64,000 bases of DNA. It comes from Rhodocytophaga rosea. GTDB taxonomy: Bacteria > Bacteroidota > Bacteroidia > Cytophagales > 172606-1. The stretch lies in the NCBI RefSeq assembly GCF_010119975.1, contig NZ_CP048222.1, positions 3,056,501 to 3,120,500 on the forward strand. The letters are read 5' to 3'. The translations under genes were made by a program, and so were the position numbers. Of the stretch, positions 1 to 64,000 are shown in pieces (the first letter of the stretch is position 1; every line of letters starts with the position of its first letter). Under the pieces are notes generated by a model that was not told where the DNA came from, searched no databases, and was given only the letters and a program-made list of their open reading frames with translations.

Positions 1-1
1 G

Positions 2-570
2 AAGCGCATTAATTCAAACTCGTTTTCCTTAGAAGTGGAAGAAAACAATAATGAAGTAGAAATACATACCGATTCCTGGAAAAGAAGAATAGATGTAACG
101 GTGAGGGTTCCCAAAAATTTCTCTCTCAAATTAAGCTCAGTCAATTATGGAGTGATTACTGTAGAAGAAGTAAATGGTGATATGGAAATCAGCAGTGTAA
201 ATGGGGGATTACGCTTACCAATGTTTCAGGCTCTGCTTCTGTGAATACAGTGAATGGGCCTATTACAGCTACTTTTAAAGAGGTAACCAAAGATATGCCG
301 ATGGCATTTACTACCCTCAATGGAAATGTAGATATTACTTTCCCTTCTAACGTGAAAGCGAATGCCAAGATCAAAACGGACTCCGGTGATATTTTCACCG
401 ACTATGATATGACAATGGATACGAGTAAACCTAAAGTAAATCAGAAAAGCAGCAATGGCACTTTCCGGGTGACCATCGATGATTGGGTATATGGAAAAAT
501 CAACGGTGGCGGGCCTGAAGTTATGTTCAAAAATATGCATGGCAACATCTATATCCGGAAGGCAAAGTAA
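2..570 (+). pseudogene. DUF4097-like adhesin/beta-solenoid protein, 5'-truncated by window edge and frameshifted
   Basis: The frame is open from the left edge, so the N-terminus lies outside the window. The translation is a run of short beta-strand repeats with a recurring V-N-G pattern (SSVNYGVITVEEVNGDMEI, then ITLTNVSGSASVNTVNG), typical of DUF4097-type cell-surface proteins. The reading frame breaks at the G5 run at 203-207: one extra G would join the upstream frame directly to the downstream frame, which runs to the stop at 568-570. Function is unknown; the family is usually exported or anti-sigma associated. A terminator-like hairpin follows. The break is either a real lesion or a consensus error. 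Confidence 0.6.
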
Positions 571-583
571 TACGTAGAGTTTT

Positions 584-618
584 TAGTCCCTCTCCTACCA
601 AGAGGGGCTATTGTTTTT
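584..618 (+). terminator. Rho-independent terminator after the DUF4097-like gene
   Basis: A 10-bp stem with one G-U pair (584-593 with 601-610) and a 7-nt loop is followed by a T-rich stretch (ttgttttta). It sits 14 nt downstream of the stop codon. Confidence 0.65.
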
Positions 619-786
619 ATATATTCAGGTTATCTCTTTAAAAAGATCAAAATGAATTTTTTAAGCTAAGCCATCTAAATTCTGCCTCAGAATCATAAAA
701 TTTTGAATAAATCAACCTAAAAGTTTGCCTTTTTCCCGATTAATTAGCATTTTATGAGGAAAATTTTTCACTTAAAAATTTCAGTC

Positions 787-1185
787 ATGAACACCGCTAA
801 AACCTCTGCTTCTCTTTTGACCAAATTCTGCATGGCCTTGTTTGCCATGATATGCATTAGTACCGGAACACTGTTTGCTCAGGCAAAATCTGGACAGGAA
901 CTTACTGTAAAAGGAGAAGTACTTGACTTATCCTGCTATATGAAAAGTGGTGCCAAAGGTCCCGAACACAAAGGCTGTGCTACAGGCTGTCTGAAGAATG
1001 GAAATCCGGTTGGCTTGCTCACTGCCGATGGAAAAGTATATTTATTAGTAGAAGACCATAAAAATGCAGATCCGTATACCCAGATCAAAACGCTTCCTGC
1101 CGAACAAGTAACTGTAACCGGTACTTTCCAGGAAAGAAATGGCTTGCCAGGCATAGTACTTGCCAAAATGGAAATGGCCAAGTAA
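787..1185 (+). CDS. Small exported protein with conserved Cys/His cluster
   Basis: 132 residues from the ATG at 787, chosen over the in-frame ATG at 754 because it places a clean signal peptide at the N-terminus (hydrophobic stretch about 11-30, ending FAQA). The mature part has one conspicuous cluster: Cys50, His61, Cys64 and Cys68 (S-C-Y-M and H-K-G-C-A-T-G-C), followed by a beta-rich C-terminus (V-K-G-E-V at the start, VTVTGTF near the end) that could be OB-like. A secreted or periplasmic metal- or heme-binding role is an inference from the Cys/His spacing; I do not recognise a characterised family. It is monocistronic, with its own terminator downstream. Confidence 0.75.
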   Translation: MNTAKTSASLLTKFCMALFAMICISTGTLFAQAKSGQELTVKGEVLDLSCYMKSGAKGPEHKGCATGCLKNGNPVGLLTADGKVYLLVEDHKNADPYTQIKTLPAEQVTVTGTFQERNGLPGIVLAKMEMAK

Positions 1186-1503
1186 AACTGTTATTTAGTA
1201 TTAAGTAGTGAGTATTAAGATTAAAGTTTTGCTTGCTTCTATAGACATTTAATGTAAAAATCTATATACTAAAAAGCCCTGATGTACAGGGCTTTTTAGT
1301 TGATTGCAGAGAGAAAAGTTACAGCCCATCTTTATCAATAAACCCTAGTACTCATGTCAGCCACTATTCGATAAATCAACAGTGCCTCCCGATTAGTAAT
1401 TTGTTTAAGAGATAAAATTCCCGGAAATTTGTATAACGCCATTCATAAACAGGAATCATTTTTGCCTGTAGGCTTTGCATGTATTCTCAAACCTATCTGT
1501 TCA
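1186..1503. other. Intergenic region with a terminator, otherwise nothing recognised
   Basis: About 320 bp between the exported Cys protein and the PPIase gene. Only the strong hairpin at 1269-1299 stands out. No RNA gene or coding potential was recognised. Confidence 0.5.
1269..1299 (+). terminator. Strong hairpin terminator
   Basis: A perfect 13-bp inverted repeat (CTAAAAAGCCCTG with CAGGGCTTTTTAG) encloses a 5-nt loop. The A and T tracts inside the stem make it usable in both directions. It lies 84 nt after the upstream stop codon. Confidence 0.8.
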
Positions 1504-2180
1504 ATGAAATTCAAATCTTTTAGTATTGTTGTGTTTTTGCTGAGCCTGGTTACACCTTTGCTGGCACAAGTAGATTCCCTGCAAGCCCGTTCGGATGTAC
1601 AAACCTGGGCCCAGGTACGTAAAGCCTATTTCCGTACTACCAAAAACGATTCTTTGTTTGTAAGTCTCAATAGTGAGGCACCTTATGAAATCAGTACCTA
1701 CTATCGTGGCGATCTGGCTGGTCCAATGGAAGCCATGTTTTTTAATGCCAATATCGGCGATGTTCTGGGACCTTTGTTTGTGGATAATTATGCAATGATC
1801 TTTAAAGTAGCTGGTTTCGACAGTACATACCGGGTAAGAGCCAGTCATATTTATATAAAACCCGATGGCAGTAAACAGAAAGACTCTTTGCAAGCCGTAA
1901 AAAAGGCCAATCAGTATTTAGAGAAGATCAAAAAAGGCGAAGATTTTACCCAACTGGCCACCAAATATGGTAATGATGAATCGGCAAAACAAGGGGAGAT
2001 TTAGGCTGGCTTTGGGAAGGAACAATGGTAAAAGAGTTTGAGGAGGCTTTAACCAATGCAAAAAAAGGAGATATGTTTGTGATAAAATCTTCAGTAGGTG
2101 CGCATGTGGTAAAAGTGACAGAAGACAAAGTAGTAGAGAGAGGCAGGGTAAGAGTAATTCCGGTAGTTAAAAAAATCTAA
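1504..2180 (+). pseudogene. Parvulin-type (PpiC) peptidyl-prolyl isomerase, exported, single-base frameshift
   Basis: The start is the ATG at 1504, which gives a signal peptide (MKFKSFSIVVFLLSLVTPLLAQ region). Residues about 30-110 resemble the tail of one PpiC domain (GDVLGPLFVDNYAMIFKV). From about 115 a second parvulin domain begins (VRASHIYIKP, then ATKYGNDESAKQG). The frame breaks in the G4 run at 1993-1996. Adding one G restores GGDLGWLWEGTMVKEFEEA, the parvulin signature, and the frame then runs to TAA at 2178-2180. That stop overlaps the next gene's ATG (TAATG), which supports the restored frame being real. Role: folding of periplasmic or outer-membrane proteins. Confidence 0.75.
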
Positions 2181-3019
2181 TGAAATCCATTCTTTATCTG
2201 GTCTGTTTTCTTAGCTTTTCCAATCTGGCAAACAGTCAGATAGCATATTCACCCCAGGATGTAGCTAAATGGAAACAAGCTTTTCAATCATTCCATACAC
2301 AAACTGATCTTCCGTTTGCTCAGCTGGTTGTACAAACTGGAAAAACCTGGATAGGCACTCCGTATGTGGCTCACACTCTGGATAAGCAGCCTACCGAACA
2401 ACTGGTGGTAAACCTTAAAGAATTGGATTGTACGACCTATGTAGAAAGCATGCTCGCCATGGGAATGGCCTTGAAGGAAAAAGATTCTTCTTTTCAAAAT
2501 TATACGAACCACTTGCAACAAATCAGGTACCGCAATGGGGAAGTAAACGGTTATGGTTCCAGGCTGCATTACTTTTCAGACTGGCTCTATGAAAATGAAA
2601 AACAAGGCAATTTAAAGGTGATAACCGATCAACTGGGTGGCAAACCAGTTCCCAAACCCATCAATTTCATGTCTACACACCGGGCAGCTTATCCAGCTTT
2701 AAAAAGCGATGAATATTTTACTCAGATAAGCCAGATTGAGAAAGAAATAAACACCAGAACTCTGCTATATATCCCTAAATCCGAAGTGAGTAAAATTGAA
2801 AGTAAGCTGAAAGAAGGAGATATTATTGCAATTACTACCTCCATCAAAGGCCTGGATGTTGTACATGTAGGCTTTGCAGTTGTGCAAGATAAACGTATCC
2901 ATCTCTTGCATGCCTCCCTGGATGAAAAGAAAGTGGTGATCAGTAAAAAGCCTTTGGCAGAATACCTGCTTGGAAACAAAAACCAGGCTGGCATTATGGT
3001 AGCCAGGGTTACACAATAA
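2180..3019 (+). CDS. DUF1460 N-acetylmuramoyl-L-alanine amidase-like protein
   Basis: 279 residues with an N-terminal signal peptide (about 1-19). It matches the DUF1460 group of the NlpC/P60 superfamily, whose characterised members trim cell-wall peptides. The catalytic Cys is probably Cys84 in LDCTTYVE; the His is probably His229 in DVVHVGFAV, with His241/His244 following in IHLLHAS. The start codon overlaps the stop of the upstream isomerase gene, so the two are translationally coupled and act in the envelope. A terminator follows immediately. Confidence 0.88.
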   Translation: MKSILYLVCFLSFSNLANSQIAYSPQDVAKWKQAFQSFHTQTDLPFAQLVVQTGKTWIGTPYVAHTLDKQPTEQLVVNLKELDCTTYVESMLAMGMALKEKDSSFQNYTNHLQQIRYRNGEVNGYGSRLHYFSDWLYENEKQGNLKVITDQLGGKPVPKPINFMSTHRAAYPALKSDEYFTQISQIEKEINTRTLLYIPKSEVSKIESKLKEGDIIAITTSIKGLDVVHVGFAVVQDKRIHLLHASLDEKKVVISKKPLAEYLLGNKNQAGIMVARVTQ

Positions 3020-3045
3020 AAAACGGGCACATGCCCGTTTTTTAT
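3018..3045 (+). terminator. Rho-independent terminator of the PPIase-amidase operon
   Basis: A stem of AAAAAACGGGC paired with GCCCGTTTTTT with a 4-nt loop overlaps the stop codon. The A and T tracts make it bidirectional, so it also suits the converging aldo/keto reductase gene. Confidence 0.85.
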
Positions 3046-3069
3046 AATTCTATACTAAACTCTCCTTAA

Positions 3070-4056
3070 TTAAGATACCAATTCCAGTTCATTCAGATAT
3101 CCACGGATAGTTTGTAATTCCTGAGGAGATAGTTGAAGTATTTTTGCATTTTCCTCCGCTTGTGCAGGATTACGGGCACCTACCAGGGCACAGGTAATCC
3201 CAGGCTGCTGAATCGTCCAGTTAATAACTAACTGTGACAAGTTAGCTCCTGTTGAATCTGCCAAAGGCTTAATTTTATTCAAAAATGCATTGGTACGACG
3301 GCGGTTTTCTGGTTTGAAAAAGGTAGTACCTGGCCGGTGATCACCGGAAGCGAATGAATAATCATCGGTGATTTTTCCGGTTAACAAGCCTCGTTGTAAA
3401 GGGCTATAGGCCAGAATTCCAATGTTTCTTTCCAGGCAATACGGCACCAGATCAGATTCTATACCCCGGTTCACCATGCTATACGGTACCTGGTTGGAAG
3501 CGATAGAAACAACTTTTTCTGCCGTTTTAAGCTGTTCTACCGAATAGTTAGAAACCCCGGCCGCCCGGATTTTTCCATCTTTCAGCAGGGTAGCAACGGC
3601 TTCCATAGTTTCTTCAATAGGTGTAGTAGGATCTGGCCAGTGAATCTGGTATAAGTCAATATAGTCAGTTTTGAGGCGTCGCAAACTGTTTTCGCATTCT
3701 TCTATAATACCTGGTTTGCCGGCGTATTTATTAATTTTCACAAAGTTCCCCTTGGCATCCTGTGAGTCAAAGTAAAAAACGCCCCTAGCCGTATCCCAGC
3801 GTAAACCGTATTTAGTCAGGATTTGTACCTGATCCCGTTTCCCGGCTACCGCTTCTGCTACTATTTCTTCACTTAGCCCAAAACCATAGACTGGCGCTGT
3901 ATCGATGGTACTCACCCCTAACTCAATAGATTTTTCAATGGCGAGAACGGCTTCCTTTCGGTCGGTACCTCCCCACATCCATCCGCCGGCTGCCCATGCT
4001 CCAAAAGCAATAGCTGAGATCCGGATATCACTATTTCCTAGTTTTCTGTATTCCAT
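3070..4056 (-). CDS. Aldo/keto reductase
   Basis: 328 residues, full length for the family. The catalytic tetrad is visible: Asp52 and Tyr57 (IDTAPVYG), Lys82 (LTKYG) and His139 (YQIHW). NAD(P)H-dependent carbonyl reduction is expected; the substrate cannot be inferred. It is transcribed away from the pirin gene across a 135-bp spacer that holds two similar palindromic sites, so the two may be co-regulated. Confidence 0.93.
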   Translation of the reverse strand: MEYRKLGNSDIRISAIAFGAWAAGGWMWGGTDRKEAVLAIEKSIELGVSTIDTAPVYGFGLSEEIVAEAVAGKRDQVQILTKYGLRWDTARGVFYFDSQDAKGNFVKINKYAGKPGIIEECENSLRRLKTDYIDLYQIHWPDPTTPIEETMEAVATLLKDGKIRAAGVSNYSVEQLKTAEKVVSIASNQVPYSMVNRGIESDLVPYCLERNIGILAYSPLQRGLLTGKITDDYSFASGDHRPGTTFFKPENRRRTNAFLNKIKPLADSTGANLSQLVINWTIQQPGITCALVGARNPAQAEENAKILQLSPQELQTIRGYLNELELVS

Positions 4057-4082
4057 ATAAGATTAAAAGTTTGAAGTGCTTG

Positions 4083-4171
4083 TTTTACGCAATAAAGGTA
4101 ATAAAGGCTGAGCAGGCAGTAAAAATTATTCATTTTATCGCTCAGAAATATACTATTTTACGTAGTAAAAT
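4083..4171. promoter_or_regulatory. Two related palindromic sites between aldo/keto reductase and pirin
   Basis: TTTTACGCAATAAA at 4083-4096 and TTTTACGTAGTAAA at 4156-4169 match at 12 of 14 positions. The second sits in a perfect interrupted palindrome (ATTTTAC, 3-nt spacer, GTAAAAT; 4155-4171). Paired sites in a divergent promoter suggest an operator for a shared regulator; none is encoded nearby. Confidence 0.4.
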
Positions 4172-4191
4172 GAGCCTTTCCCCTATTTCAC

Positions 4192-5042
4192 ATGAGAACC
4201 ATCAGAAAAATTCATACAGCCCAATATGTACCCATGGGCGACCTGATTACTTATACTCCCTTGCCTTCGCGCACCTTAAGTAGTTTAGATCCTTTTTTGT
4301 TATTGAACCACCATGGCCTCAAACATATAAGCCGCATAATAATGGGTTGCCTTTTGGTCCGCATCCGCACCGGGGTATGGAAACAGTAACCTTTATTATA
4401 GAGGGTGATATTATGCATAAAGATTCCGGTGGTCATGAAAGCATAATTACTGCCGGAGGTGTACAATGGATGACAGCCGGTAAAGGCCTGATCCATGCAG
4501 AAACTTCTTCAACTGCTTTTAAAGAAAACGGCGGAAAACTGGAAATTTTACAACTCTGGCTTAACCTGCCAGCCAGATTAAAAATGACTACTCCTTTCTA
4601 TCTGGGTTTGCAGAAAGAAGAAATTCCAAACTTGCTACTTGATAATGGAAAGGTACAACTGAATCTGATTTCCGGTACTTGGGGTGAGCATGCTGGTGCT
4701 TTTCAATCCCTTACTGATGTATGTATGAGTACCGTATATCTTACTGCTGGCGGTAGATTGAGTATACAAATTCCAGCCGAACACACGATTTTTTTCTATG
4801 TAGTAAGCGGAAAACTTATCGTGAATGAATCTAAAGCCGAAACCAGGCAAATCATTGAATTTGACAATAATTCTTCCGAAGTACAAATACATGCTGAAGC
4901 AGATAGTGTGCTTATACTAGGGCATGCCCAGCCATTGAATGAACCGGTGGTAGCACAAGGGCCATTTGTGATGAATACGGAGAGAGAAATACAGGAAGCT
5001 TACCAGGATTACCGAATGGGTAAGTTTGGGCAGTGGAGGTAA
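4192..5042 (+). pseudogene. Pirin family protein, single-base frameshift
   Basis: The product starts at the ATG at 4192 (MRTIRKIHTAQ). The frame is lost in the CC at 4317-4318. Inserting one C restores LNHHGPQTYKPHNNGLPFGP and continues without a stop into HPHRGMETVTFIIEGD and MTAGKGLIHAE, the pirin cupin core with its metal-binding His/Glu residues. The downstream part alone (from 4347) is 231 residues; the restored protein would be about 283, normal for pirins. Pirins include quercetin-2,3-dioxygenase-like enzymes and redox sensors. The lesion is of the same kind as those at 203-207 and 1993-1996. Confidence 0.8.
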
Positions 5043-5073
5043 ATTAAGAAACTATAAATCAGGTGTATAAAGA

Positions 5074-5103
5074 ATAGCGATGGGCTCAAAAACCCATCGC
5101 TAT
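5074..5103. terminator. Hairpin between convergent genes
   Basis: A perfect 11-bp inverted repeat (ATAGCGATGGG with CCCATCGCTAT) and an 8-nt loop. Neither side has a proper U-tract, so it may act as an RNA 3'-end stabiliser rather than a classical terminator. Confidence 0.5.
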
Positions 5104-5114
5104 CAACAAATCCA

Positions 5115-5399
5115 TTAAAACTCCACTTCTAAAATGGCATGAACCGGAATAGTTACGCCGCCTTTCAGCACAATATAATCTCCCTCGACCGCCCAGACTG
5201 TGGTTTCTACCTGCTGAATTTCTCCATCTCTCAGCAAGTATACAATATTCACTTTCTGATGGTATAGATTACCCAGCGTTTGTGCCCTTAATAAAAAATA
5301 CTGCCTGATTTTGCGGCTATCTTCATTTTTTAAAACTTCTTCTTTATAAAAGTGTGCTTGTCCGATGATTTCTTTCGGAACAGTTGTTATGCCTTGCAT
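5115..5399 (-). CDS. Conserved hypothetical protein, 94 aa
   Basis: A small soluble protein with a charged helical first half and a beta-rich second half (QKVNIVYLLRDGEIQQVETT, then YIVLKGGVTIPVHAILEVEF). The pattern of strand, acidic turn and a final IPV-x-I-x-V-F reads like a small beta-barrel domain and looks coding. I do not recognise a function. It converges with the pirin gene across a hairpin. Confidence 0.65.
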   Translation of the reverse strand: MQGITTVPKEIIGQAHFYKEEVLKNEDSRKIRQYFLLRAQTLGNLYHQKVNIVYLLRDGEIQQVETTVWAVEGDYIVLKGGVTIPVHAILEVEF

Positions 5400-5520
5400 A
5401 AGAAATGTAGTTAATTATATTAGTTAAATAGGACTAAAAAATAGTGTACCTGCAAGCTTATTAAGTCACATTGGGATACTTAGACTGGAGTGCGGTACAG
5501 AAAATGAGGAGAGAGAAATC

Positions 5521-5895
5521 CTATATAATTAACACACAATACAGCAAATAGAGAATATTGGAGAAGTAAGCCTGGCTTGAAAACCGGTGAATGTACACAC
5601 TCGCTAATTGCGCATATACATCCGAACCGGGATGGGAAACAATATATTTAACAGATGGCTTACTTTTATCTTCTGCAGCAGCACTTCTTCCAGAAATATA
5701 GATGCCATCAAAGGAGGCAGCTTCTGCGGTAAATTTTAAAGAGTGGCTCTGTTGAAAAGATTGGGTAACAGGAGTAGTCTGCCTGGAAGCCCGTGGAATT
5801 TCCTTGTATTCCGATATATTGCTTTGTCCGTAACCGAAAAGCAATATACCGATTGTAACAAGCCAGTAACAAAATCTGCTTTTGTATGCTTCCAC
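5521..5895 (-). CDS. Hypothetical membrane-anchored protein, 124 aa
   Basis: The N-terminus has a hydrophobic segment (YWLVTIGILLFGYG, about 10-23), either a signal peptide or an anchor. A polar Ser/Thr/Gln-rich middle follows, and a second hydrophobic stretch ends the protein (ILYLLYCVLII). No family was recognised. It is divergent from the DUF58 gene. Moderate confidence only, since length and composition alone carry the call. Confidence 0.45.
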   Translation of the reverse strand: MEAYKSRFCYWLVTIGILLFGYGQSNISEYKEIPRASRQTTPVTQSFQQSHSLKFTAEAASFDGIYISGRSAAAEDKSKPSVKYIVSHPGSDVYAQLASVYIHRFSSQAYFSNILYLLYCVLII

Positions 5896-5964
5896 TGCTT
5901 ATCTAAAGCTAAAACTATATCTTAAACGCAATACTAAACTAGAGCGTTCCTACAAATTTAGAAG

Positions 5965-5972
5965 TATATTTG
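5965..5972 (+). promoter_or_regulatory. Bacteroidota-type -7 box upstream of the DUF58 gene
   Basis: TATATTTG matches the TAnnTTTG -7 consensus exactly and lies about 115 bp before the start codon. No good TTTG -33 box was found at the usual spacing. Confidence 0.35.
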
Positions 5973-6085
5973 AATAATAAAATTTTTAGTCAACATTTAC
6001 TTTTTCCTATATATTCCAGGTAAAATAAGGGCTGACCAAACCGGCAGCACTTCAAAAAATATATAAATCAGGGCAGTTAAGAACG

Positions 6086-6958
6086 ATGAAAGACGTATTA
6101 GCCAGGTTACGCAAATATGAGATCCGGATACGAAAAGCCGTAAATTCCCAGATGCGGGGCGATTATCATTCTGTCTTTAAAGGTTCCGGACTGGAATTCG
6201 ATGATGTACGGGCCTATCAATACGGCGATGATGTACGCACCATCGACTGGAACGTAAGTGCCAAAGGGCATGGTACTTTTATTAAAATTTTCAGGGAAGA
6301 GAAAGAGCAGACTGTCTTTTTTCTGATGGATGTAAGTGCTTCCCAGCAAATTGGGCAACCCAATAAACAGAAAATAGATGTGGCCAGGGATATTTGTGGC
6401 GTTCTGGCCTTATCTGCTGTAAAAGAAACTAGTCAGGTTGGGCTTATCTGCTTTTCCGACCAGCGGGAGGCGTATATGAAACCGGCCAAAGGACTCAAAC
6501 ATGGTTATGAATTGATATTAAATTTATTCAATCTGGTCCCTGTTTCCATTAAAACCAATCTATCTAAGGCAATCGCTTTTGCTTTACAAATTATTAAACG
6601 CAGAAGCGTTATTATTCTGATTTCAGATTTTATAGATACTGGCTACGAAGCTGCGCTCAAATCCCTCGCCCGTAAACATGACTTAGTGATCATCCATCTT
6701 TCTGACAGGCGTGAAATTAACCTGCCAAAATTAGGTATCATTCCGGTTTATGATAAAGAAACCCGGCGTACCTTATGGGTGGATACTTCTTCTAAAGACC
6801 TGCGAAAAAATATTACAGGCTATTTTTCTAAAAATCAAAGTTATCTGGAAAGGTTTTGCCGGCAAAACAAAGTAAATTACCTCTTCATTGACACCAGCGA
6901 AGACTTTGTCCCTAAACTTGTCAGGTTGTTTAAAGTGAGAAATGTTAAGCAGAAATAA
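6086..6958 (+). CDS. DUF58 domain protein (MoxR-associated, vWA-like)
   Basis: 290 residues. It carries the DUF58 hallmark GSGLEFDDVRAYQYGDDVR followed by TIDWNVSAK (about residues 33-60), then a vWA-like fold beginning FFLMDVSAS. Cytoplasmic DUF58 proteins usually sit next to a MoxR AAA+ ATPase and Bat-type membrane proteins, as a possible chaperone system for envelope complexes. Here only the next gene belongs to that set and no MoxR lies upstream. The gap to the following gene is 98 bp. Confidence 0.88.
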   Translation: MKDVLARLRKYEIRIRKAVNSQMRGDYHSVFKGSGLEFDDVRAYQYGDDVRTIDWNVSAKGHGTFIKIFREEKEQTVFFLMDVSASQQIGQPNKQKIDVARDICGVLALSAVKETSQVGLICFSDQREAYMKPAKGLKHGYELILNLFNLVPVSIKTNLSKAIAFALQIIKRRSVIILISDFIDTGYEAALKSLARKHDLVIIHLSDRREINLPKLGIIPVYDKETRRTLWVDTSSKDLRKNITGYFSKNQSYLERFCRQNKVNYLFIDTSEDFVPKLVRLFKVRNVKQK

Positions 6959-7056
6959 GTTTTATAAGGGCCCGGTAATTGTGCTCAGATATTATACCTA
7001 TTGTTTTTCTACCCTTAATCAGCCGGAGAGGCATGATTTAAATACCCGGATGTGAC

Positions 7057-7983
7057 ATGAAAATAAATTGTCTGGCATGTAGCCTGATACTTTTGATGGC
7101 AACTCTTTTACCTGTACAGGCTCAAACCAGTAATTCTTCTGTTTCTGGTAATATTATTCCGCAGGGAAAATTTCTGTCAGACAGCATAAAAGTTGGAATG
7201 CCAGTGCAATATGTATTGAGTTTGAAGCATCCGCCGGATATGGAAATTATTTTTCCTGATTCGAGTTTCAACTATGCTCCCTTTGAATGGATAAAAAAAG
7301 AATTTTTCCCTACCAGAACCAATCTCAGCGGAAGTACCGATAGTGTGATTTATACGCTCGCTACCTTTGAAACTGACACCATTCAGAAACTAAGCCTGCC
7401 TGTTTACATCATTACCAGCCAGGACTGTACAGCCGTATATACTGGTCTGGATTCGGTGTATTTACAAAGGCTGATTACGACCCCGGCCGATACTTTACAG
7501 CCTATAGCAGATACGGATTATTTTCCTGTTGACTTATACTTCAATTATACCTATTTCTTAGCTATTCTGGTAGGTGTAAGTATGCTTACGCTGATTGTAT
7601 ATCTGGCTTTTGGCAAACGCATCAGTAAGTTATATAAACTCTACCGGATGGGCAGGGAGCATAGCCATTTCAGAAACGATTATGAGAAACTAACCCGCAA
7701 TATGAGTCCTGATCTGGCGGTGCAAACCATTGAACATGCCGTAATTCTGTGGAAAAAGTATATGGAAGAACTGGAAGATAAACCTTTCAGCACTTATACT
7801 ACCAAGGAAATTGCAGAAGTAATGCCAAACCAGCAATTAGCAGAAGCCTTGCAACATACCGACCGCATTATTTACGGACAAATGAGTACGGATCAGTCTA
7901 TACGTTCTATGCGGATACTGGCCTATATCGCTAAAAGGTCTTATATCGAAAAACGTACCTATCTGGAAAAGCAAAAGGTGTAG
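7057..7983 (+). CDS. Exported, membrane-anchored BatD/DUF4381-like protein
   Basis: 308 residues: signal peptide (1-22), an extracytoplasmic beta-rich domain (about 30-155), one transmembrane helix (about 165-185), and a helical cytoplasmic tail with YKLYRMGREHSHFRNDYEKL. This topology and the position just after a DUF58 gene match the membrane component of MoxR/Bat operons. It probably anchors the DUF58 protein at the membrane. The exact family name is less certain than the architecture. Confidence 0.7.
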   Translation: MKINCLACSLILLMATLLPVQAQTSNSSVSGNIIPQGKFLSDSIKVGMPVQYVLSLKHPPDMEIIFPDSSFNYAPFEWIKKEFFPTRTNLSGSTDSVIYTLATFETDTIQKLSLPVYIITSQDCTAVYTGLDSVYLQRLITTPADTLQPIADTDYFPVDLYFNYTYFLAILVGVSMLTLIVYLAFGKRISKLYKLYRMGREHSHFRNDYEKLTRNMSPDLAVQTIEHAVILWKKYMEELEDKPFSTYTTKEIAEVMPNQQLAEALQHTDRIIYGQMSTDQSIRSMRILAYIAKRSYIEKRTYLEKQKV

Positions 7984-8049
7984 AAAACAGTCAACGGATA
8001 TTTGTTATATCGCCCGTAGGTGATAGTTTGTATACCTGGCCAAAAACAA

Positions 8050-8077
8050 AAAAGCGCAGACAAAAATCTGCGCTTTT
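8050..8077. terminator. Bidirectional terminator between the DUF58 operon and glnN
   Basis: The arms AAAAGCGCAGA and TCTGCGCTTTT are perfectly complementary around a 6-nt loop. The A and T tracts serve both converging transcripts. Confidence 0.88.
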
Positions 8078-8100
8078 ATAAAGGAATAGAATCTGAATTA

Positions 8101-10290
8101 TTAGCGAACCATTAATAATTCTCTGTATTTCACAAGTGGCCAGTCTTCATCGTCAACCAGTAATTCCAGCTTGTCAACACTGTAGCGGATTTTGTCGAAA
8201 TAGCCTTTTACTTCATTGCCATACAAAGCGGCACGTTCTCTTACGTTTTCGGTATTGTTGGCTTTTTTACGGGCTTCTGTCATATCTTCTACCGCGCCTA
8301 ATAAGGTATCTACGTATTCAGCGATTTTTTCAATCGTATCTGTCGTATTTTTGGTATGCTTGGCTTTAATTCCAATGCTTTTCAGTCCTTCCAGGTTTTT
8401 CACCAGAATGCTCTGATATTTTACAGCCGTAGGAATGACATGGTTCAGCACCAGGTCACCCATCACCCGGGATTCGATCTGAAGCTTCTTGATATAGTTT
8501 TCAAGCATGATTTCGTAGCGGGCTTCAATCTCACGGTGAGAGAAGATGCCATATTTCTCAAATAAATGAATGCTCTTATCATTTATATATACATCCAGTG
8601 CATCTGGCGTAGATTTAATGTTAGACAATCCACGTTTAGCCGCTTCCTGTATCCATTCTTCAGAATAACCATTTCCTTCAAAGATAATCCCTCTGGCAGA
8701 TTTTACATACTCACGCAGTACGTTTACAATGGCTACTTCTTTTTTCTCTCCTTTGGCAATCGCAGCATCCACTTCTTTGCGGAACTGAAATAACTGATGA
8801 GCCACAATCGTATTCAATACAATCATGTTGGAAGAACTATTAGCAGCACCACCTACGGCACGAAATTCAAATTTATTACCGGTGAAAGCAAAAGGCGAAG
8901 TCCGGTTACGGTCAGTGTTATCCAGCAGAATAGAAGGGATTTTATCAATGCCCAGCTTCATATACATATTATCTCCTTTGTCAATTTTAATGGTCGCATT
9001 TGTCTCCAGTTCTTCCAGAACGCTGGTTAATTGCGAACCAATAAACACAGACATGATAGCTGGCGGCGCTTCATTGGCACCTAAGCGGTGCTCATTGCCG
9101 GCAGAAGCAATACTCGCCCGTAACAGGTCAGCATTGTCGTGTACAGCTTTTATAATATTGATAAAGAAAGTAAGAAACTGCAGGTTTTCTTTAGGTCTGG
9201 TGCTTGGCGAAAGCAGGTTTTTGCCTGTGTCGGTTCCCAGCGACCAGTTGTTATGTTTTCCGCTTCCATTGATACCTGCAAATGGTTTTTCATGAAACAG
9301 CACTTTAAAATTATGACGTTCTGCTACTTTCTCCATCAGGTCCATCAACAGCAGGTTATGGTCTACGGCTAAGTTCACTTCTTCAAAGGTAGGCGCACAC
9401 TCAAACTGACTGGGAGCTACCTCATTATGCCTGGTACGGATCGGAATACCTAGTTTTAAAGCTTCAATTTCAAAATCCTGCATATAGGCATGTACCCTTG
9501 AAGGAATAGAACCAAAGTAATGATCTTCCAGTTGCTGTCCTTTGGCGGGTGAATGACCAAATACGGTACGGCCAGTCATTACCAGGTCAGGACGGGCATT
9601 ATATAAGGCCCTGTCTACCAGAAAATACTCTTGTTCTGCTCCTAATGTAGCAATTACACGGGATACACTTTTATCAAAATAATCACAAACAGCAGTAGCG
9701 GCTTTGTCTACCAGAGAAAGTGCCTTAAGTAAAGGAGCTTTATAGTCAAGCGCTTCGCCGGTATAGGATACAAATACGGTAGGAATACATAGCGTACAAC
9801 CGGCAGCATTTTCTATAATGAAAGCCGGAGAAGTAGGGTCCCAGGCAGTATACCCTCTGGCTTCAAATGTATTGCGGATACCACCACTTGGAAAGGAAGA
9901 AGCATCGGGTTCTTGCTGCACCAGGGCGCTTCCTTTAAATTTTTCAATGGCTTTCCCATTAGGCATTACATCAAAGAAAGCATCATGCTTTTCGGCGGTA
10001 GCACCAGTTAATGGCTGAAACCAGTGGGTATAATGGGTAGCCCCTTTAGAGATAGCCCAGCTTTTCATAGCAGCTGCCACGGCATCGGCTGCGTCTTCGT
10101 CAATTCTTTCACCAGCTTCGATGGCACGGGATACTTTTTTAAAAATGTCTGCGCTTAGGTTAGAGCGCATAGCATCCAATCCGAAAACATTGGTGCCATA
10201 ATAGTCTGATACTTTGGTTGAGGGAGGCGACACTACCACCGCAGGTCTGTTCTGGGCATACTCTAATGCTTTAAACCGTAATACTGCCAT
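8101..10290 (-). CDS. glnN: Glutamine synthetase type III
   Basis: 729 residues, the length expected for GSIII dodecamers and much longer than GSI or GSII. Visible motifs include NEVAPSQFECAP (glutamate/metal site), GSGKHNNWSLGT (ATP site) and NRTSPFAFTGNKFEFRA. It catalyses ATP-dependent amidation of glutamate with ammonia. GSIII is the usual form in Bacteroidota. It is monocistronic, with a long 550-bp spacer upstream. No glnK/amtB neighbour is present, so nitrogen regulation cannot be read from context. Confidence 0.97.
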   Translation of the reverse strand: MAVLRFKALEYAQNRPAVVVSPPSTKVSDYYGTNVFGLDAMRSNLSADIFKKVSRAIEAGERIDEDAADAVAAAMKSWAISKGATHYTHWFQPLTGATAEKHDAFFDVMPNGKAIEKFKGSALVQQEPDASSFPSGGIRNTFEARGYTAWDPTSPAFIIENAAGCTLCIPTVFVSYTGEALDYKAPLLKALSLVDKAATAVCDYFDKSVSRVIATLGAEQEYFLVDRALYNARPDLVMTGRTVFGHSPAKGQQLEDHYFGSIPSRVHAYMQDFEIEALKLGIPIRTRHNEVAPSQFECAPTFEEVNLAVDHNLLLMDLMEKVAERHNFKVLFHEKPFAGINGSGKHNNWSLGTDTGKNLLSPSTRPKENLQFLTFFINIIKAVHDNADLLRASIASAGNEHRLGANEAPPAIMSVFIGSQLTSVLEELETNATIKIDKGDNMYMKLGIDKIPSILLDNTDRNRTSPFAFTGNKFEFRAVGGAANSSSNMIVLNTIVAHQLFQFRKEVDAAIAKGEKKEVAIVNVLREYVKSARGIIFEGNGYSEEWIQEAAKRGLSNIKSTPDALDVYINDKSIHLFEKYGIFSHREIEARYEIMLENYIKKLQIESRVMGDLVLNHVIPTAVKYQSILVKNLEGLKSIGIKAKHTKNTTDTIEKIAEYVDTLLGAVEDMTEARKKANNTENVRERAALYGNEVKGYFDKIRYSVDKLELLVDDEDWPLVKYRELLMVR

Positions 10291-10840
10291 ATGTGAGTTT
10301 TTTGATTAAAGGGTTAAAATCGAGGCTAAATCTACAAATTTTATAGCAAATACAAGTGATCTACCTATTTTTTTTAAGGTTTTTTATAAAAATTTATGCA
10401 TTTCTAGATAAAAGTCTATTTTTTGTTGGTTGCATGAAATATATTTCCGGAACATGGCAGGAAAAAAATTATTGGATTCTGCTTTGAAAAAGTATTAGGA
10501 ATGGAGGCCGGAAGTAAGCAAAAATAGAGCAGCTGCATCTACTAACTGCAAAAGAATAAAGTATTTCGGCAATACCAAAGTTTGTAGCTAGAGGTAGATT
10601 ATTTCTTGAGGGAGTAAATAGCTACTAAAAGTCCACAGACATAGCAATCAGCCGGCTAAAGTAAGGGCAATAAAAAAGCATTACAGAAATCATCCAGGCG
10701 TCTACTCCTTTCCGATGTTCTGTAATGCCTATATGAAAAGATGGTCAAACTTGAGCTGACTTTTTCTCATAGTGATGGAGATCTATACGGAAGGTAAAAA
10801 CCAGAGTTACAACATTTGTTATTTTTAAAATTGTCTGATT
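10291..10840. other. 550-bp spacer upstream of glnN, mostly unassigned
   Basis: AT-rich with no coding potential recognised on either strand. It contains the glnN promoter region and one long hairpin (10678-10728). I could not identify a riboswitch or small RNA. Confidence 0.4.
10672..10728 (-). terminator. Long-loop hairpin with minus-strand U-tract
   Basis: A perfect 11-bp inverted repeat (GCATTACAGAA at 10678-10688 with TTCTGTAATGC at 10718-10728) encloses a 29-nt loop. On the minus strand it is followed directly by a run of six U. It lies 110 nt after the stop of the NadR-like kinase gene, so it probably ends that transcript. The large loop is unusual for a terminator, so it could also be the 3' end of a small RNA. 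Confidence 0.5.
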
Positions 10841-11377
10841 TTATTCTTTTTTACCCATAAATACATCTATAGCTTCTACCGCCTTTACAAACCGGTGTTG
10901 ATAGCTTCCCCAAATTTCAGCAAAAGGCAATTGTAATTGATATAACTCCTTTTTGAACAATGCATACATTTGCTCCCGGTCATCTGGTCTGTCACGGATA
11001 CCATCGGGAATCCAGGGCAAATCTACCTGTGTTAACAGATACAAATCTGCCAGCCGCCTGGGAATCGTATCCAATAGCCATGGCGGACAAGCGCCGTTAT
11101 ACACTTCACTATACACTTTGGTTTCCAGAATATCTGTGTCACAAATCAATATATTATTGGCTTTGGGAAAAGCTTCTTCTTCCAGGCGGATTTGTCCCCG
11201 GGCGATAGGAATCACATCTGAGATATTGAGTGGCCTGCCCTGTTCCTCCTGGTAAGTTCTGGAATATTCGGGTATCCATACGGTATGATAATGTGCTGCC
11301 AGTTGCTGTGCTAAGGTGGTTTTACCGGTAGATTCCGGGCCAAATAAAACAATCTTTTTCACCCTAAGGTTAGTCAT
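10841..11377 (-). CDS. P-loop kinase, NadR C-terminal-like (nicotinamide riboside kinase)
   Basis: 178 residues with a Walker A motif at 13-21 (GPESTGKTT), followed by WIPEYSRTYQEEQGRP and ILICDTDILETKVYSE, which are characteristic of the ribosylnicotinamide-kinase half of NadR. Stand-alone forms of this domain are common in Bacteroidota and phosphorylate nicotinamide riboside for NAD salvage. No PnuC transporter is adjacent here. The NMN adenylyltransferase domain of full NadR is absent. Confidence 0.82.
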   Translation of the reverse strand: MTNLRVKKIVLFGPESTGKTTLAQQLAAHYHTVWIPEYSRTYQEEQGRPLNISDVIPIARGQIRLEEEAFPKANNILICDTDILETKVYSEVYNGACPPWLLDTIPRRLADLYLLTQVDLPWIPDGIRDRPDDREQMYALFKKELYQLQLPFAEIWGSYQHRFVKAVEAIDVFMGKKE

Positions 11378-11669
11378 TCGTCAAAAATCAATCTTCATTG
11401 ATGTAAATTGTAATGATAGTATATAGTTTGCCAATAAAGATTATTATGGGGGAGATTTAGAAATCTTATTTTCAGATGGGTTGATTGGAGGATTATATAA
11501 TAGCATAAATCCAACAGCTATGTAAGCCCTTTTCTTGTTGGCTTGCTATCAGAAAATGACTTGAAACAGGCAAGGATATTCCTTATATTGGTAAATAACC
11601 TCAACCTTTAGTAAAAGATGTGGTTATATACATGTTGGTTGCAAGTAAAAAGATGTTAAAACAGATTTA

Positions 11670-12242
11670 ATGTTGAATAACTATAAAAAAGGAGGGCCTG
11701 TAATTACAGGTTATTTCATCCTTCTATTAACACTAACTGCTTGTGATTTCTCAAAAGGAGGGCCTGGAAGAAGTACAAGTATTAAAGAGTCAAAAGATAG
11801 GAAGGTTTTTCTAAGTGAGTATGTTCCCCTAGCCAACCCCATAGTCATTAATGATACAATTCAAATTACTGTTGAAGAAGCATGGATAGAAGAAGATTGG
11901 GGATATGAAAAAAATCACTCTACGGTAAAACAAGGGGGTGAGCAGGTTAGAGTAGTAATTAATACAAATAAAAAAAGTATAAAAAACTACGGTATTGATC
12001 TTGGAGAATGGTTTATTGGAACAGATGAGTATGATACTTTTGGATCACAAAGTTGGTGGAGTTGGCCACAAGATGAGGCTGTGTTATCTAAAAAATTAGA
12101 TTCCTTTCCTGAAAGTGATACTATTTCTTGGAAGGTGAAAACAGGAGACAGATTTGTTGGGGAAAAAGTAGAAGGAGCTCAAAAAGTAATAGGACAATTT
12201 AAGCTGGTGCGAAAAAACTTGAAAGTAAAATTGCTAATTTAA
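11670..12242 (+). CDS. Hypothetical lipoprotein, 190 aa
   Basis: A short basic N-terminus and hydrophobic segment lead to a lipobox L-T-A-C with Cys25 as the lipidation site. The mature protein is polar with a Trp-rich central part (WIEEDWGYE, WFIGTDEYD, WWSWPQDE). Codon use is more AT-rich than in the flanking genes (many AAA, GAA and ATT codons), hinting at recent acquisition, although the sample is small. No family was recognised. Confidence 0.7.
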   Translation: MLNNYKKGGPVITGYFILLLTLTACDFSKGGPGRSTSIKESKDRKVFLSEYVPLANPIVINDTIQITVEEAWIEEDWGYEKNHSTVKQGGEQVRVVINTNKKSIKNYGIDLGEWFIGTDEYDTFGSQSWWSWPQDEAVLSKKLDSFPESDTISWKVKTGDRFVGEKVEGAQKVIGQFKLVRKNLKVKLLI

Positions 12243-12444
12243 GGTTATTGCATCTATAACAATAAGATAAAAAAAGACCAGCATAGAACATCAGCTTCGA
12301 CCGATAACAGCTTTACCTTAGCTCAAGGCTGCAACACAAAAAGCTTGGTATACGGGAAGCCATGCTCCATTCATTAAGCAGGAGAAAAAATTATTACATA
12401 GAGGTTCCAGTAAATTAAATATAAAATCAACAAGGTTTTCGCTA

Positions 12445-12828
12445 TTGATGAGTAAAATGACCTTGCCTCCAAAGAGACTCTTTTTGATAGACAGCCTGGG
12501 AGGATTACTTTCTGCTTTCCTGTTAGGCGTAGTGTTGGCAAGGTTTGAAAATATGGTTGGAATGCCACAAAATGTACTTTACCTGCTATCCTTCATAGCT
12601 TGTGTATATGCCGTTTTCTCTTTTATAAACCATTGGCAAATGAAAGGAAACTGGAGACTTTATATGAAAGTACTAGCCAGTGCAAATGGGTTATATTGTT
12701 GTCTGACAATAGCACTGGTGATTTACTACCGTCAACAACTGACTACGTTAGGATTAACTTATTTTTTACTTGAAGTAGTAATTATCATCCTTCTCGCATA
12801 CCTGGAACTAAAAATAGCTTCGCTTTGA
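12445..12828 (+). CDS. Small four-helix integral membrane protein
   Basis: 127 residues with four hydrophobic helices: roughly 12-33 (LFLIDSLGGLLSAFLLGVVL), 43-65, 74-96 and 102-124. There is no enzyme motif and no recognised function. Its 3' end faces the dpp-type permease genes. Confidence 0.7.
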   Translation: MMSKMTLPPKRLFLIDSLGGLLSAFLLGVVLARFENMVGMPQNVLYLLSFIACVYAVFSFINHWQMKGNWRLYMKVLASANGLYCCLTIALVIYYRQQLTTLGLTYFLLEVVIIILLAYLELKIASL

Positions 12829-12871
12829 TCAGAGAAAAGCTTTGAAAGATAAAGGGCTATTTCAAACACTC

Positions 12872-13942
12872 CTAACTACGCCTGGGATTGAGACGTTTGA
12901 TAACAAAACTACTACAGGTCTGCAGCGCTAATACCGTACACACCAGCATAATTCCCGGAAATACCACCAGCCACCAGGCTGTAAAATTACTCCGAAAACT
13001 CATGATCATTTTTCCCCAGCTAGGTATATCTGAAGGAATGCCTATTCCCAGAAAAGACAGGGTAGACTCTAGTGCAATTAAACTGGTCAGACCAAACGTG
13101 AAAGCAACAATAATGGAAGAAAGTGCATTAGGCAGGGCATGGCGAAACAGGATATATACATCGGCCAGTCCCAAGGCTTTAGCAGATTCAATATAATGCA
13201 TAGCCCGGATACGCAGCAATTCTGCCCGGATCAGCCTGGCAGGCTCCGTCCAGTAGGTGAGTCCGGTGATAAGAATAATATTTGTTAAGGATGGTTTTGC
13301 AAAAGCCGTAAGGCACAGAATAAAAATAATCCGGGGAATAGATGAAAGCAGTTCTATTAGTTTGAGTACGATCTGATCGATAGGGAGAAATACCGATTTT
13401 TTCCCAATACCCCATCGGTTGAGCAATTTACTTACAAAATAGCCAATGAGCAGAATACCTGTGAAAATAGCAAGGCTTACCAGTAAAGCTATCAATCCTT
13501 CTCCTGCCGCAAAAGCATCAGCCAGAATAAATTGCCGGGTGTAAAACCCATAAAAATACCCCAGGGGAAAAAAAAGTAAGGTAATGAACAGTGTACTGAC
13601 CGAAACTCTAACAGAGTTGTCTCCATAATACCCGGCCATACTTCCCAGAATCAATCCAATTAATAAAGCTACTAACATTGCAGGTACACTTACCAGCAAT
13701 GCCGTACGGCAGCCATACACCAGATTTGCCAGCAGATCATGACCTAGTTTATCAGTTCCCAGCCAGTGTATTGCCTGTCCGGAAGTAGTTTGCTGCCACT
13801 GAAAGGGTGGCTGGTAAATATGTTGCAGGTCTAATTGTGCCGGCGTAAATCCCAGAGATAAAACATCGGCCAGTAGGGCACAACCCAGAAAAAAAGTTAA
13901 GTACAGGATAGAGAGCACCAGTGCCCAGTTCTTTGTCAGCAC
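12872..13942 (-). CDS. ABC transporter permease, OppC/DppC family
   Basis: 356 residues. The N-terminal segment includes WLGTDKLGHDLLANLVYG, typical of DppC/OppC. The EAA loop that contacts the ATPase reads ESAKALGLADVYILFRHALP, followed by LSFLGIG. It is longer than usual (about 300) because of extra sequence between early membrane helices (around residues 110-180). It is co-transcribed with the downstream-numbered OppB-like gene (34-bp gap). No solute-binding protein or ATPase gene lies in the window, so the substrate is unknown. Confidence 0.9.
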   Translation of the reverse strand: MLTKNWALVLSILYLTFFLGCALLADVLSLGFTPAQLDLQHIYQPPFQWQQTTSGQAIHWLGTDKLGHDLLANLVYGCRTALLVSVPAMLVALLIGLILGSMAGYYGDNSVRVSVSTLFITLLFFPLGYFYGFYTRQFILADAFAAGEGLIALLVSLAIFTGILLIGYFVSKLLNRWGIGKKSVFLPIDQIVLKLIELLSSIPRIIFILCLTAFAKPSLTNIILITGLTYWTEPARLIRAELLRIRAMHYIESAKALGLADVYILFRHALPNALSSIIVAFTFGLTSLIALESTLSFLGIGIPSDIPSWGKMIMSFRSNFTAWWLVVFPGIMLVCTVLALQTCSSFVIKRLNPRRS

Positions 13943-13976
13943 AGATTTGTATGTAGCAAAATAATAATAGCCGATG

Positions 13977-15362
13977 CTAAAACCTTACCCTGGGATCTGC
14001 CAGGTAATAGAGCATATCGGCTACAATATGGCTCATTACTTTTATAAAAGCCAGCACCAGCACAATTCCCAGAATCAGCGGAAAATCTCTGGCCAGAATA
14101 GAATCAACCAGCAGGCTGCCCATGCCTGGAATCGCAAAAATAACTTCAATGACAAGTGCCCCACCCAGTAAGGCCGGAAAAAATCCGGTAAATAAAGTAA
14201 TCAGGGGTAATAGTGCATTGCGGAGTATATGCCTGGCAACAATACCTATTTCCATCACACCTTTGGCTCTGGCTGTAATAATAAAGTCACTAGTAGCGGT
14301 TTCCTGCATGGCCTGATATAATTGCACTGTAACGTACGGAAGATTAGCTATACTCAGGCATAAGGCTGGTAATAGCAGGTAATACACATAAACCAATAGT
14401 GATTGCAACCAGAATTCATCTGTTGAGGTATCGCCCAGGCCATATACTGGCAAAACGTTTAAGCTATCTCCGGAAGCCAGAAAAATCAACAGCAATAAAG
14501 CAATCAAAAAGACAGGTACAGTATCCAGCATGTATAATACCGTTAGTACAGGTTTGCGCCAGGCGCTAAAATCTTCATGTACAATAAATATATTCAGCAG
14601 AATGGCTAATGAAAAAACAATAAGAACAGTAAGTATGGTGAGTAATAAGGTAGGAAAAATGGCTTCTGAAATAATTTCAACAACTGGTCTTGCATCCCGG
14701 TACGATTCACCTAAACTCCCTCTCAATAATCCCTTTATCCATTGGTGATACTGGTTCTGTACGCCATGCCAGCTAAGGGCAGGTATAAAGTTTAGATAAG
14801 GCGACTGCGTACTGGTTACAGTTACAAATGCCTTTTCTGCTGCTTGTAAATTATCCCTGAGTAGGTTGGTGGAAGGAACACTGTCAAGCTGATCTTCCAG
14901 TTTGCTAAACAAGCGTTGGATTTGTTCCGGCTTTGACGTTTGCCATAAAGCATCTGTTTGCGCTGATATTGTTTTTTTATCGGGCAGAAGCAATGTACTG
15001 CTTCTGATATGCTGCTGTAACACCCGCAGTTTTTCCATATAGCTGGCAATGGCAGGCCAGTTGCCATATTGCCAGATCATGCGTTTGGCAAGGCTGTATT
15101 CTTGAACTGAAAACAAACGGTATAAGGTATCCGGTTCGGCCAGGGTATGCAGGCTAACATAGAATAGCGGAACATCCTGCCCGGTTCGCCGGAGGTAGTG
15201 CTGATAAGCTTCTCTGTCTTGTTGCAGATTTCCGGTAGAGGCGTTTTCTTCTGAAGAAAAAGTATCTCCGGGAATAAGCTTGCTCAATATAAATACCACC
15301 GAAGTAATAAACCACAGTGTTGGGATGATCCATATTATTCTTTTCAGCAGATATTTGAGCAT
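13977..15362 (-). CDS. ABC transporter permease, OppB/DppB family, with enlarged extracytoplasmic domain
   Basis: 461 residues against about 310-340 for typical DppB. TM1 (about 9-29, IIWIPTLWFITSVVFILSKL) is followed by roughly 200 polar, helical residues before the second helix (FPTLLLTILTVLIVFSLAI, about 235). The rest is canonical, with the EAA loop TARAKGVMEIGIVARHILRN and IFAIPGMGSLL. The enlarged periplasmic part may replace or dock a binding protein (inference). First gene of a two-gene operon. Confidence 0.9.
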   Translation of the reverse strand: MLKYLLKRIIWIIPTLWFITSVVFILSKLIPGDTFSSEENASTGNLQQDREAYQHYLRRTGQDVPLFYVSLHTLAEPDTLYRLFSVQEYSLAKRMIWQYGNWPAIASYMEKLRVLQQHIRSSTLLLPDKKTISAQTDALWQTSKPEQIQRLFSKLEDQLDSVPSTNLLRDNLQAAEKAFVTVTSTQSPYLNFIPALSWHGVQNQYHQWIKGLLRGSLGESYRDARPVVEIISEAIFPTLLLTILTVLIVFSLAILLNIFIVHEDFSAWRKPVLTVLYMLDTVPVFLIALLLLIFLASGDSLNVLPVYGLGDTSTDEFWLQSLLVYVYYLLLPALCLSIANLPYVTVQLYQAMQETATSDFIITARAKGVMEIGIVARHILRNALLPLITLFTGFFPALLGGALVIEVIFAIPGMGSLLVDSILARDFPLILGIVLVLAFIKVMSHIVADMLYYLADPRVRF

Positions 15363-15594
15363 ACAGCGCTTACCTAATAAACTATTTAGCAGAAGGAACT
15401 TATCTTTTACATCCTGTAACTGGCAGCGATTTTAACTAAGGTAGAGAGAAAAATTGAGGAGGAAAAGCGGGAGAATTATTGTATATTTAAAGGAAGAGTA
15501 CGCCCATAATTTTGTTTTTGGAATAATGTTTGTTTTCCGTAACCTATTCTTCGAAGAATGTGTACTACTTACCACGCTTTTACCTTTTATTAAT

Positions 15595-16266
15595 ATGAAA
15601 AAATATATTCTGTTGGGTTTACTCCTGGCTTTTACGCTAAGCATCTGTGAGGCGCAAGTGCGAAGAAAACCAACTTATGACCGCCGTCCGGCATACCGCA
15701 CTAATAAAAGAGTGATTGATATAGATGATATGCCTAAAAATATAATCAAGGTGAATTACCTGAGTCCGCTGGCTGCGACTGGTTCATTTTTTTACGAGCG
15801 GGTGATCAATGAAAAAATGAGTGCACAGCTGGGCTTTTCATTTTCCAGATTTACTACCGGTTCTATTCTTCCGGCGCTATTTGGTGATACACGGGTGAAA
15901 ATGCGGGGATATGCCATTACACCTGAGTTCAGGTATTATCTGTCTTCTACCGAAGCGCCCCGGGGCTTTTTTATAGGCCCGTTTCTGCGCTATCGTCATT
16001 CTGATGCCACAGCCAATATAGACAGGGAAAATGCCGCTCCTATTCAGGCAGATGCCCAGTTTACAACCATTGGAGCAGGAGTACTCATTGGCGGACAATG
16101 GGTGTTCGGAAAACATTTCTCTATGGACATTTTTATGGGACCTTCGCTTAATGCCCGCTATACGAAAGTAACTACGCCGGAAGTGGAAGAAAGGGAATTC
16201 CCGGTGCCTAATCTTTTTGGGCCTTTCGGATTCCGGGCAGGCGTTACTGTAGGCTTCGCTTTTTAA
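15595..16266 (+). CDS. Exported DUF3575-like beta-barrel outer-membrane protein
   Basis: The start is set at the ATG at 15595 (MKKYILLGLLLAFTLS), which gives a clean signal peptide ending CEAQ; an upstream in-frame extension to 15454 is hydrophobic nonsense. The mature 200 residues show alternating strands with the DUF3575-type elements IIKVNYLSPLAATGSFFYER, FSRFTTGS and GPFLRYRH, ending in an aromatic residue after a GVTVGFAF strand. It is probably an outer-membrane barrel of unknown role. Confidence 0.8.
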   Translation: MKKYILLGLLLAFTLSICEAQVRRKPTYDRRPAYRTNKRVIDIDDMPKNIIKVNYLSPLAATGSFFYERVINEKMSAQLGFSFSRFTTGSILPALFGDTRVKMRGYAITPEFRYYLSSTEAPRGFFIGPFLRYRHSDATANIDRENAAPIQADAQFTTIGAGVLIGGQWVFGKHFSMDIFMGPSLNARYTKVTTPEVEEREFPVPNLFGPFGFRAGVTVGFAF

Positions 16267-16279
16267 TATAAATGGAGAA

Positions 16280-16315
16280 TTGAAAGTTGATAATTAGAAA
16301 ATTATCAACTTTCAA
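16280..16315. terminator. 16-bp perfect hairpin overlapping the MerR gene stop
   Basis: TTGAAAGTTGATAATT (16280-16295) is perfectly complementary to 16300-16315 with a 4-nt AGAA loop. It lies between convergent genes and its right arm contains the stop codon and last codons of the MerR gene. It is AT-rich and lacks a clear U-tract, so it is either a bidirectional 3'-end signal or a REP-like palindrome. Confidence 0.6.
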
Positions 16316-17204
16316 CTACTGTTACTTCCTCTTCTGCAAAATCAATCAGTTCCTGTATATTCCGGACAATGGTAATGTTTTCCGGAGCCGATATATCCTG
16401 AGATACTACCTGAAAGCCGCTTAAAAGTATCTGTGTTCCAGGGAACTTTGCGGCAAGCTTATCTACATAAGGCTGTACCTCATGCTGGCTCGGCATTGAT
16501 GTAATAATAGATAACAGATATTCGGGCTTATGTACCTGAAAGGCGGCACATAAATCGTGAAAAGGCAGGCTTTGCCCCAGGTAAACTACTTTGTGTTGCC
16601 TTGCCCGCAAAATGTAATTGGCAAAAAGCAGGCTCAATTCGTGCAATTCCCCATCCGGCAAGTACAGCATAAATTTCTTTGGAACCACCTTACGTGAAGG
16701 AAGCTGCCCATCTATGGCTACGATCAGTTTCTGGCGGATCAGATTGGAAATAAAATGCTCCTGGGAAGGACCAATAGCGCCGGTTTGCCAGAGTACCCCG
16801 ATTTTAGTCAGGAACGGATAAATGATCTTGATCATGGTCTGCTCAAAGCCCTGTTGCAGGATATTGGTCGCCATAATCTTCTCAAAACGGTCTTCATCCA
16901 GGTCTATCATCGAAATGGTAAGCGCCTGAATCTGGTCGGGATAGTTGAGCTTTTTCTCAGTGATTGTCATTACTTCCTGCGTTATATCATCCGCAGACAT
17001 TCTGGCGATCTCAGATATTTTAAAGCCGTGATCTTTCAGCAGGGAGATATTAAGCACTAGTTTCAGGTCTATATCATCGTAGAGGCGAATATTTGTATCC
17101 GTACGTTTGGGAGTAATAATGCTGTAGCGTTGTTCCCAGATACGTAATGTATGAGCCTTAATTCCTGATAAATGTTCCAGGTCTTTAATCGAATAAACGC
17201 TCAT
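16305..17204 (-). CDS. MerR-type regulator with B12-binding domain, CarH/LitR-like photoreceptor
   Basis: 299 residues. An N-terminal MerR helix-turn-helix (1-70; SIKDLEHLSGIKAHTLRIWE) is followed by a four-helix bundle and a Rossmann B12-binding domain. The CarH signature W-x9-E-H is present as Trp139 to Glu149-His150. The lower axial ligand motif E-x-H is Glu186-x-His188, although the usual Gly two residues later is Ser191. In known CarH proteins adenosylcobalamin and light control carotenoid genes. Here the next two genes upstream on the same strand are carotenoid genes, which supports the same role. Confidence 0.88.
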   Translation of the reverse strand: MSVYSIKDLEHLSGIKAHTLRIWEQRYSIITPKRTDTNIRLYDDIDLKLVLNISLLKDHGFKISEIARMSADDITQEVMTITEKKLNYPDQIQALTISMIDLDEDRFEKIMATNILQQGFEQTMIKIIYPFLTKIGVLWQTGAIGPSQEHFISNLIRQKLIVAIDGQLPSRKVVPKKFMLYLPDGELHELSLLFANYILRARQHKVVYLGQSLPFHDLCAAFQVHKPEYLLSIITSMPSQHEVQPYVDKLAAKFPGTQILLSGFQVVSQDISAPENITIVRNIQELIDFAEEEVTVVES

Positions 17205-17277
17205 AATAGTATGTGTCTGATTAAATTACTCGAATGTGTTTCAAGTTGACATTAGAACTTAATTTGCATTAAAATGT

Positions 17278-17916
17278 TTAAAAAAATAGCGCCAGTGCCA
17301 TAAAAAATAGTAGTTGAATCGCATACACCAGCATGGCAATTGTGTTTTTTTTTGAAAAGCTGAAAATATGAAATAAAGCCGAAAGTACCAGTGAAGCTAT
17401 AAACCAGCCTATATAATTTTGAAAAGGGACTTTATTGTCCTGCCATGCCCACATATCGTATTGTATCGCCATCGGTTCAATAAAAAAATCGAGACCCACC
17501 ATCAGGCAAGCACCCAGCAAGGCTTTCACCCACCACGGAAAAGGAAGTTTATTGGTAATTATATTGGTGCAATAAATAAGCACGAGCCAGTTTAATCCGA
17601 TCAGTAGGGGCACATTCAGCCATTTCAACCCCAAGGTAGCGCCATAGGTATAAACACCGAAAACATGGCCGGTTGCTACGCCAATCACTTCAATAAAAAA
17701 CCCGGCCAGAAAGGTAATAATGCTGAATACAATAAAATTGCGGTTAAAATCGGTATGAAAATAAAACACGATAGCTGCCGTTACCAGCAGATTAAAGGCG
17801 ATCAGTTGCTGAAATAAAGGCCGGCTGAGCGGATGCTGCAAACCAATAATACCAGCTATATGCATAGCAATTAACAAAGCCAGAGCTATTTTGTAGAAAT
17901 ACGTCTTCCTTTCCAT
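17278..17916 (-). CDS. cruF: Carotenoid biosynthesis protein, CruF-like (DUF422)
   Basis: 212 residues, six or seven predicted membrane helices, with the DUF422 features FFIEVIGVATGHVFGVYTYG and VGLDFFIEPMAIQYDMWAW. CruF hydrates the 1,2 double bond of acyclic or monocyclic carotenoid ends (1',2'-hydratase), giving a hydroxyl for later glycosylation. It overlaps the end of the glycosyltransferase gene by 31 nt, so the two are coupled. The MerR/B12 regulator follows 73 bp downstream. Confidence 0.85.
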   Translation of the reverse strand: MERKTYFYKIALALLIAMHIAGIIGLQHPLSRPLFQQLIAFNLLVTAAIVFYFHTDFNRNFIVFSIITFLAGFFIEVIGVATGHVFGVYTYGATLGLKWLNVPLLIGLNWLVLIYCTNIITNKLPFPWWVKALLGACLMVGLDFFIEPMAIQYDMWAWQDNKVPFQNYIGWFIASLVLSALFHIFSFSKKNTIAMLVYAIQLLFFMALALFF

Positions 17917-19013
17917 TTATTAGTATGGGTAATGCGCTTGTAAATAGAAATCAACAATAATAGTTGAATGGTAATCATGTGTACAGGATGAAACCACAGA
18001 TTAACGAATATGTTCTGATTGCTCAGCCAGGAAACCATTACACGAATGCTAACAATGAAAAAGAGAACTGATCCATAAAATAGAAATAAGGCTGACCTAC
18101 CGGGAAAAAGTTGAGTAACATCTGGCGATAAAAAAGCTAAATATCCCACCGTAATAAGCATTATGTATATCGAAGTAACCCAAACCCTGTTTCCAAAACC
18201 CGCCATCAGGTTTTTGCTAAAACCGGCGATTGCTTCTTGATAGCTACTATACATCCGACAATGAATCAAGCCATTGGCCAGACAAGCCGCCCCAGTAAGG
18301 CCAGCTTTTTTAACTCGTTGCATAATATAAATATCTTCTACTACTTCTGCTTTGGCCTGCTGATGGAATTGATGGGTATGGTATGCCTCTGCTTCAAAAA
18401 GCATACATTGCCCGGAAGCAGCAGCAATCTGGTGATTTTTTGTGCTATACACCAGCCGCAACGGGAGCAAGGTCAGCAGCAAGTAATGCATCAGTGGGAC
18501 GACCATTTTTTCGCCGGCCGACAGCATGACCTGGTCATTAAATACAGATAGCAAACTCAGGTTTTTACGCTTCATTTCCTGAATTGCCGACCGGATAAAG
18601 CCCTCCCCAATCCGTACATCGGCATCTACAAACAACAGATACTTTCCGGAAGCTAACATTGCCAGCTGGTGACAAGCCCAGTTTTTACCCAGCCATCCTT
18701 CAGGCAACGGTTTCCCGGAAATAAGCTTACATCTAGGTTCTGTAGTCACAAACTGGTTTATGATAGCCGCCGTTTCATCCGAAGAATCATCGTCGAGAAC
18801 AATTAACTCATAGTTACTATACTCTTGTTGTTGAATACTTGCCAGTAAGTGCGGAATATTCAAAGCTTCATTGCGGGCAGGTACCAGAATGGAAACCAGC
18901 TCAGTATGAGGCTGACTGGAATAGGGAAGAAATGGTTTGCTAATACAATTGTTGAGGGTGACCACAAACCGGATAACCAGGAAGCAGTAAACGAGTATCG
19001 CAATTGCAATCAA
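17886..19013 (-). CDS. cruG: Family 2 glycosyltransferase, CruG-like carotenoid glycosyltransferase
   Basis: 375 residues. An N-terminal membrane helix is followed by a GT-A domain with VSILVPARNEALNIPHLLAS, LDDDSSDE and the metal-binding VDADV; QRVKKAG corresponds to the Q-x-x-R-W region. Three helices close the C-terminus. The length, topology and overlap with cruF fit CruG, which adds a sugar to the carotenoid hydroxyl at the membrane. The family call is firm; the substrate rests on gene context. Confidence 0.8.
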   Translation of the reverse strand: MIAIAILVYCFLVIRFVVTLNNCISKPFLPYSSQPHTELVSILVPARNEALNIPHLLASIQQQEYSNYELIVLDDDSSDETAAIINQFVTTEPRCKLISGKPLPEGWLGKNWACHQLAMLASGKYLLFVDADVRIGEGFIRSAIQEMKRKNLSLLSVFNDQVMLSAGEKMVVPLMHYLLLTLLPLRLVYSTKNHQIAAASGQCMLFEAEAYHTHQFHQQAKAEVVEDIYIMQRVKKAGLTGAACLANGLIHCRMYSSYQEAIAGFSKNLMAGFGNRVWVTSIYIMLITVGYLAFLSPDVTQLFPGRSALFLFYGSVLFFIVSIRVMVSWLSNQNIFVNLWFHPVHMITIQLLLLISIYKRITHTNKWKGRRISTK

Positions 19014-19095
19014 GCTGTGTTATAATTTTATTAGGGTTAGGGATAGAAGTAAAAGTAAAAAGTAATTATAGCCATTCGACACGTAAACAATACAT

Positions 19096-20406
19096 TCAGG
19101 AACCTTTGAATTTTTTCCCCCTGGTCTTACTACCGGATTTTAGATCTGGCCGTTTCCTGTTTTTTGCTTTTTTCTCATGAAAAGCCCCCTGGTATGTAGG
19201 GTCTTCTTTCTTGCGTTGCTGATCTATTTCCATCGCCATGGCTTGTGACTCCTCAAATGGTGTTTCAATTACTTCTACTTCCGCAGGCAGGCTTTTCCTG
19301 GGAATAGGCATGCGGATGAGTTTTTCGATTCTGGCTATATGATAGGCTTCCGGTTCTGTCATAAAGGTAATGGCTTCACCAGTCTGGTTGGCCCGGCCAG
19401 TACGGCCAATGCGGTGCACATAATCTTCATAAATCAGGGGTACATCAAAATTAATCACATGACTTACCAGGCTTATATCAATGCCCCTGGCCACTACATC
19501 GGTCGTTACCAGTATCCGTACATTTCCTTCCTTAAAAGCTTCCATGGAATTAATACGGGTATTCTGTCCCTTATTGGCATGCAGCACCCGGATGTCTTCG
19601 GTAAGCATTTTCCGGGTGAGAAATTTATAAATATTGTCGGCGTTTTGTTTCGTCCTGGTGAAGATGATAACCCGGTTAAATGCTTGTGCATCTTTCAGCA
19701 GAAAGCTCAGCAGATTAATTTTTGTTTTCAGATTAGGTACTTCGTATAATACCTGCGTTACAGTTTCTACCGGTGTCGATTCCGGAGTGGCTTCCACCCG
19801 CACCGGAAATTCCAGGAACTCCGCAGACAAACGTTCTACTTTTTCGGGAAAAGTGGCCGAAAAAAGCAAATTCTGCCTTTTCACAGGTATTACTTCCAGT
19901 ACTTTCCGGATCTGGGGCATAAAACCCATGTCCATCATTTTGTCGGCTTCATCCAGTACCAGGGTTTTTATTTCCTTCAAAACCAGATCTCCTTTGAGGT
20001 AGATATCCAGTAAGCGGCCTGGCGTGGCTACCAGTATGTCAATTCCCTTTCCAATGGTTTCAATCTGTGTTTTTGGTCCAATTCCGCCATAAACAGAGGT
20101 ATGCCGAATGTCGAGGTATTTGCTTAAAAATGTAATATGTTCGTCAATCTGCATCACCAGTTCGCGGGTGGGCGCTAAAATCAAGGCTCTTGGATGGGTT
20201 CCCTGTGCATATTTTACTTTCATCAGCAGCGGAAGCAGATAAGCTGCCGTCTTTCCGGTACCGGTCTGGGCAATGCCCAGTACATCGTGCCCGGCCAGAA
20301 TAAGCGAAATGGCTTTCTGTTGAATTTCAGTAGGTGTTTGAAAACCTGCATCTTCCACAGCTGATAGCAATTGCTTGTTTAACTTAAAATCCTGAAAGGT
20401 GGTCAT
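19096..20406 (-). CDS. DEAD-box ATP-dependent RNA helicase (RhlE-like)
   Basis: 436 residues with all helicase motifs: the Q motif, AQTGTGKT (I), PTRELV (Ia), DEAD (II), SAT (III), TDVVARGIDI (V) and HRIGRTGRA (VI). The C-terminal tail is rich in Lys and Arg (KKAKNRKRPDLK), typical of RhlE-type helicases acting in ribosome assembly or RNA turnover. It lies 82 bp before the glycosyltransferase gene on the same strand. Confidence 0.94.
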   Translation of the reverse strand: MTTFQDFKLNKQLLSAVEDAGFQTPTEIQQKAISLILAGHDVLGIAQTGTGKTAAYLLPLLMKVKYAQGTHPRALILAPTRELVMQIDEHITFLSKYLDIRHTSVYGGIGPKTQIETIGKGIDILVATPGRLLDIYLKGDLVLKEIKTLVLDEADKMMDMGFMPQIRKVLEVIPVKRQNLLFSATFPEKVERLSAEFLEFPVRVEATPESTPVETVTQVLYEVPNLKTKINLLSFLLKDAQAFNRVIIFTRTKQNADNIYKFLTRKMLTEDIRVLHANKGQNTRINSMEAFKEGNVRILVTTDVVARGIDISLVSHVINFDVPLIYEDYVHRIGRTGRANQTGEAITFMTEPEAYHIARIEKLIRMPIPRKSLPAEVEVIETPFEESQAMAMEIDQQRKKEDPTYQGAFHEKKAKNRKRPDLKSGSKTRGKKFKGS

Positions 20407-20791
20407 TTTTAAAATGTATTGATAAGCATGCTTAATTATTTACTAAATATGCAGGATAGAAGTTGGAATTACAGCCTTCTGTAAACCTGATTCAGTCGCT
20501 TTTATTTGTTGAATATGAATTTGCTAAGCAAACATGCGTGAATTATAGTGCTCAAACTTACGATAAATTACCAAGGAATCCGGGTATCTTCCCATATGCA
20601 GCATATGAACTTCTGCAGTATAAAACCTATCATTCGCTGAATATTATTCATATGTTAAGCATTTTGCAATTACTTCATTATTAGTTAAATAATAGGTATA
20701 AATAGAATAAAAACATATTAATAAATTAAAAATCAGGTAATTCATACGTTACAATCAAATAATAACTTTGTTAAAACACATTGTTATTCTA
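20407..20791. other. Intergenic promoter region between helicase and LpxH-like gene
   Basis: AT-rich divergent spacer. TAACTTTG at 20763-20770 matches the TAnnTTTG -7 box for the rightward gene. No other element was recognised; a 73-codon open frame here has no protein-like features. Confidence 0.45.
20763..20770 (+). promoter_or_regulatory. -7 box of the LpxH-like gene
   Basis: TAACTTTG is an exact TAnnTTTG match. Its position puts the transcript start at about 20776, after the TTG at 20768 and before the TTG at 20792, and so favours 20792 as the translation start. Confidence 0.4.
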
Positions 20792-21637
20792 TTGAAGACG
20801 CATTTTAGAACCATTGTAATTTCAGATGTGCATTTAGGTACATCAGGCTCCAAGGCCAAGGAACTTATCCATTTTTTGAAGCAGAATACCTGCGACAAGT
20901 TAATCCTCAACGGCGATATTATTGACGGATGGCAGCTTAAAAAGTATGGGACCTGGAAGAAAAAACATACCCGTTTTTTCAAAACTGTACTCAAAATGAT
21001 CGAAGAGTACGATACAAAAGTGATCTATCTGCGGGGCAATCACGACGATTTTTTAGACCAGGTCCTGCCCCTCAAAGTAGGCAATTTTTCTATTCAGCGG
21101 GATTATGTACTGAAATCAAAAGACAAGCAGTACTATGTTACCCACGGCGATATTTTCGATTCCATTACTACCAAGCTCAAATGGATGGCCAAGCTAGGCG
21201 ACCTGGGTTATACTTTTTTACTGTGGGTGAACAAACTTTATAATAATTACCGTACCAGCCGGGGTCTCCCCTATTATTCACTTTCCCAGGTGATCAAGCA
21301 CAAAGTAAAATCGGCTGTATCCTATATCTCCGATTTTGAAACCCAGCTGGCAGCCGTAGCGAGAATTAAAAATTGCGATGGCATTATTTGCGGACATATT
21401 CACCAGCCCGCTATTAAGCAGTTCGACGATATACTGTACCTCAATTCCGGAGACTGGGTAGAATCTCTCAGTGCTTTGGTGCAGGATGATTCCGGTGAAT
21501 GGAGCCTGCTATATTACAATGAAACCAGTGGTTCTGCTTATGTTGAAGAAGATATGGAGGATGCCGCAGAAGGTGAAGAGGAAGTTAATCCGCTGGAGCA
21601 GTTGAATACGATCAAATTGCTCAAAAAAGTATCCTGA
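20792..21637 (+). CDS. UDP-2,3-diacylglucosamine diphosphatase-like metallophosphoesterase (LpxH family)
   Basis: The calcineurin-like phosphoesterase motifs are in order: SDVHLG, NGDIIDGW, RGNHDD, THGD and CGHIHQP. They match LpxH2/YbbF-type hydrolases acting in lipid A synthesis. There is no ATG before the first motif. I choose TTG at 20792, giving KTHFRTIVISDVH right at the N-terminus; TTG at 20768 would add eight residues but overlaps the predicted -7 box. An acidic tail (EEDMEDAAEGEEE) precedes the C-terminus and is not part of the catalytic fold. Confidence 0.85.
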   Translation: MKTHFRTIVISDVHLGTSGSKAKELIHFLKQNTCDKLILNGDIIDGWQLKKYGTWKKKHTRFFKTVLKMIEEYDTKVIYLRGNHDDFLDQVLPLKVGNFSIQRDYVLKSKDKQYYVTHGDIFDSITTKLKWMAKLGDLGYTFLLWVNKLYNNYRTSRGLPYYSLSQVIKHKVKSAVSYISDFETQLAAVARIKNCDGIICGHIHQPAIKQFDDILYLNSGDWVESLSALVQDDSGEWSLLYYNETSGSAYVEEDMEDAAEGEEEVNPLEQLNTIKLLKKVS

Positions 21638-21678
21638 GGTATTTTTTACAGTAGACTACATGGATGTTTACTTGTAAC

Positions 21679-22923
21679 TCAGGCAGCCATATGTTTCTTG
21701 GTGGCTTCCGGATAAAAAATATAATTCAGACGCAGCAGCCAGAATGCAGAAATACAGGTAAAAACACCAATACCTATGGTTACTGCCATAAACCAAACGG
21801 AGGAATAGGCCAGATAAACACAAAAAGCACTGCTGGCAACGAGCCGGATAAATTCAGCCACATATACCCATTTTTTCTTTTCGAACAAAGCACCACAGTT
21901 CACAATGGCAAGTACAATAAGAGCAGCAGAAAACATTTTCAGAAGAAAAGGCAACTGCTCAGCAGTGAACAAAAAAAGCGAAGCGCCGATTAGCGTACAC
22001 ACATATTGAAAGAAAACATAATAGTTCAATTGAGCCGGTGAATCCGTATTGTATTTGTGGTAACGGCTCCGGTCTACTTCCGGAATAGGAATAGTGCCTC
22101 CCATATACGCCGGACGCCAGCCTGGAGGCATAAATACTACCCGGAGTTTGTCAGCCCATCCGGGAGTTTGTTTGATGGTATGCATCATATCTACCCAGTG
22201 CTGCATATTGGCCCAGAACGGATTCCAGCTGTTGAGTGGTTTAGTTATGCCATACACTGGTTCTTCTTCCTCCTGCTGAAAAGTACCAAACATGCGGTCC
22301 CAGATGATGAGCGCTCCTGCATGGTTTTTATCAATGTATTTGGGATTTACACCATGATGTACCCGGTGGTGCGAAGGTGTATTCAATACCCATTCCAGCC
22401 AGCCTAATTTACCAATGGCTTTGGTATGAATCCAGAACTGATACAGTGTAACCAGGGAAGCAACCGTAACAAATAATAAGGTCTCGAAGCCGATCAAGGC
22501 CAGGGGCAGGTAAAAGGCAAAAGAGAATACTTTCTGAAACCAGCCTTGCCGTAGAGCCACCGACAAATTGTATTCTTCGCTCTGGTGATGTACCACATGT
22601 CCGCCCCAGAATAAGTTAATTTCATGGCTGTAGCGGTGAAACCAGTAGTAAAAGAAATCTACGGCTATAAACAGCAGAATGCCGGTAAGCCAGGTGGTAG
22701 GAATATGAAAGATGGCATATTGTTCATAAATATACTGGTAAATAGATACAACAAACAATTTCATAAATACCCCGGTCACCTGCTCACCAATACCGCAACT
22801 GATGTTGGTAAGTGCATCATTAAGACGATATAATTTCTGTTGCCGGAAACGTTCGACCAGTAACTCTACTCCGATCAGAATAAAAAATACAGGAATAGAC
22901 AATACAATCGGATTGATATTCAT
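21679..22923 (-). CDS. Sterol desaturase / fatty acid hydroxylase family membrane protein
   Basis: 414 residues. The di-iron histidine motifs are visible: HRYSHEINLFWGGHVVHH (H-x4-H and H-x2-H-H) and HTKAIG...SHHRVHHG. The N-terminal two thirds form the hydroxylase with four helices; the last 110 residues add three or four extra helices, as in alkylglycerol monooxygenase-like members. It probably hydroxylates a membrane lipid; the substrate is unknown. It converges with the LpxH-like gene with only 41 bp between stop codons. Confidence 0.88.
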   Translation of the reverse strand: MNINPIVLSIPVFFILIGVELLVERFRQQKLYRLNDALTNISCGIGEQVTGVFMKLFVVSIYQYIYEQYAIFHIPTTWLTGILLFIAVDFFYYWFHRYSHEINLFWGGHVVHHQSEEYNLSVALRQGWFQKVFSFAFYLPLALIGFETLLFVTVASLVTLYQFWIHTKAIGKLGWLEWVLNTPSHHRVHHGVNPKYIDKNHAGALIIWDRMFGTFQQEEEEPVYGITKPLNSWNPFWANMQHWVDMMHTIKQTPGWADKLRVVFMPPGWRPAYMGGTIPIPEVDRSRYHKYNTDSPAQLNYYVFFQYVCTLIGASLFLFTAEQLPFLLKMFSAALIVLAIVNCGALFEKKKWVYVAEFIRLVASSAFCVYLAYSSVWFMAVTIGIGVFTCISAFWLLRLNYIFYPEATKKHMAA

Positions 22924-23055
22924 GGCACACCTAATTTATATCTAAACTACTAATTTTTATTGAAATAATTCAAGTGTGATCTCCTGATAATTCTGTTTTA
23001 GGAGAGGAGTTTTTATTTTTCTAATTTCGCTCTTAGGCAAACCTCCTTTTTTCTT

Positions 23056-24393
23056 ATGCAGCGCAATATTTTGATCACCAATGCACAAATCGTAAATGAA
23101 GGCCAGATTATAAAAGCCGATGTATTAATTAAAGACGGCCTGATATATAAAATAGAAAAAGAAATTTCTGCCGGAAACAGCCAGGTAATAGATGCAGAAG
23201 GCAAATATTTGTTTCCGGGCGTAATAGATGACCAGGTACATTTCCGCGAGCCAGGACTCACCCATAAAGCCACCATTCATTCGGAGAGTAGAGCAGCGGT
23301 AGCCGGTGGCGTAACGTCGTTTATGGAGATGCCTAATACGGTACCTAATGCCTTAACCCAGGAACTGCTCGCGGATAAATACCGGATTGGGGAACTTACT
23401 TCCCTGGCTAATTACTCTTTCTTTATGGGTGCTTCCAACGATAATATGGCGGAAGTACTCAAAACAGATCCGGTGAACGTATGCGGCATTAAGATTTTTA
23501 TGGGTTCATCCACCGGGAATATGCTGGTTGATAATGAAAAGACCCTTTCTGGTATTTTCAGGGAAAGTTCTATGCTGATTGCCACCCATTGCGAAGATGA
23601 AGCTACCATCCGGGCTAATGCCGAGAAATACAAAAAGCAATACGGAGATACGGCTTTTGCTGCCATTCATCCGATTATCCGCAATGAAGAAGCCTGCCTG
23701 AAATCTTCTTCTATGGCCGTAGAAGTAGCCAAAGCCTATAATGCCCGCTTACATATTCTGCATATCTCCACTGCCGATGAATTACATTTGTTTACCAACC
23801 AGATTCCTCTAGCCCAAAAGCGAATTACGGCCGAAGTATGTGTACACCACCTCTGGTTTGATGCCGGTGACTATGAAACGCTGGGAAACCTGATCAAATG
23901 TAATCCGGCCATTAAAGATATACATCACAAAAAAGCCCTGCTGGATGCGTTGCTCGACGACCGCCTGGATATTATTGCTACCGATCATGCGCCACATACC
24001 TGGGAAGAAAAAAGCCAGGGTTACTGGCAGGCGCCCTCCGGTGTACCCCTGATCCAATATGCATTACCTATGATGCTGGAATTTTATCACCAGGGTAAAA
24101 TCAGTTTAGAAAAGATCGCCGAAAAAATGAGCCATGCGCCAGCCATCTGTTTTCAAATGGATAAAAGGGGATTTATCCGGGAAGGCTACTGGGCAGATCT
24201 TACCCTGGTGGACCTACATAATTCTACCCATGTAACCAAAGAGACTATTTTGTACCGGTGCGGATGGTCACCTTTTGAAGGCAGGAGTTTCCGGTCGGCC
24301 ATTACACATACCATCGTATCGGGCCATCTGGCCTATGCCAACAATAATTTCGATGAAAGTGTAAAAGGACAAAGGCTCTTGTTTAAACGATAA
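23056..24393 (+). CDS. pyrC: Dihydroorotase
   Basis: 445 residues, class I dihydroorotase of the amidohydrolase superfamily. Visible are VIDDQVHFREPGLTHKATI (about 56-74), the probable metal-bridging lysine in GIKIFMGSSTGN, ILHIS, and ATDHAPH. It catalyses ring closure of carbamoyl-aspartate in pyrimidine synthesis. The first metal His of the usual H-x-H is Gln60, leaving Q-x-H (His62); my recollection is that this form is common in Bacteroidota. A TAATTTCG -7-like box lies about 25 bp before the ATG. Confidence 0.9.
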   Translation: MQRNILITNAQIVNEGQIIKADVLIKDGLIYKIEKEISAGNSQVIDAEGKYLFPGVIDDQVHFREPGLTHKATIHSESRAAVAGGVTSFMEMPNTVPNALTQELLADKYRIGELTSLANYSFFMGASNDNMAEVLKTDPVNVCGIKIFMGSSTGNMLVDNEKTLSGIFRESSMLIATHCEDEATIRANAEKYKKQYGDTAFAAIHPIIRNEEACLKSSSMAVEVAKAYNARLHILHISTADELHLFTNQIPLAQKRITAEVCVHHLWFDAGDYETLGNLIKCNPAIKDIHHKKALLDALLDDRLDIIATDHAPHTWEEKSQGYWQAPSGVPLIQYALPMMLEFYHQGKISLEKIAEKMSHAPAICFQMDKRGFIREGYWADLTLVDLHNSTHVTKETILYRCGWSPFEGRSFRSAITHTIVSGHLAYANNNFDESVKGQRLLFKR

Positions 24394-24474
24394 AATTGTA
24401 GCTGTTTGCTTTAAAATATCTGCTTATTTTTTTGCCGGATACAATAAAATCGTGTAGTTTTGCCATTCTTAAAC

Positions 24475-24549
24475 GGAGGTTGTAGCTCAGCCGGTTAGAG
24501 CGCCTGATTGTGGTTCAGGAGGTCGCGGGTTCGAACCCCGTCTCCCTCC
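24475..24549 (+). tRNA. tRNA-His (GTG anticodon)
   Basis: The cloverleaf reads D-arm GCTCAGCCGGTTAGAGC, anticodon stem CCTGA/TCAGG with loop TTGTGGT (anticodon GTG), and T-arm with TTCGAAC. The extra 5' G (G-1) pairs with C73, the histidine identity element. CCA is not encoded. Acceptor pairs 1-4 and 7 are good, but T5 faces C68 and T6 faces T67, two adjacent mismatches. A strong terminator follows at once. Confidence 0.9.
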
Positions 24550-24551
24550 CT

Positions 24552-24586
24552 AAACCGTCTAATTTCTAGAATTAGGCGGTTTTTTT
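24552..24586 (+). terminator. Rho-independent terminator of tRNA-His
   Basis: A 13-bp stem (AAACCGTCTAATT with AATTAGGCGGTTT, one G-U pair) and a 5-nt loop are followed by a continuous T run. Confidence 0.92.
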
Positions 24587-24676
24587 ATGCCCTTAAAGGA
24601 AGTTTACTTATCATTATTGTTGCTTTTCAACGCTTACTTTTCTTCTACTTCTGATTTTTCTTAGAGTACCTTCCTT

Positions 24677-24713
24677 AAAAAATACAGGAATGTGTTTGAG
24701 CACATTCCTGTAT
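24677..24713 (-). terminator. Terminator of the sugar operon ending at 24743
   Basis: A perfect 13-bp stem (ATACAGGAATGTG with CACATTCCTGTAT) and a 6-nt loop, followed on the minus strand by six U. It is 30 nt after the oxidoreductase stop codon. Confidence 0.88.
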
Positions 24714-24742
24714 AGGTATAGAATAATAATATACTTTCTCAA

Positions 24743-25906
24743 CTATTTCTCTTGCCAGGCAACACCAGTATCTTTCCAGCTTCTGGAACGAGCTGAGTCA
24801 ATAACGGCTTCGCACACTTTCTGAGTTTCCAGGGCATCCTCAAAGGTAGGATGGCAAGGCTCTCCTGTTTCCAGGCTTTTCATAAAGTCGGCTGCCTGGT
24901 GAATAAAACTATGTTCATAGCCAATACCCAGGCCCGGTACCCACCATTTGTTCATATACGGTTGGTCGCCATCGGTTACATGAATAGAGCGCCATCCACG
25001 CACAATAGATTCATCCCGGTGATCGAAGTATTCCAGGCGGTTGAGGTCATGTAAATCCCAGCGGATAGAGGCATTAGCCCCATTTATTTCGAAGGTATAC
25101 AAAGCCTTGTGTCCACGGGCATAGCGAGTAGATTCAAATAATCCTAAAGAGCCGTTATCAAAATGGCAATGGAATATACAGGCATCGTCGATACCTACTG
25201 GTTCTACTTTGCCAGTCAACTGGTGCATCCGCTGTTTTACAAACGTTTCTGTAACAGCCGATACATCTTTTATACCTCCATTGAGCCACATGGCTGTATC
25301 AATACAATGTGCCAGTAAATCACCTGTTACGCCAGATCCTGCGGCTTCTACATCCATCCGCCAAGTTCCGGTGCCGCCTTGTGGTACATCTGCACTGATG
25401 GTCCAGTCTTGCAGGAAGTTGGCCCGGTAATGATAGATTTTCCCCAGTTTGCCTGAATCCACCAATTGTTTGGCCAGCGAAACGGCTGGTAAGCGGCGGT
25501 AATTGTACCAGACAGTATTGCGCACACCGGCTTTTTTTATCGCATCTACCATTTTCTGCCCTTCTGCCAGATTTCTGGAAAGAGGTTTTTCGCACAGAAT
25601 CATTTTACCGGCTGCCGCTGCGGCAATGGCAATTTCGGCATGGGTATCATTGGGTGTACAAATATCTACGGCATCAATATCTTTGCGGTTGATTACGGCT
25701 TTCCAGTCGGTTTCGGTAGATTCGTAGCCCCACTGCTCGGCAAAAGCCTGTACTTTATCTTTGCTGCGGGCACATACGGCTTTGAGTACCGGACGGTAGG
25801 CCAGATCAGGGAAAAAATCACCGATGCGTTTGTATCCGTTGGAATGGGTCCGGCCCATAAAACCTGTTCCTATTAATCCTATTCTTACTTCTTTCTTTTG
25901 ACTCAT
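24743..25906 (-). CDS. Gfo/Idh/MocA family NAD(P)-dependent sugar oxidoreductase
   Basis: 387 residues. The N-terminal Rossmann fold carries [28 protein letters not shown] is the family E-K-P motif holding the catalytic lysine, and the substrate domain includes [17 protein letters not shown]. Such enzymes oxidise or reduce sugar hydroxyls, often at C3. It is the last gene of a four-gene minus-strand operon with a TIM-barrel isomerase, a cupin and a DUF4432 epimerase. A palindromic repeat separates it from the preceding gene. Confidence 0.92.
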
Positions 25907-25958
25907 GTGTTTTAGTGTGATTTAACAAGTAGATGAAAAGGCATTTGGGTTCATAATT

Positions 25959-26092
25959 AAGTGAATGAATGAGTGATTGAGAGAATGAGTGATTACTGAT
26001 TTAAGTATTTTTTATAAAAATCGTCATTTACTTACACACTTATTGACTCCTACACTATACTTCACTCAATCTCTCATACGCTCATTCACTTT
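25959..26092. repeat. Imperfect inverted repeat with TGAATGAGTGA units
   Basis: The left arm (25959-25992) and right arm (26061-26092) are complementary apart from one 4-nt gap and a few mismatches. The arms are built of short TGAA/TGAG units. The right arm runs into the stop codon of the isomerase gene. It is probably a non-coding REP-like element inserted in the operon. Confidence 0.55.
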
Positions 26093-27155
26093 ACTGCCCG
26101 ACTGCTACTAATTTCTCTTTTTCTGCCTCAGACCAGCCATGTGCCTGGCGTACTTTAATGAGGGTAGCCAGAATATCGTTCCAGGTTTGCTGACGCATCA
26201 TTACCTCATTGGGGAACATACAGCCATCCCAGCAGATGTGTTTAAATGCTTTGGTCAGGTTGCCGTTTTCATCCCGCAGCCAGTAGCCTGCATCGTTTAC
26301 TACATCAAGTTTTCCATTGGGATCTGTTGCCTGGCAGTGGCGGCCAGTTTTATCATGAGAACCTGAACCGAATACCGTTCCATCATTCTGCGCTACGTGA
26401 AAGTCAAATGTATACGGGCGGAGGGCTTTTGTAATGGTTTTCAGGCCATCAGTTAGGGTGTTGCGGTCTTTCCAGTCGAAGTTTTCCGGCAAAATGCGGT
26501 CTTCCGGATGGTTATAGCCCATCAGGTACAATAAGGTATGTGCCATATCTGCCTGGAATCCCATGTTCGGGCGGTTTACTTGTTGCAGTGTATTAAGCAT
26601 GGTGCGCCAACTGTGCATTCCACCCCAGCAGATTTCTCCTTCGGCAGCCAGTTTTTCGCCAAAATCTGCGGCTACATCGCAGGCTTCCTGAAACGTTTGC
26701 ACAATCAGTTTCTGGTTATTTACCGGATCTTTTTCCCAGTCATGCGGAGAACTGGCAGAATCAATCCGTACCACACCATAGGGACGAATGCCTATATCAC
26801 GTAATACTTTTCCAAAATGGCAAGCTTTACGAACCATTTCTACAAATGTGGCCCGGTCATCCTTACTTCCTAAAATCGGACCACCCCAGATGGGTGCTAC
26901 CAGGCTACCAACTTTCAGGTTTAGGTTGCCTATTTTCTCGCCCAGGCGCTTAATATCATCATCCGACATATTGATGTTGATGTGTGGGTCTAACAGACCC
27001 AGATCTACGCCATCGAATTTCACCCCATTTACTTCTGCTTTGGCTGTCATATCCAGCATGGTATCAAAGGGAATGGGTGGTTCTGAGTTGGCACCTTTTC
27101 CTACAAGGCCAGGCCATGTGGCGTTGTGGAGTTTAGGAAAATTATTTTCGCTCAT
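26091..27155 (-). CDS. Sugar phosphate isomerase/epimerase family TIM-barrel protein
   Basis: 354 residues, xylose-isomerase-like TIM barrel (AP-endonuclease family 2 fold). Metal-site candidates lie in GEICWGGMHSW, GFQADMAHTL and TFDFHVAQNDG. Relatives act as isomerases or epimerases, or as lyases in 3-keto-glycoside breakdown. The place between a Gfo/Idh oxidoreductase and a sugar-isomerase-like cupin supports a sugar role, but the reaction cannot be fixed. Confidence 0.85.
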   Translation of the reverse strand: MSENNFPKLHNATWPGLVGKGANSEPPIPFDTMLDMTAKAEVNGVKFDGVDLGLLDPHININMSDDDIKRLGEKIGNLNLKVGSLVAPIWGGPILGSKDDRATFVEMVRKACHFGKVLRDIGIRPYGVVRIDSASSPHDWEKDPVNNQKLIVQTFQEACDVAADFGEKLAAEGEICWGGMHSWRTMLNTLQQVNRPNMGFQADMAHTLLYLMGYNHPEDRILPENFDWKDRNTLTDGLKTITKALRPYTFDFHVAQNDGTVFGSGSHDKTGRHCQATDPNGKLDVVNDAGYWLRDENGNLTKAFKHICWDGCMFPNEVMMRQQTWNDILATLIKVRQAHGWSEAEKEKLVAVGQ

Positions 27156-27250
27156 AAGTTTGGATGATTTGAGGTTAGAAACTTATTTATTAGGAGTTAT
27201 AGATAATATTGCGTTATACCAAAAGATAACATAAATGCCGGTTTTGAATA

Positions 27251-27330
27251 TCGAATATCCAACAAGGAATATTGAATGTAGAATTAATTTTTACTTCATT
27301 ATTCTGCATTCCTTGTTCAGTGTTCATCAT
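27251..27330. repeat. Palindromic repeat, AACAAGGAAT family (copy 1)
   Basis: AACAAGGAAT (27261-27270) pairs perfectly with ATTCCTTGTT (27308-27317), flanked by weaker complementarity. The same core recurs at 50469-50518, with a diverged relative at 63308-63372. It lies between two operon genes. Confidence 0.55.
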
Positions 27331-27346
27331 TTTAAACTTAAGTAGC

Positions 27347-28570
27347 TTACAGTTTCAGATCGGGATTATTTGGGCCGAAATGTTTGAGCATGACGATAGG
27401 GTCATTTTTAGAATAATTGGTGATCTGAACGCCTTCTTTAGCCGCCTTTTCGGTAATAAAGAATTCGTCGTTGGTAAGCTGACCATAGCGGATTAAGGTA
27501 GGAGTTTCAATGTCCCAAACGCCCATTTTGCCATGTCCCTGCATCATAATGATTCCATAAGCCGCACTGTCTTTAATAGTTACGGTAGCTCCAGGCAGTA
27601 CCGTGAGTTCTTTGGCGCTATACGCTTCGGATTTATAGCAGATCCAGTTTTCGCTGTAGCCTTGTGATTTCATTTCATCTACCGGACGTACTGGTTTTGG
27701 ACGCATAAAGTGATTTTCCATAAAATTAGGATCTACGTTAGCGTCCCAGTCGATCACTTCTACCAGCTGGTCATAGTCGCCCATTCTTTCTTTGGGTGTA
27801 CCATTCCATAACAATTCTTCGGGAATTACGGCATCGTTTACCAATGACTGATACATGGCAAAAATATCGGATGCTTTCTGAGGTTCATACGTACACAAAC
27901 TTCCAGGTGCATGCAATATTCCCGGAGGTACATCCCAGCCAGTGCCTGGTTCTAAGCGGTAAGCCGAAGAGAAATTAGTGATTTTATTGTCGCCTTTGGT
28001 AAAATTGGCCAGACATTCCCGGATCTGTGCTTTAGTTGTTCCAGGGGCAATGCCAAAGAAAGTATAAGGAAAATCGCCACCATGATTATTGAGTTGAGGT
28101 GGGAAATAATACGCTTCCGGCTTCCCGTTTTGGCCTACCAGTTTGGCATGTTCATCATTATGATGGATGTGGTGCGGAAGTGGTCCTTTGTTATCGAAAA
28201 ACTTAGAATACATCGGCCAGGATTTATACTGGTTCCACAAGCGGTCACCAATAATAGCTCCTTTTAATTCATCAATGGCATCTTTCAGCAATATTTGCAC
28301 TTCTTTGTTTCCATCATTAAAAACGATGGCGCTTAAACCTTCATTTTTGCCGGTTAGGGGACCATTTTTTGCCGGAGTTGTGGAAGAAAGCCAGCGTTCA
28401 TCAATGCCTCCCCGTTGTCCGCCCAGCACATAATAATCGTCCGGATGGAGTTTAATGCGCCTGCCAGGAACACAGAAGGAACGGGGTACCCAGGTGGGTG
28501 CCAGCCGCAATATGCCTTTTCCCTGGTCTAAAGCTCTTTCCGCTACACTTGTTTTTTCCATTGTTTCCAT
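27347..28570 (-). CDS. Mannose-6-phosphate isomerase-like cupin protein
   Basis: 407 residues. The segment HHIHHNDEHAKLVGQNGKPE holds the His, Lys and Glu residues typical of class I phosphomannose isomerases, and PPGILHAPG provides a further conserved His. The C-terminal third is a second cupin-like barrel (LPGATVTIKDSAAYGIIMMQ). Sugar isomerisation is expected, perhaps on a non-phosphorylated or keto sugar given its partners. Five bp separate it from the DUF4432 gene. Confidence 0.8.
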   Translation of the reverse strand: METMEKTSVAERALDQGKGILRLAPTWVPRSFCVPGRRIKLHPDDYYVLGGQRGGIDERWLSSTTPAKNGPLTGKNEGLSAIVFNDGNKEVQILLKDAIDELKGAIIGDRLWNQYKSWPMYSKFFDNKGPLPHHIHHNDEHAKLVGQNGKPEAYYFPPQLNNHGGDFPYTFFGIAPGTTKAQIRECLANFTKGDNKITNFSSAYRLEPGTGWDVPPGILHAPGSLCTYEPQKASDIFAMYQSLVNDAVIPEELLWNGTPKERMGDYDQLVEVIDWDANVDPNFMENHFMRPKPVRPVDEMKSQGYSENWICYKSEAYSAKELTVLPGATVTIKDSAAYGIIMMQGHGKMGVWDIETPTLIRYGQLTNDEFFITEKAAKEGVQITNYSKNDPIVMLKHFGPNNPDLKL

Positions 28571-28575
28571 ATCAA

Positions 28576-29649
28576 TTATGCGTTAGGTATGTTTGATTGT
28601 TTTAAAAATTCATTAATGGTTTCGGATGTATGTAATACTTCCATTTCCAGGTCGTATACTTTGCTTTCGCCTGGTTGCAAGTGGATAAGCGTGTTTTCTG
28701 CCCTTGCTTTTGCTTGCCCGATGGGTGGATGGGTACCTGGTTCGAGGCCGAGTACATATTCGCCTTTGCCCCAGTGCTGCCAGTTGGTAAGCCAGGGCAA
28801 TTGCCCTTTCTGAAATTTCATTTTAACTGCCAGACCAATAGAAGCATTATGCAAACCACAGGTCCAGAATCCGGATTGGTCAGCAGCAGGCTCTATAAAG
28901 CAGGCTTCTTCCCCACCACCGCTATGATCATCCAAAGGTGCCGGACATTTCCGGAAGTTGTTTCCTTCCCTGAAAATTTTATTGGGCTTGCCATCGTAGC
29001 GGGCTTGCCAGTTGCCGTTCCAAAGAATATCTGTTCCTTCATCTACCAGCGGCCATCCAAAATTCAGATGATAGAGCAGCATATGTGGCGTAGCGGTATT
29101 TGCCCGATTAATTACTTCATCCCGGATACGGATAACTGCCTGTCCTAAAGTGCCGGAAATAGTTCGTCTCAGTTCCAGACTGGGGCCAAAGACCTGGGTT
29201 TGTTTGATAATTCCGGTAATACTCATTTCAAGTTTACCAGCTGCCGGATCAGGTTGAATAATCGATTCTATCTCTGCCGGGGTATTGCTGATACGCCCGT
29301 GTAAGCCCCGTTCACCAAATTCATCTTTCTCAGGGCCACCTACATGATTCAACCCGCAGGTAGTAAGTAAACCTCCGGCGAAGGTACGGAGCCAGTCTAT
29401 GCCCTGGTCAGAAAACGCTTGTGGCGTTGTAATTCCTACATGACTGATCCATGCTAGGCTGTGCTGGTTGTAGAATGCATCCACAATATCCATTGCCCTA
29501 TCTATCACTACTTTGTATCGTAAACCAGTGCCGGTATTAATCCAGGCGATACGGTTTCCACGCCCTGGCCCATTGTCGATAACGGACGTTTCTATGCCTC
29601 CCAGTTGTGCCGGATTAGATATCTTATTATGCCAGGATTGAGATGCCAC
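28576..29649 (-). CDS. DUF4432 family aldose 1-epimerase-like protein
   Basis: 357 residues with the galactose-mutarotase-like fold of DUF4432. Recognisable parts are VVIDRAMDIVDAFYNQHSLA, TCGLNHVGGPEKDEFGERGL and LHGRISNTPAEIE, with His and Glu candidates for anomer interconversion. First gene of the operon. A TATGTTTG -7 box (minus strand) and the shared 18-bp motif lie 116-147 bp upstream of its start codon. Confidence 0.85.
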   Translation of the reverse strand: MASQSWHNKISNPAQLGGIETSVIDNGPGRGNRIAWINTGTGLRYKVVIDRAMDIVDAFYNQHSLAWISHVGITTPQAFSDQGIDWLRTFAGGLLTTCGLNHVGGPEKDEFGERGLHGRISNTPAEIESIIQPDPAAGKLEMSITGIIKQTQVFGPSLELRRTISGTLGQAVIRIRDEVINRANTATPHMLLYHLNFGWPLVDEGTDILWNGNWQARYDGKPNKIFREGNNFRKCPAPLDDHSGGGEEACFIEPAADQSGFWTCGLHNASIGLAVKMKFQKGQLPWLTNWQHWGKGEYVLGLEPGTHPPIGQAKARAENTLIHLQPGESKVYDLEMEVLHTSETINEFLKQSNIPNA

Positions 29650-29764
29650 CTATATATGTACTTTAGTTTTGAGCCTTAAGTATAGCTTAATTTTACAGGA
29701 AATAAAACAAAAAATATATCAATATAAATTAATAAATTCTTGTTTTAGTTATAAATGTAAGGAG

Positions 29765-29772
29765 CAAACATA
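29765..29772 (-). promoter_or_regulatory. -7 box of the DUF4432-cupin-isomerase-oxidoreductase operon
   Basis: The minus strand reads TATGTTTG, an exact TAnnTTTG. The shared motif at 29779-29796 starts 7 bp further upstream and covers the place where the -33 box should be. Confidence 0.55.
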
Positions 29773-29778
29773 AAGCAA

Positions 29779-29796
29779 CCTTCCTGTACTCTCCTG
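29779..29796. promoter_or_regulatory. Shared 18-bp motif, candidate GntR operator (copy 1)
   Basis: CCTTCCTGTACTCTCCTG. Fifteen of 18 positions are identical to the sites at 50280 and 52722. It contains a CCTG direct repeat with a 10-bp period around a GTAC core. It overlaps the expected -33 region, so binding would block the promoter. Confidence 0.65.
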
Positions 29797-29959
29797 AGAG
29801 AACAATATTTTGGTGGAAATTAAAAGTTTGAAGGATTGAGGTTGGCGAGCAGGATTAGAATGGTGTTTAATATTATTAGCTGCCTGATCTCAACAATTAA
29901 ATAAGAAACGATTTTAGATGTCTTAATCCAGCTTTGTAAAGCTGAGTGTAATAACTTTA
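29797..29959. other. Intergenic, nothing further recognised
   Basis: Together with the promoter and operator at 29650-29796 this makes a 310-bp spacer. No RNA gene, terminator or coding signal was seen. Confidence 0.4.
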
Positions 29960-30378
29960 TTAAGCAAAATGGCTGAATCCCAAAGTGAATCGTAATTCAT
30001 TAGTCATGCTTTCTAAAGTACTTTTCACCAGAGAAGATACAAATAAATAGATTGAATCATACTTCCAAATCTGAGTCTCATCTCCTGTTATATCCTGGAT
30101 GGTTGTAGGAGTAATAGCATCATAATATCTAATTACGAATATTCATTCCATATTTGCCCAGTAACATGATTGATGATAGTTCTTGGACGGATCGTCACCT
30201 GATCAGAACTCAATGCCGAAAATGGAGCCAGAATAGAATGATGTACCAGAATGTATTGATAACCGTTAATGAGCGGAGTTAACTCTCCCGCTTGCATAAT
30301 GCGAAAATTCTCATCTGGCAATCTCCAAAGTAACAGCTGGCTAGACTCTTTATTGGATACATTCCAAGGTTTAACCAT
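29960..30378 (-). pseudogene. Hypothetical protein, probably frameshifted
   Basis: It starts 8 bp after the DUF1501 stop codon, so it is probably in that operon. The intact first part (30133-30378) encodes 81 residues, ending TGQIWNEYS. The other frame overlapping its end stays open for 60 codons (YYDAITPTTIQDITGDETQI, ending LRFTLGFSHFA) to a stop at 29960. One added base near 30135-30142 would join them into a 139-residue protein. No family was recognised. Alternatively only the 81-residue product is made. Confidence 0.45.
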
Positions 30379-30386
30379 ATAGTTTC

Positions 30387-31814
30387 TTATGCAAATAGTG
30401 CCATTTCAGGTTTTCCCAGGCCATCAGGCGTAGTATAGAATGGGCGTTCTTCCACCACATAATGCGCATCGCCTGGAATACCCAAAGCATGGTAAATGGT
30501 CTGGTGGATTTGGTCTATTTTAATAGGTTTTTCAATAGTTTTACAAGGCCGTTCATCTGCAGTTTTTCCATGCACATTGCCTTTTTTAATGCCTCCACCA
30601 AACATGAGTATAGAACAACCATCGGTAAAATGCCGGTGCATGCCGTAATTTTTTATATCGGTAATTACATCCGGCTGGTCTACCTGGTCTTGTACTTTAG
30701 CACCAGGGCGGCCTTCCATAAGCATATCCCGGCTAAATTCACTGGCTAAGATCACGATGGTACGGTCCAGGCGGCCTGTTTTTTCCAGGTCTTTGATCAA
30801 CTGGGCTACCGGTCCATCAATTTGCTTTTTCATGTCTTTTAGCCTGGTGTGCCCGTTTTCGTGCGTATCCCATCCCATGAAAGGTTCGTATTCCGTGGTT
30901 ACACTGATAAAACGTGCGCCTTGCTCCGTAAGCCTGCGAGCCATCAGGCAGCCTAATCCAAAGCGGCCAGTATTATAAATATCATAAATCTCTTTGGGTT
31001 CCTGGCTCAAATCAAAAGCTTTGGCCTCCGGAGAATTCAGCAGGATATAGGCCTGTTCCATCGATCGTTTGAGCGATTCTTTCTGGTAATCGCTACCAAA
31101 TTCCCCAAAAGGACTCTGGCTGACCAGTTCATTATACAATTGATTCCGCCTCTCAAATCTTTTCGCAGACATGCCTACTGGCGGACGCACACTTTCCAGG
31201 CCTTGTGATGGATCTGGAATAAGGAAAGGACCAAATTCGTTGCCTAAAAATCCGGCAGTATGAAATGCTTTTAACTCTTCCCCCTCTCCTACTGTAAACC
31301 GTTGCCCAATATCAATAAAGGCAGGAATGACCGGATTCACCGGACCCATTTCTTTGGCTATCCAGGCACCGATATGCGGAGCGGCTACGGTTTGCGGCGG
31401 TTCATAGCCAGTATGCCAATGGTACTGATGCCTGGAATGTAAAATGTGGCCCAAATCCGCTGCTACGTAGGAGCGGATAATAGTCCCCCGATCCATTACA
31501 GAACCTATAGATTGTAATCCTTCTGAAAAAGACACACCATCCAGGGCAGTTGGGAAAGATTTAAAAGTACTCAGCACCCGGTTTGATTCCAGGCCCTTAT
31601 CGAAAGGCGTATACTTTTTGGGATCAAAGGTTTCGGTATGTGCCATTCCTCCGGCCATCCAGAGCAAAATCACAGTATCTGCCTTTGTATCTACTCCTTT
31701 TTTTGTGTTGCACGAAGATAAAAAACTCGTCATTGGAGCACCTGCTGTCATAGCTGCCAAAGTAGCGGCGCTGGCTTTCTTCAGAAAATCTCTTCTATTC
31801 CAATCCGTCTTCAT
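30387..31814 (-). CDS. DUF1501 family protein with twin-arginine-like signal
   Basis: 475 residues. The N-terminus WNRRDFLKKASAATLAAM resembles a Tat signal and is followed by a Cys (FLSSCN) that may be lipidated. The domain has an alkaline-phosphatase/sulfatase-like core with LLWMAGGMAHTETFDPK and MGWDTHENGH. DUF1501 proteins nearly always pair with DUF1549/DUF1553 cytochrome genes, as here (33-bp gap); the biochemical role is unproven. It belongs to the sigma/FecR/SusCD transcription unit by orientation. Confidence 0.88.
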   Translation of the reverse strand: MKTDWNRRDFLKKASAATLAAMTAGAPMTSFLSSCNTKKGVDTKADTVILLWMAGGMAHTETFDPKKYTPFDKGLESNRVLSTFKSFPTALDGVSFSEGLQSIGSVMDRGTIIRSYVAADLGHILHSRHQYHWHTGYEPPQTVAAPHIGAWIAKEMGPVNPVIPAFIDIGQRFTVGEGEELKAFHTAGFLGNEFGPFLIPDPSQGLESVRPPVGMSAKRFERRNQLYNELVSQSPFGEFGSDYQKESLKRSMEQAYILLNSPEAKAFDLSQEPKEIYDIYNTGRFGLGCLMARRLTEQGARFISVTTEYEPFMGWDTHENGHTRLKDMKKQIDGPVAQLIKDLEKTGRLDRTIVILASEFSRDMLMEGRPGAKVQDQVDQPDVITDIKNYGMHRHFTDGCSILMFGGGIKKGNVHGKTADERPCKTIEKPIKIDQIHQTIYHALGIPGDAHYVVEERPFYTTPDGLGKPEMALFA

Positions 31815-31847
31815 AGTAAAAAAATTTATTAAACATGCATTCTATTT

Positions 31848-34376
31848 CTAATAAATCAACTGGAACTCTGGGAGAAGCACCACAGCCCAGAATAAATCCT
31901 GGATTCCTTCTGTACTGGGAGAACTGCCCAATACTTCCTTCGCTGCTTTCAATTCTTTAGGTTCAGGTCCCCGGTTCAGTGCCCGTTTGTATAATTCATT
32001 GATCAGGTCTTCACTGTTGGTATATTTATTTTTCCAGTTTTCTGCGCCTTTTTTGAGCACTTCGTTTAGTCTATCACCATTAGTCAGTTCCAGCGCCTGT
32101 AACAAATTAGCCCTGGATTCTCTTCCCGTAGAAACCGTTTCCCGGTTAGGGCGGCCTAAGGCGGTAAGGAAACTATTATTTTTCACGAGGGAAGCCCTTG
32201 CGAAAATGAACTCAGGTTGTTCTCCTTCTTCCGCATTGGCATTCTTAAAAGGATTGTACACAACAGCAGAATCCGGGAAAACAGGTTCGATCACATTGCT
32301 TACCGCATCAGCAAACTGTTCGGCAGCCATGCGACGGCGGAGCATCCCTTTAAATTCAAAATCCTGGGCAATAATCTTATTTGCATCTTTTATTCCTACG
32401 GAAGGCAACTGATATGTTTTGGAAGTAGCTATCTGATAAATCAACTCTTTCAGATCATAGTTTTTGCTTACAAAATCAGATGCCATCCAATCCAGCAAGT
32501 CCTGGCTCCAGGGTTCGTTGTCCATGGCATCTACCGGTTCTACAATACCCCTACCCAACATTTGTGCCCATACTCTGTTTACAATCGTGCGGTACAAACG
32601 GCCATTTTTCGGCTGGGTCAGGTTTTCGGCTAATTGTTGCAGCTTTTTGGCAGTAGGTGCGGTGCTATCAATAGAACCAAGTTCTTGCCATAGAATTTTA
32701 GTACTGGCAAATTTACCGGTTGGCTTATCACAGCGGTTGATTTCCAGGGTAGTATCGGCGAAAATATTAGCGAATGCATAGGCATCTTTCAGCTTCCAGT
32801 CGCTGATAAAACTATCGTGGCAGGAGGCACATTTTAAGTTAAGTCCTAAAAATACCTGGGCTACATTCTGAGCGGCCTGCATTTCTGTGCGCTGGCTGGC
32901 ATTAATCGTACCCCGCCATTTAATACCCGCAATAAACCCTTTGGATTCTTTCGTTGGACTGATAAGTTCTTTTACAAACTGGTTATAATTTTTGTTGGTT
33001 TTTAGAGAAGTATAGAGCCAGTCGGTAATATTATACCGGCCATTGGTAATGTATCCGGTACCTGTATAATCGTTCCGCAACGCATCATTCCAGAAGGTAA
33101 GCCAGTGCATGGCGTAATCATCATTCCGGTTGAGTAAGGTGCGAACCCATTGTGCACGTTTATCTGGCCTGGTATCCTGGGCAAATGCTTGCAATTCTTC
33201 AGGAGCGGGAACCAATCCGATAATATCCAGGTAGATTCTTCTCAGGTACGTCCGGTCGTCTACTACTTCCGGCCAGGCAGCTTTTTTTGCTTCAAAATAC
33301 TTATTCACCCATAAATCAATTGGATTTTGCAGCGCGTTGCTAGCAGCAGGTAAAGCTGGCATTCTGGGTTCCAGTTTGGCTACCCGGAAAACACTTTTCT
33401 GATCGGCATTATCTGGCCAGGGAGCGCCTTTTTCGATCCAGAAACTGATCAGTTCTATCTCATGCTCCGATAATTTTTTACCTTTTCCGGGCATTACTTC
33501 TTTGTGATTATGTGGTAAGGAAATCCGGCGAACCAGCTCACTTTTATAGGGGTCACCAGGAATAATAACTGCCCCGGATTTACCCCCTTTTAAAGCCATC
33601 CGTTTCTTATCCAGCCGGAGTTCTCCTTTTATTTTTTCAGCACTATGGCAACTGTAACAATTGTGGGCAAAAATAGCCCGCACCTGTCCATTCAGATCCA
33701 TTTCCTGTTGCTCGCTAAGACGGGTAGTATCGCTTTTCAGAGAAGTAAAATTGAAATTACCGGTGCTGGCTGGGGCACCTTCATAATCTTTACTAAAGGG
33801 CAAGACACTGGTGAGATAATCACTTCCGTGGGTTAAAGAAGCGCCATAATGTCCGGCTACAGATACGCCGAATGCTGTAAAAAACAGAATTCCGCGGTAG
33901 GCTTTTACAAAACTGACCTGATGTTGACGCTCGATCATCAGCAGGAAAGACAGGGTAATAATACTCAGGAAAGCAGTTGCGATACCTGTCCATTGGTGAA
34001 CGGCTAATACATCTCCGCCATATTCTTCCTGGCTGAATAATAATAAACCTAATCCGGCAGCAATCAAGGCTGAAACAGCCCCAATATACACCAGCAAGTT
34101 TATTCCCGGCCGCAATTTTGACTGGTACTGGCGGATGGTAAACAGCTCAAGTACAGCAGCAAATAAAAGCAAGCTCACCGGAAAATGAACAGCTAAGGGA
34201 TGAAGTCTTCCCAGAAATTTCCAAAGCCAGAAGGTTTCTGCTTCTGCCGCCGGTGCAGCCGACTGGGCAAAACTTTCCAGGAGAAGCGCCGGATGTAAGC
34301 TACAGACTAAAAAGACGATCAGGGCAATGATACATCCTCTTTGGATTGGCATTATTCTACTATTCAATTTATTCAT
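31848..34376 (-). CDS. Membrane-bound DUF1549/DUF1553 cytochrome c-like protein
   Basis: 842 residues. Four or five N-terminal helices (about 15-180, DUF2231-like) are followed by a planctomycete-type cytochrome segment with the heme motif CYSCH (about 240), then DUF1549 (RTYLRRIYLDIIGLVPAPEE) with a second heme motif CASCH, and DUF1553 (LYRTIVNRVWAQMLGRGIVE). It may carry electrons from a periplasmic sugar or polysaccharide oxidation at the inner membrane; this is inference from hemes and partners. Confidence 0.88.
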   Translation of the reverse strand: MNKLNSRIMPIQRGCIIALIVFLVCSLHPALLLESFAQSAAPAAEAETFWLWKFLGRLHPLAVHFPVSLLLFAAVLELFTIRQYQSKLRPGINLLVYIGAVSALIAAGLGLLLFSQEEYGGDVLAVHQWTGIATAFLSIITLSFLLMIERQHQVSFVKAYRGILFFTAFGVSVAGHYGASLTHGSDYLTSVLPFSKDYEGAPASTGNFNFTSLKSDTTRLSEQQEMDLNGQVRAIFAHNCYSCHSAEKIKGELRLDKKRMALKGGKSGAVIIPGDPYKSELVRRISLPHNHKEVMPGKGKKLSEHEIELISFWIEKGAPWPDNADQKSVFRVAKLEPRMPALPAASNALQNPIDLWVNKYFEAKKAAWPEVVDDRTYLRRIYLDIIGLVPAPEELQAFAQDTRPDKRAQWVRTLLNRNDDYAMHWLTFWNDALRNDYTGTGYITNGRYNITDWLYTSLKTNKNYNQFVKELISPTKESKGFIAGIKWRGTINASQRTEMQAAQNVAQVFLGLNLKCASCHDSFISDWKLKDAYAFANIFADTTLEINRCDKPTGKFASTKILWQELGSIDSTAPTAKKLQQLAENLTQPKNGRLYRTIVNRVWAQMLGRGIVEPVDAMDNEPWSQDLLDWMASDFVSKNYDLKELIYQIATSKTYQLPSVGIKDANKIIAQDFEFKGMLRRRMAAEQFADAVSNVIEPVFPDSAVVYNPFKNANAEEGEQPEFIFARASLVKNNSFLTALGRPNRETVSTGRESRANLLQALELTNGDRLNEVLKKGAENWKNKYTNSEDLINELYKRALNRGPEPKELKAAKEVLGSSPSTEGIQDLFWAVVLLPEFQLIY

Positions 34377-34518
34377 TAAGCGTACTATTAAAAAATGTAC
34401 TATAAGCTTACCAGCTACCAGAACTTATCTAATTTATAGAGGCAAACTCTTCACTATAATTTAAAATAACCCGAATTTAAGCAAATACCTTCTAAAAATG
34501 AAAGATATTCTTTGAAAT

Positions 34519-34572
34519 ATGCTTCCCTATCAGGAACATAGCTATACTCCGTTACGTTCCTGACAGGTGCAT
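34519..34572. repeat. Hairpin between SusD and the DUF1553 gene
   Basis: TCAGGAAC (34530-34537) pairs with GTTCCTGA (34556-34563), and an outer TATGC/GCATA pair extends it. There is no U-tract. It could stabilise the 3' end of the susCD message or attenuate the downstream genes. Confidence 0.5.
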
Positions 34573-34580
34573 AGTATAGC

Positions 34581-36083
34581 TTAATAGCCAGGATTCTGCG
34601 TTAATTTATTGTTAATTAAAATCTGCGGAGCCGGAATCGGGAACAAATATTCATGTGGTTCATACACATAATCCAGCGCATTAAATGCTACTCCACCTCT
34701 CTCTACGGTGGGAGTTGCTTTTTCTTTGGCAGCATAGGTATTCAAAAACTGAGCTAATTCCGCAGGAGTTTTGGTGCGCTTTAAATCAAACCAGCGGCTG
34801 TTTTCAAAAGCCAGTTCAATTCTCCGCTCATGCAAAACAGCTGTCCGGAAAGCAGCCTGATCCAATCCAGAAAGAGGATCTAAACCTGCCCGGTCACGCA
34901 CCGCATTCAAGTGGCCATAGGCTTCTGAATCAGGGCCTCCCTGCTCATTAATGGCTTCTGCCAGCATCAGCAATACATCTGCATAGCGGAATACCGGCCA
35001 GTTGGTATCGGTACGGCCAGCAATGGTATGTGCATAATTGTATTTATTGATATAGGGAATCTTGATAAATTCTCCTTTGGCATTAGTATATCCTTCCTTC
35101 AGGGAAACATCCTTACGCAAATCACCAGGTTCGTAAGAAGCAATAATATCGTTGGTAGGAATATTACGTCCGCTGGGATTAATGCTGGCATATCCGGTAA
35201 TAGAAGCCTGCGACAATCTGGGTGCAAATACATACATAAAATTGCTCCATTCCCCCAGGTCATTTCCGCCCTGATACTGAACCTCAAAAATAGATTCAAT
35301 GCCATTCTTCTTGCCAGGATTAAAGTTATCTGCGTAACTAGGATTAAGTGCATATCCCAGGGGCAATACTTGCCTCAACGTAGTAATTGCCTCACTATAT
35401 TGTTTTTTGGTCAGATACACCTTTCCCAATAAAGTAAGTGCAGCGCCCTTCGTAACACGACCGGCATTGGCAGCATCGTATTTAGCCGGCAAAGACGCAA
35501 CCGCATCAGTCAGATCGGCAATAATCTGGGTGTACACATCCGCTTCCGGAGAACGAACCAAGGCAAAGGCTTCATCAGGGGTATCCAGGGTGGAAGTAAC
35601 CAGTACGACATCGCCGAAATACTGCACCAGGTGAAAATAATAATAGGCCCTGATAAACTTCAACTGTCCGCCAATAGTAGCTTTGGCAGTAGGATCAATG
35701 GTACTGGGTTCTAGTTTTTCAAGGGCAAAATTAACATTGTACAAAGCGGCATAGTAGATATTCCACATGTTTGAAATTTCGCCATTTCCGGAATTTACGG
35801 TAGAAAACTCAAAGGCTTCCCATCCGGCAGCTCCCCCACGGTCCAGCGGATTAAAATCAAGGGTGGTATTATCCGTATTAAATTCCTGGAAAATATAGGC
35901 CGTATTGGTTATTCCCTGTAACTGGCCATATACCCCATTTAAGGCCTGCTCAAATTGTTTTTGATCTTTGTAAAAAAGATCTGAACCCACTCTGGTAGGG
36001 TCGGTTGTATCCAGAAAATCATCTTTACAGGAAGTGGCTACCAGGCAACAAAAGAGTATACTAAGAAGAGTTATATTTTTCAT
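34581..36083 (-). CDS. RagB/SusD family nutrient-binding outer-membrane lipoprotein (unit 1)
   Basis: 500 residues. The lipobox ends ATSC (Cys19), followed by KDDFLDTTDPT typical of SusD. TPR-like N-terminal repeats (LKFIRAYYYFHLVQYFGDVV) and the C-terminal SusD domain (ERRIELAFENSRWFDLKR) are clear. It captures glycans on the cell surface for its SusC partner 21 bp upstream. Confidence 0.95.
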   Translation of the reverse strand: MKNITLLSILFCCLVATSCKDDFLDTTDPTRVGSDLFYKDQKQFEQALNGVYGQLQGITNTAYIFQEFNTDNTTLDFNPLDRGGAAGWEAFEFSTVNSGNGEISNMWNIYYAALYNVNFALEKLEPSTIDPTAKATIGGQLKFIRAYYYFHLVQYFGDVVLVTSTLDTPDEAFALVRSPEADVYTQIIADLTDAVASLPAKYDAANAGRVTKGAALTLLGKVYLTKKQYSEAITTLRQVLPLGYALNPSYADNFNPGKKNGIESIFEVQYQGGNDLGEWSNFMYVFAPRLSQASITGYASINPSGRNIPTNDIIASYEPGDLRKDVSLKEGYTNAKGEFIKIPYINKYNYAHTIAGRTDTNWPVFRYADVLLMLAEAINEQGGPDSEAYGHLNAVRDRAGLDPLSGLDQAAFRTAVLHERRIELAFENSRWFDLKRTKTPAELAQFLNTYAAKEKATPTVERGGVAFNALDYVYEPHEYLFPIPAPQILINNKLTQNPGY

Positions 36084-36104
36084 AGATCAGGTGATGGCTA
36101 GGTG

Positions 36105-39100
36105 TTAAAAATTAAGTCTGGCTCCTACGGAAAAAGTTCTGGGCACCGGATAGGTCTCATCATCATTATTCAGTTCCGTTCCCCCACGAACACTCGCATC
36201 CGGATTTCCGCCTGGGTATTTGGTAAACAGAAACACATTGTTGGCATTTACAAAAATTCTGGCACTACCTATTGCCGGAATTAATTTAGGCAAGTTATAG
36301 CCTAAGGTGATATTCCGTAACCATACATGGCTTCCATCATATACATACCGCTCGCTGCTCTCTCTGGACCATTTGAAATAATTAGTACCGCCTTGTGAGT
36401 TTTTAGCATTAGGATTGGAACCAGGATTTTCCGGGGAACGCCAGCGGTCTTTGGCCTTGTCCAATACATTGAACACACCATCCATATTCATGGTAGAAGC
36501 TTCAATATTCCGGTAGATATCATAATCATGGGCACCCATAAACAGGATACTTAAATCAAAGCCTTTGAAGTCTGCTCCTATGGTCCATCCCCAGGTAAAG
36601 GCAGGGTTCGGATTACCAATCTCCACCATATCTCTGGTATCATAGGTAACTTCTCCATTGCCATCGGCGTCCAGGAATTTCATACCTCCGGGAATTACAC
36701 CGTCTTGTTTTGGCCAGGCATCAATTTCCTCCTGGGTATTAAATATGCCCAGCTTTTTGTATCCATAAATCATCCCGATAGGCCGGCCTACTTTCTGCAC
36801 GTTATAGCCTCCATAAAAACCACCATAATAAAGCATATCATTTTCTCCTTTGATGGCTAATATTTTACTGCGGTTGAAGGAAATATTGGGGCTGGTACGG
36901 AAATTTACCGGACCGATTTTCGTATTAAAGTTCAGCGCTAACTCAACCCCCCGGTTCTGCACTTTTCCGATATTCGCTAAACTGGTTGTAAACCCGGAAA
37001 CAGAAGGAATAGAAATAGGCAATAACATATCATTGGTTAACTTATCGTAATATTCTGCGGTAAACACCACCCGGTTATCAAACAAGGCCAGATCCAGACC
37101 CAGGTCAAGCTGGTTTGATTTTTCCCATTCCAGGGCAGAGTTGGCAAACGAACTGATTACCCTTCCAGAGGCGATGGCATTTCCCAGGATGTAATTACTG
37201 GTGTTCATGAAGGCCAGGTGAGAGTAATTACCGATATCATTATTACCGGTTTTACCCCAGCTTGCCCGCAATTTCAGATCAGAGAGCCAGGTAGTGGTGG
37301 GCATAAATGGTTCTGCTGAAAGCCGCCAGCCGACAGAAAATGCCGGAAAATTTCCATACTTATTCTTTGCTCCAAACCTGGAACTTCCTTCCCGGCGCAT
37401 AGAAGCCGAAAACAAATACTTGTCTTTGAAGGAATAGTTTACCCTTCCCAGATACGCCAGCAATGTCCATCCATATTCATACGAGTTAGAAGAGCGGATA
37501 ATGGCCGAACCCAGGTAAGGAACCAGGTCGTCGGGATAGGTATTGCCGGCACCAGAGACACCTCTTACTTTTTCTTCCTGGGCAGTATAGCCTACCAGCA
37601 TATCTAAATGGTGGTCTTCTCCCAGATCAGGGGCATAAGAAAGCAACTGATCAGCAGAAATATTAGATAACTGCTCTGTAACTTCTGATCCTGTTGCCAA
37701 CCTTGGTGGAAAGCCATTGAGGGGCGTACCAATGGTAGAAGGAACATATTCTTTATAGGTATTATAATTTAACTTGGCATTTACAGAGGAGCGGAATTTT
37801 AAGCCTTTCACAATAGTAAGCTCTATGTATCCGCTGGATAATACTTCGGCGATATTCCTTTTCCGGATGGCATTATTTAATACATATACCGGATTAGGAA
37901 AGCCAAATACACCATCTACGCCGCCTATATAGGGCCGGAGATTTCCATTTTCATCGTACATGGGTTCCCTGGGGTCCATCAACAAAGTGGAACCTACCAG
38001 TGCACTACGTCCCGCAATACTTTCATCATTGCTGGCTACATTCTTTTTGGTATAGGTACCATTCAGGTTAAATCCAACCGTGATAAATTTGTTGATAGCC
38101 CCTCCTAGATTGGCCCTGGCCGAAATACGGTCGTAATTGGTTTTGATCACAGATCCTTCCTCTTTATAATACCCTAGTGACAGCAATGTTTTGATAGGTC
38201 CTCGGCCTGCCGAAAGCGTCATGTTATAATCCATATAGGGCGCATTGTCATTCAGGATGGCATCGTACCAATCGGTAGAATGCTGGGTTTGCTCAGGGAA
38301 GCGGTAGCTGGCAGGTACTTCTTCAATGGATGGTTCTCTTTGCTGAAAATACCGGATGCCATCCATAAATACATCCTTTTTAAACTGGGCAAACTCCACT
38401 CCATTCAGCACCTTCACCCGGCGGGATTTTGGAATATTCTGTACGCCATAATCTACCGAAAAATTGAGATTCACTTTATCTGCCTGGGCAGTTCTGGTGG
38501 TAATGAGCACTACCCCATTAGAACCTCTGGCTCCGTAAATTGCCGTAGATGCCGCATCTTTTAAAACTGTTATGGTTTCTATATCATTGGGGTTCAGGTT
38601 AGCGCCCACATTTGTGCCTACCGGGAAACCATCAATTACATACAACGGATCACTGCCGGCACCCAGAGAACCAATACCCCGCACCCTTACCTGGAACTGC
38701 CCTCCCGGTGAGCCATTGGTCTGACGTACCGATACACCAGCCGCTTGCCCCTGCAATAACCTGGTCAGGTTGGAGGCAGGTACTTCACCCACATCTTCCA
38801 GATTAATATTGGAAACCGCTGAGGTGATATCCCGTTTTCGTTGGGTACCATAGCCTACTACAACTACTTCTTCCAGCGACTGGACATCGGCAGCCAGCGC
38901 AACATTTAGTGTAGCCTGGTTATTTACCGGAACCTCTTTGGTGAGATACCCAATAAAAGAGAAGACCAGTATTCCATTTCCATCTGGTGCCGAAAGTGTA
39001 AAATCGCCCTCTGAATCTGTAGTAGTGCCGGAGGTTGTACCTTTTAATAATACGTTTACACCAGGTAGTCCTTCACCCTGGTCATCGGTCACTTTCCCGC

Positions 39101-39563
39101 TAATGGGAAACGCTACCTCTTTTTCGGCTACTGGGAGTTGTTCTTCCAGTAGGCTGGAAGCTGTATCCGAAGCAGGTGAGTTTGTTTCAGCCGCAGGTAT
39201 GGTAGAAGTTTCCTTTTTGAGATAAATCAGGTAAGAATGCTCGTTGTATTTTGAAAAAGATAAATTCAAGGGGGATAGCACCCGGCTTAACACATCTTCC
39301 AGATTATTGTTTTGCAACTCTTCTCTCCTGACAGTAACAGCTTTGTCTTTCAGTACTTTGCGGTTATAATCAAATATAACCCCATACTGTTTCTCCATGG
39401 TTTTAAGTAAATCCAGGAGTTGAACGGTCTGGAATTCCTGCATTAGGCTTACCGGGTGCTTTGCTACAAAGGCTACATCCTGCGCATGTGCATGTTGCAA
39501 GCTGAAAGAAAACAGAAGTAATCCTAACGCATGCTTTTTGAATAGGAATAGATTTTTTACCAT
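36105..39563 (-). CDS. SusC/RagA TonB-linked outer-membrane transporter with STN domain (unit 1)
   Basis: 1152 residues: signal peptide, STN signalling domain (about 48-110; LLDLLKTMEKQYGVIFDYNR), carboxypeptidase-regulatory-like domain (ISGKVTDDQGEGLPGVNVLL), plug with EEVVVVGYGTQRKRDITSAV, and a 22-strand barrel ending in GARLNF. The STN domain contacts FecR, so substrate binding can activate the ECF sigma factor encoded just upstream. This is the trans-envelope-signalled type of Sus transporter. Confidence 0.96.
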   Translation of the reverse strand: MVKNLFLFKKHALGLLLFSFSLQHAHAQDVAFVAKHPVSLMQEFQTVQLLDLLKTMEKQYGVIFDYNRKVLKDKAVTVRREELQNNNLEDVLSRVLSPLNLSFSKYNEHSYLIYLKKETSTIPAAETNSPASDTASSLLEEQLPVAEKEVAFPISGKVTDDQGEGLPGVNVLLKGTTSGTTTDSEGDFTLSAPDGNGILVFSFIGYLTKEVPVNNQATLNVALAADVQSLEEVVVVGYGTQRKRDITSAVSNINLEDVGEVPASNLTRLLQGQAAGVSVRQTNGSPGGQFQVRVRGIGSLGAGSDPLYVIDGFPVGTNVGANLNPNDIETITVLKDAASTAIYGARGSNGVVLITTRTAQADKVNLNFSVDYGVQNIPKSRRVKVLNGVEFAQFKKDVFMDGIRYFQQREPSIEEVPASYRFPEQTQHSTDWYDAILNDNAPYMDYNMTLSAGRGPIKTLLSLGYYKEEGSVIKTNYDRISARANLGGAINKFITVGFNLNGTYTKKNVASNDESIAGRSALVGSTLLMDPREPMYDENGNLRPYIGGVDGVFGFPNPVYVLNNAIRKRNIAEVLSSGYIELTIVKGLKFRSSVNAKLNYNTYKEYVPSTIGTPLNGFPPRLATGSEVTEQLSNISADQLLSYAPDLGEDHHLDMLVGYTAQEEKVRGVSGAGNTYPDDLVPYLGSAIIRSSNSYEYGWTLLAYLGRVNYSFKDKYLFSASMRREGSSRFGAKNKYGNFPAFSVGWRLSAEPFMPTTTWLSDLKLRASWGKTGNNDIGNYSHLAFMNTSNYILGNAIASGRVISSFANSALEWEKSNQLDLGLDLALFDNRVVFTAEYYDKLTNDMLLPISIPSVSGFTTSLANIGKVQNRGVELALNFNTKIGPVNFRTSPNISFNRSKILAIKGENDMLYYGGFYGGYNVQKVGRPIGMIYGYKKLGIFNTQEEIDAWPKQDGVIPGGMKFLDADGNGEVTYDTRDMVEIGNPNPAFTWGWTIGADFKGFDLSILFMGAHDYDIYRNIEASTMNMDGVFNVLDKAKDRWRSPENPGSNPNAKNSQGGTNYFKWSRESSERYVYDGSHVWLRNITLGYNLPKLIPAIGSARIFVNANNVFLFTKYPGGNPDASVRGGTELNNDDETYPVPRTFSVGARLNF

Positions 39564-39650
39564 ATAATGGACTGGTTTAGATGGAAAATGATTAGTAATC
39601 AGCTACCTTCTGTTTGCTTAAAAGAAGCAGACAGAAAGCAGAATATTTTA

Positions 39651-40625
39651 TTATTCGATGATATACACGCCATTAAGTTTAGTTACATTGACCGCATATA
39701 GTTTTTCTATTTTATCAAACAGGAGTTCAATAGAATCATTGGGAACCGACCCATTAAACACTTCATGTTTGATCGATTGATTTTTATATTCTACCCGGAT
39801 GCCGTGGCTTTCCTGCAATTCTTTGAAAATATCCTGAATAGACACATCCCGGTACAGGCGGATCTTATCTTTCCAGGAAACAATCGGCTGCACCTGCACT
39901 ATTTCCGGCGTGATGGTATGCATCTGGGCAGAATAACTAACCGCTTCGCCTGGTTTCATCACATAATCTTTCGTAGGATCAGAAACTTTTACTTTTCCCT
40001 CCTGCAATACAATTCTGGTATCTCCCTGCCGGTTAAACACATTAAACTTTGTACCCAGTACTTCTACTTTCAGCCCGTCGGATGTATGCACAATAAACTT
40101 CTGGTGACTGGCGGTATGCTGCACAGAAAAGTATGCTTCTCCTTTGAGCCATACCTCCCGGATTTGCGCCTGATCCCATTCTTTGGCAAACCGGACCGAA
40201 GAATTTCCATTGATAATAACCAGGGATTGATCTGGTAACTTGATCTGCCGACGTTTTCCGGCTGGCGTACTGATGGTAAGCCAGGCAGATTCGTAATAAA
40301 ACTTATATAGCGCAGGAATTCCTATGGCCAGCAACAGCACCAGGGAAGCAGCCGCCATCCAGAATGTTCGCCTGGCGTAAAGAGGAACTTTTTTAGCAGG
40401 CTTTCTTGCCGGTTGCCTGTTTTTTTCCTGTGCATAAATCCCTTTCCACACATTCTGAAATGAGGTAGTGCGCAGGTCTTCTCTTTCCTGTTCCGGAAGA
40501 GATTGGAGATAGGATTCATCCTGAAGGGCATTATTCCATTTTTCCTCCAGCTGTATACGTTCATCTGGCGAAGCTTTACCTGCTACCCATTTTTTAATCA
40601 GTTTTACCAGATGCCTTTGTTCCAT
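39651..40625 (-). CDS. FecR family anti-sigma factor
   Basis: 324 residues: a cytoplasmic anti-sigma segment (1-85), one transmembrane helix (about 87-108), the FecR domain with WLKGEAYFSVQH and VEVLGTKFNVFNR, and a C-terminal DUF4974 domain (SIQDIFKELQESHGIRVEYK). It holds the ECF sigma factor until signalled by the STN domain of SusC unit 1. It lies between the sigma gene and susC. Confidence 0.94.
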   Translation of the reverse strand: MEQRHLVKLIKKWVAGKASPDERIQLEEKWNNALQDESYLQSLPEQEREDLRTTSFQNVWKGIYAQEKNRQPARKPAKKVPLYARRTFWMAAASLVLLLAIGIPALYKFYYESAWLTISTPAGKRRQIKLPDQSLVIINGNSSVRFAKEWDQAQIREVWLKGEAYFSVQHTASHQKFIVHTSDGLKVEVLGTKFNVFNRQGDTRIVLQEGKVKVSDPTKDYVMKPGEAVSYSAQMHTITPEIVQVQPIVSWKDKIRLYRDVSIQDIFKELQESHGIRVEYKNQSIKHEVFNGSVPNDSIELLFDKIEKLYAVNVTKLNGVYIIE

Positions 40626-40832
40626 GAATAGGTGTGCTATATTTAGTAAATAGGATGAAAAGAGATTTACCCTAACCAGAGGGTCAGTTTTTTTATAATT
40701 TTTCTAAAAATTGTCTTACTTATTGGCATCTGTACAGATCCAACCAGAGACTGTCCCTTTGCAATGTGCTGAATCAAATTATTGGGAGTGGTTGGATAAT
40801 GATAAATTACTCTAGAGGAAATAGCTGCAAAA

Positions 40833-40883
40833 AAATAGTCAGTAGCCACTATGTGTCTTCCACATAATAACTACTGACTATTT
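40833..40883. repeat. GTCAGTAG palindrome (copy 1)
   Basis: A 13-bp perfect outer stem (AAATAGTCAGTAG with CTACTGACTATTT) plus an inner TATGTG/CACATA stem with loop TCTTC. It lies 15 bp after the stop of the sigma gene and shares GTCAGTAG with hairpins at 45257 and 62855. It may terminate or process the sigma-factor message. Confidence 0.65.
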
Positions 40884-40897
40884 ACTGTATAGAGCTT

Positions 40898-41476
40898 TTA
40901 GAACTGAACGATAAAAATCAGAATAAGCAGATCTGCCAGGCTATACCGCAGGAATTTGAGGGCCTTACTCAGATGATATTCAACAGTTTTAACCGGCATT
41001 TGTATTTCTCTGGAAATTTCAGGAATGGTAAACCCATGCATCCGGCTCAGGATAAACACTTTTCTGGTTGTTTCCGGGAGTACTTCAATCTGCTGATCGA
41101 GCAAGGTGTTCAATTCATCAAAAGCGACCTGCTGCTCTGTTGTATTGGCCATTACCGGTTCATGTAATGCTTTATTCACCGCATATTGTTCACGGACAAC
41201 CTGCTTATCATAATGGTCATAGATCTTATGACGAATGGCCTGGTACAAGTAGCCTTTTAAATTCAGTTGCTCCGGGAGTGTAGTACGTTTGAGCCATATA
41301 CTCACAAAAACTTCCTGCAGGATTTCCTGTGCCGTTTCTCTGGACCGGGTATAATTATAGGCGATGGAAAAAAGCTTTGCCCAGTAATGATTGTAGATTT
41401 TTTCAAATCCTTTGGCATCACCACTTCTCAGGCTTTCTACCCATTGGCTCTCTTCAGCAAAGGTCACTTGTTTCAT
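40898..41476 (-). CDS. ECF RNA polymerase sigma-70 factor
   Basis: 192 residues with sigma region 2 (GFEKIYNHYWAKLFSIAYNY, ILQEVFVSIW) and region 4 (RKVFILSRMHGFTIPEISRE, VEYHLSKALKFLR). It is the cytoplasmic output of the SusC-STN/FecR cascade and presumably transcribes susC-susD of unit 1. The 272-bp spacer to fecR holds a strong hairpin, so sigma and fecR levels may be uncoupled. Confidence 0.94.
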   Translation of the reverse strand: MKQVTFAEESQWVESLRSGDAKGFEKIYNHYWAKLFSIAYNYTRSRETAQEILQEVFVSIWLKRTTLPEQLNLKGYLYQAIRHKIYDHYDKQVVREQYAVNKALHEPVMANTTEQQVAFDELNTLLDQQIEVLPETTRKVFILSRMHGFTIPEISREIQMPVKTVEYHLSKALKFLRYSLADLLILIFIVQF

Positions 41477-41538
41477 ACCGTTCGTTGATAAAGAATCCTG
41501 ATTATACTCGAATCAATACACTATTTCCATTGATAAAC

Positions 41539-42348
41539 CTACAATTGCTTCAGCCGGATGTTGCGGTACTCTACTTTCATAGGAGGGCCCACATGCACCT
41601 GTACACCCAGATAGCCGCTCATTTTCCGGTTAGCCGCATCGTTATCCGTTACATCACTGATCAGAGTTCCATTGATATAATGCTGCAACCGGTTCCCTTT
41701 TATTACCAGATGAATCTCATTCCAGTCCTGGCTTTTCACGACCTTTTCCAGGGAGGCAGCCGTTCCTATGGAATCCGTTACGCTCAGTCCGCTCCAGGCA
41801 TTTCGCTTCACATCGTCGCGCAGGTTGGCCGACGGATTTTTTAGCGGATCAATGGTTGTCTTTTGTCCACGGTAAGCCAGGGTAGTTCTGCCTCTTTCCT
41901 CATAATTCTGACCGGTATAGCGGTTTTTTCCATCAATATCAGCCTGGTAACCTTTGAGGGCAAAAGGTGGATCTGATAGTTTTTCGCTGCGGTAATTGAT
42001 GCCACTATTGCCGGTTTCTGTGATTTTAAAATCCAGCTTCAATTCAAAATCTCCCGGCTGGGCACCCTGGTAAATAATAAAAGTATTTGCTTTCAGCAGT
42101 TTATCCGGCGTAATTTCCCCCACCAGCGTGCCGTTTTCAGCTCTCCAATAGTTAGCATCTCCTTCCCATCCGTTCAGGGTTTTGCCATCAAATATCTGCA
42201 CAAAACCTTCCTTGTCTTTTTTAGCCTTAGACTGGCTTACAGCCGTTGTTTTGCAACCACTGGTTAGCAGCACTGCCAACAGGAGTGCTACTAACGAAAA
42301 TGGTTTATATGATTTTTTTATCATGTGATCAACATTTTTAAATATCAA
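41539..42348 (-). CDS. DUF1080 family 3-keto-disaccharide hydrolase, lipoprotein
   Basis: 269 residues. The start may be the upstream ATG at 42348 or the internal ATG at 42324; the latter begins closer to the hydrophobic segment. The lipobox is LTSGC. The concanavalin-like domain shows IFDGKTLNGWEGD and DFKITETGNSGINYRSEK, the DUF1080 hallmarks. Family members hydrolyse 3-keto-glycosides, matching the oxidoreductase genes in the neighbourhood. Last gene of the SusC2 operon, 6 bp after the heme protein. Confidence 0.87.
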   Translation of the reverse strand: MIFKNVDHMIKKSYKPFSLVALLLAVLLTSGCKTTAVSQSKAKKDKEGFVQIFDGKTLNGWEGDANYWRAENGTLVGEITPDKLLKANTFIIYQGAQPGDFELKLDFKITETGNSGINYRSEKLSDPPFALKGYQADIDGKNRYTGQNYEERGRTTLAYRGQKTTIDPLKNPSANLRDDVKRNAWSGLSVTDSIGTAASLEKVVKSQDWNEIHLVIKGNRLQHYINGTLISDVTDNDAANRKMSGYLGVQVHVGPPMKVEYRNIRLKQL

Positions 42349-42354
42349 ATCTAT

Positions 42355-45102
42355 CTACTTAGCCGTTCCGGAGGCTGCTGCCTGGCCATTACCTTTGTAT
42401 ACCTGGTGATCTTTATTCCCGCCTGCCATCAGATAGGCCATAAAGTCTTTTAGTTCCTCGGCATTCAGGCGGTTAATTAATCCAGCAGGCATCAGCGAAA
42501 CACGGGAATACTTGGTACTTACCACATCTTTCTTAGGAATTTCGCGAAGCATGTCTGGTGCAAAAGGGTTTTGAGAGACGGAATAATTCTGCTCATTCTC
42601 GTTGATGAGCCTGCCTAATACAGAACTGCCATCTTTCATCAAAAACACGGTAGAAGCATACTGGTCAGAAACCTCTTTATTGGGGTCCATAATATGCTCC
42701 AGCATGTCGCCAGTAGAGAACCTGGTACCTAATTGTGTCAGATCGGGGCCCATGTTGCCCCCTTCACCCTTCATGGTATGGCAGGTATTACAACGTACGG
42801 CTGCAAACATCAACTTGCCATTTTCAAAATCCCGGTTCACCAGGCCACTGTCTATTACAGCTTTGGCATCTTCCATGGTCCATCTTCTGTAAGGGCCTTT
42901 GGGAGAAGGACCACTTGCCAGGTCATTGCCAGACTTAGATAATAACTCCTCTCCGGATAGTTTGCTGTAATAATCAAATTTATCTTTCGAAACATTAGCT
43001 AAAGCCGACTGACGGGCTTTGTTGATAAAGCCTACATAACTCATTCCTCCTTTGTATTCGAAAGCTTTCTTAAACCAGGCAAAATACTTCTCTTGCAGTT
43101 CTGGAGTCCATCCGGTTTTTGAGGTACTCAACACCGTGGCATAATAGGTCTGCTGGGCTGGCGGCACTTTTGCCAGCATATTGGCAATATCCATTCCGTA
43201 TTGGGGGTTTCTCAGAATCAGGTCCTGGGAAGCGCTCACCGTTTTATCACCCTGATCGTCTTTTGCATTTTCCAGTAAAGCGAGGGTTTTTTCAACCGCA
43301 CCCGGTGCTTCTATATACACAAGTACTTTGCTGAGAGAGCGGTTTATTGCATTGGTTTTGCCAGGATAATGAGGATTAATATGAGCGACTACTTTGTCTT
43401 TAGCAGCACCTTCCGGTTTTCCCATGCGGGCAAATACCAGTTCGTAGGCACGTAACAAATCAATCTGCTGTGATTCAGATAATTTACCATAATCAATACC
43501 CGATAGGGAAGTAAGAATCTGGTTTTTTACGTCTGTTTTTCCCTGACGCGCCAAGGCAATAGATGCCTGAATTAAGGCTTGCGGATCTTTTTCTGCCAAT
43601 GCACGTTGCTGCCACTCAGCAACAGGCTGGTGTTCTATGGCTATACGGGCGGCATAGCGGATGTGGCGGTCTTCATGTTTGAGGTTTGGCCAGGCAGCAT
43701 CTACCGCTCCCTTTTGAGGAGTTCCATGATATTGCTCCAGGCTTCTTCTTAACTTGGTTTCTTCATTTACATCTTCTGTCGCCGTATTGGCTACCAAGGA
43801 TACATTCTTCTGATTGGAAGCTACATTGCCTTTAGCATCTCCATAAGACACTCTGTACAGATCGGAATCCAATCTACGGCCACCAGTAAGGAAGTATAAA
43901 GAACCATCCGGACCAAACGTGCCATCTGTTAAGGGCAGCGGCGAACCAGAAATAAATTCTTCAGCTTTGGCACCATAAGAAGCACCTTTTGGGTCAATCT
44001 GAATGGCATAGATAATACCAAAACTCCAGTCAAAGGCATACAAGGATTTTTTGTATTTTTCGGGAAAGTGAGAGGTTTTGCCATGTTCCAGACTGGTAGG
44101 AGATCCTTGTCCGATGTTGATAATCGCAGGCAGGTTATCTGGATAATCTGGTGACCACTTGCTGTTTCCGGTACGCCAGCCAAATTCAGCACCGCTGGTA
44201 ACATGATTAATACGGGTTGGCCGGTACCAGGGCATACCAAAGTCCCACTCCATATCTGCATCATAGGCAAACAGTTCTCCTCTTTCGTCAAAAGCAATAT
44301 CAAAGGCATTCCGGAAACCGGCCGCAATTAACTCCCATTTGTTGGTATTAGGATCTACTTTGGCAATCCAGCCACCAGGTGCCATCCGGTCGTTGGCATG
44401 ACCTCTGGGGTCTTTGATCAACGGGAATATATTGTCTTCCTGCCAGTTGGTGGGCAAGCGATGCGCTTCCATAGGAGGTACATCTGTATGGTTACCGGCA
44501 ATTACATACAAAGATTTTCCATCCGGAGAAAGCTTAATACTGTGTGGTCCATGTTCTCCTTCTCCTTTCAGTTGTTTCAACTCGGTAACTTTATCAAACT
44601 GATCGTTGCCATCTGTATCTTCCAGGCGATAGAATCCACTTAGTTTATCAAACTCTTTATTTTCCCGTTCGGCAGTACCCCGGCTGTTTACCATTACATA
44701 CAAACTATTGAACGCATACAATAAGCCCTGGGCATATCCCATCCCCACAATGCTATCTGCTACCTGGCCAATGGCCAGTTTTTCTACTTTGGGTTTGGAA
44801 GAATCGCCTATAGGAGGCAGTTGCAACCGATACAAAGCGCCATACTGGTCAGAAGTAATCATGCGGCCTTTGTCATCGAAGGTCATGGCTACCCAGGAGC
44901 CCTGCTCATTTTCAGAGGGGCTGTACAGGTGTTCGATCCGGAAACCTTCCATAGACTTAATCTTGTCAATTTTCGGATTACCGGTATTATTACTCTGTAC
45001 ATTAGCCTGTTTGGTATCTTTCTCGTTATCGCAGGATGTGCCTATTAGACTACATACTGCCACCGAAGCGAGAAGTTTAAGAAAAGGAATGGTTTTTAAC
45101 AT
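42355..45102 (-). CDS. PVC-type heme-binding beta-propeller lipoprotein
   Basis: 915 residues. The lipobox ends IGTSC. A beta-propeller resembling glucose/sorbosone dehydrogenases covers about 50-430 (GGWIAKVDPNTNKWELIAAG, FRNAFDIAFDERGE). A helical repeat region follows, then a C-terminal cytochrome c domain with CNTCH and a distal Met candidate. It probably oxidises a sugar or passes electrons in the periplasm or at the outer membrane. It sits between susD unit 2 and the 3-keto-disaccharide hydrolase gene. Confidence 0.88.
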   Translation of the reverse strand: MLKTIPFLKLLASVAVCSLIGTSCDNEKDTKQANVQSNNTGNPKIDKIKSMEGFRIEHLYSPSENEQGSWVAMTFDDKGRMITSDQYGALYRLQLPPIGDSSKPKVEKLAIGQVADSIVGMGYAQGLLYAFNSLYVMVNSRGTAERENKEFDKLSGFYRLEDTDGNDQFDKVTELKQLKGEGEHGPHSIKLSPDGKSLYVIAGNHTDVPPMEAHRLPTNWQEDNIFPLIKDPRGHANDRMAPGGWIAKVDPNTNKWELIAAGFRNAFDIAFDERGELFAYDADMEWDFGMPWYRPTRINHVTSGAEFGWRTGNSKWSPDYPDNLPAIINIGQGSPTSLEHGKTSHFPEKYKKSLYAFDWSFGIIYAIQIDPKGASYGAKAEEFISGSPLPLTDGTFGPDGSLYFLTGGRRLDSDLYRVSYGDAKGNVASNQKNVSLVANTATEDVNEETKLRRSLEQYHGTPQKGAVDAAWPNLKHEDRHIRYAARIAIEHQPVAEWQQRALAEKDPQALIQASIALARQGKTDVKNQILTSLSGIDYGKLSESQQIDLLRAYELVFARMGKPEGAAKDKVVAHINPHYPGKTNAINRSLSKVLVYIEAPGAVEKTLALLENAKDDQGDKTVSASQDLILRNPQYGMDIANMLAKVPPAQQTYYATVLSTSKTGWTPELQEKYFAWFKKAFEYKGGMSYVGFINKARQSALANVSKDKFDYYSKLSGEELLSKSGNDLASGPSPKGPYRRWTMEDAKAVIDSGLVNRDFENGKLMFAAVRCNTCHTMKGEGGNMGPDLTQLGTRFSTGDMLEHIMDPNKEVSDQYASTVFLMKDGSSVLGRLINENEQNYSVSQNPFAPDMLREIPKKDVVSTKYSRVSLMPAGLINRLNAEELKDFMAYLMAGGNKDHQVYKGNGQAAASGTAK

Positions 45103-45146
45103 ATGCGTATAAATAGATTTGGCAAAAGGGGTTTAAAAACAGGTAA

Positions 45147-45192
45147 ATCATAGACTGTTAAACAATGTACACGCTGTTCAGCAGTCTATGAT
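45147..45192. repeat. Hairpin upstream of the PVC-type heme protein gene
   Basis: ATCATAGACTG (45147-45157) pairs perfectly with CAGTCTATGAT (45182-45192) around a 24-nt loop. It lies 45 bp before the heme-protein start codon, within the operon. Confidence 0.55.
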
Positions 45193-45256
45193 CTTACAAT
45201 TTACTATAAAGCTTTTAAATACTATTATTTTTATAATTTTTTAAATTTTTTTAATC

Positions 45257-45304
45257 AGTGATTGGCCAGTAGCCACTCTTTAACCTATCTACTGACCAAT
45301 CACT
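45257..45304. repeat. GTCAGTAG palindrome (copy 2)
   Basis: A 16-bp stem with one G-U pair (AGTGATTGGCCAGTAG with CTACTGACCAATCACT) around a 16-nt loop. The CAGTAGCCACT core is the same as in the hairpin at 40833. It lies just after the susD unit 2 stop codon. Confidence 0.65.
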
Positions 45305-45314
45305 TTAAATTATT

Positions 45315-46817
45315 TTAAAAATTAGGTGTGAGTGCAGCTTCATCTGCCGGAAGCCCATAGTATATGCTTATGTTATTAAAGGCATTTCCACGGGGAGCAG
45401 TACCTTCCGGATAGTAATAGGCTTGCGGGTTGGCTTTGATCCGGTTTCCATAGGCTGTAATGGTTTCGATAGCCCGTCCGGTTCTCACCAGATCAAACCA
45501 GCGTTTGTTTTCAAAAGCCAGTTCTACTCTTCTTTCTCTGAAAATAGCTTCTTTCAGGTCTCCGCCTGCAAAATTTCCCAGGTTGGCACGATTTCGTACC
45601 TGGTTTAAATACCCTTCTGCTTCTCCATTTTTGCCCTGCTCATTTAAGGCTTCTGCTAAAAACAGTAGTACTTCAGAATAGCGGTAGATATGCCAGTTGG
45701 TGCCGTGGTTATTATTTAACGAGTGCGTTTTTGCAAGCTTTTTAATATAAGGATATACCTTGTTAAGTCTGGCACTACCGCTCAAAGTCACATATCCAAT
45801 AGAAGCATCTTCCCGCTCGTCTCCATCTTCGTAGGCAGCAATAATATCAGGAGTAGGCGTATTATTTCCTTCTCCATCCAGTGGCTGCGGATTAGAGGTA
45901 CCAGTAATAGGCGCAATTTCAGTCGGGCTGATGGGGCGAGGCAACATCTGGTAAATAAAGTTACCGTTCAAACCGGCAGCTCCTTCCAGAAACTGAACTT
46001 CAAACACAGATTCACTATTATTCTTATTAGCTGCATTGCCGGAGAAGGCATCTGCATAATTAGGAATTAAAGCGTATTCATTACTATTTACTACTGCTTT
46101 CAATAGTGTTTCGGCTTCAGCCCACTTTTTCTGCACAATGTATACATTGCCCAATAATGTCTGGGCGGCACCAGAGGTAACCCTGCCAGCTTCTTGTTTG
46201 GATTTTAGCGGCAATAATGGAATCGCTTCCTGAGTATCTTTGATGATCTGCGCAAATACTGCCTCTCTTTCGGCCAATGGCTGGGCAGCATCCGCACGTC
46301 CGGTAGCCGGAGTAAGGTGCATAGGAACTTTTTCAAAAAGCTGTATCAAGGTAAAATAAGCTTGCGCCCTCAGAAACAAAGCCTGTCCTTTTATATTGTT
46401 TTTGGAATCCGCATTAAACTCTACCTTATCAATCTGCGACAAAATCTGATTGACACGGGCAATAATCAAATATTCCTGCCGGTAGGCATTCAGTACGTGC
46501 GTATTGGAAGTAACGCCATTGGCTGTAGGAACTGCAAAATCAGCGATGTCTTCCTGCTGCTCAGTAGCACCAAACAGCGGGTTCCGGGAATAATATGTAT
46601 TATCAGAGTGCATTTCACCCAGCAGCCACATCCTGTCATTCACAAGGGTGCGCAATGGTACATAGGCGGCATTCACAGCTTGTTGAAAATCGGCTTCTTT
46701 GGTGAAAAAGACAACAGAGCTCAACTCAGTTTCAGGAACTATGGTTAAAAAATCATCTTTGCAGCTGGTAAGTGTAACCCCTACAAGCAGACCAGATAAT
46801 ATGAGTATTTTTTTCAT
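45315..46817 (-). CDS. RagB/SusD family outer-membrane lipoprotein (unit 2)
   Basis: 500 residues with the lipobox TLTSC and KDDFLTIVPE. The helical N-terminal part (LFLRAQAYFTLIQLFEKVPM) and the SusD C-terminal motif (ERRVELAFENKRWFDLVR) are clear. It pairs with the SusC gene 40 bp upstream. Two hairpins follow before the heme-protein gene, which could lower expression of the downstream genes relative to susCD. Confidence 0.95.
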   Translation of the reverse strand: MKKILILSGLLVGVTLTSCKDDFLTIVPETELSSVVFFTKEADFQQAVNAAYVPLRTLVNDRMWLLGEMHSDNTYYSRNPLFGATEQQEDIADFAVPTANGVTSNTHVLNAYRQEYLIIARVNQILSQIDKVEFNADSKNNIKGQALFLRAQAYFTLIQLFEKVPMHLTPATGRADAAQPLAEREAVFAQIIKDTQEAIPLLPLKSKQEAGRVTSGAAQTLLGNVYIVQKKWAEAETLLKAVVNSNEYALIPNYADAFSGNAANKNNSESVFEVQFLEGAAGLNGNFIYQMLPRPISPTEIAPITGTSNPQPLDGEGNNTPTPDIIAAYEDGDEREDASIGYVTLSGSARLNKVYPYIKKLAKTHSLNNNHGTNWHIYRYSEVLLFLAEALNEQGKNGEAEGYLNQVRNRANLGNFAGGDLKEAIFRERRVELAFENKRWFDLVRTGRAIETITAYGNRIKANPQAYYYPEGTAPRGNAFNNISIYYGLPADEAALTPNF

Positions 46818-46857
46818 TTGAATGTTGTTAAAATATAAATGATTACATTTTATCTGA

Positions 46858-49800
46858 TTAGAAATTCACGTTAACCCCCAGGCTGTAGGTACGTGGAACC
46901 GGATAATTGGAAAAATCAATCCCCTGGCTTAAGTTACCACCATCGCCGTTTCCGTCTCCTTGTGCACTGGTTTCAGGATTTGGTCCACCCCAGTATTTGG
47001 TAAATATATATACCTGCTGTACAGAGGCATACACCCTGGCTGATTTGATAAACTTAGTAATGCCGCCAATGGTATAACCCAGCGTGATATTTTTAATGGT
47101 AAAGAAAGAAGCATCAGCAATAAAGCGGCTGTTCATCCAGTCTCTTTCGATACCGGTTACGTTGCCACCTCCAACCGTAGTACCATACATTCCTTTGCCT
47201 GGATTCTCAGGAGAGCGGAAGCGGTATTTTACGCCATCCACTAAATTGAATACCCCATCCAGGTTAGCAGTGCTATACAGGTGGCGAACCAGAAGTTCAT
47301 TGCCATAAGAACCGGAACCTACAATGCTTAGGTCAAATTTGCCATAATTAAAGTTATTGGTAATACCATAAGTGAATTTAGGGAAAGGATTACCGATAAT
47401 AACCCGGTCGTCAAAATCACCTCCATTGGTAATAATGCCATCTCCATTCTGATCCGTTAACTTGATACTGCCCACTACAGAGCGGCCAGGTACTTGTGGT
47501 GAATTAGCCAGATCCTCGGCATTCATGTACACGCCTTGCGCCTGATGTCCATAGAACTGGCCAAATGGTTTTCCTACCTGGGTAATGTGGAAAGTGCCAT
47601 ATACTCTATCTATGCCTTCTGCCAGGGCTACTACTTTGTTGCGATTAATGGAAACGTTGGCATTGGTGGTCCATTTTAATTTGCCTTCCAGGTTCCTGGT
47701 ATTAATGGCAAATTCATGTCCCCAGAATTTAATTTCACCGATGTTATCATTAAAGTTAGTAAATCCGGATTCCTGAGGAATCTGTACGCTGTAGAGCAGA
47801 TTGGTCGTTTTCTTGGTATAAAAATCATACAGGAACTGGATGCGGTCGCTGAACAAACCCAGATCGATACCGGCATCAAACTGACTGGTGGTTTCCCATC
47901 CTAAATCAGGATTAGCCAGAGAGATAATGCCTGCTCCGGGTGCTACATTATTTCCAAACACGGCATTAATTGTATTGTTAATACGGGCATACTGGGTATA
48001 ATTACCAATATTGTTATTACCGGTTACCCCAAAGCTAGCTCTGAGTTTAGCAAAAGAAATCTGAGAAACATTCTGCAGGAAAGGCTCATCAGACACTACC
48101 CAGCCTACTGATGCAGATGGGAATACGCCCCAGCGGTTATTGGCACCAAACCGGGAAGAACCATCACCCCGCACAGCAGCCGTAAACAAATATTTTCCTT
48201 TAAAATTGTAAGTCAATCTGGAGAAAAGTGAGGTTAAACTCCATTCCTGCACGTCGCTAATGGTGCCTGCCCGGTTGATATTGATACCGCCTTGAACAGT
48301 AGGGAGCCGGTCGTCGGCATAGGTATCTGCCTGAATACGGGTTCTGTCTCTGCGGAACCATTGATTGGAGAATCCACCGAGTAATTCAAAATTATGACTG
48401 CCAAAGCTCTTGGAAAAGGTAGCCAGGTTTTCGTTCAGCAGGGTAACATCTTCCTGGTTCTCCCGGATCGAAACAGCCGTAGTAGGGATAGGTGTATTAA
48501 TGTTGCTAGTGGCTGTAGATGGGTTAAAGAAGAAAAACTTCTGGTTTAATGTCTGCACATTCACTGTAGATTTGAGCGCCAGACCTTTCATAGGCGAGTA
48601 TTGAATATAGGCATTGGATAATAAATTAATCTGCCTGGTTTCGTTGGTCAGTTCATTGGCCGCTCTTACCCAGTTAGGATAGGCAAAAATGTTCCCTGTA
48701 TTTGCTGGAAGCCGGTTGAACAAAGTAAGTTCTCCGTTTTCATCATAAATCGGCATGACTGGCCAGGTATGCAGGGCATTAAATAAAATACCTGTTCCCC
48801 TGTCTCCGTCTGTTCTGGGCGTATTGTCAAACACATAATTGGGGGCAATATTTAAACCCACGCGTACTTTATCAGATATTTCATAGTCCATATTTAGGCG
48901 GCCTGAATATCTCTTGTATTTGTTATTTAATACTACACCTTGCTGATCGTATATACCGGCAACCAGAGAGGTACTCAATTTTTCTTTATTAGAGGTAATG
49001 CTCAGGTTGTAGCTTTGCAGCGGAGCTTCTCTGAGTAAAGCATCATACCAGTCGTTATTTTTACCTCTGTATATCGAAGGATCTTTGAAAACGTCAGGTA
49101 CGGGGTCGGCTACGGGACTAGGGGAAGCGGCATTCTGATCCGTGTAGTATTCTTTTTTAAACTGGGCAAATTCTTCTGCATCCATCATATCAATTCTGCC
49201 CCGCATCGGCACTTTCTGAATACCGGCAAAAGTATTGAAGCTCACATTGGTTTGGCCGGGTTTACCTTTTTTGGTAGTAACCAATACTACGCCATTGGCT
49301 GCCCTCGATCCATACAAAGAAGTAGAAGCGGCATCTTTCAGAATGGTAATCTCTTCTATTTCATCTGGGCTAATGAAATTGATATTTCCGTTAATTGGGA
49401 AACCATCCACTACATATAAAGGATCGCTGCCACCAGTAACCGATAACTGGCCACGGATACGGATATTCATGCCCTGGCCGGGTTTACCTGTGGTCTGGTT
49501 GATCTGAACACCTGCCAGTCTGCCTTGCAGTTTCTGGGCTACGGTAGATACTGGTATGTCTTTCAGGTCAGCAGAGCTCACAGTTTGTACAGCACCTGTT
49601 ACTTCTTTTTTCAACTGGCTGCCATATCCTACTACAACTACTTCACTCAGCGACTGGATATCAGCCACTAAAGATACATCGATAGTAGAGCGGCCATTAA
49701 TGGCAACTTCTTCAGTGGTATATCCGATATAAGAGAAAACCAATGTGCCAGTAGCATCAGGAACCGACAGCGAATATTTTCCGGTACCATCAGTAGTTGT

Positions 49801-50037
49801 ACCGTTCGTAGTACCTTTCAGAAGTACGTTCACACCAGGTAAACCTTGATTAGTATCGTCGGTAACCCTACCTGTAATGGTAACGGCTACAGGTTTGCTG
49901 GCTGGTATCATCGCCAGCAACGATTGGGGTTGCAGTACCCGATCGGCTTTAAGCGATTGAGCGCTGGCCGGGAGATACATACACCCTGCAAGCGCCAGCA
50001 AAACCAGTGGTTGTAAGGGGAGTTTATGTCTTTTCAT
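46858..50037 (-). CDS. SusC/RagA TonB-linked outer-membrane transporter without STN domain (unit 2)
   Basis: The start is set at 50037 (MKRHKLPLQPLVLLALAGC), which gives a signal peptide; an upstream in-frame ATG at 50136 would put 33 unrelated residues ahead of it. The mature protein has the carboxypeptidase-regulatory-like domain (VTGRVTDDTNQGLPGVNVLL), the plug with SEVVVVGYGSQLKKEVTGAV and a barrel ending in GVNVNF. It lacks an STN domain, so it is not part of sigma/anti-sigma signalling. A candidate operator lies 242 bp upstream of the start. Confidence 0.95.
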   Translation of the reverse strand: MKRHKLPLQPLVLLALAGCMYLPASAQSLKADRVLQPQSLLAMIPASKPVAVTITGRVTDDTNQGLPGVNVLLKGTTNGTTTDGTGKYSLSVPDATGTLVFSYIGYTTEEVAINGRSTIDVSLVADIQSLSEVVVVGYGSQLKKEVTGAVQTVSSADLKDIPVSTVAQKLQGRLAGVQINQTTGKPGQGMNIRIRGQLSVTGGSDPLYVVDGFPINGNINFISPDEIEEITILKDAASTSLYGSRAANGVVLVTTKKGKPGQTNVSFNTFAGIQKVPMRGRIDMMDAEEFAQFKKEYYTDQNAASPSPVADPVPDVFKDPSIYRGKNNDWYDALLREAPLQSYNLSITSNKEKLSTSLVAGIYDQQGVVLNNKYKRYSGRLNMDYEISDKVRVGLNIAPNYVFDNTPRTDGDRGTGILFNALHTWPVMPIYDENGELTLFNRLPANTGNIFAYPNWVRAANELTNETRQINLLSNAYIQYSPMKGLALKSTVNVQTLNQKFFFFNPSTATSNINTPIPTTAVSIRENQEDVTLLNENLATFSKSFGSHNFELLGGFSNQWFRRDRTRIQADTYADDRLPTVQGGININRAGTISDVQEWSLTSLFSRLTYNFKGKYLFTAAVRGDGSSRFGANNRWGVFPSASVGWVVSDEPFLQNVSQISFAKLRASFGVTGNNNIGNYTQYARINNTINAVFGNNVAPGAGIISLANPDLGWETTSQFDAGIDLGLFSDRIQFLYDFYTKKTTNLLYSVQIPQESGFTNFNDNIGEIKFWGHEFAINTRNLEGKLKWTTNANVSINRNKVVALAEGIDRVYGTFHITQVGKPFGQFYGHQAQGVYMNAEDLANSPQVPGRSVVGSIKLTDQNGDGIITNGGDFDDRVIIGNPFPKFTYGITNNFNYGKFDLSIVGSGSYGNELLVRHLYSTANLDGVFNLVDGVKYRFRSPENPGKGMYGTTVGGGNVTGIERDWMNSRFIADASFFTIKNITLGYTIGGITKFIKSARVYASVQQVYIFTKYWGGPNPETSAQGDGNGDGGNLSQGIDFSNYPVPRTYSLGVNVNF

Positions 50038-50279
50038 AGATTGTTTTATTAGTGTTGGTTTAGGAATTGACAGATAAAAACTGATTTGTAAGAAATATTG
50101 ATTAAAAGCGCATCTCCTTAAAAATCTTCTCTGCATTATAAGTTAAAAGTGTATTACAACTTCCATTTTAAACACAGACCGTAGTGCATTAAAAATTAAG
50201 CAGTATTAAAGCATCTTCTTAAATTGAAACTATTTACGTAAAAAATCATATTGAAAATTAGTGGGTTATGGCCCTTTAA

Positions 50280-50297
50280 CCTTCCTGTACTCACCTG
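50280..50297. promoter_or_regulatory. Shared 18-bp motif, candidate GntR operator (copy 2)
   Basis: CCTTCCTGTACTCACCTG, upstream of the SusC2-SusD2-heme protein-DUF1080 operon. It is 17 of 18 identical to the copy at 29779. Confidence 0.65.
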
Positions 50298-50468
50298 TTT
50301 TATATAAAATATTCAAAAAATACAATTTTTAAACAGGCATTCTAAGGCATCCATTTTATTCATCTCTTCATATTATATCTGTAGTTTGAGTTACTTTGTT
50401 AATCATTTGCTATGGTTTTTGCACACCAAGCGGAACAGAAGTAAAGCAATATTCTAGCAAAGTGAGAA

Positions 50469-50518
50469 GAACAAGGAATATCAAAAAGTATGGTTTACCC
50501 ATTTGTTATTCCTTGTTC
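50469..50518. repeat. Palindromic repeat, AACAAGGAAT family (copy 2)
   Basis: GAACAAGGAATA and TATTCCTTGTTC form 12 perfect pairs, extended by CAAA/TTTG after one mismatch. It lies 24 bp downstream of the aldolase/dehydrogenase stop codon, so it may also act as its 3' end. Confidence 0.6.
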
Positions 50519-50542
50519 AGCATTCATTAAATCTTTACCGTA

Positions 50543-52663
50543 TTACCTCGCAAAAACAGTAGAAAGGCCTCCGTCTACATTAAGCATATTGCCGGTCGAT
50601 TTATTTAACAGACTACCTACAAAAACAAAACAGGCATTGGCAATGTCTTCCGGCAAAATAATCTCATTCAGAAGCGTCCGTTTGGCATAATAGGAAGGGA
50701 GTTCTTCCACAGATATTCCATAGGCTTTGGCACGGCCTTCTGCCCATCCGCTTTGCCATATTTTACTATCTGCAATCACAGCATCTGGGTTTACTACATT
50801 CACCCGGATTTTTTCTGGTCCGAGTTCTGCTGCCAGCAGGCGGCTCATGTGTAACTGGGCTGCTTTTACAGAACCATAGGCCACATTATTAGGGCCAGCC
50901 ATCAAGCCGTTTTTGCTTACAATATTTAAAATATCGCCTCCCAGTTGCTGCTTCCTCAGGATTTCTACCCCATATTTACTTACCAGGAACTGGCCTTTTT
51001 GCATCACATTATAGAGCAAGTTCCAGTCTTGTTCGGTATGTTCGGTGAGTGGTTTTGATATACTGAGTCCGGCGCAATTCACTATAATATCTACCCCTCC
51101 AAAAGCTAAGGCAGCTGCTTTAAAAGCTTCCTCTACCGATTGAGCAGACGTAACATCCAGTGAAACAGACGAAACAGTATCTTTTCCAAAATTTTTCAGA
51201 AATTCAATATTGGCCGTTTCCAGCCGTTCGGCATCGTTATCATTGAGAATCACACAAGCGCCTTCATCGGCAAATTTTTTGGCGATGGCTTTACCTATTC
51301 CGCCTCCACTGCCAGTAATCAGGGCGATCTTACCAGACAGAGGTTTAGGTTTCGGCATTCGCTGCAATTTGGCTTCTTCCAGCAACCAGTATTCGATATT
51401 AAAGGCTTCCTGAGGTTCCAAGGCTACATATTCAGATACCGCCTCCGCCCCTTTCATCACGTTAATGGCATTGATATAAAATTCACTGGCTACCCTGGCG
51501 GTTTGTTTATCCTTGGCAAAGCTGAACATGCCTACGCCTGGATACAGAATAATAACCGGATTGGCATCCCGGACAGCGGGGCTATTGGGATGTTTGCACT
51601 TTTCATAATAGTTCTTATACATCACCCGGTATGCCTCAAAAGCTGGTTCCAGCTTAGACCGGATGGCTTTTGCATCAGATAGATTTTCGTCTGGTGATAG
51701 TGAAAGCACCAGCGGACTGATTTTGGTACGAAGGAAATGATCGGGGCAAGAGGTGCCTAAGGGTGCCAGTTTATCTACATCATGCGAATTAATAAATTCC
51801 AGTACCCGTTCATCATCCGTAAAATGGCCAATCATGCGGGTTTGAGAAGAGCATAATCCCCGTAACACAGGTGCCAGGGCAGCCGCCTGTTCTTTCCGTT
51901 TGTCGGCCGGTACAGGCTGCGAACGCCATCCGCCAAATACTTTTCTCTTCTTATTATAATTATCCTGTAGAAAAGCAGAATATCTTTCTATGACTTCTAA
52001 TGTATTCACATAGCTTTCATAGGCTGTATCTCCCCAGGTAAATAAGCCATGTCCACCGAGCATAATACCCCGCAGGTTAGGATTCTCCTGCACAGCGGCA
52101 TCCAGTTTCAGGCCCAGGTCAAAACCCGGCCGTTGCCAGTCTACCCAGCCGATTTGTCCACTGAATAATTCGTGATTAATCTGTTTGCCCTCTTTACTGG
52201 CGGCAATGGCAATAGCTGCATCCGGATGCAGGTGATCGATGTGTTTGTAGGGCAGAAAGGCGTGAAGAGGTGTGTCAATAGAAGGTGCTTTAGATTTAAG
52301 ATCATAGATGCTGTGGTTGAACAGTTCTACCATTTCGTCTTCAAACTGGAGTCCCCGGTACACTTTTTTCAAACTCTGCAGGCGGTCGAGGTATAATCCG
52401 GCCAGTCCGCTTTTTTTGAGTGTGCCCAGGTCACCTCCTGAGCCTTTGATCCACATGACCTCTACCGGCTGTCCGGTGAGCGGATCTTTTTCTGTTGTTT
52501 TTGCACTTGTGTTCCCTCCTCCATAATTGGTCAGCCGCAAATCGGCGCCCAGCAAATTGGAACGGTATATGAGCAGGGCTACTTCATCCCGGCCTAAAGA
52601 CGCCGCATACTCTTCGTCCCAGAGGTAGCTTACGTACTGGAAATGTGACTGAATGTTTTGCAT
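50543..52663 (-). CDS. Bifunctional rhamnulose-1-phosphate aldolase / short-chain dehydrogenase
   Basis: 706 residues in two fused enzymes. The N-terminal class II aldolase part (1 to about 425) shows GADLRLTNYGGGNTSAKT and LGGHGLFTWGD with zinc-ligand histidines. The C-terminal short-chain dehydrogenase (about 440-706) shows ITGSGGGIGKAIAKKF, IVSKNG and the catalytic Y-x-x-x-K in AYGSVKAAQ. This fusion (RhaEW type) cleaves rhamnulose-1-P or a related deoxy-sugar phosphate and oxidises the resulting lactaldehyde. It is divergent from the GntR regulator. Confidence 0.92.
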   Translation of the reverse strand: MQNIQSHFQYVSYLWDEEYAASLGRDEVALLIYRSNLLGADLRLTNYGGGNTSAKTTEKDPLTGQPVEVMWIKGSGGDLGTLKKSGLAGLYLDRLQSLKKVYRGLQFEDEMVELFNHSIYDLKSKAPSIDTPLHAFLPYKHIDHLHPDAAIAIAASKEGKQINHELFSGQIGWVDWQRPGFDLGLKLDAAVQENPNLRGIMLGGHGLFTWGDTAYESYVNTLEVIERYSAFLQDNYNKKRKVFGGWRSQPVPADKRKEQAAALAPVLRGLCSSQTRMIGHFTDDERVLEFINSHDVDKLAPLGTSCPDHFLRTKISPLVLSLSPDENLSDAKAIRSKLEPAFEAYRVMYKNYYEKCKHPNSPAVRDANPVIILYPGVGMFSFAKDKQTARVASEFYINAINVMKGAEAVSEYVALEPQEAFNIEYWLLEEAKLQRMPKPKPLSGKIALITGSGGGIGKAIAKKFADEGACVILNDNDAERLETANIEFLKNFGKDTVSSVSLDVTSAQSVEEAFKAAALAFGGVDIIVNCAGLSISKPLTEHTEQDWNLLYNVMQKGQFLVSKYGVEILRKQQLGGDILNIVSKNGLMAGPNNVAYGSVKAAQLHMSRLLAAELGPEKIRVNVVNPDAVIADSKIWQSGWAEGRAKAYGISVEELPSYYAKRTLLNEIILPEDIANACFVFVGSLLNKSTGNMLNVDGGLSTVFAR

Positions 52664-52721
52664 ACCACTTAGCAGTTTGGTTGAAAATAATATTGCATAT
52701 TCAATATTATTTATTACTTTT

Positions 52722-52739
52722 CCTTCCTGTACCTTCCTG
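52722..52739. promoter_or_regulatory. Shared 18-bp motif, candidate GntR operator (copy 3)
   Basis: CCTTCCTGTACCTTCCTG, a perfect direct repeat of CTTCCTG with a 3-bp spacer. It lies 58 bp before the aldolase/dehydrogenase start and 157 bp before the gntR start, so it could serve both. A TAATATTG -7-like box (minus strand) sits at 52702-52709. Confidence 0.7.
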
Positions 52740-52895
52740 CCTCTTACTAAAATTTTATCAGGTGCCGCTATATGATGGTAAGCATGTGGTTGATTTTTAC
52801 ATAAGTAGTATAGTGCAGGATGATATTTGTTTCGTGTTATTTATTCAGCAATCATTTATTTCAGATATTACAGATTCTTAATACAAAGAAAAGGT

Positions 52896-53918
52896 ATGTA
52901 CCAGCTTAAGTTAAATCCTGTTGATAAAAAGCCTAAGTACAAACAGATCGTTGAGTCTATTATAACAGACATTGAAAAGACAGTACTAAAAATCAATGAG
53001 CAGTTGCCCTCTATCAGTGAACTGAGTGAGGAGTATTATTTAGCCAGAGATACGGTTGAAAAAGCATACAAAGAATTGAAGGAACGGGGGTACATCACCT
53101 CCGTACAAGGAAAAGGCTTTTATGTAGAAAAAAATGTAGCCAGCAAACTCAAAATCCTGCTGGTGTTTAACAAACTGAGTTCCTATAAAAAAATAATTTA
53201 CTATTCCTTTTTAAAAACCCTGGGCGACAAAGCCAAGGTTGATCTGCAAATCCATCATTACAATGCTACTCTGTTTAAGGAGATCATTGAAAATAATCTG
53301 GGCAAGTATAATTATTATGTGATTATGCCTCATTTTTTCCAGGATATAGATAAAGTGGATTACATGAAGATCATCCGGAATATCCCCCCTGATCAACTGG
53401 TACTGCTTGATAAAGATCTGCCTGGACTTGACAGTGATCATCTGGCCGTTTACCAGGATTTTGAGAAAGACATTTATTCTGCCCTGGCTTCTGCTACCGA
53501 CCTGCTGGAGAAATACAAAAAGCTGGTACTGGTTTTCCCGAGTGAAGTAAATTATCCATTCAATTATCCCTTTGAAATTGTACAAGGCTTCTGCCTGTTT
53601 TGTATTGAATACAATAAGGAATTTGAAATTGTAGAAAGCGCCTACGACCAGATCATTTATCCCGGCACGGCATATATTGCAGTAGAAGAAACCGACCTGG
53701 CAGAACTGATTAAAAAAGTGCGGCAGTCAAGCTACCTGCTTGGCCGGGAAATCGGAATTATTTCATTTAACGAAACTACCCTAAAAGAGCTTTTATCCAT
53801 TACTGTAATTACCACTGATTTTGAAACCATGGGCCGGATGACGGCAGCCTTACTGCTCGAAAAGAAACACATTAAGATTAAGAATGCTTTCTCGATGATC
53901 CGGCGGAATTCGCTGTAG
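52896..53918 (+). CDS. GntR family regulator with LacI/GalR-type sensor domain (AraR-like)
   Basis: The start is set at 52896 (MYQLKLNPVDKKPKYKQIVE); an in-frame ATG at 52827 would add 23 unrelated residues. Residues 1-78 are a GntR winged helix (LPSISELSEEYYLARDTVEK, RGYITSVQGKGFYVEKN). Residues about 85-335 form a periplasmic-binding-protein-like sensor (LKILLVFNKLSSYKKIIYYS, GREIGIISFNETTLKELLSI). This domain order is that of AraR, a sugar-released repressor. It is divergent from the rhamnulose-P aldolase gene, with a candidate operator between them. Confidence 0.88.
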   Translation: MYQLKLNPVDKKPKYKQIVESIITDIEKTVLKINEQLPSISELSEEYYLARDTVEKAYKELKERGYITSVQGKGFYVEKNVASKLKILLVFNKLSSYKKIIYYSFLKTLGDKAKVDLQIHHYNATLFKEIIENNLGKYNYYVIMPHFFQDIDKVDYMKIIRNIPPDQLVLLDKDLPGLDSDHLAVYQDFEKDIYSALASATDLLEKYKKLVLVFPSEVNYPFNYPFEIVQGFCLFCIEYNKEFEIVESAYDQIIYPGTAYIAVEETDLAELIKKVRQSSYLLGREIGIISFNETTLKELLSITVITTDFETMGRMTAALLLEKKHIKIKNAFSMIRRNSL

Positions 53919-53941
53919 TCGAATTTCCAGAGCGTATATTA

Positions 53942-55966
53942 TTAACGGTAAAATGGCTGGCTTACATTATTACGGGGACCATATACTGGCATCGGATCTC
54001 CCGCTTCTATGGCTCCCAGATCTGGTGCTTTGCCTTTAAAGCTATCATTTACTGTAGGTAGTTTTACTCCTGCATCGATGGCTTTGCTTTTCGGTTTGAG
54101 CCTGAAATTGATATCCGTTGCATAATAAATGCCATGCGGCTTTTTAGCATCTGGAGCCACAAGATTTTCGAAGATAGTATAATCCAATTCAACTCCATGC
54201 GATTCCAGACCGCTTCTCTGAGCAAGGGTAGAAAGCGATGTAAAAGACTTAGCATCCTTACTGGTTAGGGCGTAATCCCGCAACTGGCTTTTTTCCGGAG
54301 AAACCCATTTATACTGTTCCTCACTCGAGCGGTTGGGGCGGTATCCGTTGTAATCAGAAGTTGAATAGGCAGTAGCATTGGGGAAAACAACGATGGGCCG
54401 TTTTGGGGCATCGGTTCCCAGAAAAAGATTGTTGCGAAAATGTGCATTAGAAAATGTCTGGGGATTCGTATTCTCGGAGATAAATGTATTGTGATATACA
54501 ATCAATCCAGCAGGCTTAGACATAAATTTGAGCGCACAGCCAGTAGGAATATGGTAGAGCACATTGCGGATAAAGTACGCCGGACCTCCAAAAATAGGCT
54601 GTGCGCTCAAGCCGCACTGGCCCGCATTTACCCCTCTGTTGCGCATCACCCGGATATTATGTACCCCTCCATCGGCTTCAATAAAATCATCGGCCATCAG
54701 GTGAATATCATTGTTGTAAATATCAATAGACACTGCCTTTAATTCTTCCTGCGTTTCCGGGGTTCCATAGGTAGAAACAGTAATGGCATCATGAAAAAAA
54801 GCCACCGCATTGTGGCAGATCACATGACCGGAACCATATACTTTAATGCCGATATAGCTTTTCAACTGGTTGGCCCCATACACCCCAGGACTTGCCCAAC
54901 CTAACAGCCGGTTGCGATCATCCCTGCCTAGAATGATATTATCAGCGATATAAAAATTTTTAGAACCGGCATATTCCGTGATCACACCAATACCTACTTC
55001 TTCCATCCGGCAGCTCCGTATCGTAAGATGACTGGCACCCAGTACTTCTTTTAAGCCGGCAGAAAATGCTACATCCGTATTGCGGATGGTTATCCCTTCA
55101 AAAATATGATGCTCGGTAGCCGTTACATCAAATAAGCGGTGGGCACCTGCGCCATCAAAAATCACTTCACCATCTCCAGCTGAGCGGATTACAATAGGCT
55201 TATCAGGCGTACCTTTGGCCGTTAATACATACGTACCATCGAAAGGAATTCCATGGGGATCTACATAATTCATTCGGTCGGCTTTATACAGTCCGGCATG
55301 TACGACAATTACATCTCCAGGCTGCACTTTCCGTTCACCCACCACAGACCAGTCGCCCAGGCCGGACCCATAATAAGCCGCTTTTAATCCCATAAAACTG
55401 GGTATCTGTTTTTCGCCTTTCCAGTCGGGTGGATATACATGCAAGGTGCGCCTGCCTTCGGCAGCTTTTGGTTCGCTTCTGGTTTTTACCTTCACGAGTT
55501 GCACACTTTCACCCTGCACCCCATCCGGATCGCTCATGGTTAGGCGGCATTCATACTCTGTGTCCGGAGAAAGATCGAGAATACTTCCGGCAAACATTGG
55601 CGGCACCGTATAATCCAGATATTCTGTTTCCCGGATCACCCGCTCCCCCCCCATTCTGAGCAAAGGCAGTGCCTCTTTCCAGTCCCTGGTTCCGGCTATT
55701 CTATAGGCTACCTGCACTGTTGCATTCCGGTTATCGTCTCCTTCAATCTTCCAATGAAAGCCCAGATTAATCAGCGTTGGTGGCTCTACCACCAGCGGTC
55801 CTGCGCGGACTCCATCCTCAGCCCATGCTGCTACAGAAGAGAAAAGAAATACAAGTAGCAAAACTCCATTTCTATAATTGTTTTGAAGGGAATTTTTATC
55901 CTGGATATCATTAATTTTTGTAATCACAGAAAAGAAAAAAGGAGAGTTTGAGGAAATATAAATCAT
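53942..55966 (-). CDS. Exported right-handed beta-helix protein
   Basis: The frame stays open upstream to 56062 but that part overlaps the neighbouring gene, so the ATG at 55966 is preferred; it gives about 50 residues ending in a hydrophobic segment GVLLLVFLFSSVAAWAEDG, a signal peptide, and leaves a 26-bp gap. An N-terminal fibronectin-like domain (about 60-155) is followed by parallel beta-helix repeats (FEGITIRNTDVAFSAG, IRSCRMEEVGIGVITEYAGS). It probably binds or cleaves a polysaccharide; no catalytic residues can be assigned. Confidence 0.8.
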   Translation of the reverse strand: MIYISSNSPFFFSVITKINDIQDKNSLQNNYRNGVLLLVFLFSSVAAWAEDGVRAGPLVVEPPTLINLGFHWKIEGDDNRNATVQVAYRIAGTRDWKEALPLLRMGGERVIRETEYLDYTVPPMFAGSILDLSPDTEYECRLTMSDPDGVQGESVQLVKVKTRSEPKAAEGRRTLHVYPPDWKGEKQIPSFMGLKAAYYGSGLGDWSVVGERKVQPGDVIVVHAGLYKADRMNYVDPHGIPFDGTYVLTAKGTPDKPIVIRSAGDGEVIFDGAGAHRLFDVTATEHHIFEGITIRNTDVAFSAGLKEVLGASHLTIRSCRMEEVGIGVITEYAGSKNFYIADNIILGRDDRNRLLGWASPGVYGANQLKSYIGIKVYGSGHVICHNAVAFFHDAITVSTYGTPETQEELKAVSIDIYNNDIHLMADDFIEADGGVHNIRVMRNRGVNAGQCGLSAQPIFGGPAYFIRNVLYHIPTGCALKFMSKPAGLIVYHNTFISENTNPQTFSNAHFRNNLFLGTDAPKRPIVVFPNATAYSTSDYNGYRPNRSSEEQYKWVSPEKSQLRDYALTSKDAKSFTSLSTLAQRSGLESHGVELDYTIFENLVAPDAKKPHGIYYATDINFRLKPKSKAIDAGVKLPTVNDSFKGKAPDLGAIEAGDPMPVYGPRNNVSQPFYR

Positions 55967-55992
55967 TGCCAGAAGCCACAGAATGACAGCAA

Positions 55993-57165
55993 TTACACCT
56001 TGATATACACTTTCTTCTTGTCCATTGCATACCCAATCAGCCATAGCGACAGCATGTAACACACAGCAAAGGCCAAAGAAGCATTTTTACCTTCCAGCCA
56101 TGAGGCAAACAGGTTTTGATACACCCAGCCAGTTACACTCCCCTCTCCTATACTAATCAGGCTTAATACCTCCATAATCATACCTGAAAGAATGTAAATA
56201 AACAGGGGGTTTTTCCCGAATACCTCAAAGAAATAGGTCCATTTTGTAACAGAGGCACCATCTATGATCAGCATAAGCACCGCCAGAATGAGCAAATCCA
56301 GACCTACGGTCAGAAGCACGTAAGAGCTTGTCCAGATAGGCTTATTAATAGGAAAATACACATTCCAAAGTAAGGATAAACCAGTTAATACAACGCCTGC
56401 CACTAAAAGTTTTATTACCTTATTTTTAGTATCTGTTTGTTGCTGGATAAATTTTCCGGCAAAATAACCTCCTATCACATTTCCCACGGCAGGCAACGTA
56501 CTCAGCAGTCCTTCCGGATCAAATGGGATTCCATAGCCTTTGTACAGGTTTTCAATGGGAATTACCAGCAGATCAAATTGTAGGGCAGCGTTTGTTTCCA
56601 GACTGTAAGGGTCAGGCTGGCCGCCATATACATACATCACCACCCAATAAAAGACCAGGGCTGTGACACCTAAGATAAAAGCACCTTTCAGTTTAAAATA
56701 ATGTATAACCAGAGAAGCGATACCATAGCAAAGAGCAATCCGTTGGAGAACGCCCATGATGCGGATATTAGAGAAGTTAATGAAGGTTAATTCTCCGGCA
56801 CTGCGGGTAACAAAAGGAAAAGCATTGAGAAAAAGGCCAATGAAAAATATCAGGGCAGTACGTTTAAAAACAGTAGTCAGAAAAACCCGATCATCCAGTT
56901 TTTCGAATTTCCGCATGCTGAAACTCATCGCATTGCCCACCACGAAAAGGAAAGTAGGAAAAACCAGGTCTGTGATGGTAAAGCCATGCCAGCGTGCATG
57001 CCGGAATGGTGCATACACTGTCTCCCAGTTGCCGGGTGTATTCACTACGATCATTAAGGCTATGGTCATTCCTCTTAAAACATCCAATGACAGATAGCGC
57101 TGCGCAGATTTTGCTGGCAATACCTCTGTGCTGGCAATGGTATTTGCAAAAGAAGATTTATTCAT
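55993..57165 (-). CDS. DUF5009 / heparan-alpha-glucosaminide N-acetyltransferase-like membrane protein
   Basis: 390 residues, about ten helices. The start of the core reads YLSLDVLRGMTIALMIVVNT followed by WHGFTITDLVFPTFLFVVG, the hallmark of the HGSNAT/YeiB-type acyltransferase group, with the conserved His in RHARWHG. It may acetylate amino sugars during import. It is co-transcribed with the beta-helix gene. Confidence 0.87.
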   Translation of the reverse strand: MNKSSFANTIASTEVLPAKSAQRYLSLDVLRGMTIALMIVVNTPGNWETVYAPFRHARWHGFTITDLVFPTFLFVVGNAMSFSMRKFEKLDDRVFLTTVFKRTALIFFIGLFLNAFPFVTRSAGELTFINFSNIRIMGVLQRIALCYGIASLVIHYFKLKGAFILGVTALVFYWVVMYVYGGQPDPYSLETNAALQFDLLVIPIENLYKGYGIPFDPEGLLSTLPAVGNVIGGYFAGKFIQQQTDTKNKVIKLLVAGVVLTGLSLLWNVYFPINKPIWTSSYVLLTVGLDLLILAVLMLIIDGASVTKWTYFFEVFGKNPLFIYILSGMIMEVLSLISIGEGSVTGWVYQNLFASWLEGKNASLAFAVCYMLSLWLIGYAMDKKKVYIKV

Positions 57166-57202
57166 AAAATATGGAAGTGTTTAGTCACAAGTTATAGGTA
57201 AG

Positions 57203-57233
57203 TAGCAATTGGCTTCGCTGAACTAGCAATTAG
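57203..57233. promoter_or_regulatory. Direct repeat upstream of the DUF5009 gene
   Basis: TAGCAATT occurs twice, starting at 57203 and 57224, a 21-bp period (two helical turns), 38-68 bp before the start codon. It is a possible regulator site. Confidence 0.3.
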
Positions 57234-57300
57234 TAAATTAATTGATCTGAAAGGATAATAAACACTCAAACACCAAATATTTTTTACTTATGGATTTCAC

Positions 57301-57927
57301 TTACCTTTTGGAAGGTACTTTATCACCTCTGGTAAAAAACCAGAGAAGCAGGGCTATGCCTATGTTAAAAAGCAAAGCCAGCCAGGCATTGTCGAAAGAA
57401 GTAGAGTAAGCTCCGGTAAAAGAATAAATAAAACAGATGGGAACAAGGCCAATCAATGAATATACCAGCATCTTTTGAAAGCGCCATTTCAGGGTTCCAC
57501 TCATAATCGCTACAGCTTCGGCCAACACCGGTATAGGTCTGGAGGCGATTATGGCCAGGGCACCATACTTTTCTAAAAATGCCCTGGCCTGCGCTTGTTG
57601 TGGAGAAGGAATATATTTATTGATCAAACCTTTCGCCCTTAGTCCGATAAAATAGCCTAGTGTACAGGATAGCAAACCGCCTGCAAGCGATAGTAAACCT
57701 CCAGGCAAAAAGTTAAATAAAGCCCCATTGCTTACCATAATAAAACTCGAAGGAATCGGTAAGAGTACATCTGTTGCCAGCAGCAGTAAACTCAGGAGAG
57801 CCAGCCAGGATTTAGATGAATTATTGGTGAGCAAAGCTTCAAAACTATATCCACTTGTCTCAAAAACAACAAAAGTTAAAACAGTAAACAGGCAGATAAA
57901 AATAAATATATAGATATACCGGTTCAT
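57301..57927 (-). CDS. VTT (SNARE-associated/DedA-like) domain membrane protein
   Basis: 208 residues, five or six helices. The VTT core runs about 50-170 with LLPIPSSFIMVSNGALFNFL, GGLLSCTLGYFIGLRAKG and EKYGALAIIASRPIPVLAEA. These proteins act in lipid scrambling or membrane homeostasis. The orientation matches the preceding sugar genes but a 135-bp spacer separates it from them. Confidence 0.87.
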   Translation of the reverse strand: MNRYIYIFIFICLFTVLTFVVFETSGYSFEALLTNNSSKSWLALLSLLLLATDVLLPIPSSFIMVSNGALFNFLPGGLLSLAGGLLSCTLGYFIGLRAKGLINKYIPSPQQAQARAFLEKYGALAIIASRPIPVLAEAVAIMSGTLKWRFQKMLVYSLIGLVPICFIYSFTGAYSTSFDNAWLALLFNIGIALLLWFFTRGDKVPSKR

Positions 57928-58250
57928 CAGGTGTATAAGTAAACCTTATAAGGGCCTCAATCAAAATTACAAAGTGTACGAATGTTTTGAAGACGAATAA
58001 AGTAAATTTTATGTGTTTAGTCAAAAGAAAAGATAATGAGATTCGTATTCTTTTAGGCTTCCTCAAGATACGGGAACTGCTAAAGTTATAAGTATAGTAA
58101 AGGCAATAAAACCACAATACAATGAAGGGTTTAATTTACATTTCATGTGACTGATGGAATTACATAGGTTTGATCAAGAGGTAGATGAGCTTGCTACCTT
58201 TAAGTAGAGAAAAAGATAGGCAGATTGCATAATCTATTGAATTTGACCCT
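57928..58250. other. Intergenic, nothing recognised
   Basis: About 320 bp of AT-rich sequence between the VTT gene and the decayed insertion sequence. It may contain the left end of that element, but no terminal inverted repeat could be defined. Confidence 0.35.
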
Positions 58251-59200
58251 ATGAAAAGACAAGTATTTGATGAGGTATTTAAATGGATGGCTGTAGAGTT
58301 ATCCTATGCTAAGTGATCAGTAAAAGTAGCGGCCGCAGAGTTAGAGATAGATCCTGGTTGATTAAGTAAATGGAGGCAAAATAAGCAAGAATTCCCATCT
58401 ATCTCCTGGTGATAAACTGGGCCTTACTGCACAACAATTAAAAAGGAGACGATTACCAAAGAAACTGAAGGATGTCCAGTTGGAAAGAGAGATGGAGAAT
58501 ATTTCAATTCATAAAGGAATACCTCTTATTGTTTCCCATTGAAAAGATCTGTAAAGTTCTTAAAGTGAGTGTAAGTAGATACTATTATTGGTTAAGAAAT
58601 CCTATTGGTTTAAGTACCCTTAAACCAAATATGTTATTAGCTGACATTAGAAAAATATACAGTGATAGTAAAAAACGTGGATTCCGATCAGGGTTTAGTC
58701 TGAGATATACGAAAGGCCCAGAAATACTAATGAGTTAAGAGACCGGGGTATTTGCGTGTCATGTCCACAAGTGGCAAGAGTATTAAAAGTATTATCCGCA
58801 AGAAATACGGGGTTCAGACTACGGATTCTAAACTTGCGTTTGCTGTAGCGGATAATCACCTGAATTGAGATTTTTCTGCACAAATCATTATCCAGAAATA
58901 ATTATCAGATCCGGACCTGCGATAAAGCTTGCATTTGGGTCCACTTATATCAGAATAGGGGAAGGATGGTTGTACTTGACAGCAATACTGGATTTAGCGT
59001 ATCAGCAGGTCTGCTGGGTTAATGCAATAGCAGAAAGCTTCTTTAAAACTTAAAAAACGGAGTTAGTATATCATGTCCATTATGATATACTAGCGCAGGC
59101 AAAATGATCTATATTTGAATATATCGAGGGATAGTATACTAGAAAAAGAAAGCATTCTGCACTAGGGAATAGAAGTCCGTTGCCGTACCATTTTTTTTAG
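58251..59200 (+). mobile_element. Decayed IS3-family insertion sequence (orfA and orfB remnants)
   Basis: orfA starts MKRQVFDEVFKWMAVELSYA and reads through two in-frame TGA codons (for expected Gly and Arg) to LSKWRQNK. The orfB remnant includes IEKICKVLKVSVSRYYYWLR, DIRKIYSDSKKRG and, after several frame changes, STYIRIGEGWLYLTAILDLA. It then jumps directly to NAIAESFFKT, KTELVYHVHYD and RKRKHSALGNRSPLPYHF, so roughly 75 codons with part of the DDE site are deleted. Many stops and frameshifts make it inactive. No terminal repeats were recognised. Confidence 0.88.
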
Positions 59201-59298
59201 AAGAAAAAAGATTGGCTGCCTAGAAAATCCTTCAGTAAACTGTTGCAATTCCAGCTTTCAAACTATGCTTAGCATAAATAACTATTTACATATTTCGG

Positions 59299-60054
59299 TC
59301 AGGCAAACCGCTTCGCCACTTCTTCCCTTACAAACTGCGGATGCAAGGCTACTACCTCTCCAATTACAATCACAGCCGGATTAATTAAACCTTGTTTTTC
59401 TGATAAGTCTGCAATGGTTTCTATCGTACCTACGGCTACTTTTTCTTCTGCCCAGGTGCCTTGTTGAATAATAGCCACAGGCGTTTGGGTTTTGCCTTCC
59501 GTTGTAAAAATTTCTACAATCTGGCGCAGGTTTTTCATGCCCATCAGTATGACCAGCGTAGCCGAACTTTGAACCGCTACCTGAATATCATTAGAAAGCT
59601 GGTGATTCATGGTAGTTCCGGTCAATACCCAGAAACTTTCATTAATGCCCCGGCAGGTCAGAGGAATATGCTGTGCTTCCGGTACGGCAATACAGCTGGA
59701 AATACCTGGAATTACTTCAGTAGCTATATTAAAATTGCGGGCATGGGTAATTTCTTCATACCCCCTTCCAAACACAAACGGATCGCCGCCTTTCAGCCGT
59801 ACCACATGCCCATGATGCAAAGCATGATAGACAATCAGGTCGTGAATGTCTTTCTGGGCAAACTCACAGAAACCGGATCTTTTGCCTACAAAAATTTTTA
59901 TCGCCTCCTCCGGTGCATGCACTAACAAATCAGGATGAACCAGGGCATCATATAATACCACATCGGCCTTAGACAGGGCTTTAATTCCTTTGAGAGAGAT
60001 CAATTCCGGATCACCAGGACCGGCTCCAACCAAGGTAAGCGTAGGGATTGCCAT
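59299..60054 (-). CDS. cobA: Uroporphyrinogen-III C-methyltransferase (SUMT)
   Basis: 251 residues, stand-alone SUMT without the CysG dehydrogenase half. Motifs are LVGAGPGDPELISLKGIKAL (SAM site), VVRLKGGDPFVFGRGYEE and the conserved PVAIIQQGTWAEEK. It makes precorrin-2 from uroporphyrinogen III, the first step to siroheme, which NirB needs. It is divergent from nirB across 284 bp, so joint control is likely. Confidence 0.94.
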   Translation of the reverse strand: MAIPTLTLVGAGPGDPELISLKGIKALSKADVVLYDALVHPDLLVHAPEEAIKIFVGKRSGFCEFAQKDIHDLIVYHALHHGHVVRLKGGDPFVFGRGYEEITHARNFNIATEVIPGISSCIAVPEAQHIPLTCRGINESFWVLTGTTMNHQLSNDIQVAVQSSATLVILMGMKNLRQIVEIFTTEGKTQTPVAIIQQGTWAEEKVAVGTIETIADLSEKQGLINPAVIVIGEVVALHPQFVREEVAKRFA

Positions 60055-60260
60055 AGTATTACGTTTAGCTGCGCTGTAGAAAGAATAGAATTTTTTAAGT
60101 ATATCTACTCAAAAAAAAGTATTTACAAATATATATCATTATTCAAATATTGCCTAAAATTTAATGTATAAAATTTTATATATACCATTTTTTACAAAAT
60201 TTGTCATCAAATTTTAACCTGTTTTAAGAATTTATATAAACTTTTCCGGAAAATGACATT

Positions 60261-60268
60261 TAAATTTG
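60261..60268 (+). promoter_or_regulatory. -7 box of nirBD
   Basis: TAAATTTG matches TAnnTTTG exactly, 70 bp before the nirB start codon. The rest of the 284-bp spacer is very AT-rich; no clear FNR- or NO-sensor site was identified. Confidence 0.45.
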
Positions 60269-60338
60269 ACCCGTATTTTTTTTCTAAGTAGTTTTAGCAT
60301 AAGTATAAATTTAACCAGTAACAAATAACCTACATCAT

Positions 60339-62834
60339 ATGAACATAGTAGTTATAGGCAATGGCATGGTCGGATATAAGTTTTGTGAAAAACTGGTTGC
60401 CAGGTCTGCCCCACATACTTTTACTATTACTGTTATTGGAGAAGAACCCAGACCTGCCTATGACCGGGTTCATTTAAGTGCCTACTTTTCGGGAACTACT
60501 GTAGAAGATCTCACTATGGCATCAGCGGACTGGTATGCCAACAATGGAATTCAGCTTCTCACCAGCGAACTGGTTACTGCCATTGACCGGACTGCCCAAA
60601 CGGTGACTACCCAGCATGGCCGGACTTTTTCCTATGATAAACTTATTCTGGCAACCGGTTCGGGAGCGTTTGTACCTACGATAAAAGGCGTAGAAAAAGA
60701 TGGGGTATTTGTATACCGCACCATAGAAGACCTGGAAGCCATTATCAGCTATAGCAGAAAAGCAAAAAAAGCAGCAGTTATCGGAGGGGGTTTATTAGGA
60801 CTGGAAGCAGCCAAAGCAGTTCTGGATTTAGGATTGGAAGCACATGTGGTGGAATTTGCCCCCCGGCTAATGCCCAGACAGTTGGATGAAGCAGGTTCTA
60901 AAATTCTGCAAAGCAAACTGGAAAATTTAGGTATCGGGATACATCTGAATAAAAATACGGGTTCTATTGAAGGAGAAAATTGCATCTCCGAAATGAAATT
61001 CACGGATGGCACCTCCCTGGAAGTTGATATGGTGGTGATTTCGGCAGGTATTAAACCCCGAGATGAACTGGCTACAAAATCTGGTTTAGCTATTGGTGCC
61101 AGAGGCGGAATTGTCGTAAACGATTCCCTGCAAACCAGTGACCCAGCTATTTATGCCATTGGGGAATGCGCCTTACATGGCCAGATGATCTATGGACTGG
61201 TAGCTCCAGGATATGAAATGGCAGATGTTGTGGTGAGCCAGTTGATGGGCAGTGAAAAAACATTTACTAGCTACGATATGTCTACCAAACTGAAATTGAT
61301 CGGGGTAGATGTAGCCAGTTTCGGAGATCCGTTCTGCATGGGTGCCGCACACCGCACCATTGTATTGGAAGATAAAGTAAAAGGCATTTACAAGCGGATC
61401 AATATTACCGAGGATGGAAAACGCCTGCTGGGAGGTGTGCTGGTAGGTGAGGCAGAAAGCTATAATATGCTGCTGCAAACAGTTAAAAATAATATCCTGC
61501 TTCCTCCCAATCCCGAAGACATGATACTAGGTGCCCGGGGTGGCAGTGAAAGCATTCAAGGAAGCGGCGTATTGAACTTACCAGATGAAGCCCTGATCTG
61601 TTCCTGTGAAAATGTATCGAAAGGGACTTTGTGTTCGGCTATTACAGAAGAAGAATTAAATGATATAAAAGATATCAAAAAATGCACGAAGGCTGGTACC
61701 GGTTGCGGCGGCTGCATTCCGATGCTGAATGACCTGCTCACCGAAACCATGAAAGCACAGGGAAAGGTAGTCCGGAAAGTATTGTGCGAGCATTTCAATT
61801 ATACCCGCCAGGAACTGTTCGATGTAATTAAAATCAGCGGCATCCGCAGTTACGATGCACTAATTGATGAATATGGCAAAGGACATGGCTGTGAAGTATG
61901 TAAGCCTGCTGTTGCTTCGATGATGGCCAGTATCTGGAATGAGATGATCTTAAAACAAGCGACCATTCAGGATACCAATGACAGATATCTGGCTAATATT
62001 CAACGCGGAGGTACTTATTCTGTCGTTCCCCGTATTCCCGGTGGAGAAATTACGGCTGAAAAACTGATTGTCATTGGCCAGGTAGCCCAGAAATATGGCT
62101 TATACTGCAAAATTACCGGTGGTCAGCGGATCGATCTGTTTGGTGCCAGAGTAGACCAGTTGCCAGATATCTGGGAAGAGTTGATCGATGCCGGATTCGA
62201 AAGCGGACATGCCTATGGAAAATCTCTCAGGACCGTAAAGAGCTGCGTTGGTTCTACCTGGTGCCGGTTTGGTGTACAAGATTCGGTTACATTTGCCATT
62301 GAAGTAGAAGAACGTTATAAAGGATTACGGGCTCCTCACAAGCTTAAAAGTGCCGTTTCCGGCTGCGTACGTGAATGTGCCGAAGCTCAATCTAAGGATT
62401 TTGGCATTATTGCCACCGAGAAAGGCTGGAATTTATACGTATGCGGAAATGGTGGCGCCAAACCCCAGCATGCCCAGTTACTGGCTTCCGACATCGACAA
62501 AGAAACCTGCATTAAATATATCGATCGTTTTCTGATGTTCTACATTAAAACGGCCGAACCGCTCACCCGAACTGCTCCCTGGCTTAACAAACTGGAAGGG
62601 GGAATTAACTACCTGAAACAGGTAATTGTACAAGACTCTTTGGGTATGGGTGAACAACTGGAAAAAGAAATGCAATTCCTCATAGAAACCTATCAGTGTG
62701 AATGGAAAGAAGTAGTGAACAATCCTGCTTTACGCCGGCGTTTCAAACATTTTATTAACTCAGACGAAGCCGATCCGCAAATTCAGTTCCGGGAAGAACG
62801 GGGACAGAAAGTGCCAGTTGCCTGGAGCAGATAA
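60339..62834 (+). CDS. nirB: Nitrite reductase [NAD(P)H] large subunit
   Basis: 831 residues. The FAD-binding N-terminus (VVIGNGMVGYKFCEKL) and the NADH site (VIGGGLLGLEAAKAV) are followed by a BFD-like [2Fe-2S] domain with CSCENVSKG and CTKAGTGCGGC, then nitrite/sulfite reductase half-domains. The siroheme/[4Fe-4S] cysteines are in CVGSTWC and CVREC. It reduces nitrite to ammonia in the cytoplasm with NAD(P)H and NirD. The locus is assimilatory or detoxifying; no nitrate reductase is seen in the window. Confidence 0.96.
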   Translation: MNIVVIGNGMVGYKFCEKLVARSAPHTFTITVIGEEPRPAYDRVHLSAYFSGTTVEDLTMASADWYANNGIQLLTSELVTAIDRTAQTVTTQHGRTFSYDKLILATGSGAFVPTIKGVEKDGVFVYRTIEDLEAIISYSRKAKKAAVIGGGLLGLEAAKAVLDLGLEAHVVEFAPRLMPRQLDEAGSKILQSKLENLGIGIHLNKNTGSIEGENCISEMKFTDGTSLEVDMVVISAGIKPRDELATKSGLAIGARGGIVVNDSLQTSDPAIYAIGECALHGQMIYGLVAPGYEMADVVVSQLMGSEKTFTSYDMSTKLKLIGVDVASFGDPFCMGAAHRTIVLEDKVKGIYKRINITEDGKRLLGGVLVGEAESYNMLLQTVKNNILLPPNPEDMILGARGGSESIQGSGVLNLPDEALICSCENVSKGTLCSAITEEELNDIKDIKKCTKAGTGCGGCIPMLNDLLTETMKAQGKVVRKVLCEHFNYTRQELFDVIKISGIRSYDALIDEYGKGHGCEVCKPAVASMMASIWNEMILKQATIQDTNDRYLANIQRGGTYSVVPRIPGGEITAEKLIVIGQVAQKYGLYCKITGGQRIDLFGARVDQLPDIWEELIDAGFESGHAYGKSLRTVKSCVGSTWCRFGVQDSVTFAIEVEERYKGLRAPHKLKSAVSGCVRECAEAQSKDFGIIATEKGWNLYVCGNGGAKPQHAQLLASDIDKETCIKYIDRFLMFYIKTAEPLTRTAPWLNKLEGGINYLKQVIVQDSLGMGEQLEKEMQFLIETYQCEWKEVVNNPALRRRFKHFINSDEADPQIQFREERGQKVPVAWSR

Positions 62835-62854
62835 TATTATCAGTATTCAAAAAA

Positions 62855-62885
62855 GTCAGTAGTGATTTACTCAATTATTACTGAC
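62855..62885. repeat. GTCAGTAG palindrome (copy 3) between nirB and nirD
   Basis: A 13-bp stem with two G-U pairs (GTCAGTAGTGATT with AATTATTACTGAC) and a 5-nt loop. It could slow 3' decay of the nirB message or set the nirB:nirD ratio. Related hairpins lie at 40833 and 45257. Confidence 0.5.
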
Positions 62886-62931
62886 ACCAGTGTCTTTCAA
62901 AATTAGCCCTAAACCTTAACTCCCTACCCTA

Positions 62932-63294
62932 ATGCAACGGAACATAATGACCTCTACACAAAAAGCTAATTATTGGTATAAAGCTGCTCCGGTAGAAGCT
63001 TTCTCTGAAAATGGAGGCGCATGTGTGCAATATAAGGGCATACAAATAGCTGTGTTCCATTTTAAAGCTACCGACGAGTGGTATGCAAGTCAGAATATGT
63101 GTCCGCATAAAATGCAGATGGTATTATCGCGTGGATTGATTGGTGATGCCTGTGGAGAACCAAAAGTAGCTTGCCCCCTTCATAAAAGAACTTTTTCGCT
63201 TACCACCGGGCAAAATTTGAATGGAGAAGAGTACTCCATACAAGTCTATCCGGTAAAGGTAGAGGATGGGTATGTGTATATTGGCGTAGAGTAA
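62932..63294 (+). CDS. nirD: Nitrite reductase small subunit, Rieske-type
   Basis: 120 residues from the ATG at 62932; an ATG at 62947 is equally possible. It has a Rieske fold with both cluster-binding pairs present: Cys57-x-His59 (NMCPHK) and Cys81-x-x-His84 (ACPLHK). Many NirD proteins have lost some of these ligands, so this one may carry a real [2Fe-2S] centre. It follows nirB by 97 bp. Confidence 0.93.
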   Translation: MQRNIMTSTQKANYWYKAAPVEAFSENGGACVQYKGIQIAVFHFKATDEWYASQNMCPHKMQMVLSRGLIGDACGEPKVACPLHKRTFSLTTGQNLNGEEYSIQVYPVKVEDGYVYIGVE

Positions 63295-63307
63295 AAGCAG
63301 AATTAAA

Positions 63308-63372
63308 GAATATTGGATAAGAAATAAGGAGGGCTAAAGTAGATCACCTTCGTTATTCTTTGTTTAATATTC
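63308..63372. repeat. Palindromic repeat, diverged member of the AACAAGGAAT family (copy 3)
   Basis: GAATATT (63308-63314) and AATATTC (63366-63372) bound an imperfect inverted repeat; the right arm (TTATTCTTTGTTTAATATTC) resembles the arms of the other two copies. Confidence 0.4.
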
Positions 63373-63390
63373 AGGATTTGTCAAATTATT

Positions 63391-64000
63391 ATGCTTCCCT
63401 CCTCCGACACTACTGTTACACGCAAAATTACGAAGCTCTATTTGCTGGCGCTTACCGCTGTAGCCTTATTATCAATCGGAGGGCAAGTATTGGTGCAACG
63501 TTCCCTGCGTAACCAGCTAAGTGATTCTAGAGTAATTAATATGGCCGGAAGACAGCGGATGTTGAGTCAGAAAATCAGTAAAACTGTACTTTTATTAACC
63601 CGCACACCAGATAGTATACAAGCCGCTTTGTACCTATCTGACTTGAGAAAAGATGTAAAAACCTGGGAAGACAGCCACAAAGGGCTGGTGAGCGGACATG
63701 TTAATGCTATAGAAACACCTGTTAATAATAGTGACTCCATCCGTCAGATGTTTGCCAGGATTGAGCCGCATTTCAATAAAATGCTGACCAATGTACAGCA
63801 AATTCTCCAGACTTATTCTAACACTTCTGCTCCCTCCTATCAAGTAGTAGAAAAAAATTTAAATGAGGTACTCCGGAATGAACATCCCTATTTGCAACTC
63901 ATGGATAAGATTGTATTTCAATATGATGCAGAGGCGATACAACGGGTGAATACATCACAACGGATAGAAACTATTTTATTGATAAGCACCTTGATAGTAT
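63391..64000 (+). CDS. PilJ/NIT-type membrane sensor, probably a histidine kinase, 3'-truncated by window end
   Basis: The ATG at 63391 opens a frame that runs off the window (203 codons seen). An N-terminal transmembrane helix (about 14-32; LYLLALTAVALLSIGGQVL) is followed by the PilJ-type motif NMAGRQRMLSQKISK, which in NarX/NarQ-like sensors contacts nitrate or nitrite, and a long helical periplasmic bundle. A second helix begins at the very end (ILLISTLIV). Its place directly after nirBD suggests it senses nitrate or nitrite for this locus. The output domain is not in the window. Confidence 0.85.
   Translation, partial: MLPSSDTTVTRKITKLYLLALTAVALLSIGGQVLVQRSLRNQLSDSRVINMAGRQRMLSQKISKTVLLLTRTPDSIQAALYLSDLRKDVKTWEDSHKGLVSGHVNAIETPVNNSDSIRQMFARIEPHFNKMLTNVQQILQTYSNTSAPSYQVVEKNLNEVLRNEHPYLQLMDKIVFQYDAEAIQRVNTSQRIETILLISTLIV

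Follow-up and report, generated by a model that had tools for sequence, protein, structure and literature searches.

Two operons of sugar-related genes lie beside a gene for L-rhamnose breakdown in a 64,000-nucleotide stretch of the Rhodocytophaga rosea genome (hereafter the window), raising the question of whether these operons serve a single pathway and which sugar that pathway would act on. A sequence-only reading had proposed a 3-keto-glycoside pathway split over the two operons, and the genes that it named (a Gfo/Idh/MocA oxidoreductase, a TIM barrel, a DUF1080 protein, a heme propeller protein and SusCD) were all found on the minus strand in Pfam and NCBIfam profile searches of the window proteins. 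Its claim that the region holds no classical glycoside hydrolase was also borne out, with no match to these families in the 20 Pfam-scanned proteins between 23056 and 57927, a set that leaves out small and overlapping ORFs. From gene content, synteny, a shared operator and co-occurrence with RhaEW, we give an even chance to the reading that the cluster, tied to L-rhamnose use, degrades a small glycoside of the rhamnose type (6-deoxyhexose) by an oxidative and not a hydrolytic route; the rhamnoside would be indicated by the company that the genes keep, not by any enzyme.

The sister species Rhodocytophaga aerolata carries DUF1080 and DUF4432 ∼0.1 kb apart in a single block; in the window they are separated by an 11.9-kb insertion. 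Because R. aerolata keeps one block, we conclude that the two operons are one unit and that the split is secondary. The inserted block (minus strand, as for all features below unless stated) comprises an ECF sigma factor (40898..41476; PF08281, PF04542), a FecR anti-sigma factor (39651..40625; PF04773, PF16344), SusC (36105..39563; PF07715, PF13715), SusD (34581..36083; PF07980), a PSCyt1/PSCyt2/PSD1 heme protein with two CxxCH motifs, CYSCH and CASCH (31848..34376; PF07583, PF07587, PF07635), and its DUF1501 partner with a Tat-like signal (30387..31814; PF07394, 245 bits; TIGR01409). The other of the two SusC/SusD pairs in the region belongs to the cluster (SusC, 46858..50136, with a second Met in its translation that places the start at 50037, PF07715 and PF00593; SusD, 45315..46817, PF07980). 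The window DUF1080 gene is ∼14 kb away from the TIM-barrel gene, and the genome holds 31 DUF1080, 47 Gfo/Idh/MocA and 38 AP_endonuc_2 matches; such family counts alone are weak grounds for grouping the genes, and the link is made by synteny elsewhere, not by density. Outside the cluster, a 706-aa protein (53942-56062) gave Chondroitinase_B and beta-helix matches, all sub-threshold.

Synteny was followed in the best 80 of 149 relatives of a 407-aa bicupin encoded in the cluster (78-95% identity across the 80 loci kept), of which 58 loci were long (at least 19 kb), and in an even draw of 395 genomes from the phylum Bacteroidota. The complete core of six families (heme propeller, DUF1080, DUF4432, bicupin, TIM barrel and Gfo/Idh/MocA) was present in 45 of the 58 long loci, in agreement with one pathway over two operons, and SusCD accompanied them in 32. 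The DUF4432, bicupin and TIM-barrel genes stood side by side on the same strand in 52 of 57 loci. DUF1080 was kept in 53 and the propeller in 52 of the long loci, each being absent from some; two loci had versions of these proteins at just 32-44% identity, and one same-family relative had the bicupin and propeller without DUF4432, TIM barrel, Gfo or DUF1080. The bicupin was found in 19 of the 395 phylum genomes, nine of which, besides the window genome, scored above 800 bits; near these close bicupins, DUF4432, the TIM barrel, Gfo and a DUF1080 were found in all nine genomes and the propeller in eight.

We infer 3-keto-glycoside chemistry for the cluster. The DUF1080 protein (41539..42348) belongs to the 3-keto-disaccharide hydrolase family by its PF06439 score (136 bits, cut-off 26.8), its activity being predicted, and is related to solved proteins of that family; His252 of its QxH motif was invariant in 23 sequences, and its hydrophobic N-terminus ends in Cys. 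One alternative explanation is that no glycoside is cleaved and that an unusual free 6-deoxyhexose is converted to L-rhamnose or L-rhamnulose through C3 oxidation, TIM-barrel epimerisation beside the keto group and re-reduction by Gfo, with DUF1080 as an accessory. This would suit the ribose/xylose-type monosaccharide ABC transporter ATPase (family from one representative) that follows Gfo in 33 of the 80 loci, the absence of a signal-like N-terminus from the bicupin, the TIM barrel and nearly all DUF4432 proteins, and the extra epimerase-like TIM barrels that recur in 18 and 19 loci (representatives psicose-epimerase-like and iolE-like). However, the named relatives of DUF1080 act on 3-keto glycosides, the protein is retained in 53 of 58 long loci, often adjoining the propeller, and SusCD suggests a larger substrate; we consider the free-sugar route unlikely.

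The Gfo/Idh/MocA oxidoreductase (24743..25906; PF01408, 93.8 bits) opens straight into a Rossmann motif, and its Lys107 (EKP), Asp196 and His200 were invariant in 22 sequences and conserved in an alignment with 6a3f. Its best NCBIfam model was levoglucosan dehydrogenase (NF052479) at 333.6 bits, below the equivalog cut-off of 650; against the BT_2158 and BT_2159 families it scored 34.2 and 33.6 bits (cut-offs 750 and 650). Like the propeller protein, it is a candidate glycoside 3-dehydrogenase. The TIM barrel (26091..27155; PF01261, 43 bits, cut-off 31.1), an isomerase/epimerase/hydratase-like enzyme and a candidate 2-hydroxy-3-keto-glycal hydratase, had no NCBIfam match at 1e-3 and a best PDB profile match of E 0.39, and its Glu174, Asp203, His206, His253 and Asp310 were invariant in 29 sequences. 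DUF4432 (28576..29649; PF14486, 335.8 bits) belongs to a family with the mutarotase fold.

The BT2156-BT2159 3-keto-glycoside pathway of Bacteroides thetaiotaomicron, reportedly described in a 2024 Nature paper and said to have two Gfo enzymes, likewise unites DUF1080, Gfo/Idh/MocA and a TIM barrel in one Bacteroidota locus, but the cluster has one Gfo, far below the BT_2158 and BT_2159 cut-offs, and also a heme propeller with which oxidation might take place in the periplasm. The levoglucosan pathway (LgdA/LgdB1/LgdB2/LgdC), described with its dehydrogenase reaction in PMC7676230, shares the best model of the window Gfo and a sugar-isomerase-like TIM-barrel partner; it differs in having two Gfo enzymes, and the window TIM barrel has no PDB match below E 0.39, while the cluster adds DUF1080, the heme propeller, the bicupin, DUF4432, SusCD and the rhamnose link. 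In the Caulobacter LacABC and DUF1080 lactose pathway (PMC9007349), periplasmic oxidation feeds a periplasmic DUF1080; no LacABC-type match was found among the window proteins scanned, and the propeller may fill that role.

These likenesses raise the possibility of an ordinary 3-keto glucoside pathway of the B. theta or levoglucosan kind, with rhamnose genes nearby by chance or a motif shared by related GntR regulators. The levoglucosan dehydrogenase model and several other tight groups of DUF1080 with a TIM barrel and/or Gfo in the same genome fit this explanation, whereas the scores of ∼34 bits for the BT_2158 and BT_2159 families do not, nor does the operator that precedes both cluster and rhaEW genes across genomes. 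In the window, CAGGNRNGTACAGGAAGG was found at three sites against 0.05 expected (at most two mismatches, with the pattern derived from these same sites): upstream of the DUF4432 operon (29779..29796), upstream of SusC (50280..50297) and in the rhaEW/GntR promoter region (52722..52739). Genome-wide, CAGGNNNGTACAGGAAGG gave four exact and two one-mismatch matches, three of the exact ones preceding the two operons and rhaEW, and the reversed pattern gave none. A matrix trained only on cluster promoters placed 12 of 20 rhaEW promoters in other genomes above 99% of background, with eight below this level and two of these at background. The motif that had been said to join the two operons to a deoxy-sugar aldolase was thus confirmed at all three places, and it recurs elsewhere upstream of rhaEW genes and two RhaT-like genes. 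A similar motif before an SGNH-propeller gene in one locus speaks for the glucoside explanation, and the complete rhamnose operon of the window genome (342-356 kb, with its own RhaEW) is without such an operator. The putative partner of the operator is a GntR-type regulator (52827..53918, plus strand; PF00392, 52.7 bits; weak periplasmic-binding-protein-like match to PF13377, 20.5 bits, under cut-off), relatives of which adjoin rhaEW in other genomes. Because the operator is common to both operons, it is unlikely that they would respond to different substrates.

RhaEW, the L-rhamnulose-1-phosphate aldolase / L-lactaldehyde dehydrogenase (50543..52663), exceeded its family cut-offs over its full length (NF006191, 1339 versus 1240 bits; TIGR02632, 953 versus 568 bits). 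Where R. aerolata has an intact rhaB-type kinase gene, the window probably retains a vestige of its final codons (50363..50434); the match is weak by itself (tblastn over 24 aa, 50% identity, E 0.25; protein score 55 versus at most 54 in 300 shuffles) and is strengthened by its position, and the DNA aligned with R. aerolata from the end of this gene into the promoter, scoring 120 versus at most 29 in 100 shuffles, mainly through the promoter part. RhaEW at 500 bits or more was present in 68 of the 394 other phylum genomes and in all nine close-bicupin genomes (hypergeometric 8.6e-8, uncorrected for kinship), a further point against the glucoside explanation, and lay less than 25 kb from the bicupin in three of the nine. 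Where the bicupin was more distant, one alone of the nine genomes had RhaEW at 500 bits, and the rhamnose link is therefore limited to the close branch. RhaEW-RhaI-RhaB stood downstream of the cluster in three loci. Co-regulation of the cluster with rhamnose use thus appears well supported, and we regard an ordinary glucoside pathway as improbable. L-rhamnose catabolism by RhaI-RhaB-RhaEW (PMC3870299) has parallels in the RhaEW of the window, in the RhaI-RhaB-RhaEW genes of relatives and in the shared operator, but the cluster core genes are not met in the available part of that account.

The bicupin (27347..28570) was absent from the sequence-only reading, as were DUF4432, PSCyt/DUF1501 and ECF/FecR. 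It had no NCBIfam match, no Pfam match at E 1 and a best profile match to PDB sequences of E 0.24. In a low-confidence structure model (pLDDT 60.7), the best 16 PDB rows were all phosphomannose isomerases, with Z falling from 14.2 to 11.8, against 10.0 for the row that followed. The likeness to type I phosphomannose isomerases lies in the predicted fold (Z 14.2, 259 residues, rmsd 4.1) and a His/Glu set (His134, His136, Glu152, His220) invariant in 30 sequences, whereas identity is 13%. We propose the bicupin as a candidate sugar isomerase. RhaI was not found in three of 26 bicupin genomes, two Chitinophaga and one other, and these carry RhaB-RhaEW beside the cluster; the proposed rhamnose-linked pathway could explain how they cope without a RhaI-type isomerase.

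The propeller protein (42355..45102) combines a lipoprotein-like beta-propeller, HEAT-like helices and a c-type heme domain, and scored above the TIGR02603 cut-off (98.9 versus 68.15 bits) and below that of TIGR02604, PVC-type heme-binding CxxCH (62 versus 122.2 bits). Its model (pLDDT 76.9) matched 8re0 in Foldseek at E 4.6e-13, with glucose/aldose dehydrogenase rows at target TM-scores of 0.55-0.73; nearest were PQQ glucose dehydrogenase and then AA12 pyranose dehydrogenase. CxxCH was present in 63 of 63 sequences. His187, Arg264 and Asn265 were invariant and presumably resemble the known PQQ/calcium site. Of the earlier suggestion of an electron-transfer dehydrogenase, the heme site stands as observed, and the predicted fold suggests that the protein may act as a dehydrogenase and contain the carrier for its electrons. 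Lac161_ORF7, from a verrucomicrobial metagenome clone, shares the TIGR02604 propeller, HEAT and CxxCH plan, and its authors reported that it hydrolyses lactose (Km 1.8 mM) as a beta-galactosidase (PMC5342196). That the propeller-cytochrome protein likewise hydrolyses the glycoside itself, with DUF1080 as a helper and no 3-keto intermediate, is very improbable, since the modelled propeller matches PQQ sugar dehydrogenases best, its CxxCH site is invariant and oxidation in the Lac161_ORF7 assay would be compatible with the available account.

For oxidative breakdown of a rhamnose-type glycoside, we infer the following steps, order and substrate. SusCD would import the substrate into the periplasm, where the propeller-cytochrome c lipoprotein would oxidise it, probably at C3, passing electrons to its own heme, and DUF1080 would cleave the 3-keto glycoside. 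The product would enter the cytoplasm, in many relatives via the adjacent monosaccharide ABC transporter, for hydration, epimerisation or mutarotation by the TIM barrel and DUF4432 and reduction of the 3-keto sugar by the Gfo/Idh/MocA enzyme. The phosphomannose-isomerase-like bicupin would yield a ketose, L-rhamnulose, for conversion to DHAP and L-lactate by RhaB and RhaEW, while GntR would sense the sugar and control the single operator common to the cluster operons and rhaEW. More tentatively, this may be an undescribed respiratory rhamnoside route: oxidative cleavage would be initiated in the periplasm by the propeller-cytochrome dehydrogenase, and the bicupin would be a novel isomerase of L-rhamnose (or 3-keto-rhamnose), not homologous to RhaI and replacing it where it is absent. 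Oxidation-first glycoside breakdown has been described for glucosides, lactose and levoglucosan, and a rhamnose-wired Bacteroidota version would extend it to deoxy sugars and give a testable function to proteins of unassigned families, namely the bicupin, DUF4432, propeller-HEAT-heme and PSCyt/DUF1501 proteins. PSCyt/DUF1501 may be an additional redox pair; the two genes lie immediately upstream of the propeller gene in seven of the best 80 of 149 loci.

The gene set, the unity of the cluster and the operator that it has in common with rhamnose catabolism are well supported. In this genome of 8.98 Mb (one contig), every gene of the cluster lies on the minus strand, with GntR divergent on the plus strand. 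Transcription runs from rhaEW (next to GntR and encoding the bifunctional rhamnulose-1-phosphate aldolase/lactaldehyde dehydrogenase) to SusC, SusD, the propeller-HEAT-cytochrome c protein and DUF1080, then to ECF sigma, FecR, another SusC and SusD, PSCyt/PSD1 and DUF1501, and last to DUF4432, a 407-aa bicupin, the TIM barrel and Gfo/Idh/MocA (Gfo). The bicupin has no Pfam or NCBIfam match and is the one protein family of the cluster that neither resource recognises.

Gene density was rejected as proof of grouping, the genome having 31 DUF1080, 47 Gfo/Idh/MocA and 38 TIM matches. With the bicupin as query, a genome collection yielded 149 relatives; the analysis went on with the best 80, which are 78–95% identical to the window bicupin, and all but one, from a bin labelled Eubacteriaceae, carry a Bacteroidota label. 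When the window proteins were mapped onto these best 80 loci, the order SusC-SusD-propeller-DUF1080-DUF4432-bicupin-TIM-Gfo was found to recur. Among the 58 of them that are at least 19 kb long, 45 hold all six core families (propeller to Gfo), 32 hold the six together with SusCD, and 18 hold the six as one exact run. Two of the 13 long loci without the full six (L045 and L091) contain the missing genes by tblastn, and their gaps are therefore ORF-caller losses; L027, also among the 58, lacks four of the six families. The next most frequent neighbours in the best 80 of 149 include a monosaccharide ABC transporter ATPase (33 loci) and a FG-GAP repeat protein (21 loci); after Gfo in the window, the monosaccharide ABC transporter is absent and a tRNA-His gene is found instead. 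An iolE-like TIM barrel and an alpha/beta-hydrolase-like protein form a recurring pair, each in 19 of the best 80 loci (L029, L031, L040, L089, L099 and others), and a psicose-epimerase-like TIM barrel joins the cluster in 18.

The sequence-only reading had placed an oxidise-then-cleave (3-keto-glycoside) pathway in two operons. The gene set that it named is present, and the two operons form one unit, as judged from the 45 long loci with all six families and from Rhodocytophaga aerolata, in which the block is continuous. Aligned with the latter, the window shows an insertion between positions 29635 and 41545, a stretch that in R. aerolata measures ∼0.1 kb; the inserted block consists of ECF-FecR-SusCD-PSCyt-DUF1501. 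The PSCyt-DUF1501 pair is not foreign to the pathway, because it lies directly 5′ of the propeller gene in seven relatives (L058, L073, L078, L082, L086, L088 and L093), in six of which the operator stands 93–97 bases 5′ of PSCyt, the exception (L086) being cut by the locus end.

CAGGNRNGTACAGGAAGG, the operator, has three copies in the window, compared with an expectation of 0.05: one precedes DUF4432, one precedes SusC, and the third lies in the promoter region of rhaEW/GntR. The whole genome has one exact match besides these three, and the reversed pattern has none. That fourth match (genome position 6323015), close to a gene for a DEAD-box helicase, was treated as a chance hit. At the two one-mismatch matches in the genome, no sugar gene was seen under control except an aldo-keto-reductase-like gene (stretch L105). 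With a looser form of the operator (at most one mismatch), the best 80 of the 149 loci yielded 52 matches, and the reversed pattern yielded 7. Fourteen of the 52 fall within predicted genes, and 22 lie 42–180 bases 5′ of SusC, PSCyt or DUF1080. A weight matrix was then built from 18 sites in cluster promoters, with no rhaEW site in the training set, and run on the rhaEW upstream regions of 20 genomes. Several of these genomes had also contributed to the training set through another promoter; in one of the 20 (L166), rhaEW is not the operon head and the tested region was 95 bases. Measured against 94 background regions, 12 of the 20 scored above the 99% level and 18 above the 95% level. The three window copies and this cross-test bear out the proposed motif link between the two operons and a deoxy-sugar aldolase.

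Strong operator sites were also found at two RhaT-like genes (L165 and L171). The window genome has a second rhamnose operon at C1:342–356 kb (L128), with RhaB (kinase), RhaI (isomerase) and RhaEW by similarity, LutCBA and a RhaT-like permease by appearance, and a large protein that we take to be a GH106-like rhamnosidase; no operator site was found in this operon. In R. aerolata, the operator precedes both SusC and rhaEW, and over 20 bases the copy at SusC matches the window's DUF4432 copy letter for letter, which would fit a promoter takeover at the time the insertion parted the operon.

Rhamnose genes also adjoin the cluster elsewhere. In L082, L088 and L093 (Mongoliibacter and Cecembia), the cluster is followed by GntR divergent from RhaEW-RhaI-RhaB, although the L082 RhaI scores 486 bits in TIGR02629, below the cut-off of 647, and the L082 kinase just 57 bits in the rhamnulokinase model. 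In G189 (L116 and L177) and two Chitinophaga genomes (L160 and L163), RhaB-RhaEW is divergent from GntR and the cluster. In R. aerolata, an intact RhaB-type kinase gene separates RhaEW from SusC; at the same place in the window (50137–50542), weak evidence near 50363–50434 suggests that just the final codons of this gene are left. Enzymes of Chloroflexus and Bacillus have demonstrated RhaEW activity (PMC3870299).

A bicupin at E 1e-20 or better is present in 19 of 395 genomes sampled from the phylum: ten score above 800 bits (the window genome included), one scores 494 and eight score near 250. In the nine other genomes above 800 bits, DUF4432, TIM and Gfo always stand beside the bicupin, and the fetched stretch contains DUF1080 in 9 of 9 and the propeller in 8 of 9; in L117 and L124, the latter two proteins are only 32–44% identical to those of the window and possibly represent other family members. 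By hand count, RhaEW at 500 bits or more occurs in 68 of the 394 other sample genomes and in all nine with a close bicupin (p-value 8.6e-8, kinship ignored; the 500-bit cut was set after the list was viewed, and counting all 122 matches among the 394 changes the p-value to 2.1e-5). Within the order, it occurs in 5 of 5 close-bicupin genomes versus 7 of 14 (p-value 0.0105, kinship ignored). RhaEW lies less than 25 kb from the bicupin in three of these nine evenly drawn genomes (G083, G178 and G189), which are the fair sample for linkage.

The cluster counts exclude the eight distant bicupins (35–38% identity), which have other gene surroundings, and the intermediate one (G207), which is on a 3.7-kb contig; RhaEW reaches 500 bits in just one of these nine genomes, G011. 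The distant bicupins would be a second branch of an undescribed isomerase-like family. Six of their loci (L107, L108, L109, L110, L113 and L114) have genes of similar lengths and order around them, and the one scanned, L107, contains GH10-, GH13- and GH2-type genes, an aldo-keto reductase, a flavodoxin, a cupin and a FGGY kinase.

Phosphomannose isomerase was rejected as a sequence-based assignment for the bicupin, for which there was no match, nor was there one in a PF01238 search of 29 relatives. Confidence in the predicted model is low (pLDDT 60.7); among 998 chains aligned to it, the top 16 are phosphomannose isomerases (Z 14.2–11.8, with the next at 10.0), and His134, His136, Glu152 and His220 are invariant in 30 sequences. 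Because L-rhamnose is 6-deoxy-L-mannose, an isomerase of the phosphomannose-isomerase fold would fit by chemistry. Of 26 bicupin genomes, a set partly picked for RhaEW in the locus and thus no fair sample of linkage, 23 have RhaI. In the other three (G189 and the two Chitinophaga), all of which have RhaB-RhaEW adjoining the cluster, this isomerase family was not found, and the ketose would have to be made otherwise; the bicupin or the TIM barrel is the obvious candidate.

For Gfo, the top NCBIfam model is levoglucosan dehydrogenase (333.6 bits, below its cut-off); its best solved relatives are 4h3v, whose function is not named, and 6a3f, the levoglucosan dehydrogenase, and the EKP lysine and Asp/His pair are kept. 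The TIM barrel had no match below E 0.39 among solved structures. The propeller protein has a signal-like N-terminus, a propeller at ∼40–420, helical repeats and a c-type heme, and its model (pLDDT 76.9) best matches PQQ glucose dehydrogenases, PQQ aldose dehydrogenases and AA12 pyranose dehydrogenases. Lactose hydrolysis is reported for a verrucomicrobial protein of the same plan (PMC5342196). In DUF1080, the QxH histidine (His252) is invariant across 23 relatives and, in weak stretches of a profile alignment, falls on the QDH histidine of solved relatives; it might be the same residue as H275 of a B. theta 3-keto-O-glycoside lyase, whose H275N variant is described as deficient in hydration (PMC13273386). 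By a crude test, a signal-like N-terminus is absent from 79 bicupins, 72 TIM barrels and 72 of 75 DUF4432 proteins, and a hydrophobic one is present in 51 of 64 DUF1080 and 58 of 63 propeller proteins; this test is blind for Gfo, in which the Rossmann start makes the N-terminus hydrophobic in any case.

These families point to oxidation or to 3-keto sugars and make oxidise-then-cleave chemistry plausible. From regulation and gene company, we infer that the substrate is a rhamnoside or other 6-deoxyhexose compound. No description of this cluster was found in the literature searched, which took in few subscription papers. Elsewhere in the genome, near 685, 800, 1153, 1265, 5544 and 7408 kb, DUF1080 stands in tight groups with TIM-barrel and/or Gfo/Idh/MocA genes, which are candidates for further 3-keto-type loci. 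In the window, adjoining a HGSNAT-like acyltransferase, a 706-aa secreted-looking protein (53942–56062, minus strand) has only sub-threshold Chondroitinase_B and beta-helix matches and is possibly an unassigned polysaccharide lyase.
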